64,000 nucleotides of DNA from Styela clava (lineage: Eukaryota > Chordata > Ascidiacea > Stolidobranchia > Styelidae): contig NC_135258.1 of the NCBI RefSeq assembly GCF_964204865.1, forward strand, positions 8,175,001 through 8,239,000. The letters are read 5' to 3'. The notes below the pieces were generated by a model. The model was not told where the DNA came from and did not search any database. It worked only from the letters and a program-made list of their open reading frames with translations. The translations under genes and the position numbers were made by a program. Positions 1 to 64,000 of this stretch are shown piece after piece. Numbering within the stretch: position 1 is the first letter of the stretch; every line of letters begins with the position of its first letter.

Positions 1-100
1 TAAGTGCACAATAGTATTTGATACTCTAACCCTTGGTAAAAAATACTAACAAAAAAATACAATTCAAAACAAACTTCATATATTTTCATATTCTGATAAG

Positions 101-3100
101 GACTGTGATGATATGAGCGATGAAGTCAACTGTAGCGCAAAAACCCATTTCTACTGCAAAAATGAGAACAGCGACTTGAAATTTATTGATATTTCACAGG
201 TAAACAGATATATATGGTACCATCAAAGTAAGCAAGCAATGAAACCTAACTTGTAAAATATATCTTTTTCTCAATTTTGACCCATGAATTGACTTTATTC
301 GATTTTTGCTGCTCTGTCTCCCGATACTTCTACATGAGGGAACATTGACATATTTGCTATGTGTTAATTCAAAACGGTTAATCCATCACTGCTTGAATAA
401 CACTAGATTTAAATATTTATTTTCATCGTTCAACAATCAATGTAAATCAATAAACAAGCATAATGAAAAAAAAAACTAACAAACGGAAAACATTGATTGA
501 CTCATTGCATTTGATGAGGGGACGCGATACTTTTTTGATACATTTTTGAATTCAAGCAGAATGTAAAGCGCAGAAACAGTTTTTTTCGATTAACTAAAAT
601 TACATATTCATAAAAAGAACAGCAGATTAACAAGAACCCAAAGAATATGACGAAACACCATTATTTATTTCGTATAGATGGAGAATTAGCGATATCGATG
701 AAGACTATTTCATTATGAAAACTCCTTATATTTTAATGAGTGTGTACTATTTTAGACTTGTGATGGGTTTGATGATTGCTACGGAGGGGTGGACGAAATA
801 GCATGTCGTAGTGAATGTACCGACAGTGTGTTCGCTAGTGAATTCAACATGATAAAAGAAAATGCTTTTGTAGTAGCAGCCGGTCTAATAAGTAAGTTTT
901 TTATGCATTCAGTTCACTCATATAAAAATGGGAAAATCTTTTATTATAGCATTTGATTTTCAGGCGTTGCAGCTATATTTGGAAATAGCTTTGTCATGTT
1001 CAAATCCTTGCGTACCATATTTAACTGGAACAATCGCAAAAAAAAGGCAAATCTCAGTGGAAACACAAGGATCAATCGAATACTTATTTTAAACCTTTCT
1101 TTGTCAGATCTACTCGTTGGGGTGAGTAATTCGCTTATGATTGATGTAAATTGAACAAGGTATTGCAAAATTAAAGATGAAATATTGAACTTCGTAAGAC
1201 TCGTAGATTAAATTGAAAAAAAACTTTAAAGTCCGCGAGAAACTTCTTTGTTTTGTTGTTTTTCTCCGTCTCAATCGTTCTGCCGAAGTTGAAGTTGCGT
1301 TTGTTTATTATGCAATTTCTATTCCGCCGTCATATTGCTATTTGATGTCATATTCCGCCTATCATATTGCTAAGTGTGGTATTAATCTCCCGGCGACATC
1401 TTGGCGACGAGTAATCACACTTTTCGCTTTTTTTCGGTCTTGATTCATCGCGAAAGCGCTCCGTCGAATCTCGCAAGATTACAACTATGTAGCAATTTGG
1501 AACGAGAGAACAATGTTCAAATATATGGACACGAAACATTGCCGGTTTCAAATCTTTCGCAGTAGCGGTAGTCTTGTAGATAGATGATTGTTGTAGAGAT
1601 TTCGTAATGCCATCTTCCGATATCAGTGATAGCATTTTTAATAAAACCTCGCCTTTTAGATCGCGGTGCCGATGACACTAAAATTTGAGTTATAATGTCA
1701 TCAGTGTTAAGTTTACGATAAATGAAAAAAAAGTAATAAATAGTAAACAAACAATAACGAAAATAAGAAATATATATATTATTATGTTTTTCACATTCCA
1801 TAGATTTACACAACCGCTATTTTTGTTCAAAATTTTCAAATGAGTGGTCGCTATTGCCTTGAAGATCAAGAATGGAGAAGTGGTTCAACTTGTTCGCTTC
1901 TCGGAGCAATTTTGGTGATTGGATCTCAAGCTTCCGTCTTCACACTGACAATTCTCACGGGATTCCGAGTTGTATCCATTGTGAAGTACGCTTTTACTTT
2001 CTGCAAACTGCGAAACAAACATATTTGATCAAATCGCAACAAACTTTACCTTTTTTTCAGAACATTTTACGATATTTCTGTGAAGATGATTTTATCACTT
2101 ATTTTATTTTCATGGACAGCTGCCATAACTCTTGCCTGCATTCCACTTGTTCCATACTTTGAAGATTACTTCATTGAGAGTGTGACGTGAGTTTGTTAGT
2201 TTATATTTGAATTCAGAAATGACTCTACGACTCTAATGATTCCGAAAGCAGCACAAAAATTTGCGTTACAGAAGTATGTGAACCAATATGGGGGAACTAA
2301 TTTTGTTCGCCTACTCTACATCAAGTTGTATAAAGGGACTGAAACCTATGGGCAGGGGGTATATTCACTTGGCTAACACAGAAAATCCAGAACTCGTAAT
2401 AGAACGAAAATAAGGAAAATCGGAATAAAATTACGACCTAACCCTAACCTCCTAAACTAGTACACACTCTACGAGAGTACCCAATAATTGACTTTGAATT
2501 CACAGTCAAGGGAGGCTTGTGCAGACTTCCTAAACGACTTTCGACTACAAATTTCTGCAAAGCTGGCACGTGAAAATAAAATGGAAAAGTCAAACAAAGA
2601 AATGAAAGTAATGAAATTCTTTTTTTTTAGGTTCGATACAAACCCCCTCTTTGCGACCGTGAGGAGAGGAGATGTCGAAACTTTAAATAAATGGTTATTG
2701 ACAGCAATGGTCGATGATGGAAATGACACACTGTAAGATTGGTTAAGGATATATTTCCAACTTATCTCACTGCTATTTCTTCATCATTTATTTTGGTTCA
2801 CTTTATCCAAATAACATATCTTTTTTCAAAAATTAGTTATTACACATCTAAACAACAAAACATGGTATGGATATTATTTCACTCGGTAGTGGGATTTCCA
2901 TATTTTAAAAACAGGTTTACTTTTATAACATCACTACGTGAACTACATTAACATGAGCGGCTTTACATAAATCGGTACTCCCGTAGTATGTGAACCTAGA
3001 TGGTGGCCACCGGAACGTAGTATGTCTACCAGGTTAGAGTTATACCATAACTTCAGGTACAAATACTACGAGAGTCACCTGGCTAATCCCCGAACACGTA

Positions 3101-6100
3101 ATATAACTAAAATAAGGAAAATTGAAATAAAAAAATGGCTTAACCCTAACCTGGTTCACATACTATATTCAAGTGTCCGCCATCTTCGTTCACGTACTAC
3201 GGGAGCGCCCATGAATCTAATACATAACCTTTGAAACCCTAGTCGTCAGATGCAAAACAAGTTACCTACTAGCTACATTTGTTTAAGTCTAAAACAAATG
3301 ACTATAGAACGGATTCTTTCACGTTTTCTATTTTTCATAGTTTCACAGCTGACGGACCATTAACAAAAATATTTGATTTAATTTTATTAATTTTTACGAA
3401 CCTTTAGACAAATTTTATTTTTAGGCATTTATTTTGGTTTTTAGTAAATCGTGAATGCTGAAACTAATCAATAATTCTTAGTGTATTTGAATATACTCAA
3501 TAAAACTCATTTTGCACTGAAAGTTCTGAGTACCGTCGATCTTTCTCGTCATCAATATAAAAAGCTATATGCTATCATCAAAAATCTGGATAACATGTTA
3601 ATTTTATAGAAGAAAATTTAATTTAAATTTACCAGGTGTTGAAAAAAGGATAAACCACTGCTGATGTGACAATTTTATAGAGAATGATCAAAAAAACATA
3701 TATATACCCGTTGCAGCTTCATAACAGTTCAAAATATTATAATAGTAATGCGTTAAATAGAATGGATGGAAACCATATGCTATCACCAAAAATCTGCGTA
3801 ACGTGTCAATTTTAGAGGAAGAAATTGTCTAGTGATTCTTTAAAAATTCATTTTACTACAGTGACATCAAATCATGGAAAACGCTTGAATTACTGACTTC
3901 AAAATTAGATAGAAACTTCACTATTATTGAAAAGTTTGGATATTACTCGACCCACAGCGTTTGTCTGCCAAAATTTTTTCCGGATCGTTTTGCAGACAGT
4001 TCCTGGGGATATTCTCTTCTTTTTCTGCTGCTAAACTTCTGCAGTTTTTTTCTCATTGTTCCTGCCTACATCTTGATATACAGGTATAAACTCTGACTGT
4101 TGAATATGATACACGTATTTAGAATATTAAAAAATTATCGTTATAGGATGAAAAAGTTCATTCAATTTAATTATTATGATTCTGATTTATTCACGTAAAT
4201 TTAAATTCATTCACAATTGAAAAAAATAAAACATTCCAAAATTACATCACAGAAAAAGTAATAAACAGACCATGGCTGTTGATGAAGAGAATCGTTCAAA
4301 AAGAGCTAAATCCATGCAGAAGAAGATAAGTTTCATTGTTGGAACGGATTTTTGTTGTTGGATGCCAGTTTGCATAATGGGATTTTTACAAGTAGCAGGT
4401 TTGTGATGCTATATCTAATTAGCAAGTCAGTAATAATGGAAGAGGTTCACAAAACTTCGAAGTGCCCACAGATATTTTTGAAATAAATAAAAGAAATAGC
4501 CTTATAGCGACAACATTAAGCTTTAACCAGTGAACGTTTCAAAGCAATTGGTCCAATAGTAGAAGAGAAAAGCGATTTTGCACAACAACAACAACATAAT
4601 AACAAAACGATCTAATGTGTCCAATAAATAATACTGGATCAATCTGCATAATATAAAAATGTCATTTACTCATTGCATGACATGTCGTTTATGAAAGTTC
4701 GAATGCTTGCATGAGTGGACATTATGCAATTCACTTAATATTGGGCCCTTGGCCCTAATGGTCCCCATAATTTAACAAGAGATCGATGTTCAAATATATG
4801 GATACGAAAATAAAAGCGAAGCAGTACCGGTACGGTTAAAAAACTTCAGACTTTCTCACGTGAGAGTTCTAAAATCCGCTACAAATAGTTTGTTCATTTT
4901 TCAAGAGGTCATCATACAAATTTTCGAATTAAACAAACAAATCACATAGATCCCACGAAAAGTAATAGCTTTCCAGCGAAAAATACAAGCTTAAGCAATT
5001 TGTCCAATAGATAAAAGGAAAGCGATTTAAAAAAAATACTAACAAGACGATCAACAACGACATAATAACAACATTTTGTGTCCTGAAACGATCCATAGGT
5101 CCAGTTCGTGTCCAATAATTTACTAAAAAAATTACATGTCATTTCATGCCTTATTTTCGTATCTGTATAGTGCTTGTGTTATATAATAAGTTATGCATAA
5201 ATTAAATTTTAATTGTAAATAATATAATTCCTGTTTTATAGTGGGCATTGACATTCCAAACGACGCCTATCTTCCTGTAGCACTCATCTTGATTCCAATA
5301 AACAGTGCATTTAACCCGATTATCTACGCGTTTTCACCAGAAATAATTTGGCACAATTTGCAGAGATTTATTGGATGGATGTATTGGAAAGGTAGAATTA
5401 TTTAATGAGGGACGTTATTAAGCATGCACCTTGCTCGTAATATATTTTATGCAAAGATAAAAGTTAGACTAGTTTCGATTTAGCGGCTTGTCCATGCGAT
5501 TGGATGAGACAGCACAAATTTGGTTGCTCCGGAAGAATCTGAACCAAGATGGCGGACACCGGAACGTAGTATGAGTACCAGGTTAGGATTGGGCCATAAT
5601 TTCAGGTCTAAATACTACGGGAGTCACTTGGCTAGTACCCGAACTCGTAATAGAACTAAAATAAGAGAAATTGGAATGAAATTATCGCTTAACCGTAACA
5701 TGGTACACATACTATGTTTAGGTGCACACCATCTTGGTTCACATACTACGGGAGCGCCCAAATTTGAATTTTCTAGCTAACCATAGTCTTTATTCTTTTT
5801 TACCTTTCAAATGTTTTTATTAACCTATTTATATACTTGTATATTATATATCTATTATTTATTTCGTGGTGGGACACCGGCTTGTTGTCCATGTGAACGG
5901 GATTCCATGGAAAACGTTTCATGGGAGGTTACGAGACTTAAATTGGTATGAGGTAGGACGGGACATAAAAATATTTTTCATGGATAAGCCTGAAGATATA
6001 CAATTAAATACAATGCATTAAAATTTATTAACGGAACGTATTTTTTACTTCAGTGTTCAAAGTCGTGGAAACGAGAGACAATGAAAACGTAGAAAAAGAT

Positions 6101-6133
6101 GAACCGGAACAGATAGTTGAAGATGCTATGTGA
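101..6133 (+). CDS. LDLa-containing rhodopsin-class GPCR (3' part; 5' exons outside window)
   Basis: Ten exons joined by GT-AG introns with consistent phase: 101-199, 756-891, 964-1121, 1804-1985, 2061-2186, 3862-4083, 4147-4194, 4253-4398, 5242-5391, 6054-6133 (TGA 6131-6133). The first two exons hold LDLa-type acidic clusters (CDDMSDEVNC and a second CDGFDDC motif). TM1 follows almost at once (GNS motif), then TM2 (NLSLSDLLVG), TM3, TM4 (SWTAAIT), an extracellular loop 2 with an NFT glycosylation site and a Cys, TM5, TM6 (TDFCCWMPV) and TM7 (NSAFNPIIY, the NPxxY motif). The tail is short, acidic and cytosolic. TM6 and TM7 resemble LGR/relaxin-receptor and GRL101-type receptors, which act at the plasma membrane through G proteins. 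At the end of TM3 the usual E/DRY site reads GFR: the Arg is kept but the acidic residue is lost. No leucine-rich repeats are seen between LDLa and TM1. The N-terminus and start codon lie upstream of the window. A poly(A) signal AATAAA is at 6189-6194. The ligand is unknown. Confidence 0.87.
1290..1640. repeat. Transposon-derived fragments in GPCR intron
   Basis: Part of the GPCR intron between 1121 and 1804. About 1300-1500 matches, in reverse complement, the interior of the hAT-like element at 20727-21624 (for example the segment near 21350-21510). About 1499-1560 carries the end motif of the M2 repeat family (ATATATGGACACG). No exon is seen here. Confidence 0.5.
2270..2481 (+). repeat. Palindromic repeat P1, variant with altered left half (P1b)
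   Basis: The right half ends in the usual P1 arm (CCTAACCCTAACC, then an ACGAGAGTACC-like terminus). The left half is replaced by about 100 bp not found in standard copies. The same chimaera occurs in reverse complement at 51145-51357. It lies in a GPCR intron. Confidence 0.7.
2974..3209. repeat. Palindromic MITE-like repeat P1
   Basis: About 236 bp with long inverted arms. It starts GGTACTCCCGTAGTATGTG and ends TACTACGGGAGCGCC. The arms contain GTTAG/CTAAC sequence, and the motif TACTACGAGAGTCAC recurs in the middle. Open frames through it are by-products of the repeat. It lies in a GPCR intron. Confidence 0.85.
4492..4628 (+). repeat. Dispersed repeat M2, partial copy
   Basis: Shares with 29681-30078 the block CAATTGGTCCA...AGAGAAAAGCGATTTT, then an ACAACAACAACA tract, then ACGATC and a GTGTCCAATAA end. 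The other end is missing. It lies in the GPCR intron between 4398 and 5242. Confidence 0.6.
4776..5120 (+). repeat. Dispersed repeat M2, longer copy
   Basis: Begins with the ACAAGAGA...CAAATATATGGATACG end and finishes with CGTGTCCAATAAT. The interior is diverged from the copies at 29.7, 26.4 and 34.1 kb. It lies in the same GPCR intron as the partial copy at 4492-4628. Confidence 0.6.
5522..5759. repeat. Palindromic MITE-like repeat P1
   Basis: Standard P1 structure. The left arm has GAACCAAGATGGCGGACACC and the right arm ends TTCACATACTACGGGAGCGCC. The internal motif TACTACGGGAGTCAC is present. It lies in the last intron of the GPCR gene. Confidence 0.85.
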
Positions 6134-6466
6134 ACACTGGAATATTATAGTATATATAAGATAAAATTACGACAGATCATGACAAATCAATAAATAAACA
6201 TAATAGTAAACTTCGAACACAAAGGATAACTGACTAACACGACCATACCAATGTCAGCCAAATTCTGAAATAATGATGCCCAAGTCTTTTGTCAAATGTC
6301 ATTTGAAGATGTGTCCACGAACTGTAAAAACCACAAAATTTGAGATAAAATATCGGGCGTAAGAGACGGAGAACTTCTAAAAAAATTAAATAAAATTACT
6401 ATCCGGCTAACTCCTTTCTTTTTTAAATTTTGAAATCGATTGGTTCATTAGTTGAGAAGAATATTT

Positions 6467-6703
6467 GGTACTCCCGAAGTATGTGAAGCAAGATGGCGGA
6501 CATCGGAACGTAGTATGTGTACCAGGTTAGGGTTATGTCACAACTTTTAGATACAAATACTACGGGGTCACTTGTCTAGTCCCCGATCTCCTAATAGAAC
6601 TAAAATAGGAAAAAAAAAAAAAAAATTATGGCCTAACCCTAACCTGGTACACATACTACGTTCCGGTGTTGCGCCATCTTGGTTCACATACTTCGGGAGT
6701 GCC
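6467..6703. repeat. Palindromic MITE-like repeat P1
   Basis: Starts GGTACTCCCGAAGTATGTG and ends CACATACTTCGGGAGTGCC. An A-rich stretch in the right half has grown relative to other copies. It sits about 330 bp beyond the end of the GPCR coding region. Confidence 0.85.
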
Positions 6704-8149
6704 GAATTTTTTTTAGAAACCTATACATTGTCAGTTTCAACCTCCAGTTTCTGGATTTTCAACGCTCAACATGCTGACCATATTGTATCTTTGCCTTTAC
6801 TTTTATTTTTTAATTGATGATGCTCTGTTCTTTTCATCACACAAAGAATTGCATATTTATGCAAAAATATCTGTGTCATATAGGCTGAATATGAGCATTA
6901 TATATATTGTTATTCATAGCTTGTTATATTAGGGACAGGTCTGGTTATAAATTGTCGAGTTGTTTCATTTTTTTGGACCGAAAATGGTGGAAATCATATT
7001 TTCTATGTGAATAAAACTATGGCATATATTGAATAGTAGCATTGTGATGTTCGTGTTATATGTCATGTTATATTGCAGAACAAGCTTTGGAAGTATTTTC
7101 CACGTTGATGAATATGTCTGAGTCGTAAAATAGTAAAAATCATATATATAGATATATTTATAAATTTGATAACTTCTCAAACTAGTTTGTCCCAGACAAA
7201 CTAAAAGTATGTACGATAGGTTACAAGTCTTATTTTCTTTTAAACGCAATCTATATATATGCTAACAGCTCCAATATCGACTTTCTGGAGAGTTGATGTT
7301 ACACTGTACATTCGGTGTTTTTGGGGTGGGCGGTGAAGTGCACGTGGTGAGCGGTATCTAGTTTGCGTTCTAGAACTCTCTTAATTGAGTATCTGTCTTC
7401 AATAGCTAATCCATTCTTGCGATATTCATACTATAAGGATGTTTTTTAACAGAATTTGTTTTGTCACAGAGACCATTATCCACCCGATAGCGTTGGGCAA
7501 GCAGATCGCAAAGTTTGATGTGCTCTAGAGATAGAAATAGGCGGCGCTGCTTAGTTGCATAGATGTTTACTGTCAAAGCTTAACCCCCACTCTGGCTCAA
7601 ACCGCCCAATTGTTGCTAAAGCAGCAAATATGCTTTCTGACCGAACAGACACGACTAAGTTTGCGGATTCTCTCGCAGTCGTTGAGCAGACCGCAAGGTT
7701 TGTTATACAGAGTGTCTGCGGATTTTGAACAAGAGTTTCTTCTAAATAATTATCTTAGTAGCAGGATGAGAATTGATCTGACGATTAATTAATTTCGAGT
7801 ACTATTCTTCACGAAACCTCGAGAATGCACATCCGCACGAAACAGTCGTATAAAAATTACAAATTTTTGATTACAGAATCATTATTGCACACGAAGTGGA
7901 CATATAGGGTCGTTTTGGTATTAGGTTGCTGTTATGATTCTTTTTTTGTTATGAAAAAAATCGGTTTTTCTTTAATTACTAGATTAATTGCTTTGAAATT
8001 ATCAATAGTTAAACATTGTTCTTGTCGCTAGAAGGCTATTACTTTTATTCATTCAAAAATTACTGTTAGGTGATTTATTTTTTTTTTTTGTGTGTGGTGA
8101 CGTTATTTTTACAAGATTCATATTTTGAGGCCATTTAGCAAACAATAAT
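6704..8149. other. Intergenic, no gene recognised
   Basis: AT-rich sequence with short open frames only. A less AT-rich patch at about 7310-7700 has a 60-codon open frame, but no domain, splice structure or homology is visible to me. Confidence 0.5.
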
Positions 8150-10630
8150 CTTAAATACAGAAATAATAACTTCTTTAAAATGTCATATAATAATATGAAA
8201 ATTTTTCAACAAATGGAGTGAGTAAATGTAGAAAATTATGACTATCTAGATATAGGTAACCCAACGTATTGCGTCACATGGTAGTTGAGGCGGTTTATTT
8301 TGTTAAAAATAATTCAAACTTCAAATCAGTGTATGAAAATATTCATATATTGTATAATAAAAAACTCTCGTTATCAATCGTCTTATCTATTGTGATGGTG
8401 AACCTATTATACCTTATTGGATTTAATAAATGTGGTTTCAACACATTAAACAATATTCAAGATGAGAAACGGATTAAAAATTTTAAGCAAGTTCATTTCA
8501 AAGATGCGACAAGATAAGCATAAAAGGTTATTGAAATTTAATAAATATAAAATATTTACATTGATTGTCAATCTAACGTTTGTTTGCACGTCATTATACC
8601 ACGGTTCTATACTCGCGGTCGTCTAAAAGCTTGAACTTTCAATTTCATAAATATCTTTATAGATGTCACAATATCACATTGTCTTGAAACTTTGAGTGGA
8701 ATTATTAAAAAATATTTTTTGTGATAGGAGTACGGCCAAGTGCAAACGATATTATCACACGTAACTATATGTACGGTTAAATAACGTGACAGGTACACTA
8801 GCGTAAAGTAGGTGTGGTATTTAGAAATTTTCATGTTTATTAAAAACTCGACGTTTTAATAAAAACTGATAAGTATCCACAAAATTTTCAATTATCATAT
8901 CTTTAGCAATTACCGAGCATCATTGACGACACAAGTGTAGCGAGGATTAATAATCTTCCTGGTTGTCATTTTAATGACGCGTAGATTATTTTAATGTATA
9001 ATTAATTTCTGTGTATTACTGTTACGTTGAATTAATCGTATCAACTAAAATAATAAGTAAGGGCCCAAGAAGGATTAAAAAATAAGGCATAGAAATAAAA
9101 GGAAGTTCGGGAATAATGAATAGAACCCATTCCACGGGGAAAACTAAAGTGGCATAGACAAAACAATTTTAAAATTATCCCTTATGACTTTATGAGTAAT
9201 GTGATCACAAACGCATTTTCATTTTTGTAGTATTCGGGTTATCGTTTATTGTCAACGGGCATTTTTTATGAACAGAATTTATTTTGGTAATCTATAACAT
9301 TTTCAACATAATGACGAACAAGTTTTTGACGCAAGTTCTTTAAATTCTTAATGGATTTGGTGTTTCCTATTGAAACACTATCCCTAGAGTATAGGGCCTG
9401 CACCACCGATTCTCAGCCAGTGGATCATTGCTAATTGCTGGATCAGAGAAACATTCCTAGACCTATTAATAAATTAGTTAACTTTGATTGTATTATAAAT
9501 TAATTATGATGCTGTTTTTTTGCTGCTGTTTTTTAATTTTATTTATAAAAATGGAAATTCATATTTTTGCGGAAAGAATTTTTCTTTTTGTAGTTAAGCT
9601 CTTGCATGAGAAAGTTAATAAGACACAGAATTTACTTTGCAACGAAAGTGGGCCACGAAAAAAAAGGGTTGATAACCGCCAGCCTAGACAATGTTATTCT
9701 ATCAACCAGCTATCTATCCCCTGTAAAAGCTGTGCGTCATCCGCGCTGTTCATCTCGCCTTGAATTTGAAATATAATTTGATATTTCAGTGAAAAATGTA
9801 TTTGGTGACAGTCTGTACCATTTTATTCACATTTGTTTATTTGTTGCGCATTTAATACAGCGTATAACCTTTCGCAGAAGGCGTGCTGACGCGTTTCCCA
9901 AGTACCGTTACTTGAGATTGTTGAACCGGTATTACAGGAAATTACAGACGATATGACATGATCAACGCAGCAATCAGCGAACCTCTTTCACATTCCACGG
10001 CGCGTTGGTAGAATGTCTTGATTTGGCGAGAAACCCAATGAAATCCGCAACACTGAATAAAGTCTCAAAACACGCGTATGATATGATTTTAGGTAAAATA
10101 TTTCGTTTCGACTTTCGTGTCCATATAATTGAGCATTGTCCTCTTGTTCATAACTTGAGTACTTTGAATATATACTTGTTTAAGCATTCTTGTGGCAACG
10201 GACACATACGAATCCGAAGTATATTATAGACAATGAGACAGGACCTGCTGTTCAATAAACAATATCCTAGTACTTCGAACATTGAAGATAACAGTAACAA
10301 GAATTTAGCAAAATGACCCATTAACATATTTTCCATAAAAACATTATTTTTATTCTTAGCTTTCTATGTGACAACTTGTAGAATTCAAACAATGCTAGTT
10401 TGAATATGCGATTTGATTAATCCAGACGTTCTCGTTGGGCGTGTATAGTTTGCAGCAGAATATAATTTTTCCTAAAATGAGAAAAAAATGGCTCTCATAA
10501 ACTGCCCTGCGGGATACAAAATGAAATATGCTTCCCGCGATGGCCTATTAAAGACGCCGAAACGAAGATATTGTTCAATACAGAACCTGGTGACAGCAGA
10601 GGCATCCTTGCGACCATCACAAATAGATGG
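8150..10630. repeat. Left arm (A) of large inverted duplication
   Basis: Several blocks match the reverse complement of 16490-20260: GTAACCCAACGT at about 8255 versus 19545, the AAAAACTCGACGTTT block at about 8845 versus 18930, GTGACAGTCTGTACCATTTTA at about 9805 versus 18100, and the CTGCCCTGCGGGAT block at about 10502 versus 16605. The arms are diverged and broken by private insertions. No coding content is recognised. Arm A lies left of peptide gene K1. Confidence 0.75.
9404..9682. mobile_element. hAT-type MITE
   Basis: Begins CACCGATTCTCAGCCAG and ends in a GGTTGATAACC-like inverted end. The interior (TTTGCAACGAAAGTGGG) is shared with 22379-22640 and, in reverse complement, with about 18655-18960. 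Target duplication is not clear here. Confidence 0.55.
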
Positions 10631-11103
10631 TTGGCAAATTAACTACAGAATCTTATTTTTGCTTGTATAAAACTCGTAATTGGGTGCGAAGTAATTTGGA
10701 ATAGAAATATTGTAGATGTTCGGATGAAAAAGCCATTTTTTTCAAATATTGAGCTATATGCGTTTAATTTTAAAAATACCCGATGTTCATGTGAAAATAT
10801 AGGTTTTCGTGCTCGCTTGCCAAATAAAACAGAAGCTCGAATATATATAAAAAATATTTTGAAAAAAATTAACGTAGCCATTAAAATAAGTACAGTTATT
10901 TTCATGTATGGAATATTTGTTTTGTGATTTGTAATTTAAGCCGCAACTGGAAAACCCGACTCCATTCGTATTTCTGTGGTTGTATAACAGGCAATTTTTT
11001 TATTTTGTGTTCAATTTAGTTGATACGATCAATTTAACGTAACCGTAATACACTAAAATAATTTCTACATTCAAAGATCTACGCCTCATAAACAATCTTC
11101 GTC

Positions 11104-11943
11104 ATGAAGATCATAATTCTACTTGCACTCGTGTCGGCAATGATGCTTAGTACTTGCGAAGGAAAGAGATTCAATAATTGCAACTGTGAGTGATGCTTTT
11201 ACTTTTTAAATAATACTCTTACATTACTAAATACTACTTTTTCTTTGGGATCTTTTGTATGTTTTTGAGGGGATGTTTTTGAGAGCGTGTTTTCTACAAT
11301 AGATTGCTTTATTTTTGTCAAGAGATCTGCGCGCTTAGGTTAATGTGCAACTGAAAAATATTTTTAAATGACAAATACGCTCATAAGCAGACTACACTGG
11401 TAGTACTTATTGGAAAGCAATGCAGATTAACAAAAGTAAATTATTAGGGAAGTACAGTCGATCAGAAATTAATCTTCGAGAAGTGTAAATGGTTCCAAGA
11501 ATAAATAAACTTTGTCGTGGCATATTTTTTGTTTCAGGGTGCTCCGAGAAAATATCAAAAAAAAAGTGCTCTCCTGGTTGTCAAAAAAAATGCCCTCCTG
11601 GTGAGTTAGTTACGGCACAACTTTTATGATTTATTAATAAATTTTGAAAACTTGATTCAAAGTATAAATATAAACCGACTTTCAGATGAATGCTACTTTA
11701 GGTTAAATATTTTTATAATAAAATTGAATTATTGTTCTTATATAATTTATGTTTAAACTATATTTAGAACATTGCTACATAAAGCGACCATCTTGCGTGT
11801 TCGGATGCCATATCAAAGCGTGGTATTTCAACGGAAAACACTGCAGGTGCGATCCGATATGGATCAATAAAATCCAATACTTTTCAATACCGTTCAATAA
11901 CTTGTTCAAAAAATCAGATAAGTGTTACGAGGCTTGTGGCTAA
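11104..11943 (+). CDS. K1: secreted Cys-rich Kunitz-like peptide, 106 aa
   Basis: Three coding exons: 11104-11185, 11538-11600 and 11768-11943 (TAA), both introns in phase 1. The protein starts with a hydrophobic signal peptide (MKIIILLALVSAMML) ending near CEG. A short Lys/Cys-rich exon follows that K2 and K3 lack. The last exon encodes a Kunitz-like module: Cys pairs, then AWYFN, then C-x-C, then NNLFKKSDKCYEACG. The WYF(N/D) and final NNxF...C-x3-C segments fit the Kunitz/BPTI family. The canonical FxYGGC Cys is absent, and an extra Cys lies two residues after the one following WYFN. The likely role is an extracellular protease inhibitor, ion-channel ligand or defence peptide; activity cannot be inferred. 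It lies between the two inverted arms. The stop is followed by a splice-donor-like CAG/GTGAAG. Confidence 0.78.
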
Positions 11944-12418
11944 CAGGTGAAGAACCATTTTAGTTTGTCGTGACAAATACAAACTACGTGATATAAGCGT
12001 CAATTTGTGAATGAGTTGTATCATTATGTACGATTGGTACTTGGAAATAATTTTTTTAATATTTATTGTCTTATCTGAACATCACTTTTTAGCACGAGCC
12101 ATTGATGTAGTGAGTTCTCTGCCGAGAAAAAACGAATGTGTCTGATATAGGTCTAGCTGTGAGCCAAGTTTATTTCAGTATTCGATTATAACTGTCAACT
12201 ATGAGATCTGTAAATTCAATCACATTTCAATTGAGAAGTCGGACTGCAAGTAAAGCAATAAATAAATAAATCAGTGAAGTACAGAGTTTAAAAAATGAAA
12301 AATCAAAAAAGAAATACATTTCATTAAGTTCATCAATCAGACATATTTTAAAATTTAAGATTTCAATTGTAATAAATAAAAAATTGTACTTATCGCTAAT
12401 TATCATTTCATTTTTCAG

Positions 12419-12525
12419 GATCACCTGTTGGAAGTTTATCGGATGCCTTTACATGTTTCAATTCTGTATATTATTTTTTGAGTATATATCTAAAAAAAAT
12501 AAAATGAAACGTAACATGTATGTTA
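12419..12525 (+). other. Candidate 3' UTR exon of K1 with poly(A) signal
   Basis: An acceptor-like TTTCATTTTTCAG ends at 12418, and AATAAA lies at 12498-12503. It would pair with the donor-like GTGAAG just after the K1 stop codon. This is an inference from splice-site sequence only. Confidence 0.4.
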
Positions 12526-13492
12526 TACTTTGAATTATTTTTGTCCTATTTTAAATGGGTGAGAAATAGAAGAAAATTCTCGACGAAATTAGCCAATTAC
12601 TGAATACCTGAACTGATATGTTATCTGAGCAGAATAAATTGAGATTATTAAAAGCGAAATGAAAAACTTTCATTTGTTCCACAAACTCAAAAATAGCCGA
12701 CGAAATTGATTCATGAATCCGAGCGAGTTTCATGTTAAGCTGCGGCTAGAAACATTGTAGCGGCAGATTATAGGCAAGGCTATGTTTATAAAGGTCTTTT
12801 TGTCTTATAACATTGAAACGAAAAGAGCAAGAATTCCATCTGTCGACGTTAATATTCTTTGTATTTTTTCCATGCCATAATTCTATGTCACCGGGTGAAA
12901 ATACTATAATTTCAGTCTGTCTGTATAATGGGATGGGCGTGGGTATGACTCTCAAATTTACCATTTTTTAGTTTGAAATCTCTACTCTCCGAAACATTAA
13001 AAATTGCAATTTATGATTGCACCCGAAGCGCTAATTGCACTGCGGTACCGTGATATCGTGCCGCATTTTTGAGGAAAACTTGATAACATAAAATATAATG
13101 AGTTTATAATAATTTTATAAAGTATATATAATAAATTTATGATTAATCACGATAAAAATGTCTAAAACGGGAGTTTACAATTCACGATGTTATGTATATT
13201 TTATACAGCGATAAAATCAATAAAAATATACAAAAAACACAGCATGTTTACTGCAATCGCACGAACGCAAAGTCATGTCGATTTTTAGTTTGTTTTGTAA
13301 GGTAACAGATCTTATCTTGTTAACGAGAAAGACAAAAAATACATTAAGTGAACTTGAGTAGCCCAACTCATATACACGGTATTGCAAATTTTATGGTTGC
13401 AATGAATTATCAAACCGGGTTACAGAAATGGTGACGTGTGCAATTACGAACTAAGTCATCAGAAATACTGTAGCCCAAAGTATACCCACTTG
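12526..13492. other. Intergenic, nothing recognised
   Basis: AT-rich sequence between K1 and the 13.5 kb MITE. I see no exon, RNA gene or clear repeat. Confidence 0.5.
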
Positions 13493-13730
13493 ATCTTTTG
13501 TACAAAGCGCCCACCAAAATGAAACAACCCCGCCAACGCACAATGTAAGAAATTTTGTAATTGTCCAGTTAAGGTTAGGGTTGGGAATGCGGATTGCCAT
13601 AGAAATTTAAAATTTCAAATCACCCCTTATCCTAACTGGAATTACTAATTTTTTATTTAAAAAAATGGCGGGTGTGTTTTTCCAAACTATCAAACTTTTG
13701 TATTAGTGGCGGGGGCTTTGTACAAAAGAT
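13493..13730. mobile_element. MITE with ATCTTTTGTACAAAG inverted ends
   Basis: The ends ATCTTTTGTACAAAGCGCCC and GGGGGCTTTGTACAAAAGAT are inverted repeats, 238 bp apart. Fragments of the same end (GCGGGGCCTTTCTACAAAAG) occur near 25235 and, more diverged, near 33990 and 35560. It is non-coding. Confidence 0.75.
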
Positions 13731-14272
13731 TCAAACAACTCACGTTAGAGCAGGCCTGTCTAAGGAATCGTTATTCATACAAAAAGACGTGCTTAGTGGC
13801 CAAAAAAAGCATTGGGCCTGACTATCTTTATGTGGCAAATAAATTTGACAGACAATGCCGGACCGGTCTTCTTTTGGTTGCTTTGTCGGATTTCGAAATG
13901 ATATTAATCAAGTCGTCGTATTGTGAGAAAGTCATGTTTTTATGAAACTATTTTTAAGGTTGAAAATTACAATATTGCTCTGATTTCAACCCAAATGCGT
14001 TTTGCACAACTTCACATACTCGATTGCACTTGTACGACATATAACGTTAAGATATAGGCTAGTGCCTAATAGCAGCTTAACCTGTTAACCCTATACAGCA
14101 AAAAATAATTTCAGTCATCAGCATTCGTGTACTAACTTATCCTCCAGAATATTCTGGATCAGATCAAACAGCCGCATACATCCGAATATTGGTCTCTTTT
14201 CAGCCGATACTGATACAAAAAATTTCCGATATTGGCAACTCATATAAATGCACCAAATGCCGATGCCATAGG

Positions 14273-14335
14273 CAGCCAACGCGTGTGCATATACAACCAA
14301 CTCATATGCATATACAGCCAAACCATATACATTTA
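14273..14335. repeat. Tandem repeat, three 21-bp units
   Basis: Units at 14273-14293, 14294-14314 and 14315-14335 follow CARCCAAYNCATATGCATA. Each unit contains a CATATGCATA-type self-complementary core. Related sequence occurs near 21815-21850 and 24525-24595. Confidence 0.7.
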
Positions 14336-14849
14336 GCAGAATATTGAGTTGGCTGTATATGGAACCCAATATTTGAATTTGGAGGAGACTTCTAATTTGG
14401 AGATTTGATATTTTTGGAATCAATGTTCAATCAAAATATTTCAAATATATATATTTTCAAAAAAATCCGTAAACAAATTAAATTATTTTCTTTTTCGAAT
14501 CTGAATCTGAAAATATGAATGTGATTCTTGAATATATTCCATAACGGGCCATGGGCCGAAATATACCATAATATTACAAAACATAACGCATCTCTAGGCC
14601 TCTAAGTACTTATTGTATCAAACACTTCCGAATAGGGCCCAGTGGAGCATGTCCTACTGAACCCATAAGGAACGAATATTTCCATACTGTCCCACGCCGA
14701 GATTAGGAAGGAAGGTTCTTTCTGCCATTTGGATAAAATTGCAATGTTTGGAAACCAACACTCAATATATTAGAATCCTGCCGATTTATGAAAGGTGCAT
14801 TCATAATTAAGCAACCCTCATATCGCCGGATGAGAACAGAAGGGGCCTA

Positions 14850-16492
14850 AGTCACATTTTTGGAAAAGTGACTTTTTTCAATATTTTGAGCCATGCCGCA
14901 TGCGGCTCTCAACAACCTTTCCTGTGGCTCTTGTGGATGCTTTAAAAATTAATTACTTTCAAAAAAAAAATTTTATTGAAAACTAATCCTTGAGTTGAAA
15001 TTAAAATGCGGAAGTCTACTAGTTAGTTGAATGAATTCCCCCGTGTTTATTTGTGTAGCGTTGACTAATCTACAAGATGCAATAGTGACGCAACAGTAAG
15101 CGTTTTCGCGGCCACTCGGACACTTTTCGCTTGGAAAGATTTTAGGCATAGCTGTAATCATTGGCTTGCTTTCGTGGATTTTCAGTTTTTGTCGCATTTC
15201 CGAAATTATGTATAAATCAAATATATATATTTATTTTATAGATAATCCTAGCAAACTTACGATTGCGTGAATCCTGAATGTTGATTTAAAATAGTGATAA
15301 AAAAAATTGGCAATAAAGGCCTTGTGCTTAATAGAGGGTCAGACGCTAATTATAACTAATTTCTTCAAATTTTAACGTTATTTTTTTAACAAAACAACAC
15401 CCCGATGGTTATTATAGCTGAAATACTTACTGAGTAACGCTCAATTTTCTTTACGGAATTTGCGAATTCAGCACTCAATGATTTTGATCATGTCATGTTT
15501 TAAGGCTTAATTCTTACTGCCCAAATGCTTCAAAATTTGACAATTGTAATCATTTTCCATGATAATAGACGCAACAATTCGTGAACACGAGTTAGTGTAC
15601 ATTGTTACAACGCAATTCACGACTGATTTCACATTCTACTCTTGGCTCAACGGCCATGCATGGTTAAGTAAAACGTTTACACATTCGAAACATTACTTGG
15701 CCAAGGATGGAAGGGATTACTGAAGAGATAATACAAAGTGCTTTAAAGGGAGTAGGGCATGACATTTCTTATCTGGTTACAACTTAATTGGTGTTTTTCA
15801 TACAAGTGACTCACTCATACCAGCTTTTGGAAAAACTTTTGGTTATTTTTAAATCCATGCGATTTAAATAACTAGAGTTTTCTAACGACCTAAAATCGCC
15901 TTTTTCACAATGAAACACCTAAAAGTCATTTTAACATTTAATTTTAAATATCTTTATGTTCGGTAATGCAAGAAATGGCTAATGATATGTCACCAATCAG
16001 GATGAGTTCAAAATCTGGGAAATTTATTTTAAATACCTAATCTGGTTTGACGTTTCTAAATTTACGGAACGGTCGGTACGTTTTTTGCAAAATATGGAAT
16101 TGAAACGATACGTTAAGTGCAGAGATAAGCATACAACACCATAACGCAAAGATAACTTTTCAAATTTTCCTTCTTTATTCTGATAGCGAGCGCCGTTGGG
16201 AAATCTCGCACAAATCACGATTGAGTCGGAGACGCGCGAGTTCGGTGTCCAAGCAGAGTGGCGCAGGTCACGTGGTACCGGATATTCGAATAATAAAATG
16301 CCATTCGAATATTTTACTATTCGAATATTTTGCTCAGCCCTAATTGTTACGTGTGTTGTTGTTACGATGACTTGGTATTTCAAATATGCGCTTAAGGTTT
16401 GTTGCCATTTTACCTTGTGTTGTTTGTGTGCGGCTCTTGATAACTTTGAGGTTTAAAATGCGGCTCTGGGACTAAAAAAGTTTGAGAACCAC
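14850..16492. mobile_element. Decayed hAT-like element
   Basis: The right end reads AAAAAAGTTTGAGAACCACTG (16472-16492). GCGGCTCT motifs occur near both ends (14900 and 16430), as in the element at 36995-38003. The left terminus is degraded, so 14850 is approximate. No intact transposase is seen. It abuts the inner edge of arm B. Confidence 0.45.
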
Positions 16493-16824
16493 TGATCTAT
16501 ATGATCGCCATTATGCTGCTGCTGTCGCCGGATTCTATATTGAACAATATCTTCTTTACGGCGTCTTTAATAGACAATTGCGTGAAGCATATTTCATTAA
16601 ATCCCGCAGGGCAGTTTATGAAAGCAATTTTTTCTTCTTCTTTTACGAAAGATTATATTTTGCTATAAATTATACACGCTCCACGAGGACGTCGCGAATC
16701 TGAAGTCAACCGAATCGCATATTCAAACTAACAGTGTTTCAATTCTACAATTTGTCGCATGAAAAGTTAAGAATGAAAATAATGTTTTTAGGAATCATTT
16801 GCTAAGTTCCTCTTACTGTTATTA

Positions 16825-17095
16825 CTTATCGATCTTGATCGGTAAGTATGTTGATAGGGATTTGTAGGTCTGTATGTCTGTGTGTATGATGCACGCGATA
16901 TCTCACGTAAGCGAGGTTCAATCTGCTCCAAATTTTGCATGTGCATTCATCTTAGCTCGGATCAGAAGCCTATTGATTTTGGATGGATTATGTCGTATAA
17001 TAAGCGAGTTATTATTGAATTAGTGATGGGACACACGGTGTCACTATGGAGTAAGACCACTGTTTTGGGGGATCCCCTAACCTTCGATCGATAAG
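16825..17095. mobile_element. MITE with CTTATCGATC inverted ends
   Basis: The perfect 10-bp ends CTTATCGATC and GATCGATAAG are 271 bp apart. The element interrupts arm B and has no counterpart at the matching place in arm A, so it inserted after the duplication. No transposase is present. Confidence 0.6.
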
Positions 17096-18153
17096 TCTTC
17101 GGTTTTCAACCGAATTCTAGTTTTCAATGTTGGGAGTACTAAGATATTGTTCATTGAACGGCAGGTCATTTCTCCTTGTCTATAATATACTTCTGATCCG
17201 TATGTGATCGTTTCCACAAAACTGCTTGAACAAGATAGTATTCAATTATGAACAGTTGTCACAGTGCGTGACCGGTATCGAAAAATTTCAGACTTTCGCA
17301 ATGCCAGATTTCGTAAAATCAAAAAGTAAAAAGACAGCGGTCACGCTGTGAGGCCTAAAAACCGTGTTCCTATTGGATTGGTTTCTTTTGAATAAAATAT
17401 TTTTATAGGAAATTTAAGAGTAAAAAAAAGTAAAATTGCCAAATAGCGAAATAATACAATCTTCAACCACTGAAAATTTCAAAGGAATTGGTCGATACCA
17501 ATGACAAAGGAGAATATGACAAAGAATTTTAACAATAGCATTAAAGAAAAGGCTTTTTTTATAACAACGTGAACATGACAAATAATACGATCTTAAGATC
17601 GTTTCTGTCTTTTTTTGATTTTACGAAATCTTGCTTCTCGAAAATCTGAAGTTTTCCAGTACCGATTACGCACTGTGGATTAGGTACGGCAAGTTACTTC
17701 TGCCCTCACAAATAATAGACAAACCGATTCCAAATTTTCGGGCCGAAGCCGCTGTAAAGATGTTACTTTTATTGTTTTGTAATTTCACCACGTTAAGCGA
17801 TATTTATCTTTATAATCAAGTCGTCAATTTTTTTATACGACTGTTTTGAAAAAATTTTCGTGCTGTGGATTTCATTGGGTCTCTCACGGAATCAAGACAT
17901 TCTTCCAACGCGCCCTGGAATGTGAAAGATGTGCGTTGATCATGTCATATCGTCTCCAAATTTTAAGCTGATTTTCCTGTAATACCGGTTCAACAATCTT
18001 AAATAACGATATTTGGGAAACGCGTCAGCAAGGCGTCTGCGAAAGGTCATTTGCTGTTTGAAATGCGCAAACCAATAAAAAAACGTGAATAAAATGGTAC
18101 AGACTGTCACCAGATGCATTCTTTACTGAAATACCAAATTATATTCCCGGCCA

Positions 18154-18310
18154 GCTGTCTGGCTCATCGTGCTTAACGTTAGGAATGCGCTCGCCACCAC
18201 ATCTCTGATTAGTCTGCGTGGGTTTGCAGGTTTGAATCCCATGCGGGGATAGTTTTGTGCGGGAGGATTACTGGACTCATCGCCGCCGTAGGGTGCTTGA
18301 TTGTATTAGA
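18154..18310 (+). mobile_element. tRNA-derived SINE
   Basis: An RNA polymerase III box A-like TGGCTCATCG lies at 18160-18169 and a box B-like GGTTTGAATCCC at 18229-18240. It is present in arm B but absent from arm A. A related fragment on the other strand lies near 31570-31650 (GCAGGTTCAAATACCC). The 3' end is uncertain. Confidence 0.6.
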
Positions 18311-18654
18311 ATTAAGTATGATGGCTTTTTTTTGCTATACCGATTGGTAATTTAAATTATAAAAAAGGGAATTCCTGTTTTTGCGGAAGGAATTTTTTTT
18401 TTCGTTGTTTAGCCATTGCGAAGGAAAGTTTATGGGACACAGAATTTATTTTGCAACGAACGTGGGCCACCATGGAATGGTAACTGGACGAGAGACCGTG
18501 GTTCGCCATAGGGTTAATCCGTCTTATCGACTTTCCTCTTCTTCGGGATAAATATGTGAATCATATCCTATTCAAGGCGAGGTAAACTGCGCAGATGACG
18601 CACAGCTATTACATGTTAAAGCTTTTTGATAGAATAATATTGTCTAGGCCAGTG

Positions 18655-18960
18655 GTTCGGAACCTTTTTTTCGTGGACAACTTTCGTTGCAAAAAAATCT
18701 GTGTTCCTCTAATTTTCATATGCAAGGGCTAAACTATAAGATTGAACGAAAATTCTTTCCGCAAATATAGGAATTTCTATTTTTATAATTAAAATTATAC
18801 CGATTGGTAGCAAAAAAACAGCATCGTAATTAATTCTGATACAATCAAATGTAACTAATTTATCAATAGATCTTGTAATGTTCGATAGATTTATGAAATA
18901 CAATACTTCTCAGTTTTTATGGAAACGTCGAGTTTTTAATAAAAATAAAAAAATGTAAAT
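18655..18960 (-). mobile_element. hAT-type MITE copy within arm B
   Basis: Begins CCAGTGGTTCGGAACC. It is the reverse-complement relative of 9404-9682, with the TTTGCAACGAAAG block and ATTAATTCTGATACAATC near the far end. Confidence 0.55.
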
Positions 18961-20407
18961 ACTACTCCCACATTACGTTTGTGTACCTGCCATATTATAT
19001 AAAAGTACATTTCGTTACTTGAGTTAAATATCGTTTGCGCTTTGTCTTACTTCTATCACAAAAAAAAATTTTTTTTAATTCCACTCAAAGCCTCAAAAGC
19101 AAGGTGATACCGAGATATCTATTAAGATAAAAGTTCAAGGTTGGCAACCGCAAGTATTTCACCGTGGCATATTGACGCACAAGCAAACGTTAGATTGACG
19201 TTCAATATAAATTTTGCGAATATATATTTATTAAATTTCAGTTAAATCAAATGCTTTCACCGCATCTTTGTAATGAACTTGCTTAGAATATTTTTCCTAA
19301 ATACTGTTTGATGTGTTTAAAATCACATTTTTTAATGCAAGATGGTACAATGGGTTCACCATCACACTAAATAAAACGCTTGATAACGCAAGTTCACAAT
19401 AAACAATGGTATGAATATTTGTATACACTGATAATAAAATATATACAATATGAAGACATAAAGCCTCATTTATCGCGAGTTTGAACTATTTTTAACATAA
19501 TGGCAGGCCACACATGTTAGTACGCGGTACGTTGGGTTACCCATAACCAGATAAGTCAACCTTGACATCAATCAATGTTTTGAAAGATGATAAGCAGATT
19601 TTTAAAGCCAGATAGATGGATGTACATTTATATAGGTTGCTTTATGCAATCAATCTGTATGAGAACTTTTGTTCTGAACGTAAAATAAATTAATAAAAGA
19701 AAAATGTTTTTCATCACCGTCATATTTTTTATTGAAATTTGCAAAGTCATCACTGACAAATATATTTTCAGCCAGTTGTTTGATTCTATTTTTTGAAAAT
19801 AACTCTTATAAATGTAGAACATGACTTGTTTCAATATTGTTGAAATGTGTTTGCGGTCAATTTACATCTATTTCATGTAATTGGCATGATTACCTAAGAA
19901 AGGCTATATGCATGAAACAGTTTGATAACTCTTTTTTTCTAAATAACGTTTTAATATTTCTTCCAATAGTTCTGAAAAAACAATCAAATCATTAGAGGGA
20001 GATAAGATTTTTCTTTTAAGTGTTAATGTAGTTCGACAAAGTGAAAGTACCTTTTTCCCAGATAAACTGTTCTTTGTCACCGGCATATATACATAACTAG
20101 TTGGTAAGAAATATATTTCATTGAACATTTGTTATAACTTACCAGTAGATATTATTGAAACAAATTTGATGAAGCACATTTTACTGAAATTACATTTTTG
20201 TCCAACCTGATTGAAACATGCACAATTTTCTACATTTATTCACTATGTTTATTAAAATATTCCAAATTATTATATAAGAGTTTGGAAGAGTTGTCAGTTC
20301 TGTATTTAGGATTATTGTTTGGTAAAATTGTCTTAAAATTTGAAGTGAAGTGATTTGTAGTCAAGTATAGTGCTCAGATTTAATCGTCATATTAAGGTAC
20401 TCCAACC

Positions 20408-21755
20408 CAGGGGTTCTCAACCTGGGGTTCGCGAACCTCCAAGAGTTCACGAGAAGATTTCCAGGGGTACTTAAATGGCAGTTGAGTTTTCTTGTGTTGC
20501 TATTTTTTCAATGTCCTTTACTATCACAGGAAAATGCGTACCAATTGAAACTCAGCGTGGATTTTCGCAGTTGTGACTTGACAATGTAAAATCCACAGTT
20601 TTGCCCCAAACTGGGAAATCTCAAAAAACAATGTGATGTTTGCTCTTCGCATTGAGAAACGTATTTGCAATAAACAGGGACATCCTGAATACTGAAAAGA
20701 CTACTTTTGTTTAAAATCATTTAAAACAGTGGTTCTCAACCTTTCTGGCGGACCGGTACAATTAAATAAAATGTACTCGCGGACCGGCAAAAAATTGAAA
20801 TGAGTGGAATAGAAAATATTAACATATTTTTGCAAAATGTAATGCAAAGTCGGGCACTCACTATGCTTTCAGATAAAAAAAGGCACACTTGAAAGCATTT
20901 CACATGAATAAAAACAACTAATGCACCGGCCCAAAATTGAAATAAGAAGATCAAACTTTGTCCAGAAGAAGACCTATTCTCCTCGTTCATGTTAAAAAAT
21001 ATCAAAATGCTTTATTGGTTATCTGATCTCATATCAATCCTTCTGCAGTTATTCAAACAAAATGAATTTACAAAAATGTCAGAATGTCGTATGTAAGTCA
21101 GGTTCACAATCCTGATGTGCATCCCCTGGAAACGAAGCTTTTGTTGCGCGTCTTGTGACCACTTGCAGGGTTGCAACAAGCTCAAAAATTTTACTGGATG
21201 TAATGGCGAAGACCTGGAATATTATACTGTCCATGACTGTTTTCTAGTTTGAACAAAGAAATATTCATAACCTTTTAGTTGGAAGCTCATATTATGCAGG
21301 AATGGAATGCAGGAAAGGCAGAAAAGACATGTGCCGATCTTTGGCTTTCTGAATCTCGCGAGATTTCACAGACGCTTCGCGATGAATCGGAACCGAAAAA
21401 GCAAAAAGTGTGATTACCTTGCGCCAAGAGGTCGTCGGGCCATTAATACCGCATACAGCAATATGTAGACGAATAAAAAATTGCGTATTAAACAAACACA
21501 ATGTCGTTATTTCAGGATCGGTAAATTGTTTGACACGACTGAAAAACAACAAAAATTTTCACAGACCGACAAAAAAGCTTCCGGTGCCGATGTCGGTCCG
21601 CGGATCAGTGGTTGGGAACCATTGCTTTAAAACACAGTTTGGAAATTATTAGTTATTATATTACAACTTTGTTTTGTGTCTGATTACTGGGGGTTCGTGT
21701 TGATAATTTTATGACCCCCATGGGTAATTAACAGGGAAAAGGTTGAAACCCCCCG
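20408..21755. mobile_element. Outer hAT-like element, interrupted
   Basis: The left end CAGGGGTTCTCAACC pairs imperfectly with the right end GGTTGAAACCCCCCG. A second element (20727-21624) lies inside, so the outer one is about 450 bp without it. Its left end resembles the solo end near 42003. No transposase is seen, and a target duplication is not obvious. Confidence 0.6.
20727..21624. mobile_element. Inner hAT-like element nested in 20408-21755
   Basis: Starts CAGTGGTTCTCAACCTTTC with GCGGACCGG just inside, and ends CGGTCCGCGGATCAGTGG then TTGGGAACCATTG. The flanking 8-mers ATTTAAAA (20719-20726) and CTTTAAAA (21625-21632) match at 7 of 8 positions, as expected for a hAT target duplication. 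It is about 898 bp and non-coding. Confidence 0.75.
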
Positions 21756-21993
21756 ATTAAAATAATATACATACATATCATACATACTGAATTAATTCAA
21801 TATACAGCTATCAGCTATGTATATATGATTTGGCTGTATATGCATATGCTTGAATATGAAAGGATACTAAACTTAACATTTTTTTCTTTGCATTGACCTA
21901 AATTAGTTAATGTTTAACTCAGTATTTGCTGGTGCGACGACTATATAGGTTATGACTTAGTAAGAATGAAACAATACTTACACGAGCAGCAAT

Positions 21994-24219
21994 ATGAAGG
22001 TGATATCAGCGGGCTATCCAAAAACTGGAACCAAAACTATGACTGTTGCTTTAAAAACATTGGGGTTCAATGTTTACGATTTCATGGAAAATACTACAAT
22101 TTTAGGCAGAGATTGGGAAAAAATATTTAAAGATGGATGGATCACTGAGGATTTTAAAAGAATGTACGAAAATGTTGAGGCAGTGTCTGACGCGCCACCA
22201 AATTTTTTCTGGGAAGAAATTCATAAAGCTTTCCCGGACGCAAAGGTAACATGACATCTAATTCGTCATACGACAGAATTTTATGAAGGTTTGCCAAATT
22301 ATGAAGTGAAAGAATTATAGATACAGTTGGAAATTCGAGCAGTACTGGTTGCAGAATCATCTATTCTAGATTCTAGAACAACGATTCTCAGCCAGCCAAA
22401 CCTATTAAAAAATTATTTGATAAATTGATTTAACTTTGTTTGTAGGAGCAAATGAATGAGGATGCTATTTTTGCTATTAAGTAGTAAATCTCGTTTTAAT
22501 TATTAAAGTGGAAGCACCTATTTTTGCGAGAATTTTTTGTTTTTTTTGTATTTTTTCCTTTGCATGGGAAATTTAATTGCCGCAGAATTTTTTGTGCAAC
22601 GAAAGTGGGTCACAAAATAAAAAAAGGCTGAGAAACACTGATCTAGATCGACTGCACGGGTTTCAATTGAGAGTGGTGACATATGATATGGGTATAACCA
22701 GACATGCCATGCTATTCATTCGATATAGTATTGAGTATAAAATATACTTACAGAACATAACACATTCTGACTAACCGCGATACCGATAACAAATAAGATT
22801 ATGCATCGACAAGACTTGGAATAAAAGATGCTTGAACAAAATTTGTTTGGAATATTTTGACTGTCACCCCATTTTTTCGTGGCGCAAATTTAACTCAATT
22901 GTACAATTCATCAAGTTTGTTAACTTTTATCATTTGCAGATTATTTTGACTACGAGGGACGAAGAGTCATGGCTTAAGAGTTTGGTAGCGCAGTTGCGAG
23001 CGGTTGAATCGAGCTGGACTTTGAAATTAATGTCACTCCTGACACCAACTGGGCGTTTGACATTTAAGATTCTTTTGGATTATTATATTGGTGATGAATA
23101 CATATATATATACATTACATTATTTAGTTTAACGTGTTTTAGTTGTTGCTAATATTGGACTACCTATTTATACAACAACTTTAAGTAATTAAAAAAAATA
23201 TATGCAACGGTTTTGTTTGAAGAATTCGTAATATTGGATCAATTAAAGCACATTCTATTATGTTTGAAGAGTGACCAAAGTCATTACTGCCCTAAAAGAA
23301 GGACACTGGAAAAATAACGCTTATGAGTGTAAATTTGATGAACCCTTAAAAGCTTTAAATATAGGAATGAGTATATAAATTTAAAATATTTGGATAAGTT
23401 CTGTGATTTACATTGTTTTTTGTTTTTTAGGATGCAATAATTTTCCTTAAGAATTTAATATTTGTTTAGGCCAAGAAATATATGGTCTTAAAGATTCGAT
23501 GCTATGGAAGCCATTTAGACGAATGGTCATTAATGAGCAAATTCTAAAATTAAAATTTAGAAAGCACAACTCACACGTACTGCAGGTAAAATAGAACTGT
23601 TTACTTGAGTTTGATAAAGGTTTCATTCGGGGTAAATAGTAACATTGGCTGCTAATATGTGTTTAATTATGCATACTATGCAAACACTAGCAAATCGTAA
23701 GGTGACATGCGGTAGATAAAAGACTCGGAAGTCTACGACAACACCGTTCTCATGGTGTGTGTGTGTGTTGTATATGACGCTTTTTACAATTAAAATCTTT
23801 TACGCCATACAATTAAAAAAAACTTTTAAATGCCGATACTATTTTTCCTAGTCGACTTTACAAAATCAAGTAATAAAGGGTATATATATGAGTATGTATA
23901 GAGAATGTCGTGCTGAGTGTGCTGTCCTATATCAGCATAAACCCTTTTTTTATTTTTACAGACAGCACCTCCTGAAAAACTCCTAGTTTACAATTATCGC
24001 CAGGGATGGAAACCTCTATGCAAATTTTTGGGTGTCCCTGTACCTAGCGTACCATTTCCACACGAGAATAAAGGCGCAAATATTATGGACGAATGGCTTG
24101 CCACGGATCCAATCATGATCAACATTGAAAAAGAATTGATGTTGTCACTGGCTGCCATATTTATTTTTTGTTGCATTGGTGGATACTATTTATTCAACTG
24201 GCTGCCAACGAATATATAG
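21994..24219 (+). CDS. Sulfotransferase-like P-loop protein (Sulfotransfer_4-type), 258 aa
   Basis: Four exons: 21994-22245, 22940-23090, 23470-23585 and 23962-24219 (TAG). Junction phases are 0, 1, 0 and the total is 777 nt. The start is the first ATG of an open exon that begins with the fold. Residues 3-15 contain AGYPKTGTKT, the 5'-phosphosulfate (PAPS) binding loop. Exon 2 starts at the next strand, IILTTRDEESWLKS, matching the 3'-phosphate-binding RD...S motif. Exon 4 has KPLCKFLGVPVP and PFPHENK, typical of this family of about 230-260 aa proteins. It ends in a hydrophobic segment (LAAIFIFCCIGGYYLF) that probably anchors the C-terminus in a membrane. A sulfotransferase reaction is inferred from the fold; substrates are unknown. 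The gene looks intact. AATAAA lies at 24752-24757. Intron 1 carries a hAT MITE. Confidence 0.88.
22379..22640. mobile_element. hAT-type MITE in intron 1 of the sulfotransferase-like gene
   Basis: Starts CAACGATTCTCAGCC and ends GGCTGAGAAACACTG, 262 bp. The flanks TTCTAGAA and ATCTAGAT share the core TCTAGA, the preferred target described for several hAT elements. It is related to 9404-9682. Confidence 0.7.
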
Positions 24220-25519
24220 AGCTTCTAGCCACAGATTCTCACAAAGTGCTCCGTATGGAGCCCCAGGGCCCAGTGTGAGCAACCTAGGGACTCCGCTATC
24301 GATTAGTTTACTTATTATAATACTGACTTCGTTATTTTTTAACTATATCTTTGATAATCATATTGTAATGACTATTAATTATAAATACTCAAATATATTG
24401 AGTGTTGATTTACTAACGTTGTAATTTCATCCAAATGTTGAAAAGAATTTTTATTCAAATATGTTTTCTTCCTTGTTAGCACATAATCTTGTAAATATCT
24501 GAATGGAGTTGGTAAAGTGATATGCTTATGCAGCCAACTCATGTACACATAACGCCAATGTCATATGCATATATAATATGGCCAACTAAATATTCCGCTA
24601 AATATATACTATATATAGGAAATATATACGGAAAGGTAGGACGAGGGAGTATGAGACTTATTTAATAAGACTTATTCTTATTTCTTAATTGGCTTCATTG
24701 ATTTTGTTTTGTCAATTATTTTTATGTTTATTGTGCTGATTGTCGAGTCGAAATAAACTTATACATAAAAGTAATAAACCTTGAGAATTTGTTCATGGCA
24801 ATAGATTGCGATATTAAATCCGTTACGCAGTTCTAATAATATATAGAATCATATTGATAGAACGAACAAATAAAATCTTTCAAAATATGTAACACGACAA
24901 TTATTTTAAATTCTGATTCACGTTAAAACTAATCTGAAAAAAAAATGCAAAATTGAAAGAATATTAGATTACAGACGCTTCTCTTTTTAAACATATTCTG
25001 TGTATGTCATAAAAAGTATGTATTGCTCTTATTTATCCTCTGCAAATGTAGAAAAAATGCTTGATTATTTCGCTTATGCCACAGATTGCGATGGAGATTG
25101 AAATTTTCAGATTATTCAATTTTCATTTTATGCAAGAAGCGAGAGCTGAATTGCATCAATGAATAAAAACTGTAACTGAATATTGACCACCGGTATTTTT
25201 TTTATTGTGAGCGGTGACGGGAGTATTTTTAGCGGGGCCTTTCTACAAAAGATTCTAGCAATCTAGTGACGTTGGGACTACATGGATCCCCCACCCCCCT
25301 CCTAATAATAAGGCAGTGAGTTATTTATTCACCAGAACCATGTTTAATCACTCTGTATAATGTGATGATTTGTATATACTAGTGTAGCAAGACTTTTACG
25401 TGTTATTTACGACGAAATAAACGATGTGCGTATTAATCTGAAAACTTATTTGCTCCAAGAACAATTTATTTTTCAAATTCATAAGATTTAAGGAATATTT
25501 TCATCACTTAAATATAACT
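24220..25519. other. Intergenic, duplicated non-coding sequence
   Basis: Contains the 3' flank of the sulfotransferase-like gene and a 21-mer-like repeat near 24525-24595. A block at about 24900-25130 is related to 26820-27050 and, on the other strand, 34590-34810. A block at 25208-25320 is related to 35539-35646. No gene is recognised. Confidence 0.5.
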
Positions 25520-26000
25520 TTATCTGTCTATCTATTCCAGTAATTATAAATATTATGCTTGTACGCCAACCGCTAAGTTTATTCTTTATTTATTCCACAA
25601 ACAAACCGTTGGGTTTGGACTTTAGGAATATTTGCTGTTAATTTTCAATTAGCTGAATGTATTCCTCACCGCATCCATCCAATTTAGTTTTATTTTTGTT
25701 GTTTGGAAGGTTGAAATATTTTATCTTTTCACGCATCTTGAAAGTTTAACGCAGTGTTCAAATTACATTTATTTTAATTGGAGAAATTGTATATTGAGTT
25801 TATGATAATCTGGGATTAAAAAATACCTTAAAAAGAAAGTTTACTACACAATGTTGTGTAACTTTGAAACGCGACGAAAACCGATAAATCTAAATACAAA
25901 AATCAAAACACTTGTTTGATACAATCGTACAAATCTTAGCGTCGTGATGCTTCCTCGGTTCATGCTGAGAACTGGAATCATTTTCTGTCGCTGTTTGTCA
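25520..26000 (+). repeat. Direct duplication, copy 1
   Basis: Closely matches 30650-31035 in the same orientation; shared stretches include TTTATTCTTTATTTATTCCA and AAACGCGACGAAAACCGATA. A further block shared with that copy, GGTCAACGGAA, follows at 26348. It is non-coding as far as I can see. Confidence 0.7.
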
Positions 26001-26432
26001 AAGGACCGAGGATTTCGACATAATTTTCTAGTTCAGGTCTCGAGATTAATTGTCCTAGAATTAAAAAAAAAATTTTTGGCCTCTAATTCAGTAGGCTTCC
26101 TCATGTTCAACCTACACTGCGTGTTTGTTTGTAAGACTTCGATCACATCCGATTCTTCTCCGATCCACTCCTCGCGCAATTTTGCAAAGAATTATATTGG
26201 TCGTATTTTTTGCGTTATAGTTCACTACTATTGGCCAGTATCAGAATCATTCTTGCCAGAGATGGATTCTGGGGCCAAATCACATCGTTTGTGCAATGTA
26301 AATTTGAAATGATCTCGCATATTTATATTACTTAACGGCAAGACCGGTCAACGGAACTTTGATTTAACAACACCAAGCGAATTGCCGTGCTAGATATTTT
26401 CAAAATTTCTTTTCTATCATTATGATTCTATA

Positions 26433-26697
26433 TTTTTGGACACGTTTAGTGGCCATAACGATCGTTTCAAAATTTTGTTGTTATTGTTATTGTTATTTGT
26501 CTCCGTCTCCATTTTTAAAAAATCGCTTTTCTCTTCGAATACTGGACCAATTACTTTGATATTTTCAGTGGTTAAAGATAAAATTTTTCTCCAGAAGGCT
26601 ATTACTTTTTTTTCTCGCTATGACGTCATCAAAATTATTGCCACTGGGTGGCGCTACGTGTCCATATATTTGAGCATAGCTCTCTTGTTTATTATTA
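26433..26697 (-). repeat. Dispersed repeat M2
   Basis: Nearly identical to 34135-34372: GGACACGTTTAGTGGCC, then TTGTTGTTATTG, then CGCTATGACGTCATCAAAA, then TGTCCATATATTTGAGCATA and GCTCTCTT. The upstream flank CAAGCGAATTGCCGTGCTAG is also shared with 34898. Confidence 0.75.
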
Positions 26698-27378
26698 CGA
26701 TTTAGTAAAAGCTTTGAGTATTCACAGTCTATTGCTCTATGGACAATTTTTCGAAAATATCTAGCACGACAATTAGCTTGAATTCTAATCTATGTTATAC
26801 CTAGTTTGTTACGTAAAATTTTAAAACTGCCGACGTAAACGCAAAATTATACACGCATTCCTCTTCAAGCAGATTAAATGTGTGTCTAGAAAAGTAAATA
26901 AAAAAAAATTATTCCTCTCGTTTGTTCTCTGGAAATATAGAAAAAATGTGTGATTGTTTCGCTTATAAAGCGCGTGGTAATAAGTTAGGATGTTAAACAA
27001 TGCGAATCGGTGACAGAATACTTCTCTAAGGAGGTTTGAAAAAGAATTTTGGAGCATTTTTACGCACTCGTTTTAAAAGTCCATTGTTTATTTTCTATTG
27101 CGCTTGTATAAAACTTACGTTGGCTCTTTCGTATCAATACTAGCTCTTCTGCAACTGTAAAATTAGCGTTTCTAATAACGAGACACGTGGTTCAATTTTT
27201 AAATAGATTTGAATTCAAATCATACGACCCAATATAAAGGAAATGTGTTTTATATTTTGCAGTTAGTGGGTGAAATAATATATTTAAATCAAATATAGGG
27301 AGGGTAATTGAGTGACTTATTTCTATTATGAGATCATTTTTTCAAATTAGATAATTTCGTATAAAATATAATACTTTT

Positions 27379-27607
27379 GGTACTAGTATGTGAACCAAGA
27401 TGGCGGACACCGGAACGTAGTATGTGTACCAAGTTAGGGTTAGGCCATAATTGCAAGTTCATATACTACGAGAGTCACTTGGCCAGTCGCCGAACTCGTA
27501 ATAGAACTAGAATAAGGCAAATTGAAATAAAATTATGGCCTAACCCTAACCTGGTACACACACTACGTTCCGGTGTCCGCCATCTTGGTTCACATACTAC
27601 GGGAGTA
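27379..27607. repeat. Palindromic MITE-like repeat P1
   Basis: Standard P1 with both TTAGGGTTAGG and CCTAACCCTAACC arms. It starts about 310 bp upstream of the K2 start codon and ends about 80 bp from it, so it occupies the likely K2 promoter region. Confidence 0.87.
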
Positions 27608-27689
27608 TGATACATTTTATACTTTCTCATTGCTTTAAACTTAAGTAATATCTAGGACAAAGCTACGTTCGAGGAAAAAAAACATTGTA

Positions 27690-28715
27690 ATGAAAGTCTT
27701 ATTTGTAGTTGTCCTTGTGTCGGCCGTGATGTTATTTGTCTGCGAGGGATATAATTTTTGCAAGTATAGTGAGTATTTCTTTTTACAACTTTTCAGAAAC
27801 AATTTGTATAACCAATAAACTCAAGCGGTTTGAGATATATATAAAAATTCAGGCGCTCCGGTAGTATGTGAGCCAAGATGGCGGACACTGGAACGTAGTA
27901 TGTGTACCAGGTTAGGTTTAGGCCATATTTTTATTTCAATTTTTCTTATTTTGGAGTTTGGGGATTAGCCAAATGACTCCCGGAGTATTCGTACCGTCAA
28001 ATATGGCCTAACCGTAAACTGGTACACATACTACGTTCCGGTGTCCGCCATCTTGGTTCGCACACAACGGTAGTACCAGAATTTTTCTATATATACCATC
28101 CTGAAATTCATATTCTTACTCTACAACATCTGGCCGATTGTGTTGATGTATTTATATAACTGAAATATTTGTAAGGTGAAGCAAATCTGGATCAAAACTA
28201 TTTTTGAAAAATAATGCGGGTCCTGTTATATCATGGAGTATAAGTCAACCAAGGACTCCCTCAGTGCTTTATGATAGCAACAGTCAAAACTTTTGTATGA
28301 GCGATTCACATTCATAATATTTGCTACTCCAAAAGATTCGTCAAAAGTTCTGTGGATTTCGGAAAAATACTGGAAGGAGCCTCCATCTGGTATCAAAATT
28401 TTTCTTGATTGATTTTGTCCGGGAACTATTGAATTGATAAACAATTAATTACCGGTAGTCAACAATTCGACAATTAAAAGTTTTACTATTGGGAAAACAA
28501 TATTTTTGAGATAATATTCACCAATAACTTTTTTTCATTCAGCGAAATGCAGGAAATCGCCGCCAAACTGTACTAGGTACTGCTATGTCAAAGCATGGTA
28601 TTTTGATCGGGAGACTTGCGCCTGCAGAAAGATAAAAGCCAACAAGTACAGTATAAGACCAAAGAATGGGCTCTTCTATTCAAAAAGCCAATGTCAGAAA
28701 GTTTGTGGAGTTTAG
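27690..28715 (+). CDS. K2: secreted Cys-rich Kunitz-like peptide, 83 aa
   Basis: Two exons: 27690-27768 and 28543-28715 (TAG), with a phase 1 intron. The signal peptide MKVLFVVVLVSAVMLFVCEG is followed by a compact domain of eight cysteines. In that domain SPPNCTRYC leads into AWYFDRETCAC and the end is FYSKSQCQKVCG. The WYFD and terminal C-x3-CG parts are Kunitz-like. The central GGC Cys is missing and a C-x-C appears instead. It is paralogous to K3 (very similar exon 2) and, more distantly, to K1. It is expected to be secreted; target unknown. The intron hosts a P1 repeat at 27852-28077. AATAAA lies at 28853-28858. The stop codon overlaps a donor-like TAG/GTAATT. Confidence 0.8.
27852..28077. 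repeat. Palindromic MITE-like repeat P1 in K2 intron
   Basis: Starts GGCGCTCCGGTAGTATGTGA and ends ACACAACGGTAGTACC. The middle block is in the opposite orientation to the other copies (ATTTCAATTTTTCTTATTTT precedes the ACTCCCGGAGTATT motif). Confidence 0.85.
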
Positions 28716-29680
28716 GTAATTCTCATTTATTTATTTGCTGCCACGATACATTTACCTGATAAATCATATCTTGAGATGAAAATTATATATAATTATGCGT
28801 GGTTAGAACTTAGTAATTAATTATTCTTGAGATTCCTGTAAGATTTCGATCCAATAAAAAACAAACTTCAATCTGACTATTAGTATTTCAAGTTCCATAA
28901 TTTGCAAGAATTTCCAGCCAATGTATTTCTGCTTATTATTTATACTTACTTCCCATAATTGAATACTTATCTCTTTTATTTTAAATATCTCGTCAATACC
29001 TCGTAAAAATTGTGCAATACCAGATATATTATTCATCTTCAGAATCAAGTTGGAAGATTCTTGGATCCCATCGTTTTTTGTACTGAATTTTGTTCTATAT
29101 GTGCAAAATCGTGACTCGAATCTCAATACTGTGAATTATTTTTTGTCTAATTCAAAGCAGGTGCAAATTAGAAACAGATGCCCGATGCTACTGTTGATTA
29201 CTTACTTATACAGGAGCTATGGTTGAATGTTAGAGTTACGGTATCTTTACTGCTATAATGGAAAGTAAAATTGAGGCGTGACACAACCCAGATTGCGTTA
29301 TCTTAGCAAAGTTCAAATCTCGTAATGGAAGTTAAATAATCTATCACTCATTGAGATCAAATCGAGTTGAAATCTATAGTTGGTGTTGCTAAAATAGCTC
29401 GCGTTTTGTAAAGAAACAGTGATATATATATATATATAATGAAAAATATGTTAACAAAAATAGACCATTTTGATCGTTCTTCAAACTTCAATACAAACAG
29501 AATCCGTTGTTTCATCGAAACATTCAAAAGTTAGTAGTTTTGTTTCAGGAACTTATCTTATAATCTGAATAAATTTATTGATTTGCAAATATAGGATATC
29601 ACGGAAACGATTACAAACTCAATTAAGATGTATACATAATATTGTTTGCGTAACTTTCTCTGTATCATAGTACAACAATA

Positions 29681-30078
29681 ACAAGAGAGCTACGCCCAAA
29701 TATGTGGAAACGTCTGTTCGCAGTACAGGACGGTTTACCGTACCGTCAGATCACAGTCTACAAATATATTAACACCAAGCGAAGCAGTACAGTCGGACAC
29801 AAAACGACGTCCGATGTCGGCAGAACGTTCGATGACGTCATAGCAAACAAACACGAATCTCACAGAGCTAACAGAAATATTTGAAATAAATAAAAAGAAT
29901 AGCCTTCTGAAGAAAAGTGTTATCTGTAACCACTGAAACTTTCAGAGCAATTGGTCCAGTAATCAAAGAGGAAAGCGACTTTTCAGATTTTCCACTGGGT
30001 ATCTAAAAAGTGTCAAAAAACAAGAACAACAACAACAAAATATTGAAACGATCGCTATGTCCACTACGTGTCCAATAA
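29681..30078 (+). repeat. Dispersed repeat M2, longest copy
   Basis: Runs from ACAAGAGAGCTACGCCCAAA to CTACGTGTCCAATAAC. It includes GATGACGTCATAGC, an AATAGCCTTCTG block and an ACAAGAACAACAACAACAAA tract. The retained blocks are partly conserved among copies. No inverted ends are seen. Confidence 0.7.
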
Positions 30079-30649
30079 CAGTACAGACTGACATCACTGT
30101 ATGAACCTAATTAAAGCTGGGCAGTTCGATTCGAATAGCAAATTATTCAAAGCGGTTCAGACACAAATTTCGAATCGTCGCCATTTTGTTTTTTATTTGG
30201 CCGCCAAAGGCCGAGATGGATTCCTCATTTTTTTATTTAAATTTTTTTATTTTTTAAAATGCAATTGTCACATATGCTCGTTTTCTTCTTAAAGATTTAT
30301 TGATTAAATATGTTTCTTATTGGATGTGAACGATCAGTACACAGTGATGGGTTTTATGTTTTTAGTAATTTATGTGCCTGCGGAAGACCGATCCATCACT
30401 ATAAAAAGTCACATGCCCTTGAATATATTCCTAGTATTAGAGATTTGAATAAAAAAAAAATATTCGATTCGAGTGTGAAATTATCAGGTGATCGAAAATG
30501 ACCAGCCCTGAACCTAATCGAGTCCGGTCTATTTGGCGACCACTCAGATCCCAACTTACAGCATTACAACAGCAGGCCCACTGAAAGTTTATTTTACGTT
30601 AGTTTACACACATCAATGAGGCTTGAGGAATATTGACAGCACTTTGATA
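30079..30649. other. Intergenic, nothing recognised
   Basis: Two short open frames at about 30100-30500 show no recognisable domain and no signal peptide. Confidence 0.5.
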
Positions 30650-31035
30650 CAGCTTTATCTGTCTATATATTTTCCAGTAATTATAAATATTAGGTTTGTA
30701 CGACTACCGCTAAGTTTATTCTTTATTTATTCCACAAACAAACCGCTGGGTTCACATCTTTTTCACGCATCTTGAAAGTTACACGCAGTGTTCAAAATTA
30801 CATTCTTTTTAATTGGAGAAATTGTATATTGAGTTTATGACAATCCGAGATCAACAAATACCTCAGAAATAAAGTTTACAACACAATGTTATGTAAATTC
30901 GAAACGCGACGAAAACCGATAAATGTAAAAACAAAAATACAAAACTCTTGTTTGTTACAATCGCACAAATCTCGGAGTCGTAATGCTTCTTTGGTTCATG
31001 CTGAGAAATGGAATCATTTTCTATCGCTGTTTGTC
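30650..31035 (+). repeat. Direct duplication, copy 2
   Basis: Partner of 25520-26000. After 31035 the sequence continues with GGCCGGTCAACGGAATTTTA, which in copy 1 lies about 310 bp further on (26345). Copy 1 therefore gained an insertion or copy 2 lost sequence. Confidence 0.7.
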
Positions 31036-31847
31036 CACGTCAGGGCCGGTCAACGGAATTTTATTTCAACAACACGGTTCACAGATGGTATTTATTTTTG
31101 TCTGTATTTTGGTACCGTAGCGAATGTGGATTGTAACTATGGATAATATTGTTATTAACACATTCATATTAATAGCATGTTACATTCTCTGAAATAGGTC
31201 ACTTTATAATTCGCGACAGCGATATATTGTGCTTGTGATTATTATTCTGTTAAATGTATTTTCAATTTATCAGTATTCGGATTGGATTGTGCATCTTTAC
31301 AATATACGAACATTTGAAATTCAATACATTGTGTGCTCATTGACCTCTGAAGGAGTACAGATAGGGGTTACACTCCATAACGTGCGTTCAATAACACGGG
31401 AATTCGATCATTTCCCTATAGTACCACATCAGACAAAATCTTATGGAATCTCGTGCTATTTTATTATTAAAACGCGTAAACCGACATAGTAGCTGAAAAC
31501 TAATACGAAATTCATTACCAGGGAGATACTTTCTCGATAGAATACACTGTACAAGTCTGCCTTGAAGACCTGATTACCCTACGCAGGTTCAAATACCCTA
31601 ATCTAGAGAATATTATATGGCGAACCACGGCCTCCCGTCCGATTACCAGCCCCTGTCAAATATGGAATTAGGTAGGCCAGTTGTATGTCTCAGATGCACG
31701 GAATGTGACGGTGGAGGAAGCCGAAATCGACAACGGGTCAAACACCTACGGTAGCGACTAGCGAGGCGTCCAGCATTCTTTCACCATTGGATTCGAAGCT
31801 GCGAACATATTCAGGGTAATCGAGTGGTGCGAGAGCATGGTATATGG

Positions 31848-32392
31848 CAGAGGTGGCCAACACGTCGATCGCGATCGACCGGTCGATCGTCACGTCTCGA
31901 GCAGTCGATCGCGTCAGATGTTGAGTGTATTTTATTGAAATACCACAAAAAATTGCCTCGAACCAGTTGTGTGTTTTACAACAGAAAGAATACAGTACTT
32001 TACATGCGCAAAATACAATATACTCATCGGTTTTTGAGGCTGGACAAGCCCGAAAGCATATTATTACTTGACAAATGCAAGTTTTTCCGCTGCCAAGGTT
32101 TAAAAATGCATTGCCGAATATCGCGTGTCTAGACTGACAAACGATCTTACAATAACTTCCGCAGTATGCGAAAATTATTGTCTCACTCCAAGAGTAGTGT
32201 GATAAATTTTATTCGCAATGGTAGCAGTGGCATCAAAATTTCCAATTTGTTCTAATTATAAGCAAGCGAAGAATCGCGTTTGGAGAAAATTGTAAATTAA
32301 ATAGGCTACTGAAGTTTGAGCAGTTATGTAACATTCATTCAGTATTTATTTTTCGATGCTTGGATAATACTTGACAAGGTTTCTTGAAGAAT
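31848..32392 (+). mobile_element. hAT-like element, left-end copy without its right end
   Basis: Starts CAGAGGTGGCCAACACG followed by many GATCG motifs. It is collinear with the complete element at 35708-36986 up to GAAGAATTTTCAAC, where it runs into K3 3' flank. The left flanking 8-mer is GTATATGG (31840-31847). Confidence 0.72.
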
Positions 32393-32404
32393 TTTCAACA
32401 AATC

Positions 32405-33725
32405 AAAATTAGCACGCAATCGTTTCTAATTTGCACCCGCTTTGAATTAGACACAAACTCACAGTATTGAGATTCGAGTCACGATTTTTCGTTTATTTTG
32501 CACATATAGAACAAAATTCAGTACACAACACTGTAACAAGCGATGGGATGCTTCCAACTTGATTCTGAAGATGAATAATATACCTCGTATTACACAATTT
32601 TCAGTTTGCACACAGTTATTTACAAGGTCTTTAATTAAAATAAAAGATATACATAACTATTTATTCACGGAAGTAAATATAGATAATAAGTACAAATATA
32701 TATATTAGCTGCAAATTACCAAATTTGACATTTGGAATTCGAAACCACCTTCAACCGATATTATTACTAATAGTCAGATTGGAGTTTTTCATTTGATACA
32801 GAAATCTCAAGTATAATTAATTACTAAGTTCTAATCACGCATAATTAAATATATATATAATTTTCATCTCAAGCTATGATTTATTATGTAATGTATCGTG
32901 GCAGCAAATAAATAAATAAGAATTACCTAAACTCCACAAACTTTCTGACATTGGCTTTTCGTAAAGAAGAGCTTATTCTCTGGTTTTATATCGTACTTGC
33001 TGGTTTTTATCGTTCCGCATCCGCAGATCTCATGATCATAATACCATGCTGTGGCTTGACAGTTTCTGGTACAGGCTGGCGGCGACCCGCATTTCGCTGA
33101 ATATAAAATAATGTAATTTGCGATTATCTCAAAAATATTACTTTTTGAGTAGATCTCCACGCAAGAAAACTCTCAATTGTCAAAATATTCAGTTCTCGGT
33201 AGTTCACAGTCAAAATCAACCAAAAAAAATTGATACGAGACGGGAAGAACTTCCATTATTTTTTATGCTCGTGGAACAATGAGCGAATATCTAACTTGCA
33301 GTAGCACCCAATACCAGTGACAAGGATATTACTTGTGAATGTGAATCGCTCATATAAAAGTTTCGACTGTTACAATCATAAAGCACCGGCAGGATCCGCG
33401 ATTGACGTTTGCTTAAATGATATAATAGAAGTCGCGTTACTTTTCAAAAATAGTCTAGTTTTAGTTCTCGCTTCACCTTGCAAATATTTCAGTTGTATAT
33501 CTACACAAACGGTCAAAGGTTGCAACACGAGAATATGATTTTTAAGGTGGTATAGAAGAAATTATATATCTTATCAAACCACTTGTGATTATTGTTCGTA
33601 GAGAAGTACGTCAAAAGGTTGTGCAAGAAATACCCACTTCTGCAAGAATATCCTTCGCAGGCACAGACCATTGCGGCCGTCACAAGGACAACAACAAAAA
33701 TGGATTTCATGGCAATGCTTCTTTT
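32405..33725 (-). repeat. Inverted gene duplication, right arm (contains K3)
   Basis: Mirror image of the K2 region: 3' flank (about 32405-32926), both K3 exons, intron and 5' leader. See K2. Confidence 0.75.
32927..33710 (-). CDS. K3: secreted Cys-rich Kunitz-like peptide, 80 aa
   Basis: Two exons on the minus strand: 33710-33638 and 33096-32927, with a phase 1 intron. The chosen ATG at 33710 starts a clean signal peptide (MKSIFVVVLVTAAMVCACEG); an upstream in-frame ATG would add a basic non-signal extension. The mature part has eight cysteines in the K2 pattern: SPPACTRNC, AWYYDHEICGC and FFTKSQCQKVCGV. As in K2 the Kunitz GGC Cys is replaced by a nearby C-x-C. The reading frame is intact, so the gene may be functional. 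It lies between two copies of the same hAT-like element (31848 and 35708). It is expected to be secreted; target unknown. Confidence 0.8.
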
Positions 33726-34134
33726 CCACAAGCGTCGCTTTGTATTAGATATTCTCTGTTTTAATTTTTTGTTTGAAACCAACAAAAAGCTTTTAATAAG
33801 TGTTATAAATTATACGAAATGATATAGTTTGTAGGAAACATTTCGCAGTAGGATATTTTGCAGAAATGCGCTGCCACTAATGCAAAAATGTGTGATTTGA
33901 GAAAAACACCTTTGCCTCGTTTTAAGTAGGCTACTGCAGATTGGTCTCGCCACGTTTAAAGTAATTGCGCTTTCGCCACGTTTTGGCGGTAGCGGGGCGT
34001 TTTTATGCGGCGGCTTTTTACATGAGATTCCTCATATTGCACTCACAATTCATGTAAGTCACTTGATTGATACTTCGTATTTAATAGATATCATATTTTA
34101 CCTTCTAGCTCATCTATAAGGAATAAAACATAAT

Positions 34135-34372
34135 TGGACACGTTTAGTGGCCATAACGATCGTTTCAAAATTTTGTTGTTATTGTTATTTGACTCTGTCT
34201 CCATTTTTAAAAAATCGCTTTTCTCTTCGAATACTGGACCAATTGCTTTGATATTTTCAGTGGTTAAAGATAAAATTTTTCTCCAGAAGGCTATTACTTT
34301 TTTTTTCGCTATGACGTCATCAAAAGTATTGCCACTGGTTGGCGCTACGTGTCCATATATTTGAGCATAGCT
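34135..34372 (-). repeat. Dispersed repeat M2
   Basis: Close copy of 26433-26697, with a shorter TTG/TTA-rich tract. Confidence 0.75.
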
Positions 34373-34499
34373 CTCTTCTCTTCTCTTTTTATATTGGAGC
34401 CTATAACTCGTAACTTCAAAACGAGTTTAAATAGGGAACAATGTTTCAACTTATCGGAGATACTCTTGAAAATCAATTTTACATTAACATAAGAGCAGT

Positions 34500-35646
34500 A
34501 GTAGCGCAATAAAAAAAAATTACGCTTTAAAAACGAATGCGTGAAAATGCAAACCTATATTTTGTTCTCGAAATTCTTAATGCGATGAACTCAGAGATAC
34601 GTATTCTGCCGCTGATTCGCATTGTTTAACATCCGATCTATTTCCAAACGTGCTTTATAAGCGAAATAATCAAGCATTTTTTCTTTATTTCCAGGCGACA
34701 AATGAGAGCAATAAATATTTTTCATCATAAAAAAGAAGTACTTTTCAAGACACACATTTAAACTGATTAAATAGAAATGCGTCTGTAATTTTGCGTCTGA
34801 TCCTGTAGTTTAAAAATGTTATATAACAAATTAGCTATTAAAAAAATAAGAATATAGATAAATAAATTATCGAAAAATAACATAGATTGAATCCAAGCGA
34901 ATTGCCGTGCTAGTTATTTTCAAAGTTTCTTTTTTATCAGTTTGGTTCTATATGCCATATTACGATGTAGTAACAGCTTTTTATGTTCATAGTCTATTGC
35001 TCCATGGACAATTTCTCGAAGTCAAATATTACACGTATGTATACTATACCGCGAGATGGATTCGATCGGATTCTAAATAAGTAGTATTAAGTTTATTTTG
35101 AATTCCATAATCAGCGTAATAGACGATAAAATAATTGATGAAACAATGAATAAACTGATTTTAAAATAACAATGGGTCTTAATAAATAAATCTCCTATAC
35201 CCCTCCGTCCTACCTTTCCGCCAACTCTTTTTCCAGCTTTTGTGTTTATGTTGTCTAAACTTGACATAACAGCACTATATTGAAAATTATTTACAATTAC
35301 TTTTATGATATTTGGATTATAATATTGCTCAGGTTTCAACTTAAATTTGGAAATCATCGTTTGGCTATTATATCTGTAGGAACCCTCCGCCACTAATGCA
35401 AAATTTGAGATTTGGGGAAAACAGGACAGTCACGTTTTAAGTAATTGCGAGTTTTGAGTGCAGTAGGTCTACAGCAGATTGCGCTTCTATTAATGAAAAC
35501 AAAATTGTAACCGGATAACTACCATTTTTTTATTGTTAGCGATGACGGGAGTATTCTATTGTTGTGACCTTTCTGCGAAAGATCCTGGTCATCTAGTGAG
35601 GTTGGGAGTTCATGCATTTCCCTGCCTCGTAATAACAAGGCAGTGA
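34500..35646. repeat. Mosaic of local duplications
   Basis: 34590-34810 is the reverse complement of part of 26820-27050. 34898-35030 matches 26376-26780 without its M2 insertion. 35539-35646 matches 25208-25320. No coding exon is recognised. Confidence 0.55.
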
Positions 35647-35707
35647 GTGAATTATCAAACAGCACCATGTTTTAATCGTACGGTAAAATGTGATGATTCG
35701 TATATAA

Positions 35708-36986
35708 CAGGGCTGGCCAACACGTCGATCGCCACGTCTCGAGCAGTCGATCGCGTCTGATGTTGAGTGTATCGAAAATTGCCTCGAACCAGTTGTTTTT
35801 TTACAACAAGAAGAACACAGTACTTTACATGCACAAAATACAATATACACATACAGTATTTGAGTCTGGGCAAGTCCGAAAAGCATATTATTACGTGACA
35901 AATGCAAGTTTTTCCGCTCGAAAATGCAGTGCCGAATATCGCGTGTCTAGACTGACAAACGATCCTACAATAACTTCCGCAGTATGCGAAAGTATTCCGC
36001 AGTATGCAAAAGTTATTGTCTCACTCCAAGAGTAGTGTGATAAATTTTTATTGCAATGGTAGCAGTGGCATCAAAATGCCCAATTTGTTCCAATACTAAG
36101 CAAGCGAAGAATCGTGTTCGAAGAAAATTGTAAAATCGATAGGCTACTGTAGTTTGAGCAGTCAATCAATCAATCAATCAATCAATCAATTTTATTTGGT
36201 CACTCTGATACTAACAAAACACAAAACAACAACAAAGGGACAAACAAAATACAGAGGACCTGGAGGACGGGCATAACTTAATAATAAAGTTAAATACTTA
36301 CAAGAACGTGCCCGTCCCCCAAAAACAGTCAGAACACAATAAAAAAAACAAAAACACGATGTGACATCGGGCAATATCTTATAAATTCAAATTAAAATGT
36401 GAGACGTGTATGTGCTTTTCCTATAGATATATGGATTAAAGAACACTCGCTGCCGAAAAATGGTGCTGTTGTGGGCCTAGTTCAATTATATTGCAAAAGT
36501 AACACAGTGACAAATTTTTTTTACTAGAAAACAAGCTCGGTAAATGGATTGGATGTTCCATAGCAGTTTATGCACAAGTGTAATCATGTAACATTTATTC
36601 AATATCTATATTTCGCTGTTTGGATAATACTTGGCAAGGTTTCTTGAAGAATTTTCAACGCTTACGAATGAAAATTAGGCACGTCCTTTATCTGAATTGT
36701 ATGATTAAAATAATTAATGAAACAAAATAATAATGCTACAATTAAATATTTAAATCAACAACTTAAATGGAACACAAAAAAATACAAATTTTTTGTCAAT
36801 TTTAATAATAATGTGCCCGAAAAGCCTTTTTATTAGCAGCGGTGAAATTTTTTGTATGGGTGTGTGCAGTTATCTGCACCATCAATGCCCATTCGTTTTG
36901 TGCAGGACCTTACTACCGATCAGTCGATCGCGATCTATTTTGAAGATTTTAGTCGATCACGATCGAAAGCAGGTTAGCCACCCCTG
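35708..36986 (+). mobile_element. hAT-like element, complete copy with an insertion
   Basis: Left end CAGGGCTGGCCAACACG; the right end reads (reverse strand) CAGGGGTGGCTAACCTGC. GATCG-rich subterminal motifs are present at both ends. It is 1279 bp including a younger retroelement tail at 36163-36577. The flanking 8-mers GTATATAA and GTGTATGG agree at only 5 of 8 positions. Confidence 0.75.
36163..36577 (-). mobile_element. Non-LTR retroelement 3' fragment with (CAAT)n tail
   Basis: Interrupts the hAT copy at a point where 31848-32392 is continuous. It begins with seven CAAT units then TTTTATTTGGTCAC, that is, a 3' tail seen on the reverse strand. AGCAGT occurs on both sides and may be the target duplication. 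Confidence 0.6.
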
Positions 36987-36994
36987 GTGTATGG

Positions 36995-38003
36995 CAACGG
37001 TGGGCAAACCGCGGCTCGCGAGAGTTTTTATGCGGCTCTTCTCACTAGCATTAAATACTATTCAAATTTAACTAATAGAAACCGTGGTGTAACAGTTTTT
37101 TTTAAATCATTAAGCGGCATAAGAAGTTTTCATCAATGATTAAGAAAATTAATTTGCCGACTTTTTGAATTTCTATTCAAAAAAACGTTATCAGGGCATA
37201 ATATGAAGGGTATAGTATACTATCGTACATATACAGAGTAGAAAAATAAAAGGTAAAAATGGCGTGGAAAAAATGAAAAAGGGACAATATAATTTTGCTA
37301 TACGCTGGTTGTGCTTCACTACTCTTTGACATGAATATACCTGGTGGCATTCGTGCGCTAATGGTCAAATGTATGTTGCTGCGTTGGCGGCACTGCTGCT
37401 TGATTGCGGTGTCTCAGTTACAGTGCGATATGTCCTCAGGTAAAAAGCGAAAATACGAAGATGAGAACAGAGCTGTCAAGCTGGAATGTGAAGAAGAATA
37501 CGCATTCACTATTCAAGAAAATAAACCGTTGTGCCTAATCTCCCATAAGCTGCTAAGTCAGCAATGTTGAACGGCACCATGTGACGAATCACAAAAACTT
37601 CGTACGAGACTACCCTTGTAAATCAGCTGTAATGAAACACAGATTAAATGAAATTAATATATTACTAAAAACACAGCAGAAATTTATGATATTATTTGGC
37701 AGGAAATCCGATGCATCAACTGAAGTTTTCTTAGACCCTTAGATGTTATATCATGGAATATTGTTGTTCTGTGATTTTGTGAAAAAAATATTGCTGATGT
37801 TGTCGCAGTCAACAGCTTATACGCCGGTTTCGCGTTGCACTACATAAACTACACGCATCTCCCATATTTCTATCAATGTAACAGTTACAATGCAAAATGA
37901 TTTAATGAGCTCTAATATTAATAATCTCAAAAATTATGCGGCTCTCACATAGGCCTGACTTGCTGCATGCGGCTCCTATACTAAAAAAATTTGGCCACCC
38001 CTG
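36995..38003 (+). mobile_element. hAT element with transposase remnant
   Basis: Left end CAACGGTGGGCAAACCGCGG and right end AAATTTGGCCACCCCTG; GCGGCTC motifs lie inside both ends. The 8-bp flanks GTGTATGG (36987-36994) and GTATATGG (38004-38011) differ at one position. It begins exactly one target site after the end of the preceding hAT element. It contains a broken BED-type reading frame. Confidence 0.8.
37430..37740 (+). pseudogene. Broken N-terminus of a BED-finger hAT transposase
   Basis: After ATG at 37430 the frame reads SSGKKRKYEDENRAVKLE, then a Phe/Thr stretch and ENKPLCLISHKLLSQQC, and ends in TGA. One frame over, the sequence continues VERHHVTNHKNFVRDYP, giving the His part of the finger. 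This matches the ZBED/GTF2IRD2-like transposase N-terminus. A frameshift lies near 37565, the second finger Cys appears to be Ser, and the catalytic core is absent. It is non-functional as a transposase. Confidence 0.65.
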
Positions 38004-38011
38004 GTATATGG

Positions 38012-38536
38012 TGTCGGTACCTAAGGCTTAGTCTCAGCACGATGATCAGAATGGGACATGTTGATTCCGCGGTAAAGATTCTCTAGACATCATAGTATTT
38101 TAAAATACATTTTTAAGTCAATATGCCGAATTAAAATGTGCTAAATTATCCACTGCGACACTGCTGTTTATAAAATCTGCTCCTCGGAACAGAACAGTCT
38201 ATCAATCTGCAATTGCAACACTGGGCTCTAGAAAGAGTACAACACGAACCTCTAACGTCCACTAGAATAAAATATACGAGAATTCAATACACAACAAAAT
38301 TACACATTTAATGTGGAAATAGTTGAAATTCAGAATTACACAATAAAGAAAACATACCCATTAACATAAGCAAATAGCAATTATTATTGATACTGGTGTG
38401 AAATAATTTAATACCTTTTTTGGCAACACCTTTTGATCTAAATTATGTTTTGTGTTAAACCTAACTTGAGGTTTTGTTCGCTCTCCTGATTCTGTAATCA
38501 GTTCTATTTATTTTGTTTTTATCAATTACTCTATTA
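38012..38536. other. Intergenic, nothing recognised
   Basis: Its first bases may be the continuation of the locus left of 31840, split by the hAT insertions. No gene or repeat end is recognised. Confidence 0.4.
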
Positions 38537-39139
38537 CAGTGGTTCTCAACCTGTGGTACGCGTACCACTAGTGGGAGCTTTTTAAGTAATACGCGAGCAG
38601 ATTTGAATTATTGCAACAATTAACCTTTCAGTTGGGTGAAATATGGCGGCAACGCTTTATCTTCCTTACTGTATGTATTCGCTGAACAGCGTTTATGGAT
38701 GTTTCCCTAAGCATCAGTTTCCTTGTTTATTTCCGTAACTATAACCAATCAGCAATAAGTCAATAATGTCAGCTTTCAGTTGTGTTTCAAGAAAATAATA
38801 GTGAATTAATTAACTCAATTGTCATTATGTCTTCCGCGGAGCTTTACTTTATTTGCAGTGATCGAAATTGAAACTCGCAAATGCTGCGATGGACAAGGCT
38901 AAACTTAGTTAGCTATATCAGTAGGCTACCTGCAAACGACACATGGTTGATTAATTTTAATAAAAATTATGGTTTCAAACACGTAAACCAGTTTATATGC
39001 GTCAACACAGCAAACCATTCTCACAATAAGCATAAAGTTTGCAATAGAAAAGTATAAGAGTAATTTTTCGGGAGTTAATGGTCGGGGAAACGTCGCTGGT
39101 AGGGTCTTACTACTTACTGAATACAGCGCGAAACACCGC

Positions 39140-39173
39140 AAAGAGCGCAAAACAGCGCTGTTTCGCGCTCTTT
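39140..39173. repeat. 34-bp near-perfect palindrome
   Basis: Left arm 39140-39156 and right arm 39157-39173 are reverse complements with a single mismatch and no spacer (centre CAGCGCTG). Confidence 0.9.
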
Positions 39174-39315
39174 TGCGCTGGTACGCTATCGGTCCTTGTC
39201 TTTAGAGATCGCCCTCGCCCGCTATTGCCCACCTTAAATGAAGCGATATGGGCATGTTTTTGTTCGTTTTGCGTGTTACGCCACAAAGGATGTAGTGCCA
39301 CATTATAAAATACAC

Positions 39316-39906
39316 TAGGGCTGGGAATGGTTAACCGATTTCAGATGATTAACGGTTACGATTTATTTTAACCGTTAACTGACATCTCAGGTACAAATCA
39401 TCTTCATACCGTACAATACTCAATAATTGTGAAAAAATGGAAGTACCAAGATTGCTGATTATGGAAATTTGACAATGATGAATTCAGAATCAGTTTTCGG
39501 TCGATTTCGAAATGTATTGTTCACGATTTCATTGCAAAATTGGATATTCAATGTCAGACAAGTGCGCAGTTGATGTTGTTTTTCTTTATATGATATATAT
39601 CTCGAAGTAAAATTTGCACATCGAACACTGATAATTTGCCACATAAATGACGTTTAACAACGGAATCAGGTTTTCTAAAATACTTCCACACGCCCGAACC
39701 ACGTTGCCTATCTCTTGCAGCAGAGCAATCATGAAACTATCTCGATTCGTGAATAATTTTAATAAGCGATACCGGGATAAGAACACGCTTCATAAGCATT
39801 GTGACGTAACAAGCTGAAATTATGAATTATTACGTCAAACGTCACGCGGCGGTTAATCGGTTAATTTTACCCGGTTAAAGTGTTTTCCCTGGACTTCCCA
39901 GCCCTA
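39316..39906. mobile_element. hAT-type MITE with perfect 8-bp target duplication
   Basis: The 12-bp ends TAGGGCTGGGAA and TTCCCAGCCCTA are perfect inverted repeats. The subterminal regions carry GGTTAACCG and CGGTTAA motifs. It is flanked by identical AAATACAC at 39308-39315 and 39907-39914. It is 591 bp with no coding frame. Confidence 0.92.
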
Positions 39907-39999
39907 AAATACACACATAGCATGTTTCTTGTGTCTTTTTCCCCACGCGCTTGGTCGGTTGTACGCGGCCATAGTAAAAAACAGTAAAGTGGTACGCGG

Positions 40000-40395
40000 T
40001 CAGTAAAAATATTCCCAAATTGTTGATTTTCCGCATATTATTGTAATTAATTTAGTCTTGCATTTCGAATCATTTGCTAAAACCGTATTCTGATTATTTT
40101 GTATGCAACACCATTGCCAAAAATCTATAGTCCACTCACACTCTAAAAATAAATGACATACAGTTTTCTCAATATTATCTTCACACATTACACATATACC
40201 TGGCTCATTAATGGTTTGATTGGTCAGAAATGCACTGTTTTTCTTTCTTTGCAAAAGCCAATAAATTTGTTTAGTGGATTTGTGTAGTTTCGACCCATTG
40301 TACCTGTTGATAAGTAATCTCTTTGGACTATTTTTTCTATTTCTTGATAGGATTTCCCTCCATTCTATCGGAAGAGCTTCCCATACTTTCCTCAC
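40000..40395 (-). pseudogene. C-terminal remnant of a non-LTR reverse transcriptase
   Basis: A 131-codon open frame on the minus strand shows the zinc-knuckle pattern C-x2-C-x9-H-x4-C (CVMC ... HLFLEC). Upstream it has KRLLINRYNGSKLHKSTKQI and YWLLQRK, typical of the region after the RT domain in L1/Tx1-type elements. The catalytic RT core and 5' part are absent, so it is a truncated dead copy. It starts right next to the hAT remnant ending near 39995. Confidence 0.75.
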
Positions 40396-41143
40396 AGATT
40401 TTCAGGCGTGGTCGTAAACATTACCTCGTTTTCGCACTCTATTCGTTAGTTTTCAGTTGTGTTTCGGAAAGTAAGTTTCGGAGTTGTAATTTAAATGCAG
40501 TAATAAAATATTAGTGTAGAAATAGCTGTGATAGACTGGGCTAAAATTCTTTACCGATGCTTTTGAAAAACAGATTGTTGTATGCGATGAATCATAATGA
40601 TAGAATGGAGATAATGTAATGACAGAAGGGGGAAGACGAGAAATAAATACACCCGCTATCACAACCAAAGAAATTATTGAAAATCTTTGTAAGAATCTGT
40701 CAAGGTCTGGATGTCGAAATTGTTTTGATGAATCCACCGGAAGTTGTACTATTACTGAGCGGACATCTTGAATTGTGCTCTGATTTTGCAAGGAGTATGG
40801 AGAGATGGGAAAAAAGGTTTGCAAGTGCAATTTCGAGCCTAAATAATTTGTTTTCAGTACTGTTATACTGGAAACGACTATATTTATGAAGATTATAACA
40901 TATCTCTAGACCAGCTTTTATACTTTTTATAAAAAGTCACTTTTCTAGAATAATTAAGAGTTTCATTCGAACCAAAATCAATTTGAATTAAATTTGTTTC
41001 AAAAAAGAAGTCTAAATTAGTTAGTTTTCGTTGTAGTCCCAGTCATAAACTCTCGGGAGTCGAAATTTTGTTCAGTTGTATTATCGCAATTTTTCATGAT
41101 GAATTATTTTGCAGGAACTCAGAAAAGATTGACGAAAAACTTT

Positions 41144-41252
41144 GGACCTCCAGGAGTATGTGCACCAAGATGGCGCACAACCTGAACATAGTAATTGTAC
41201 CAGGTTAGGGTTCAGGTTGTGTGCCATCTTGGTGCACAACTTCGGAAGCGCC
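41144..41252. repeat. Short P1 derivative (hairpin)
   Basis: Only the outer arms remain: GCACCAAGATGGCGCACAAC and its inverted partner GTGTGCCATCTTGGTGCAC, about 109 bp. The middle of P1 is deleted. Confidence 0.75.
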
Positions 41253-44200
41253 AAAACTTTTAATCTGCACCATGTAGGATAATGTTTGGTCTAGGATCGC
41301 CCGCTAACCGATGACCAACATCAACTTTACAAATGATTTCCATCATAATTTAATTGGTTATTGGAGGTTGGGAGAAAGGGAAGAAATTTTTGCCTCATTT
41401 CTATATACCTATATATGTAGTTCTGAGAGGTCTTGCAATCTTGCAGTCTTGTACTCGAATGAAAAATACAGATATCGAAATCTATTCAACTTTACCATCC
41501 AAATCATAGATATAAATGAGACAATGTACAATGGAAGTTTTCATCAAAATTTTTATTTCAAGACGCAAAAAATATTCATCAAATAAAACATAGTAAATCA
41601 TGTGTTCAAAGCAAAATTCATCCATTAATCAATTTGAGTTTGGCTATAATATTCGTGCAAGGTAGCAGGAAGTAAATTCAACAAAACAAATTCTACATGT
41701 TCATTTAATACGCTTAATAGAACAGACTCAGAGATGAAAATTTATTGACCGGCAAGGTTTCATTTATGGATAATAAATATATTATCCAATTTACAAGAAA
41801 TGCTGTTGGGAACAAAACTTCTCATTCATAATAAAATTCATTTAGCCACGTCATATTTTCATTTCACACATATTAAGCCTGAGGAAAACTTTATCAAATT
41901 GAGAATTTTGAACAATTGACTTGAGCATCAAATGCATGTATTATTCCTATTTTCGTCTTTTGAAGATAAATTGCCAAATCTAATTATCGAGCCTTGAAGC
42001 AGGAGTTCTTAACCTGGGATCCATGAACTCCAGGGGGAATGCGATATTAATTGGGGGTTTTACAGAATAAAATTGTAGGCAGTCAACTGAATTTTATAGC
42101 TTATAGGAATTTTGAAGTTTATAACTCTTCATCTGTGATCGGTTGGACATGTATTTCTTGACTTGGATTATATATGTTAATGTGTTAGTAGGTTATTCTT
42201 TTACTAATGCCCTCATATTTTATAAATTCATTGATTTATTGATACATTCAAACTTTTCTGCGTACTTCTTAACAATTCATTTAAAGTACATAAAATTATT
42301 ATTCAACTTTTTATTATCAAATTATTAGGAGTTGATTATTTTATGGGTGCGATAAGGTATGAAGGCTTGTCAAGAAATTTTGAGTGAACAAAAAAGTCTA
42401 TTTACGATGCGCTAAAGAATGTCAGTAATGCATGTTCATAACTACAATTCCAGGAAATGCATTACATAATATTCTGTAAGAGGTTTTCCTCTGAAGAGTA
42501 AATGTTAATTGTAACAATGACAAAAAAAAAAAATAACAACAATGAATTCATTAGAACAAAAGCAAATAGTTGTGAATCAAATATAACATATATACCAGTT
42601 AGCATCAGAATTACCAGTCCACAGTATCAGTAAATTAATTTGCTATTATTTACTCTCTCTCAAAGATGTGCACCACTAAGCAAATGAAGACGGAAAATGC
42701 ACAGCGTACAAAATCAAGGTGATATTGAGTCCAGGCCAATGGTTTTCAATCTCTTTGGTGGAGAGGAACCTAAATAAAACATTCCAGAGAAACACATGTG
42801 GAATTGATTATAGGTATATTTGATATCAGAAACTAAAATGCGAACAACAATTTGACTGGAAACACCTCTAGGACTTTCATATGATACTGGTGAAGCACAC
42901 TTATTTTATGATTATATTATACCTTATAATGTAATGAACTCCCAGATTTAAATAGAAACTTGTGGCTATAACTGTACTGGCAGAACACTAGGTCGCCAGG
43001 GAACCATGGTTGAAAAACACTGGTCAAAACATTTCTCATTATAAGACAATCATCAGATGCAAAATGTCAACAACAAAAAAACTCCTGGATATACTGTGAT
43101 CTTATGTTTTATGTTGCCATTTATTTTATAAATAAAATCAGGGAGTCTGGAATAACAAGCTTTTTAACCTGGTGTATCAGAAATAAAACTTGAGTGATTG
43201 AAACACAATTTAACATTCTCAATACTTTTTGGGAAGCATTTTATGCCTGCAAGCTCATACATTTTTTTTATTGGGAAGTGCTTAATTTCTACAATGTAAA
43301 TTCAAGACACAAGTCCTGAATAATGTCCAATTGAAAACAACACTTTTGCCAATATAAAACCCAAGTATTACTATTTAACATTATCACAAACAGATGCATA
43401 CCATAAATCAAAGCCACTGGTAACGTAGTTAAAAAAACTCTTAACATTCAAAACAAAGACCATCTGCATTAATATGTCAACAAAAACATTCATTTCTCTA
43501 ATAATCTGTTCCTAGTATTGAAGTGCAATGAATGTGTGATGTTGAAGTGCGACCAGAAACTAATACAGTGTTGTTAATTTGATTATGACAACCTATCAGA
43601 TTAGAACGATCAGAACCATGAAAACGCTACCAATACTGAATTTTGATAAGGTTAGCATTTTACCATTTCTATATTATGACTAGACAATATCAAAACTATG
43701 ACATCATAATAGATATCATGATGACAATATCTTTCTCACAACAAGGAAGTAATTGATAATAAAGGCAATTTACGTATTCAAATTCTTCAATGCAAAACAA
43801 AAGTCAGGCCAGCGACAATGCCTGGCAATATTTAAAATAAAGCAATAACACAGGAGTAGAATAATTAAAAAGTAATTCATTACTCATTAGTGAAAAACTG
43901 AAGCATTCTACACAATTGATGATTCAAAAACATGAAATAGTGTACATCAAACCTAAGTCTTTCTAATCAACATTTCAATCGAAAACAAACAGGTAAGCTT
44001 AGCTGTGTTGAAGCTTCCGTTATTCACAATTAAATAATAACGATAAGGCAACGCATGTAAAATCATAAACTAGTGGACAATGCAGTTTGACAAGAGAGAG
44101 GAGATCGTGAAATGGCAAAAAGATTTGAATACTGCGAGTTGGAAGGTACAAGATATGTAAAGCAACAGGGAACACAAAAGAAAGGGACTATTTTAATAAT

Positions 44201-44912
44201 ATCGAGAGATAAAAAGTACCAAAGCAGCACAAGAATAATCTGAGCTGTTGAGGTATAGAAAATAAAACCGAAACAATCCCAGAACAAAATACTAGAAAGG
44301 TATGTAACAACATTTCAGAAGCCTAAACATACATTGGCAATTCAATTGAAATCAAACCAACTGTTAATAAAATAAGTGAACTTATTCATATAGCCGCAAG
44401 TCAGACCTAGCTTTTATCCACCATAAATGAGAATTTTTATATTTTTGCTCTCAGATTTGCACGTCCACAAAAATGATAACGTTCGCCACAAATATGATAT
44501 AATCAATAAATTCAAAAGCACACACGAAAAAATACGATATAAATAAAGCAGTTCAAAATTTGTTATTGTTGGGCACGCATGGTTTGAATCAGACTAAACA
44601 TGGAAGTACGAAGTTAAAAGTTGACACAAAATCAAATTTTGAACTGGATCATGTGACAATGGCCAGGCAAACAAAAAGATAGTTGAATAAATGCAAAAAA
44701 AATGCAAAGTACACAAAAATCGATCCAAAATTCTGGAAGATACCAAAGTTGATAGTTTTATTACTCCTGAAAATTCATTATCATCGGATCTATCTTGTTC
44801 ATGTGTGGTGCTGAAATGATCATCCATACCCACTCATAACAAAAGTTAATGCAATGATAAAATGAAAATATATTAGAGTAGATTTTGTTTGTTTGTTTTA
44901 TTTCAGCAGCTT
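41253..44912. other. 3' flank of PTP4A, no further gene recognised
   Basis: AT-rich. A hAT-like end AGGAGTTCTTAACCTGGG lies near 42002, and a hAT MITE lies at 42737-43022. TTTATT at 44757-44762 (AATAAA on the minus strand) is a possible PTP4A poly(A) signal. A 91-codon open frame at 41311-41586 lacks any recognisable motif. Confidence 0.45.
42737..43022. mobile_element. hAT-type MITE
   Basis: Starts CAATGGTTTTCAATC and ends GGTTGAAAAACACTG, 286 bp. Inside both ends is GGTGGAGAGGAACC-like sequence. No clear target duplication. Confidence 0.6.
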
Positions 44913-47900
44913 CTACTGAATGCAACAAGATTGCTTGCCATTGTCTTTTATTTTGAGGCAATACTTTGGCCTGTATTTCTCCAAATACTGGAGTTGCTTT
45001 GCATTTATAGCTCCCTTTCGCCTCCTGGAAAAGAAGAGAATGAGTGTAAATATCATTCTTTTAGGAATACACAATAGGGAGAAATTGGGGCTGCTAAAAA
45101 TCTAAATCTTTTAAGTTCGGCCAAATCCCTTACACTATCAGGCTGTTGTAAATTGCAAAATACATGCACAGGACTGGAAATGTAGTAGTGAAATAAACAG
45201 GTATTTTTTGGTTAAGAAAAACTGGGATATGATGAACATAACGTTTCAATTAAAAAAACATTTTCGTACAAAATACATGGTATCAAGAAATGTGTGGTGC
45301 AAACTAGAATTTCGCCAACAAGGATATCCAAAATTTAATATTTTTAAATAAATTTTACAATTTTTATATTTAATTTTGCTACAGTAGGTTATGTAACAGA
45401 TAGAATTCCGAATTAAAAATAAAAATTTGCGGGGAGCAATCTTAGGTAAACAAGTCTGTCATCCATAATCAACGATACTGAAAGAATTTGAAGCAAACTT
45501 ACTGTCTTATGAAGTCAACTGCATCTTCATATTTCATTCCTCCTTCCATAAGAGCAACGGCAACCAAAACTGGAGCCCTGAGAAGATATCAAATTTATCA
45601 TTAAGGTTTTTATTACTTTACCAATTCTTATAAAGGAATAGCCCAGTTACATTGTAAATGAGCTGCTTTAAAAAATTGTGAATATAATAAAATAACTGTA
45701 AGAAGTCAACACATCTGTAGTTAGTTGAAGCACAAAACTGAGGCACAGATCAGCAGCAGCAACAAGTTATTGATAGAGAAATTCCCTATGACATAAGTCA
45801 ATATTATTTTATATCGTTCCTGTTTCAGGAAAGTCAATTCTAGTAATAGAATTTTGTGGAACGACAGGAATCAATTTAAGCGAATTATTATGCAAAATGC
45901 ACTGGGAAGTGCTGAGTGTACCGTACATAAAAATTAAATTGTAAGTAAAAAATTAAATTAAAAAAATAGTTTTTATTGAAATTAACATTCTTCTTTGTCA
46001 GCACTTGACATACCATTACAATTTATATAGATGGAAAGGCATAAATTTAAATGAGTTTAGACATAATGCTTATTAATATATGCAGAGGCTTACATTATTC
46101 GTTATTAGAAAGATGCCCATACTAAGATATAGTAAACAAATACAGTAGTAAAACTAAACTTTGCTGGATAAACTCGTGTGCTACAAGCTCTTAATTAGGA
46201 GTCGACCATCAAATTAATCACCATGAAAGTGTCACACTAATCCTTTAACAAGGTTAACTCGAATTAAGCCACAAACACTTGCTGTAAATTAGCTACTCAA
46301 AGTTATTGAATTCCTAATTTTATAGGGTAATAGGAGCTTTTGAATTGACAAGAGGTTTATTTCAATTGAGAGACACGAAAGGGAACTTGGCATTACTACT
46401 TTATGAAATTCAAATTTCTATGATATTGATTGGCACATTTTTTCTATTTAAATTGGACAGAGCATTAATAATAAGTAATATTTTGGGATCAAATTTCACA
46501 GAAACTATCCAGGATGCTAATATAATGTTCTGAAGAATTTCATATAAATTGGTGAAAATCTTTTTTGGAATATTCAAATTTATGACAAGAAATATTCGTT
46601 TAAGCTATACATGAGTTATCTCAGTCTTTATTAATTATAGACAAATAACTCGAAATTTATTAATTTCAAAACATTTCAATAAAGGTTAGAGCCAATACAC
46701 CCTGATCATTTGTAAACAAGTTGACCTGAAGTAATTAAACTTCTTCGATAATAGTTTGTTATTGCCATACAATCAATGTTATAATTAGAGTTGAACTGGA
46801 GAGAGTTCGTGTTCGATATCAAACAAGGACAATACTGTGTTGTGTGAGTTTACGAACTGCTTGAAATGATCAAAAATAAATTTATTGAATTATGTGCCTG
46901 GGCCCTGGGGATTTAGAAAACATTTTAATTTGAACTTGAGTAAAATAAATTTGGTTGCTTTGTTTAAAATCCAAATAATAAAAGCATTTAGTGTAGTCTG
47001 TAAAAGTGTACTTTGTCCCATTTTCGAATGATACAAATACTCCAGAAATTGAATTCCCCCTTATTCATATCATTTGCAAGGCCTTGCACAATCTGCCATT
47101 GAGTAAGAAGATACTTATTTTTGGAAACACTGTAACGTGGTAACATATATTCAAAAAAATCCAAAATTCTGATTCAGTTATTTTCAAAGAATGTTTAGCA
47201 TTAGTGATTTAGTTGACCCACTTGCCATACAAGACTATTGAAATTGCTGAATTAAATAGATCTTATACAGGCCTATTCTATACACCTGCAAATAAATAAG
47301 ATTTGATCCAATCACAATGGGATATATCATCAACATAAGATGAAAAATAGAGAATTAAAAGAACTGTCATCCTATTCCTTCAGATAGTAAAAAGTCTTGT
47401 GTGGTCTACATATGTCATCAGTAAATTATGATGAATAGGAGGAATTCAGGTCATATTCCAGAAGCTTTGGTTACCACAGATATGCTTCAGTGATAAATTT
47501 ATATATTATATAACTTGAGAAATATTGCGTTTCAAATAGGTAGCAGACATAATTCATTTGTTAGTTATTAAAGTGTCTTATTATATATAATGAGTGATAA
47601 TGTATAAATTATAATAATAAATTTAACTGTCTGTGGGACCGATAAACGTGTCAAATAAAAGCTAATATCATGTTCATCTAAAACGAAACTGAAAATCACG
47701 ACAGTCTATAAAAAAAAAATACGTAAGTTAGTCTACTATATTACTCATTGGGTGAACTGATTTTATGAAAAGACATAATAAAGTTGAAATACTAAATAAA
47801 ACTGGTTGAAATGACAAATGAAATACTTCATTAAATTCCTCCAAACGAAAAATTTCACTAAGTGATTCAGCTTAATTTTTTTCATGGGGTTATGCTAATT

Positions 47901-50900
47901 CAGTAATGCTACTATATAAATCTCTATTTACCTAAACCCAAACCCTTGTGGAAATAAATAGGGTAGGCAATGTTGATCCAGAAGGATTCAGGTCCGTTCA
48001 AAAATTGTAGTTCCTTACGTAAAAGTGGCCATGGATGTATTAAGGGTTATACAACGTTCAATAAAAATCGTAGAAATAGAAAAATATTCTCACCTTCCCA
48101 ATCCAGCTACGCAGTGAACTGCAATGCAATTGTTGGGGTTTTGTTTCACATGAATCTTGAGTAAGGCCAACCAGTCTTCAATTATTTTTGTAGGTGGAGG
48201 AGCACCATCATCATATGCCCAGTCCTGAAAAAGAAAAAGAGTTTTTTTTTCAAATCGAACTAGAACAGACATATTAACTCATAAACACTCGCTCCATCTT
48301 ATTAGGCCTTAGAAAATCCTTATGAAAACCTTTTTCCGAAAACCTAAACTTTTTTGGAAATCACTAACAGCAGCTGATCCCCAAACAAGTTGACCCGACC
48401 TAAATCGAAGTTTGCATTATTGAATATTTGATAGCTATTAGTAAGGCATATCAATTACCTTCTGCCATATCTATATTCGAATGCATTTTTATATCGAATA
48501 TATTTTTATTTTTTCATAGTTAGAAATACACAAGAAAACTTATATTTCATAAAAAATGAGATGCAATTTCTTTTTGAAAATGAAATGAAATGAAGAAACA
48601 ACCCAAAACATGCATTTTTATTTTAATAATCATCATACTATATTCCCTTTATTATTACGGTATATGAGAGTATATTGAAATATGTCAGTAATTAGACTAC
48701 TTCAGTTTCAAGCCTACTTGAGTACGAACAATATGAATTTAAAAGCAAATAGATAAAGCTTAAGAAAATTGATTTTTAGCTTGTGGAAAATAAAAATGAG
48801 CATTTCATTTCTATAAATAAATATATTTTGATTTCGAATAATCTGTGTGAACCCATTACAATAAAAATTACATTCGAAATTATTATTCTCGAATATGAAT
48901 ATCGAATACATCCGAAAATAAAATCAGGTAAAAGAAGCTTATCATAGTGTATGAAGGAATTTATATACAATAAACAATGGAATAACTGTTATCTACAACC
49001 TACCAGGCCTATTTACCAGGCATTTTATGTCCACAGATTGCTGTGATATTTTGGAGTAATAATGCTTTTATTTTTTCGCAAGGCAACAGACATTAAAAAT
49101 CTGATTTTCATAGTTTACAACAATTATGATTTCCCTACAAAAACCCCATTTGCTGAAAATTAAAAAAAAAACTATCAAAAATACCTACTTCCCTGGTCAC
49201 CACTTATGAAAATTGTTTTATTCCGACAATGTTTTCACTAAATTTGTGCGTATTACCATATCTATTTCTCACAATTTTATTCTCTTCCTACAAGTACTGA
49301 CAATTTATAAAATTACAGAAGGAAAGTATATTATTAGAAAAGATAGAAATCATTACAATAACATAACTATCCCATTTTTGACTGTTTCAGGAAATGAAGA
49401 CCATTATTAAAATATGATATAATCAGATTAAGATCGCGAAACCTTCAGACTTCAGATAGGCATTTTTTATCGGGATTATGTAAATTTCCACAATGTAAAA
49501 TCTGCATATATATAATTATTTTATTGCATAATGGACCAATTTAAAATCAATATTTCGAATAATAATTATGGGATACAAAATTTTTTCGACACTCAAATAG
49601 CAGAAATCACCCACCTAAAAATGGTAGCACTCTGTGCCAAATACGACTATGCTACTCAGATAATAAGTATGATTCGAAGATGATATGTGACTGGCGGTGT
49701 TACTTTACAGACAACATGACTACCATACTGTGTATACATGACCACACAGATACAAACATGTGATAACAGGAAACAGCTGGTTTCTATGTATAAACTCAAG
49801 ACAAGATATTCAGGTTACAACCATCAACACTTTCAAGTCAACCGTACATCCCGTGTGAATGACAATTCTAAGATAGCTGTGGGAAATTGTACAAGAATAA
49901 CTTATATAAAAAATATTTTACTTAGGGTATGTTTATAAGGTTATAACCGTATATATAAAAAGCTTGCATATTGGTTTATTATATGTACAAATATTCATGA
50001 AACATAATTCGTATAATGGTAATCAGTTGGTTCGGAAATTTGAAGATTTATATATATTCTGATAAATTAAAATATTCACATAAAAATAACAATTTGAGGT
50101 TTCATAATGGCACATATTAAACCAAATTAGTTTACCAAAGCATGACCAAAACTGCATAATTCAATTACTATTCTGAATATTTTTGAATATAAAATATTGA
50201 ATATACCCTAAAATGAGCCATGCTTAACAATAAACATATTTCAGTTTTCGTAAATATAGGCTCGATTTGTCATACTGTAAGAACATAACTAGAATGAGTA
50301 TTCAGAAATATTCCTAAAAGCATTAAATAAAGATATTGAGCAAATCTGTAATAAATTTTGAATTGATCTGATATTGGGTTTGCTTTAGACATCTTTCATA
50401 TTACCAATAACAGAAAAACATTTATCTTCAGCAATGTTATCCTGAAAGTCAAAATATCAATTTTGTTTTACACTAAACTTTTCTCATTTAAAAAGCTAAT
50501 ATGTGTTGTATAATCATATATAGAGTGTCCATGTCTCAAAAAAATTTTAAATTCCAAAAGGAATTATTGATACCATATATTGTTTTTCCCCTAACAGATG
50601 TATCAAATGAAGTAAAAATACTTGAACAATTACTGATTAAAAAACAACAGACCTGGTTAAGATATATTGAGAACTGACAAAATTGAAATTGTAAAGGGAC
50701 TTTATGGAAATCCTGTATTTACCATTTTCTACTAATTCAATTTGTTAATCAATTTTATTTGATCAATCTATACTTTCCTAATAACTACCTTACAAAATGA
50801 CATGAGGAAATGTTTAACATGTAAGATATTATCAAGGCATGAAATTCTAAATTTATCTCTGATAACATCAACATGATGATGGTGGGTACTATTTCAAAAA

Positions 50901-53900
50901 AACTGCCAGAATTCTCTACATAATTAGAATTCTTGTTGGTATTACTATCATGTTTGACATTTTCCAAAATTTTACATTTATAAATAATTTGGAAATCCCT
51001 TCTCATTACCATGATATAAAGTACTTTGTTACAGCCAATGAAGATATTTCTTTGTCTATTATTGGGAATATGCCAAAAGGATTAACACTAAAGGATGAGC
51101 AAAAATTTCCAAATTAAATAAGTACTGAAATGGGTAGAATTTTCGGTATTCCCGTGGTGTGTGTACTAGGTTAGGGTTAGGCCATTATTTTATTCTGATT
51201 TTCCTCACTTTAGTTCTATTACGAGATCGGGGACTGTCTGTGTAAGCCAAGCGAATATAACCTCTGCTCATAGGTTTCAGTCCCTTTACACAACTTGATG
51301 TAAAGTAGGCGAACAAAATTAGTAACCTCCATATTGGTACACACACTTCTGGAGCGCTTTTCCACAAAAATTATTCTGTGTTAACATCTGCTGTTCAAAT
51401 TGAACTCCTATACTATTTGTTTGAAGAATGTGATGTACGCTAAATACATGGCATGTGTTATATCACTCGGACAAAATTCTAGTGACAATTATTCTTGTGG
51501 AATAAAATATTCATGTTCAAGACAGCAAGGCAAACAAGCTTTGGAAATCTCCAGACTTGTAATATTTTGAACAGGTGAATTTTGGAGCCAACAGCATCCT
51601 AAATGTTCTAATTTAAAATATTTTACCAAATTGAAGTCCGGCCTTTCTATTTCTATTACCTATGTAGTTGTATTCGAAAAAATCAGCATGCAAACAATTC
51701 TAAAATCAATTCTGATTATAAAATTTAATTAGTATGAATCAAGCACTCCCATTTCTAGCCAAGCATAAAATGATTTGAATACATATAGACACAAAATGAT
51801 GATACAATACTCTGTATCCTCATATATATTATATTGTGATGTTTATACCCAGCCTACATTCGAATGTAATCTGAATAGAACTCAATAAATAGAAATACAG
51901 GATCAATATGACTCAGACAATCAAAATAAGAGAATTAAACCGAATCAAAACCAGATTTCTTCCAATTGTACAGAGAAGCATTATGCGCATAAATCTAAAA
52001 CATTAAAACTCGATAAAAAAATTTGGAAAACAATTTTTAAACCCATCATTAATTCGATATTATGCAAAGTTGACACAGTGCACGGATCAATGATTCTGTG
52101 ACTTGATTTAGGAAACAATAAATGAAATTATGATGTCACAGTCTGGAAAAGGGAAGACAAATCAATGCGTCTGGGCAAAGATCATGAGAGCAGAGAAGAT
52201 AGATGATGAAAATTTGATATATTTATCGCATTGTTAATAAAGAGAAAACGACATCAAATTGATGAGCAAACAAATAATAACAGAAAATATATTTAAGGAA
52301 ACATTTATTAAAATTCATATCATTCATAACACAGGGTCATAATGAATTTCTGAGTGCAATATCGCTTTCTAGAAATTTATTAAACAAACAGTGCTGTAAT
52401 GACCTTTAGCAAATGAGGGAAATGCTGCACAAGTCTCCTATGGGATTAAGTGACATTTAGCAATGGAATAAACGTCAGACTGTTGTTCCGTAGTGTGAGA
52501 TATTATCAAATGAGCTAATGGGTGCATATTGCTAGGTGTTCCATGGGTTGGGACGTCAAAACGATCCAATCAAAAGAGATCTTCATTCGTACAAGAGAAA
52601 TGATTCAAGAATCATTATTTAACTAATGACAATTGATTTATTGTTATTATGTGATAGGCTGAGAAGGCAAATACCGAACCAAAATGATTCTCTTTTGCTT
52701 GTTCACGGCCTTGTTAACGGCAAACTGAAAATTGAGCATTGTATGAAAAATCAATGGATACAGTTTTCTTTGAATAGGAATAATCTAGTTTGTGCATTTC
52801 TGTGTAATTTTAAGAAGAAAACCGTTCACAAATTTCAATTTCAAACCTTACACTCCATTATTAACTGCCGATTGCCACCAGATATGCGAGCAATAAAGAT
52901 GCTTACAAAATCCCAGGTTTGTTCAAACCAATTACCAGGAGAAAATAAACAAGTTAACAATAAGGGAGTTTAAGTGGTACATACAGCAATACTCTTACTA
53001 TTTATAGTTATAGAATCTAATTGTGCAAAATGAAAAAATTTGCATGTATGTTTCCACAAAACATTTCAGGAAATGTCATACAAAATGTCACAATTCCCAG
53101 TGCAGTTAAAGTGCACAAAATACCCAAATTCTAAAACATGAGAATTAACATAAACTCCCTTTTTTATTTATGAATTTCAATGATAAGATGAAAAATACAT
53201 GGAAGTTTATTCAACCTTCCTAATAACAACCCCAGGACAACATACTTAAGTGTGTCTTCTTATTTGACATAACTCGTACGAATTTATGACAATTTGGAAT
53301 CAATAAATAACTAATAATACATTGTGAAAAATTTTTGTGAATATGAGGTTGAACATATTACGTGACGTGACGTTTTAGATTGGGTATGTTATTATAAGAT
53401 GGAACTTTTTGTAATACAGAAAAACCAAAATAAAACAATGTTTTCAATTGTTTTCTATCATACAGAATTTTTGTTCAAAAATTCAAATCGAGCAGCCTTT
53501 TTGTATTACTGTGAGATCCCAGATGTTAATTGGTCCAAGCAACAATTTCCCAAGCAAGAATAATTAAGTTATCCCCAAATAGTCAATTCACTACATTGAA
53601 TATAACCAATTTCAAATGTATTTGAATATCCAATTGATTTCGGACATTGATTTCTTATATAATAGCTTATTAAATACTGTGCACTGACGTAATTCTTTAC
53701 GCCTACTACAGTACTACATCCATTTACCTGACATAAATTTGAAAAAGTACAATTCTCATTTTGAACCTGTTGTTACCGGTAGTTATTTACATTGCATGTG
53801 AAAAGGAGCAAATTTAGCGCGAGATAAATGTATAGTAGACTTAGAAAAATAATTTTGAATAAAGTTTGAATAAATTCAGATGCTCACCAGTATATATTAT

Positions 53901-56900
53901 AATATATGATTCACACCAAACCAATTATACAAGAATATAAAATAATTATCAAATAGATGAGCGGTAAAACAGACACACAGCACTAATTTAATAGCCAGGA
54001 AAAGTAGTTCTCTTTTAGTCGACCATTCTTAATGAAGTAAACATTTGAATTCCAGGTAATTTATAGGCCTTCTGGTTCGTAGAATTTACATAAAACAAAT
54101 ATTATTAACACACAATTTGAATTACAATAAGTTATGACTCAACAAATTGGTATTATCACCAATATGTAATGTTTACAATCATGTGATTCATAATAATAAT
54201 AAGTATGACTAAGAGAATATCATTGGGTTACCCACTGAAGGGTAAAAAGGTGACGGCTCATGACTGGTTTCTGCCTTCTGGCTCAGTTACTAACACATGA
54301 ATTTTATTGAAAGAGTCATCATTTGCTTAAAATTGATAAATAAACATTGTTTACAAGCTATAAGATATATCATAAAGGATGACCCCCAAAAAATAGAACT
54401 CATAAATTTCTTAATTACTTCCAGAAAAATTAAGGAATTTATTTAACAAATGAACTTCTATTTATGTATGATTGTATCCATTAGGTATCTAAGATGCTTT
54501 GCACAAATGTTCTCTCTAAAATATGTTCCAAATGACCTGGGTTATGTTTTTTGAAGGATCACTCTGAATTTAAGTAAAATTTACAATCCTTTTTATTTGA
54601 TTGACTGTTAATGTGGAAGGTTAACTCACCATAACCTGAATTCCCTTGCTTGTTAAATTTTCTTTATCATAAGTTGATTCACAAACCCTGACTACAGTGT
54701 CGGCTTCGTACCTTTTCAGCATCTGAAATTGGAAAAAATATTCTGTTTAGAGATGATAAATTACAGAAACTTAGAAGATTATTTTTGAGTGATGCTTATT
54801 TGTGCATTTTTCCCTAAACAAGGATCTGTACCAGCATATACCAGAGTATTGAAACACTCTCTCAAAATTTTATTCTGCCATGTTTTATCTGAGAATTAAT
54901 GAAATATCAAAGTGTGGTGCAAGACTTTCATTTCAAATATTTCAATATTTACATTTCAATGTGTTTTTTGAATGAAATATACTTTCGCTTTCTGTTAGAA
55001 TATGCAGCTCATTGTCAGCTAATTATTTTCGAGGTTGGGCGCGAGACTTGACAAATTCTAAAAAGGGGATGTGGCTTAAAAAATTTGAGAACTGTTCCTG
55101 ATGCAGTATTTTTGCAGTGGACACCATAATGACCCAATAATAAAAGGCCAGATTGAAATGGAGAAGTACTGAGGCACATGCTCCAGGCCAACCAGGGAAA
55201 TATATAATGTTAGAAGCAAAAATTCCTGAAATTATCTGTAATATATAGAAGACAGCCAGAAGCTGAACTTTTTAAATTTAAAATATCTTTGGGCCCATAT
55301 TATAACAAATATTACCAGACTAAATAGCAATAACTATAATTACTGAGAAATGATATAATTTTTACCATTTCTCTTCAAATATTTTCACAATTTTGGATGG
55401 TTATATTTAAAATATAAAACAAAGAAATCGGTTTGAACCGAAACTTGAGTGACATTTTACAATATTATAAGTCGGGCTAAACATGATACGATAGTTAATT
55501 GCAGCATGACAATACTGTCATGGTATGACAGAAAAGAGCAGTAATTGTATGCAGCAAACGACGTGGGCAGGGATATGCATGCGTCAGAAAAGGTATTATG
55601 CATAAGCATAACATTTAATGATATGCCAGTTTTAGAATGGCTCTGAATATCCAAACAATGCACATAACTGAAAGTCCATAATCAGCAAAAAAATAGTTAT
55701 ATTAAAATATTTGAAAATTCTAGATAAAGTGCTTAATAACTAATTTCGATATCTATTCAAATGTATATTTTGAATGCAAAATCATTCTGTATGCTAAATT
55801 ATAGCCTTGATGACATTTGATTACACACTAAAAATGACAAATTTAACGTAATTATAGTTTTTTCGGTGCAATTTAGTTACAAAAAACATTCTAGTTTGGT
55901 CAATTAGATTTGACTTTAAATTTTGTTAATTAGAAAAAATTCTCAGAGCCTTAGGGGATCCCTAAATTAAACAACAGTGTACAAATTAATGAGCGAAGCA
56001 TTTGTTGTCAAGTTTAGTATATTATATTATGCCTTAACCAAAATATACATGTAAAATATATTATCGAGTATCACAGAATCAACTCAACACAATTTTTGAT
56101 GATCACGCCACACTACATAGAAATTTTCCAATATTTGAGAAGCTCATCAAAAAACCGCATTCATATTTATAAACCGAATATTTTAAATTCTTGAAATACC
56201 GACATTTCATTGTGAGCGTTGAGACGTCACATAAAGAAGGATCGTCTGGCGGGCACTTCAAATATTATACAACAAACCAGCTTGGTGTGACCGCCCATAA
56301 AACTTCTATTGTGTTATAAAGGTTGAACTAAGTCTAGGATTGCTCAAGTAGCGTGCTATTGAGTTCACACGAAGTCTACGCAGTGTTTCGGTATATAAAT
56401 ATGAAACAACAAGGAAAGAATAAAAAAGAATCATTGAAACAGCATCACAAATAGCTAATTCAATATCAAGCACGGCATAATGCTTAAAATAGTTCACATT
56501 TATTAACCATTTTGAAGATAACATTAATCTGAACTTATTATGTATATTATGCCAACATTATGTAAACTGAATATTCTGTGATCTCTATTTATAATCAACA
56601 TATGAATGGCATTTAGTTATTTCTGAATCAATTCAAAATATGTAGTTACAATATTAACATTTTTCAAAACAAAAGTGCTAACAACATTAACGCAAATGAC
56701 GGTAATAACAAATAAAATTGTTTGCCTTTTATTTGATTACATGAATCAATGCTGTTTTGACAGACGAATCTATTACTTAGATCACACCTATAATTAGACT
56801 ACATATTACTCATCATATTCAAATATCGAGCCCCTATGTAGTTATTGTACTGTTGTAAAAAGCTAATAAAAATCATAATATGTATTGATTTCCTTGTGTG

Positions 56901-58477
56901 GTGCAATACAACCTTTGAAAGCAAAGGATATGAATTACATTAATGTAAGTAGAGACGTCAATACATGTGACGTAATGCTTCATTATTGATTCTGAATTAT
57001 TTAAGGTTCTTTCATGCTTCGCGTGGATAAATCTTGGCCTAAGCTAAAGTTCTTAATTATGGTCCAGTACATTTGGAAATCTATGATGCTTCAGTATTCT
57101 CATGTTTTAACCTTTGAAAAATACAATTGTTCAACTTATCAGCAGGTGATATAATATTCTGATATTTGAACATTTCTTTTTTAAAAGTAATATGATTGTT
57201 ATATCAATTCATGATATAAATTTGAAACAGATTGCTTTATCGGAAATATATACTCGCTTTCTTATTAATATTTAAAATGTATATAAAGATGTTCTTCTGA
57301 AATAGCTAGTAGAAGTAAATGCTAGCCTATAGCATCTTATTTATGGTATTCAAGTTCCGTCACATAGAACAAAAATATTTGCTTTGCATAGATAGATATA
57401 CTGCAGTCTACAAATATTATGAAATTGTGAAAGACTGTCAATAAATATATTATCTAATTTATCTCCAAATTGAACTACCGTAATTTCCAATAATAAAATT
57501 ATATTATTTAAAAGAGATTCAAGAATATGAATTGTTCATGTAGTAGCAATAAGGAATGTATAACACAAACACACATTTCCTAAGTATGAACCTCATTCTA
57601 GGTGGAAAAACAAACAGTATCAGGAACACTTAAAATCCACTCACGTCAATGACTCAAACAACATTCAAAAACAGAAATAGTTAAAAGCTAGTTGAGACCG
57701 GTTACTAAGCTACCATAACAAGGTGGTTTCATGATATAAATATTCATGCAGTAATTGAATTAGTTAGTAAACAGCCCATAGTAGAAGCTTGAAAACAAAA
57801 ATAACAACCAAAATAAGGTTTATCAGGCTTAGTACCAATACAAGACATGATTAACTTCTTTCTAAATAACCAAAGCTCGAATTTAATAGGCTGATATAGG
57901 AATTTTATCATGTTATTTGTTGTCTGTGAAAATCAAAGTCTACAAGAAAAAAAATAGCTACAAAGAACAAAGATTAGAAACACAATAGGAAAACTATTGC
58001 TTCAGTGTCACTTATGGTGAATAATCTGCTAAGCATTACAAAATTCTGATGCAACATGGTTGAAAATCGCACTTCCTGGCTTTGTGAATTTATACTTTGA
58101 AATGAGCCCCAAATTCAGGAATTGTTCCTGAAAGTGATCCATTATTGTATATGTACAACAAACAGCCTTCAGGGAAAGCCGTAAAACTAAATTAGGTAAA
58201 ATAACTTTTATTTGCTTCATGTAATTTATGGCGTATAAAGCCATAAAAAAAGCTTGAAAACCTGGTTACATCAAGTCATCAAATAGGGTTCATTTCTGCC
58301 ATGCAACTATATACAACAATTTTGGGGGAATTATCTTCCTAGAAAAATCGTATTATAGAAAATAGAATTTACTTCGATAAATTTTTCCATGGTGGCATTG
58401 GTTGGGTTGTGAGTGATCAGAAACCTCATGTTCTTGTATTGAACTTCTACTGGTGCTGGTCTGTTCATTCTTGCCAT
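44913..58477 (-). CDS. PTP4A: PRL-type protein tyrosine phosphatase (PTP4A), 171 aa
   Basis: Five coding exons on the minus strand: 58477-58373, 54722-54630, 48224-48094, 45577-45503 and 45024-44913. Phases are consistent and the total is 516 nt. The start has context AAAGAATGGC and gives the typical PRL N-terminus [19 protein letters not shown]. Counted along the predicted protein, key residues sit at standard PRL positions: regulatory Cys49 (VRVC), general acid Asp72 (DDGAPPP), catalytic Cys104 and Arg110 (HCVAGLGR, with the PRL-type Ala after the Arg). The protein ends in the prenylation box CCIQ. Length agrees with the 173-aa family norm. PRLs act at membranes after farnesylation and bind CNNM magnesium transporters; that is family knowledge. 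Introns are large (2.5-6.4 kb) and fairly free of hAT elements. The gene looks intact and conserved. The first coding exon begins at about 58493, so at least one upstream non-coding exon is expected. Confidence 0.96.
48225..54629 (-). other. PTP4A intron between coding exons 2 and 3
   Basis: AT-rich. It holds a P1b repeat at 51145-51357 and a 115-codon plus-strand open frame at 52626-52973 with no domain I recognise. No other exon is seen. Confidence 0.6.
51145..51357 (-). repeat. Palindromic repeat P1, variant P1b
   Basis: Reverse-complement counterpart of 2270-2481. It shares the atypical half (CGAACAAAATTAGTAACC, TTTCAGTCCCTTTACACAAC) as well as the normal P1 arm. Confidence 0.75.
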
Positions 58478-58493
58478 TCTTTGTCACAGCTTT

Positions 58494-60257
58494 CTAGAAA
58501 CAACAGTTCCTTTTAGTTATTAAAAAATTATCAATCCAAAAATATGGTTACTTTAAGTAGGTGATATTGAATAATGAATCAATAATACAAAGCTATTTTT
58601 ACTATAATTACAAAAATTATAAAATCAATCTCTATGAATATATAATGATGTGTAAAATATTTGTTCAAGTTTGATTCAAATATATATTGCTCATTAAAAC
58701 ACTATTTTTAGACTGTATTTAGATTAACAAATTATCCGATTTCAATTCTCCCAGATTGAGATAATATGGCTCTATGAATATTCAAATAGTTTCTTATACA
58801 AAGGCAATTTCGAACAGTTGCAAAAAAGCCTTGAGGCAATTTCCTGTCACAACCAAATTATTAAATCACCTGAGTTCAATAAATCTCTTCAATGTTAGTC
58901 AGAGAGCTGACAGCAACACAGTTAAAATAGGTTTTACTACATGATATAATATTAGCACATGCACTAACACAAAACCTATAGGCTTTCTAAAACAATCTAT
59001 TAGAAGAAACAGTAAAATTTTTACACACTGTCTGCTTCCGATGCTAAATTTTTTGTTTGATTATCAAAATCCTACTTGTCAGTAGATTCGATACAACTCA
59101 CAATGCAGTGGGAAACAACCTGGCCAAATGGTAGAGGGATCTAAGACCTTTTGAACATATTTTGCTTTTGAGCATGGAAAATTGTACCGTAGTTATGAAA
59201 TTATGCTGATAATCAATGATTACAAATGATGGTGGAGTTTTAATAATGGGTTGCATAATGATTTCATAATATTACTCCAATAAAATATCAATCTGAATAT
59301 TCTAAAAATATTCAGTCTTCCTAACTATAACAAATTTATTCCATTTAATAAGGTTATATATATTTTTTTAAATTCGTGGAATTAAACCTCCTTAATAGTG
59401 GTTAGGTGTCATTTATATTTAGTAATATAGCAAGCTTAAATAAAAAGCTGTTTGACAAATTTTCTCCTTTTCTAGTGACCACCCTGTATATTGCCCAGCT
59501 TATGATCTGACTTATTAATCCCAAAATCAATTCAAACATAGACACTTTCAAGCAATTACCAAATACATTTTCTTGGCCATACCTCTAATATACAAGGAAG
59601 ACTGAACGTTATCTAACTATTGCTCATCAACTAATAAAATGAAGCAACTAAAATATAACCCTAGCACAAGAGTGTCAACTATCATCACATTTCAAATGAA
59701 GTGAGAGGTGTAAAACTGTATGTTTGTTATTGGTAACACTGTCATACAGATGTCAACAGAGACATATATAAAGACCTGAATCTTGAAATTTCAATATTTT
59801 CTTGAGTTGAAGATATATCAATAACAATAACTGCCATAATAAATAGCAAGAAGATTGATAAAAATTATGGACAATTTCAAATTTAAGAGGCTCAAATTAT
59901 GGTCAATTTGTACAATTCACATATTCTAATTTTGTTTGTCATATCCATCAATGTATGAGCATATATATGTATATATATTTTTTTTTTGCTGCTTTGTATT
60001 CTTTATTTTGAAATACAAACTTTAAACAAAGAGATTTGTGTTAGTGTGCAAGGTTCCTGAATCACTTGAATTATATGCATACAGTGTAGGCAGTTAGTCT
60101 TATCTGACCCCAACTAATATTTCTATCATAATATTCATTTTTATTCAAGCAAAATCACTTCCATTCACGACATTAACAATTTTGATTCAACTGTAATTAT
60201 AATCTAGTTTTATAGCACAATGTATGAGATACAAACTTGAAAAGTATCGTAACTTAC
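58494..60257 (-). other. Likely first intron of PTP4A
   Basis: AT-rich sequence between the first coding exon and the candidate 5' UTR exon. No other feature is recognised. Confidence 0.4.
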
Positions 60258-60399
60258 ATTCAAAAACTCTTGGCAAATGTTGACAGAGGCTACTAGGGTT
60301 TTAATAATGAAGTCGAGGTAGTTGTATGTCGCCTTCAACGTCGCAGTGATGACCCCTCAATGACTTCGTTTAAACAAAAACTTCACCCCATTCGATTAC
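60258..60399 (-). other. Candidate 5' UTR exon of PTP4A
   Basis: On the minus strand a segment less AT-rich than its flanks is bounded by an acceptor (AATTCAATTCTTTTAG) and a consensus donor (GTAAGT). All three frames are closed, so it would be non-coding. It lies about 1.8 kb upstream of the first coding exon. Confidence 0.35.
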
Positions 60400-62049
60400 C
60401 TAAAAGAATTGAATTCATGACATTTCAATGCCTATGAAGACTTGAAAAGATATAAAAAAAAATCGAATTGTGAAATAAATAAAGCAAGGTCAAGAGTCAG
60501 TAAAATAATAGGAAACTTTCAAGACTTTATCAGACAAAGATAGTACAAACTATGTTCGGAATATTTCGAAACTTCAAGAAGCATTTACATTTGCCTTTAA
60601 CCTTGTAAATTGATAAAGTGCTGCGTGACAATAAAACATTGTAAAAAGATTTGCTCCATTGCTTGTTCAGTTTGAAAATAACCAATATAATGTCATGAAA
60701 CTGATGATTTGATAAATAATCATTTCCTAACATCCGGTTTTTTAGGGAAAATTACACAAAAGTGGGAAATTGTGGTAAAGGTAATTACCTGAATAAAAAA
60801 TGAATTATCTTTCGTTTCTAAATTTTGCTGATAGCAATCTCTTCCGTTATTATTTCTGGTATTTCCAAATACCAGAAACTGTGTAGATTCACCTGAATAA
60901 TAAATAAATTAAACCAGATTTGACATAGCTTGCTCATAACTCAAAAAAATGTGATAATTTGCGAAATATATTTGAATGAATGTGCATCTATATTACAATG
61001 TTCTCCAATTGAATTTCAGCTACTCATTTAGAGATTTGAATGGGAATATACTTGACAAAGTAAAAATGGAAATATGATTGAAAATATACCAAACTCATTC
61101 AGAGATGGAACTCTAGTTATATCAAGTATCTAAAAATTTGAATTTTACACTTGTTAACGATAAAAACTAAGACTGAAGAGATATAGAGATTAATTATACA
61201 TCTACCCAGTACAGTGGAAACTAATATTAAACATAATTTTTACATTGGTAAATATTAATTAAATTGAATTTAAAATACAGCTACCAGATAAATTTAGCAA
61301 TATACAAGTAAAGATAATTCCAATTCACAATTACTTTGCAATTCAAAAACATTTTACCTTGTATGTTGTGCGTGGCAAAGGGCACAGTGGCTTTCTGAAA
61401 ATGATTCCAGAGACAACATTGACAGTCAATCAATTACAGGTTTTAATATGGCTGGTTGAAAAGTAATGAAGAATATTCATTGAAATTATGATCTCATGTC
61501 AAAAAGCTCAGGAAGTTTTCATGTATAATTCTAGCACACAATTTCATGTGTATTATTCCAAGTCATTTTTATGCACTAGTTCCAACTTTATTTCATCTCT
61601 CGCCAATAGAGTATATTTCGATATTAGCAAATTTTCAACAATTTCAAAAATATCAAACTTCAATTTGAAACTTTGATATCGATTCAAACTATTACATGTA
61701 CATTTTAAATCAAAAGTTTTGCCACTCCAGCACTCAAAGCTTTTTAAAGTGAACATTTAAAATCACTATTTCCTGTCTTTAGAGACTAGCTAAATTGGTA
61801 CCGTACCTATTTCAATATTTCAAATATTCTGAGCAAGAGGCATGCCCTCTGCTATGCTCTGAACATATACGGTACCGTACCATTTTTGCATTTAGTTTTC
61901 ATTACATATTGATCCCACAACTCTCCGACTTGTATGTTACTATAGTCAGATGGTGCTTAATAAGTTGGATACAAGTGCACACATCTGATACCGAAGTCTA
62001 TTGGCGTTATTCTAAATTGAAAATGTATTTCTGTGAAACGAGCCTCATT

Positions 62050-62665
62050 CTACAGTTCTAGCTTCGCATAACTACCGGTACGCAATATCAGAATATCAAC
62101 CCGCGCAAGCTACTACCTTGTCTTTCAATTCAAGGCCTGTCCCTGGTCATCGTAACAATCAGACAATACTGCAATAGGTGGATAGCGCAACTGCCACTAC
62201 CCGCACCGGTACCGTACGCAGAAATACATACAGACACAAGCGTATAAAAGTATAAGTAGATCAGCATCTGTTAGCGTCATAACTTCGTCACGATTGTTTT
62301 CGAGTTTCAACAAAGAAAAAGGTGAAAAATTCCCTTCGTAAACACACAATTTTTATTCCAGGGTTTATATTTCTAGAAAAGTTTCGGTAAATCACCCACG
62401 GTGGTCCTCAGAGCTATTGCACAAAAATGATCCACGCCGACTAAACAAGCAAACTATTGCGACACTCCCGCCAGTAACCGGATGATACCGGTCCAGCGTA
62501 ATTCGCAATCGCTTACCATATACGTACCTAGATATCGAAGAAAGAACACCGTTGTTACCCAGGAGAAGCTGCCTTTTCTACCATAATACTATTATGGTAA
62601 ATAAAAGACTCATAAAATACCCTTAATGATTTCTGGTACATTATTATTAGTCTATTTTTCGAAAA
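62050..62665. promoter_or_regulatory. Possible promoter region between divergent genes
   Basis: Higher GC and more CpG (several CGG, ACCGGTACCG and GCG patches) than the surrounding tens of kilobases. It lies upstream of PTP4A (-) and just before the candidate exon at 62669 (+). No TATA box or start site is assigned. Confidence 0.3.
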
Positions 62666-62668
62666 AAA

Positions 62669-62762
62669 ATGACAAAGGCAGAGCCCACAATGCAAACCGC
62701 CTACATACCACAACTGAACGCGAATGCGTTGCCACCGAAACTATCAAGAAAGGAGATATTCG
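62669..62762 (+). CDS. Candidate first coding exon of an unidentified gene
   Basis: An ATG at 62669 opens 31 codons plus one base, ending at a good donor (G/GTATGT at 62763). The predicted start is MTKAEPTMQTAYIPQLNANA followed by LPPKLSRKEIFG, a hydrophilic sequence with no signal peptide or known motif. Codon use is less AT-biased than nearby noise. No second exon was found before the end of the window. It may be spurious; the family is not recognised. Confidence 0.33.
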
Positions 62763-64000
62763 GTATGTCTCACCTATATTTCATTGTGTATAACTGCCTA
62801 GGCCCTAGGGCGTTCATTTATAAGTTACACATTATCAGGCCATGACTGCTAGTTTGAATTTTTAGAATAAGTTCTGAAAAAAAACGGCCACATTCCTGCT
62901 TCTGTTCAAATTTCATCGGAAACACTTGGCGACAGTGTACACGCCAATGCTTTGTCGCGATGTCCATGCCCAATCCCCTCCCAAAATAGGAAATAGAGCG
63001 TGAAGAGTTTCCAACGTACTTTTTCTAGAATAAAAAATTACTTCAACCTGTTCCCTAGTGAGTGTAATGTATCCATCTCCTCAGTGGCTATAGATAGATT
63101 TAGGTCATATAAAAAATGAATTCAATTTGCGTTCATGAGTGCGTTTACGGACGGATCAATGTTTGTGGTAAACTCAGTCATCAATTGAACATTAAGTCAT
63201 TACTTTCTGTCCATTCAAGTTTCAAAATTGAACAACAATTATGAAATCCTTAAAAGTGAATGCTCTTATTTATACAGATTCTGTTTAACAAACTGCCTAA
63301 AAAACTGTCATAACACTTTTGTAGCATATTTGATGGCAACATAAGGGTGTCACAGTTTGAAAACCTTCAGTTTTCTGTGGCTCCACTCATCTGTGGCAAC
63401 TATTTTGTGCAAATGATTTTGTTTACTGTCGATTTTAGTGTAGTACTATTCTTACTACTAACAGATGAAACTTTCTGCAGCTACAGAAAAAACTAGTCAT
63501 ACAATAAATTTTTATTTCAAAATACAGAAACTGAATAAATATAGGCATCATCATAGCACAATGAGAAGCTGAGACTACAGCTTGACAATAATATTTCATA
63601 AGAAAACTTTGTAATAAGCAAAACAATTTCATCAGAAGAAATAAACACAGCACAATGTTCTACACAGGCAATATACCTAAATCTATTTCGAGGAAATTCA
63701 CTCTAGGAAATGAAAAAGTACTTCAAACAGTAACAAATAACGTAAATACAATTATTCACACAAAAAACATTTTGAAAATTTACCAAACTGAAAAAGTGTT
63801 AGGTCTATTTTTAAATGACTACACTAAAATATTAGTGACGATAGCCATAAATAGAAACAAAGGATAAGGAAAAGAACCAAATGCACTGATTATTTGGTCA
63901 TCATTCAAGGCTGAAAAAAAGTTTAAAAATATCTTACATATCAAAATCTGTGTGTAGAGCACTTGTACTCAAAATATACCAACAGTAACAAGAAGAGCAA
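62763..64000. other. Right edge of window, nothing further recognised
   Basis: AT-rich sequence with short open frames only. It may be intron of the gene that starts at 62669. Confidence 0.4.

Follow-up and report, generated by a model that had tools for sequence, protein, structure and literature searches.

Altered Kunitz proteins and three genes of the window

Ra-KLP of the tick Rhipicephalus appendiculatus, which Paesen et al. are said to have described in 2009, reportedly lost the loop bridge, and two extra bridges pin its N-terminus. According to the available parts of PMC9865953 and PMC3273431, this protein (PDB 2W8X) has no antiprotease activity and stimulates maxiK channels. In TdPI, also from a tick, both the fold and the disulfide pattern are modified, yet it inhibits tryptase (PMC9865953). 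Similarly, the accessible text of PMC3616063 describes the scorpion delta-KTx LmKTT-1a as having the Kunitz fold without the CysII-CysIV bridge and inhibiting both trypsin and Kv1.3.

The window, i.e. the whole stretch of 64,000 nucleotides that was analysed (8,175,001-8,239,000 of contig NC_135258.1 of Styela clava), harbours the genes that we call K1, K2 and K3. The original prediction of three small genes coding for peptides with signal peptides and a common cysteine pattern is borne out by exon joins, translations and spacing counts. K1 (11104-11943, forward strand, predicted length 106 residues) is composed of exon 1 (11104..11185), which codes for the signal peptide and the first mature Cys, exon 2 (11538..11600), and exon 3 (11768..11943), which codes for a putative Kunitz-derived domain with 7 Cys and the stop. 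Exon 2 is a phase 1-1 exon with four Cys that has no counterpart in the K2 and K3 models, and skipping it creates a stop at the junction of exons 1 and 3. K2 (27690-28715, forward strand, 83 residues) and K3 (33710-32927, reverse strand, 80 residues) are spliced from two exons each, the first coding for the signal peptide and an N-terminal Cys (27690..27768 and 33638..33710, respectively) and the second for a putative Kunitz-derived domain, again with 7 Cys and the stop (28543..28715 and 32927..33096). All introns in these models are GT-AG introns of phase 1, with the K3 donor GTGGGT being the least usual of the donors. In all three genes, the Cys of exon 1 lies at the end of that exon or close to it.

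On the reverse strand, a dead relic with stops (8880..9050) resembles the 5' region and exon 1 of K1, with 143 of the 200 aligned bases of the compared stretch identical. Exon 2 of K2 lies in one arm of an inverted duplication (28499..29199, forward strand), the partner arm of which (32401-33139, reverse strand) contains exon 2 of K3; the arms share 76% identity. Genome searches with K2 as a query, and also with K1, returned only K1, K2 and K3. ‘Family’ here means these three predicted genes and one dead exon, on the window. Scans of the window with Rfam at the gathering threshold and for tRNAs yielded no matches.

The cysteine pattern of K1-K3

The exon domains have the spacings C-x6-C-x3-C-x11-C-x-C-x24-C-x3-C in K1, C-x6-C-x3-C-x11-C-x-C-x22-C-x3-C in K2 and C-x5-C-x3-C-x11-C-x-C-x22-C-x3-C in K3. 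Including the N-terminal residue, there are 8 mature Cys in K2, 8 in K3 and 12 in K1, 4 of which come from its exon 2. In the three-way alignment, 19 of the 54 gap-free columns are invariant, and so are all the Cys columns (7/7, P = 2.8e-4). K2 and K3 have kept all their mature Cys (8/8, P = 0.019) despite 22 differences over 60 aligned residues. The shared pattern is therefore not due to chance. The same invariance, together with intact reading frames and splice sites in the three sequence models, argues against K1-K3 being decaying duplicates, that is, relics of Kunitz genes with drifting Cys, under relaxed constraint and devoid of present function. Such decay would fit the K2/K3 dN/dS of 0.72, coding DNA that is conserved no better than most flanks and the proximity of the dead exon 1 relic to K1, but we consider it quite improbable.

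As predicted, all three proteins have kept an aromatic core, W-Y-(F/Y)-(D/N), followed by C-x-C, as well as the terminal F-x5-C-x3-C, and the canonical GGC half-cystine is lost, with no YGGC motif in K1, K2 or K3 and no Cys at BPTI place 38. Nevertheless, the initial description of the missing half-cystine was incomplete, as Cys14 is also displaced from its place in all three. Cys residues are retained at BPTI place 5, although one position off in K3, and at places 30, 51 and 55. The C-x-C motif is real, but its second Cys, originally taken as the additional one, is in register with BPTI Cys30 in PDB alignments of L026, a Kunitz domain of the same genome. The extra Cys is thus the first of the motif, and it falls at BPTI place 28 by count. 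The C-x3-C pair sits in the former protease-binding loop, where it encloses the residues VFG, TRY and TRN in K1, K2 and K3, respectively. None of the three matches the canonical six-Cys spacing C-x8-C-x15-C-x7-C-x12-C-x3-C.

Probable Kunitz relatives in the same genome

Pfam searches with full-length K1, K2 and K3 gave no Kunitz (PF00014) match above the gathering cut-off. The exon domain of K2 has a sub-threshold match (12.7 bits for a cut-off of 21, E 0.16, profile positions 10-52 of 53), and K1 and K3 do not even have that. A clear match to a non-Kunitz family was looked for as well, and none was found: the non-Kunitz matches returned were PF03128 (CXCXC, 9 residues), at 15 bits for whole K2, which equals its 15-bit cut-off, and 13.4 bits for the K2 exon domain, and PF18732 and PF10690, both sub-threshold. 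A profile made from K1-K3 only and searched against 177,635 PDB sequences gave seven matches at E up to 10, all of them weak (best E 1.9) and all Kunitz (7/7), and K2 alone gave two, both Kunitz. The K alignment was also searched against bacterial and archaeal genomes and against viral contigs, a set from which records of the window's own genome were possibly left out. This yielded 101 and 40 pattern stretches, with 0 confirmed as relatives by tblastn.

The same genome has 66 Kunitz matches, and domain comparisons were made with 58 of its Kunitz domains. Counted from the first aromatic residue, a Cys at +9 is joined by an additional one at +7 in 4 of these 58 domains, versus 3/3 for K1-K3, and all four C-x-C domains are on contig C4. 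Two modelled single-domain genes with this motif, L008g and L026g, are organized like K2 and K3, with an N-terminal Cys in the signal exon, a phase-1 intron, then x-K-C5, and eight mature Cys in total. Their intron-spanning junctions read CKKKC and CKTKC, versus CKYTKC in K2 and CRTKC in K3; in K1, the exon 1 Cys is present, but the additional exon intervenes before the domain exon. L008g and L026g also resemble the K genes by the C-x-C after the aromatic core, the terminal C-x3-C and a stop soon after the last Cys. In contrast with the K genes, they retain Cys14, a Cys38 that forms part of YGGC and a loop of canonical length, and Pfam matches them plainly as Kunitz. Of the 58 domains, 9 lack both Cys14 and Cys38, which indicates that the loss of these residues is tolerated in this genome.

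An N-terminal Cys exclusive to the genes with Cys28 was considered and rejected, as candidate signal exons of the six-Cys L016, L018, L041 and L043 also contain one. The exon assigned to L045, a domain with Arg at the P1 place as we read it, is upstream of another Kunitz exon, L060, and no convincing signal exon was found for L068.

A profile built from the four C-x-C domains scored K1, K2 and K3 at 17.9, 18.7 and 19.4 bits, and for each of them 0 of 5000 Cys-fixed shuffles reached as high a score. With a profile of the other 54 domains, the scores were 8.3, 8.4 and 5.3 bits, and 9, 5 and 32 of 5000 shuffles were as high. Part-wise shuffles of K1, K2 and K3 located the C-x-C profile signal mostly in the aromatic core, from W to C30 (1, 0 and 0 of 2000 as high), with a suggestive signal in the C-terminal part (65, 45 and 38 of 2000) and none before W (147, 1956 and 997 of 2000). 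The profile of the other 54 domains gave no signal even in the K3 core, where 918 of 2000 shuffles were as high. In pairwise comparisons with the 58 domains, K2 has the four C-x-C domains as its top four matches, and K3 has three of them among its top four; for K1 they rank 2 to 5, after the six-Cys L035. In a tree based on 53 columns, the K proteins adjoin L068 with weak support (88/38) and do not group with all four C-x-C domains. Constraining them together with these four on the same columns was not rejected (p-AU 0.371), which is no proof of a clade.

Convergence, with K1-K3 being an unrelated family of Cys-rich secreted proteins that merely resemble Kunitz domains, would account for Pfam Kunitz matches that are all below the cut-off and for the missing signal before W. 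We regard it as very unlikely: the C-x-C profile beats the Cys-fixed shuffles for each protein, the layout of signal exon and phase-1 intron is shared with L008g and L026g, and the PDB matches of the K profile are Kunitz without exception. The main support for a Kunitz relationship of K1-K3 comes from intermediates of the same genome. The original view of secreted, Kunitz-related peptides with rearranged Cys can be maintained on those terms, with the signal peptides predicting secretion and the Pfam match being sub-threshold and limited to K2.

A possible disulfide rewiring and its parallels

We propose, with a probability of roughly 0.65, that K1-K3 are secreted single-domain peptides descended from an eight-Cys Kunitz peptide similar to the C4 forms, and that they likely are ligands and no longer standard inhibitors. 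The ancestor would have belonged to the same type as the surviving eight-Cys genes of contig C4. Displacement of Cys14 and Cys38 would have been accompanied by the emergence of C-x3-C in the old inhibitor loop. By elimination, the Cys5-Cys55 and Cys30-Cys51 bonds would be retained, the N-terminal Cys would be bonded to Cys28, and the two loop Cys would be bonded together, forming a tight ring round three residues. The standard serine-protease inhibitor role would have been lost, because these peptides should have neither the Cys14-Cys38 clamp nor an extended loop. By analogy with some altered tick Kunitz peptides, K1-K3 would most likely function as rigid extracellular ligands of another target, such as a channel, a receptor, or a microbial or foreign protein.

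Alternatively, K1-K3 might still inhibit serine proteases, with a rebuilt loop that fits a particular protease as in tick TdPI. Kunitz inhibitors with altered Cys do exist, as illustrated by TdPI and LmKTT-1a. Nevertheless, Cys14 and Cys38 are both gone from their places, the part-wise shuffles detected no residual Kunitz signal before W, and K1, K2 and K3 have G, Y and N, respectively, at the old P1 place, which we take from BPTI to be six residues before W, by count. Retained inhibition therefore seems unlikely to us. As a more tentative extension of the proposed descent, the C-x3-C loop disulfide might have replaced the Cys14-Cys38 clamp, yielding a small rigid ring that shows three variable residues to a new target. 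Such a conversion could be retraced, because the genome still has an eight-Cys form that resembles the ancestor. If this is true, another disulfide took the place of the inhibitor clamp in a Kunitz peptide whose less altered relatives persist in the same genome, and the rewiring and its effect on inhibition can be tested directly with K2 beside canonical relatives.

No description of the cysteine arrangement of K1-K3 was found in the literature at the title and abstract level, which does not imply its absence from print. In the accessible parts of PMC3273431 and PMC3890586, the Ixodes Kunitz group III has the first spacing shortened to C-x5/6-C (PMC3273431) and group G6 is devoid of the Cys2-Cys4 bridge (PMC3890586), like K1-K3, but the combination of C-x3-C in the loop with C-x-C is not described there for either group. 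Ra-KLP is a tick protein and is not among the seven PDB matches of the K profile; nevertheless, like the predicted K peptides, it is a single-domain secreted Kunitz derivative, and its fold is extensively modified (available parts of PMC9865953 and PMC3273431). Finally, LmKTT-1a resembles K1-K3, whose bonds are deduced by elimination, in being a Kunitz derivative that has a new bridge and no CysII-CysIV bridge; it differs from them in that its new bridge, Cys51-Cys59, is C-terminal and trypsin inhibition is kept, according to PMC3616063.

The K1-K3 genes and their surroundings

The three small secreted-peptide genes announced in the original prediction, with their cysteine pattern, are real and well located, based on predicted gene models and Cys positions. 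Within the 376.6-Mb genome, the window lies at G000:C10:8175001-8239000. K1 (exons 11104-11185, 11538-11600 and 11768-11943) and K2 (27690-27768 and 28543-28715) are on the forward strand and K3 (33710-33638 and 33096-32927) on the reverse strand; all modelled introns are GT-AG, phase 1. The four-Cys exon 2 of K1 is required for an open frame, since its omission gives a stop at the exon junction. K2 and K3 are 61% identical, and K1 shares 33% identity with K2 and 29% with K3.

The second exons of K2 and K3 are contained in an inverted duplication (28499-29199 versus 33139-32401, 76% identical). On the reverse strand, at ~9050-8880, lies a dead further copy: it matches the K1 5' region and exon 1 in 143 of 200 aligned bases and has stops in frame. 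Several inverted-repeat blocks, ~75-82% identical, are found on both sides of K1 (8325-10617 and 16501-19432), which suggests that this gene lies inside a more extensive element or inverted duplication. A repeat of ~200-260 bases is present at 2974-3216, 5518-5765, 6455-6711, 27384-27605 and 27843-28088, with one copy within K2 intron 1 and one directly upstream of K2; the copy at 27384-27599 is also self-complementary, as in a MITE-like foldback. Between K1 and K2, a sulfotransferase-like gene in several pieces (21994-24219, forward strand) has three stretches above the PF17784 cut-off. A possible retroelement remnant at 40000-40401 on the reverse strand matches PF13966 (zf-RVT) with E 4.4e-5, which falls short of the Pfam cut-off.

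When the whole genome was searched in six frames, K2 (at E up to 1) and K1 (at E up to 10) each returned the same three places, K1 to K3, a count that is a lower bound because such searches score the best candidates only. The three proteins agree in 19 of the 54 gap-free columns of their alignment, including all seven Cys columns (P = 2.8e-4), and none of the 22 differences in 60 residues between K2 and K3 affects a Cys (P = 0.019). The dN/dS of this pair is 0.72 (0.76 for the mature part). Coding identity is 0.74 in exon 1 and 0.82 in exon 2; the downstream flank and the intron end, both at 0.85, exceed these values, and another intron stretch (0.78) is similar to them. To judge from these comparisons, the Cys residues are conserved while the remaining sequence evolves fast.

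Kunitz matches and the C-x-C domains of the same genome

Pfam searches with full-length K1, K2 and K3 yielded no Kunitz match; K2 gave a 9-residue CXCXC match scoring at the family cut-off. The exon domain of K2 alone produced a sub-threshold PF00014 match (12.7 bits for a cut-off of 21, E 0.16), and that of K1 none in Pfam. Against the PDB, both matches of K2 alone (E up to 10, best E 0.36) and all seven of a profile built from K1-K3 only (best E 1.9) are Kunitz proteins. Although individually weak, these matches are jointly one-sided toward Kunitz. The proposed description as Kunitz-like peptides with rearranged cysteines is substantially correct, and a likely source of K1-K3 lies within the same genome.

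The genome contains 66 Kunitz matches (designated by L numbers), of which 65 were analysed, leaving out L078. After removal of fragments or poor readings (L032, L047, L054, L065, L066, L067 and L069), 58 domains remained. Cys positions were counted from the first aromatic residue; 5 of 61 rows, for which the script gave no anchor, were read by eye. Canonical Cys residues are at -16, -7, 9, 17, 30 and 34. Four domains of contig C4, L008, L026, L045 and L068, have an additional Cys at +7 (Cys28 in BPTI-based numbering) that creates a C-x-C motif, the second Cys of which aligns with Cys30 in PDB alignments of L026. K1-K3 have Cys at -16 (-15 in K3), -9, -5, 7 and 9, plus the terminal pair, and none at -7 and 17. 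Another C4 domain, L060 (G000:C4:6984418-6984673), shows a different eight-Cys arrangement, in which one additional Cys follows Cys14 at a distance of four residues and a second adjoins Cys38.

L008 and L026 were modelled as single-domain genes (L008g and L026g), with a signal exon ending in C-K, a phase-1 intron, x-K-C5, eight mature Cys and a stop after the last one; no further Kunitz exon was found in between within the stretch read. K2 and K3 share this layout (junction CKTKC in L026g versus CRTKC in K3). The expectation that an N-terminal Cys goes with Cys28 only was ruled out by a control on 19 further stretches, in which candidate signal exons were judged by eye from hydrophobicity and a donor filter. 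Those with a Cys near the end also precede the six-Cys domains L016, L018, L041 and L043, and those of L001, L022, L027 and L050 have no such Cys; the one assigned to L045 stands before another Kunitz exon, L060. The N-terminal Cys-Cys28 pairing in L008g and L026g is thus proposed by elimination rather than covariation.

Strength of the link

With a profile built from the C-x-C domains L008, L026, L045 and L068, K1, K2 and K3 scored 17.9, 18.7 and 19.4 bits, respectively, values reached by none of 5000 Cys-fixed shuffles each, although these figures are somewhat flattering because the domains were chosen after the likeness had been noticed. A profile built from the remaining 54 domains gave 8.3, 8.4 and 5.3 bits (9, 5 and 32 of 5000 shuffles as high). 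In pairwise rankings among the genome's own domains, the C-x-C domains take all of the first four places for K2 and three of them for K3; for K1 they occupy ranks 2-5, behind the six-Cys L035. Part-wise shuffles with the C-x-C profile indicated that the W..C30 core carries most signal (1, 0 and 0 of 2000 as high for K1, K2 and K3) and the C-terminal part some (65, 45 and 38), with none in the part before W (147, 1956 and 997). When the 54-domain profile was used instead, the K3 core had no signal either (918 of 2000). Confinement largely to the core fits a rebuilt loop, yet it narrows the claim. In a tree of 53 columns, K1-K3 form one group (99/97) adjoined by L068 (88/38), and the test of a group made up of K1-K3 plus the four C-x-C domains does not reject it (p-AU 0.371).

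Proposed disulfides and function

In BPTI, Cys14-Cys38 clamps the protease-binding loop, and Cys5-Cys55 and Cys30-Cys51 are the bridges that hold the fold. PMC3273431 also gives the Kunitz Cys spacing and the pairing 1-6, 2-4, 3-5. In K1-K3, the Cys of both fold bridges are in place, and both clamp Cys are gone from their places. Two Cys in the old loop enclose three residues (VFG, TRY and TRN in K1, K2 and K3); in the simplest pairing, they would bond with each other to form a local ring. The clamp is dispensable in other settings of this genome too, since both of its Cys are absent in 9 of the 58 Kunitz domains (L039, L042, L051, L055, L056, L059, L062, L063 and L064, on contigs C10, C18 and C4).

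We rank K1-K3 most likely as non-inhibitory extracellular ligands, with a probability of about one half. That they might instead be specialised inhibitors comes second and is considerably less probable; in its favour, the scorpion peptide LmKTT-1a, which has no clamp, retains trypsin inhibition according to PMC3616063, so that clamp loss by itself is no proof of lost inhibition. As for non-inhibitory ligands, the tick Kunitz derivative Ra-KLP is described in PMC3273431 and PMC9865953 as having no antiprotease activity and acting on maxiK channels.
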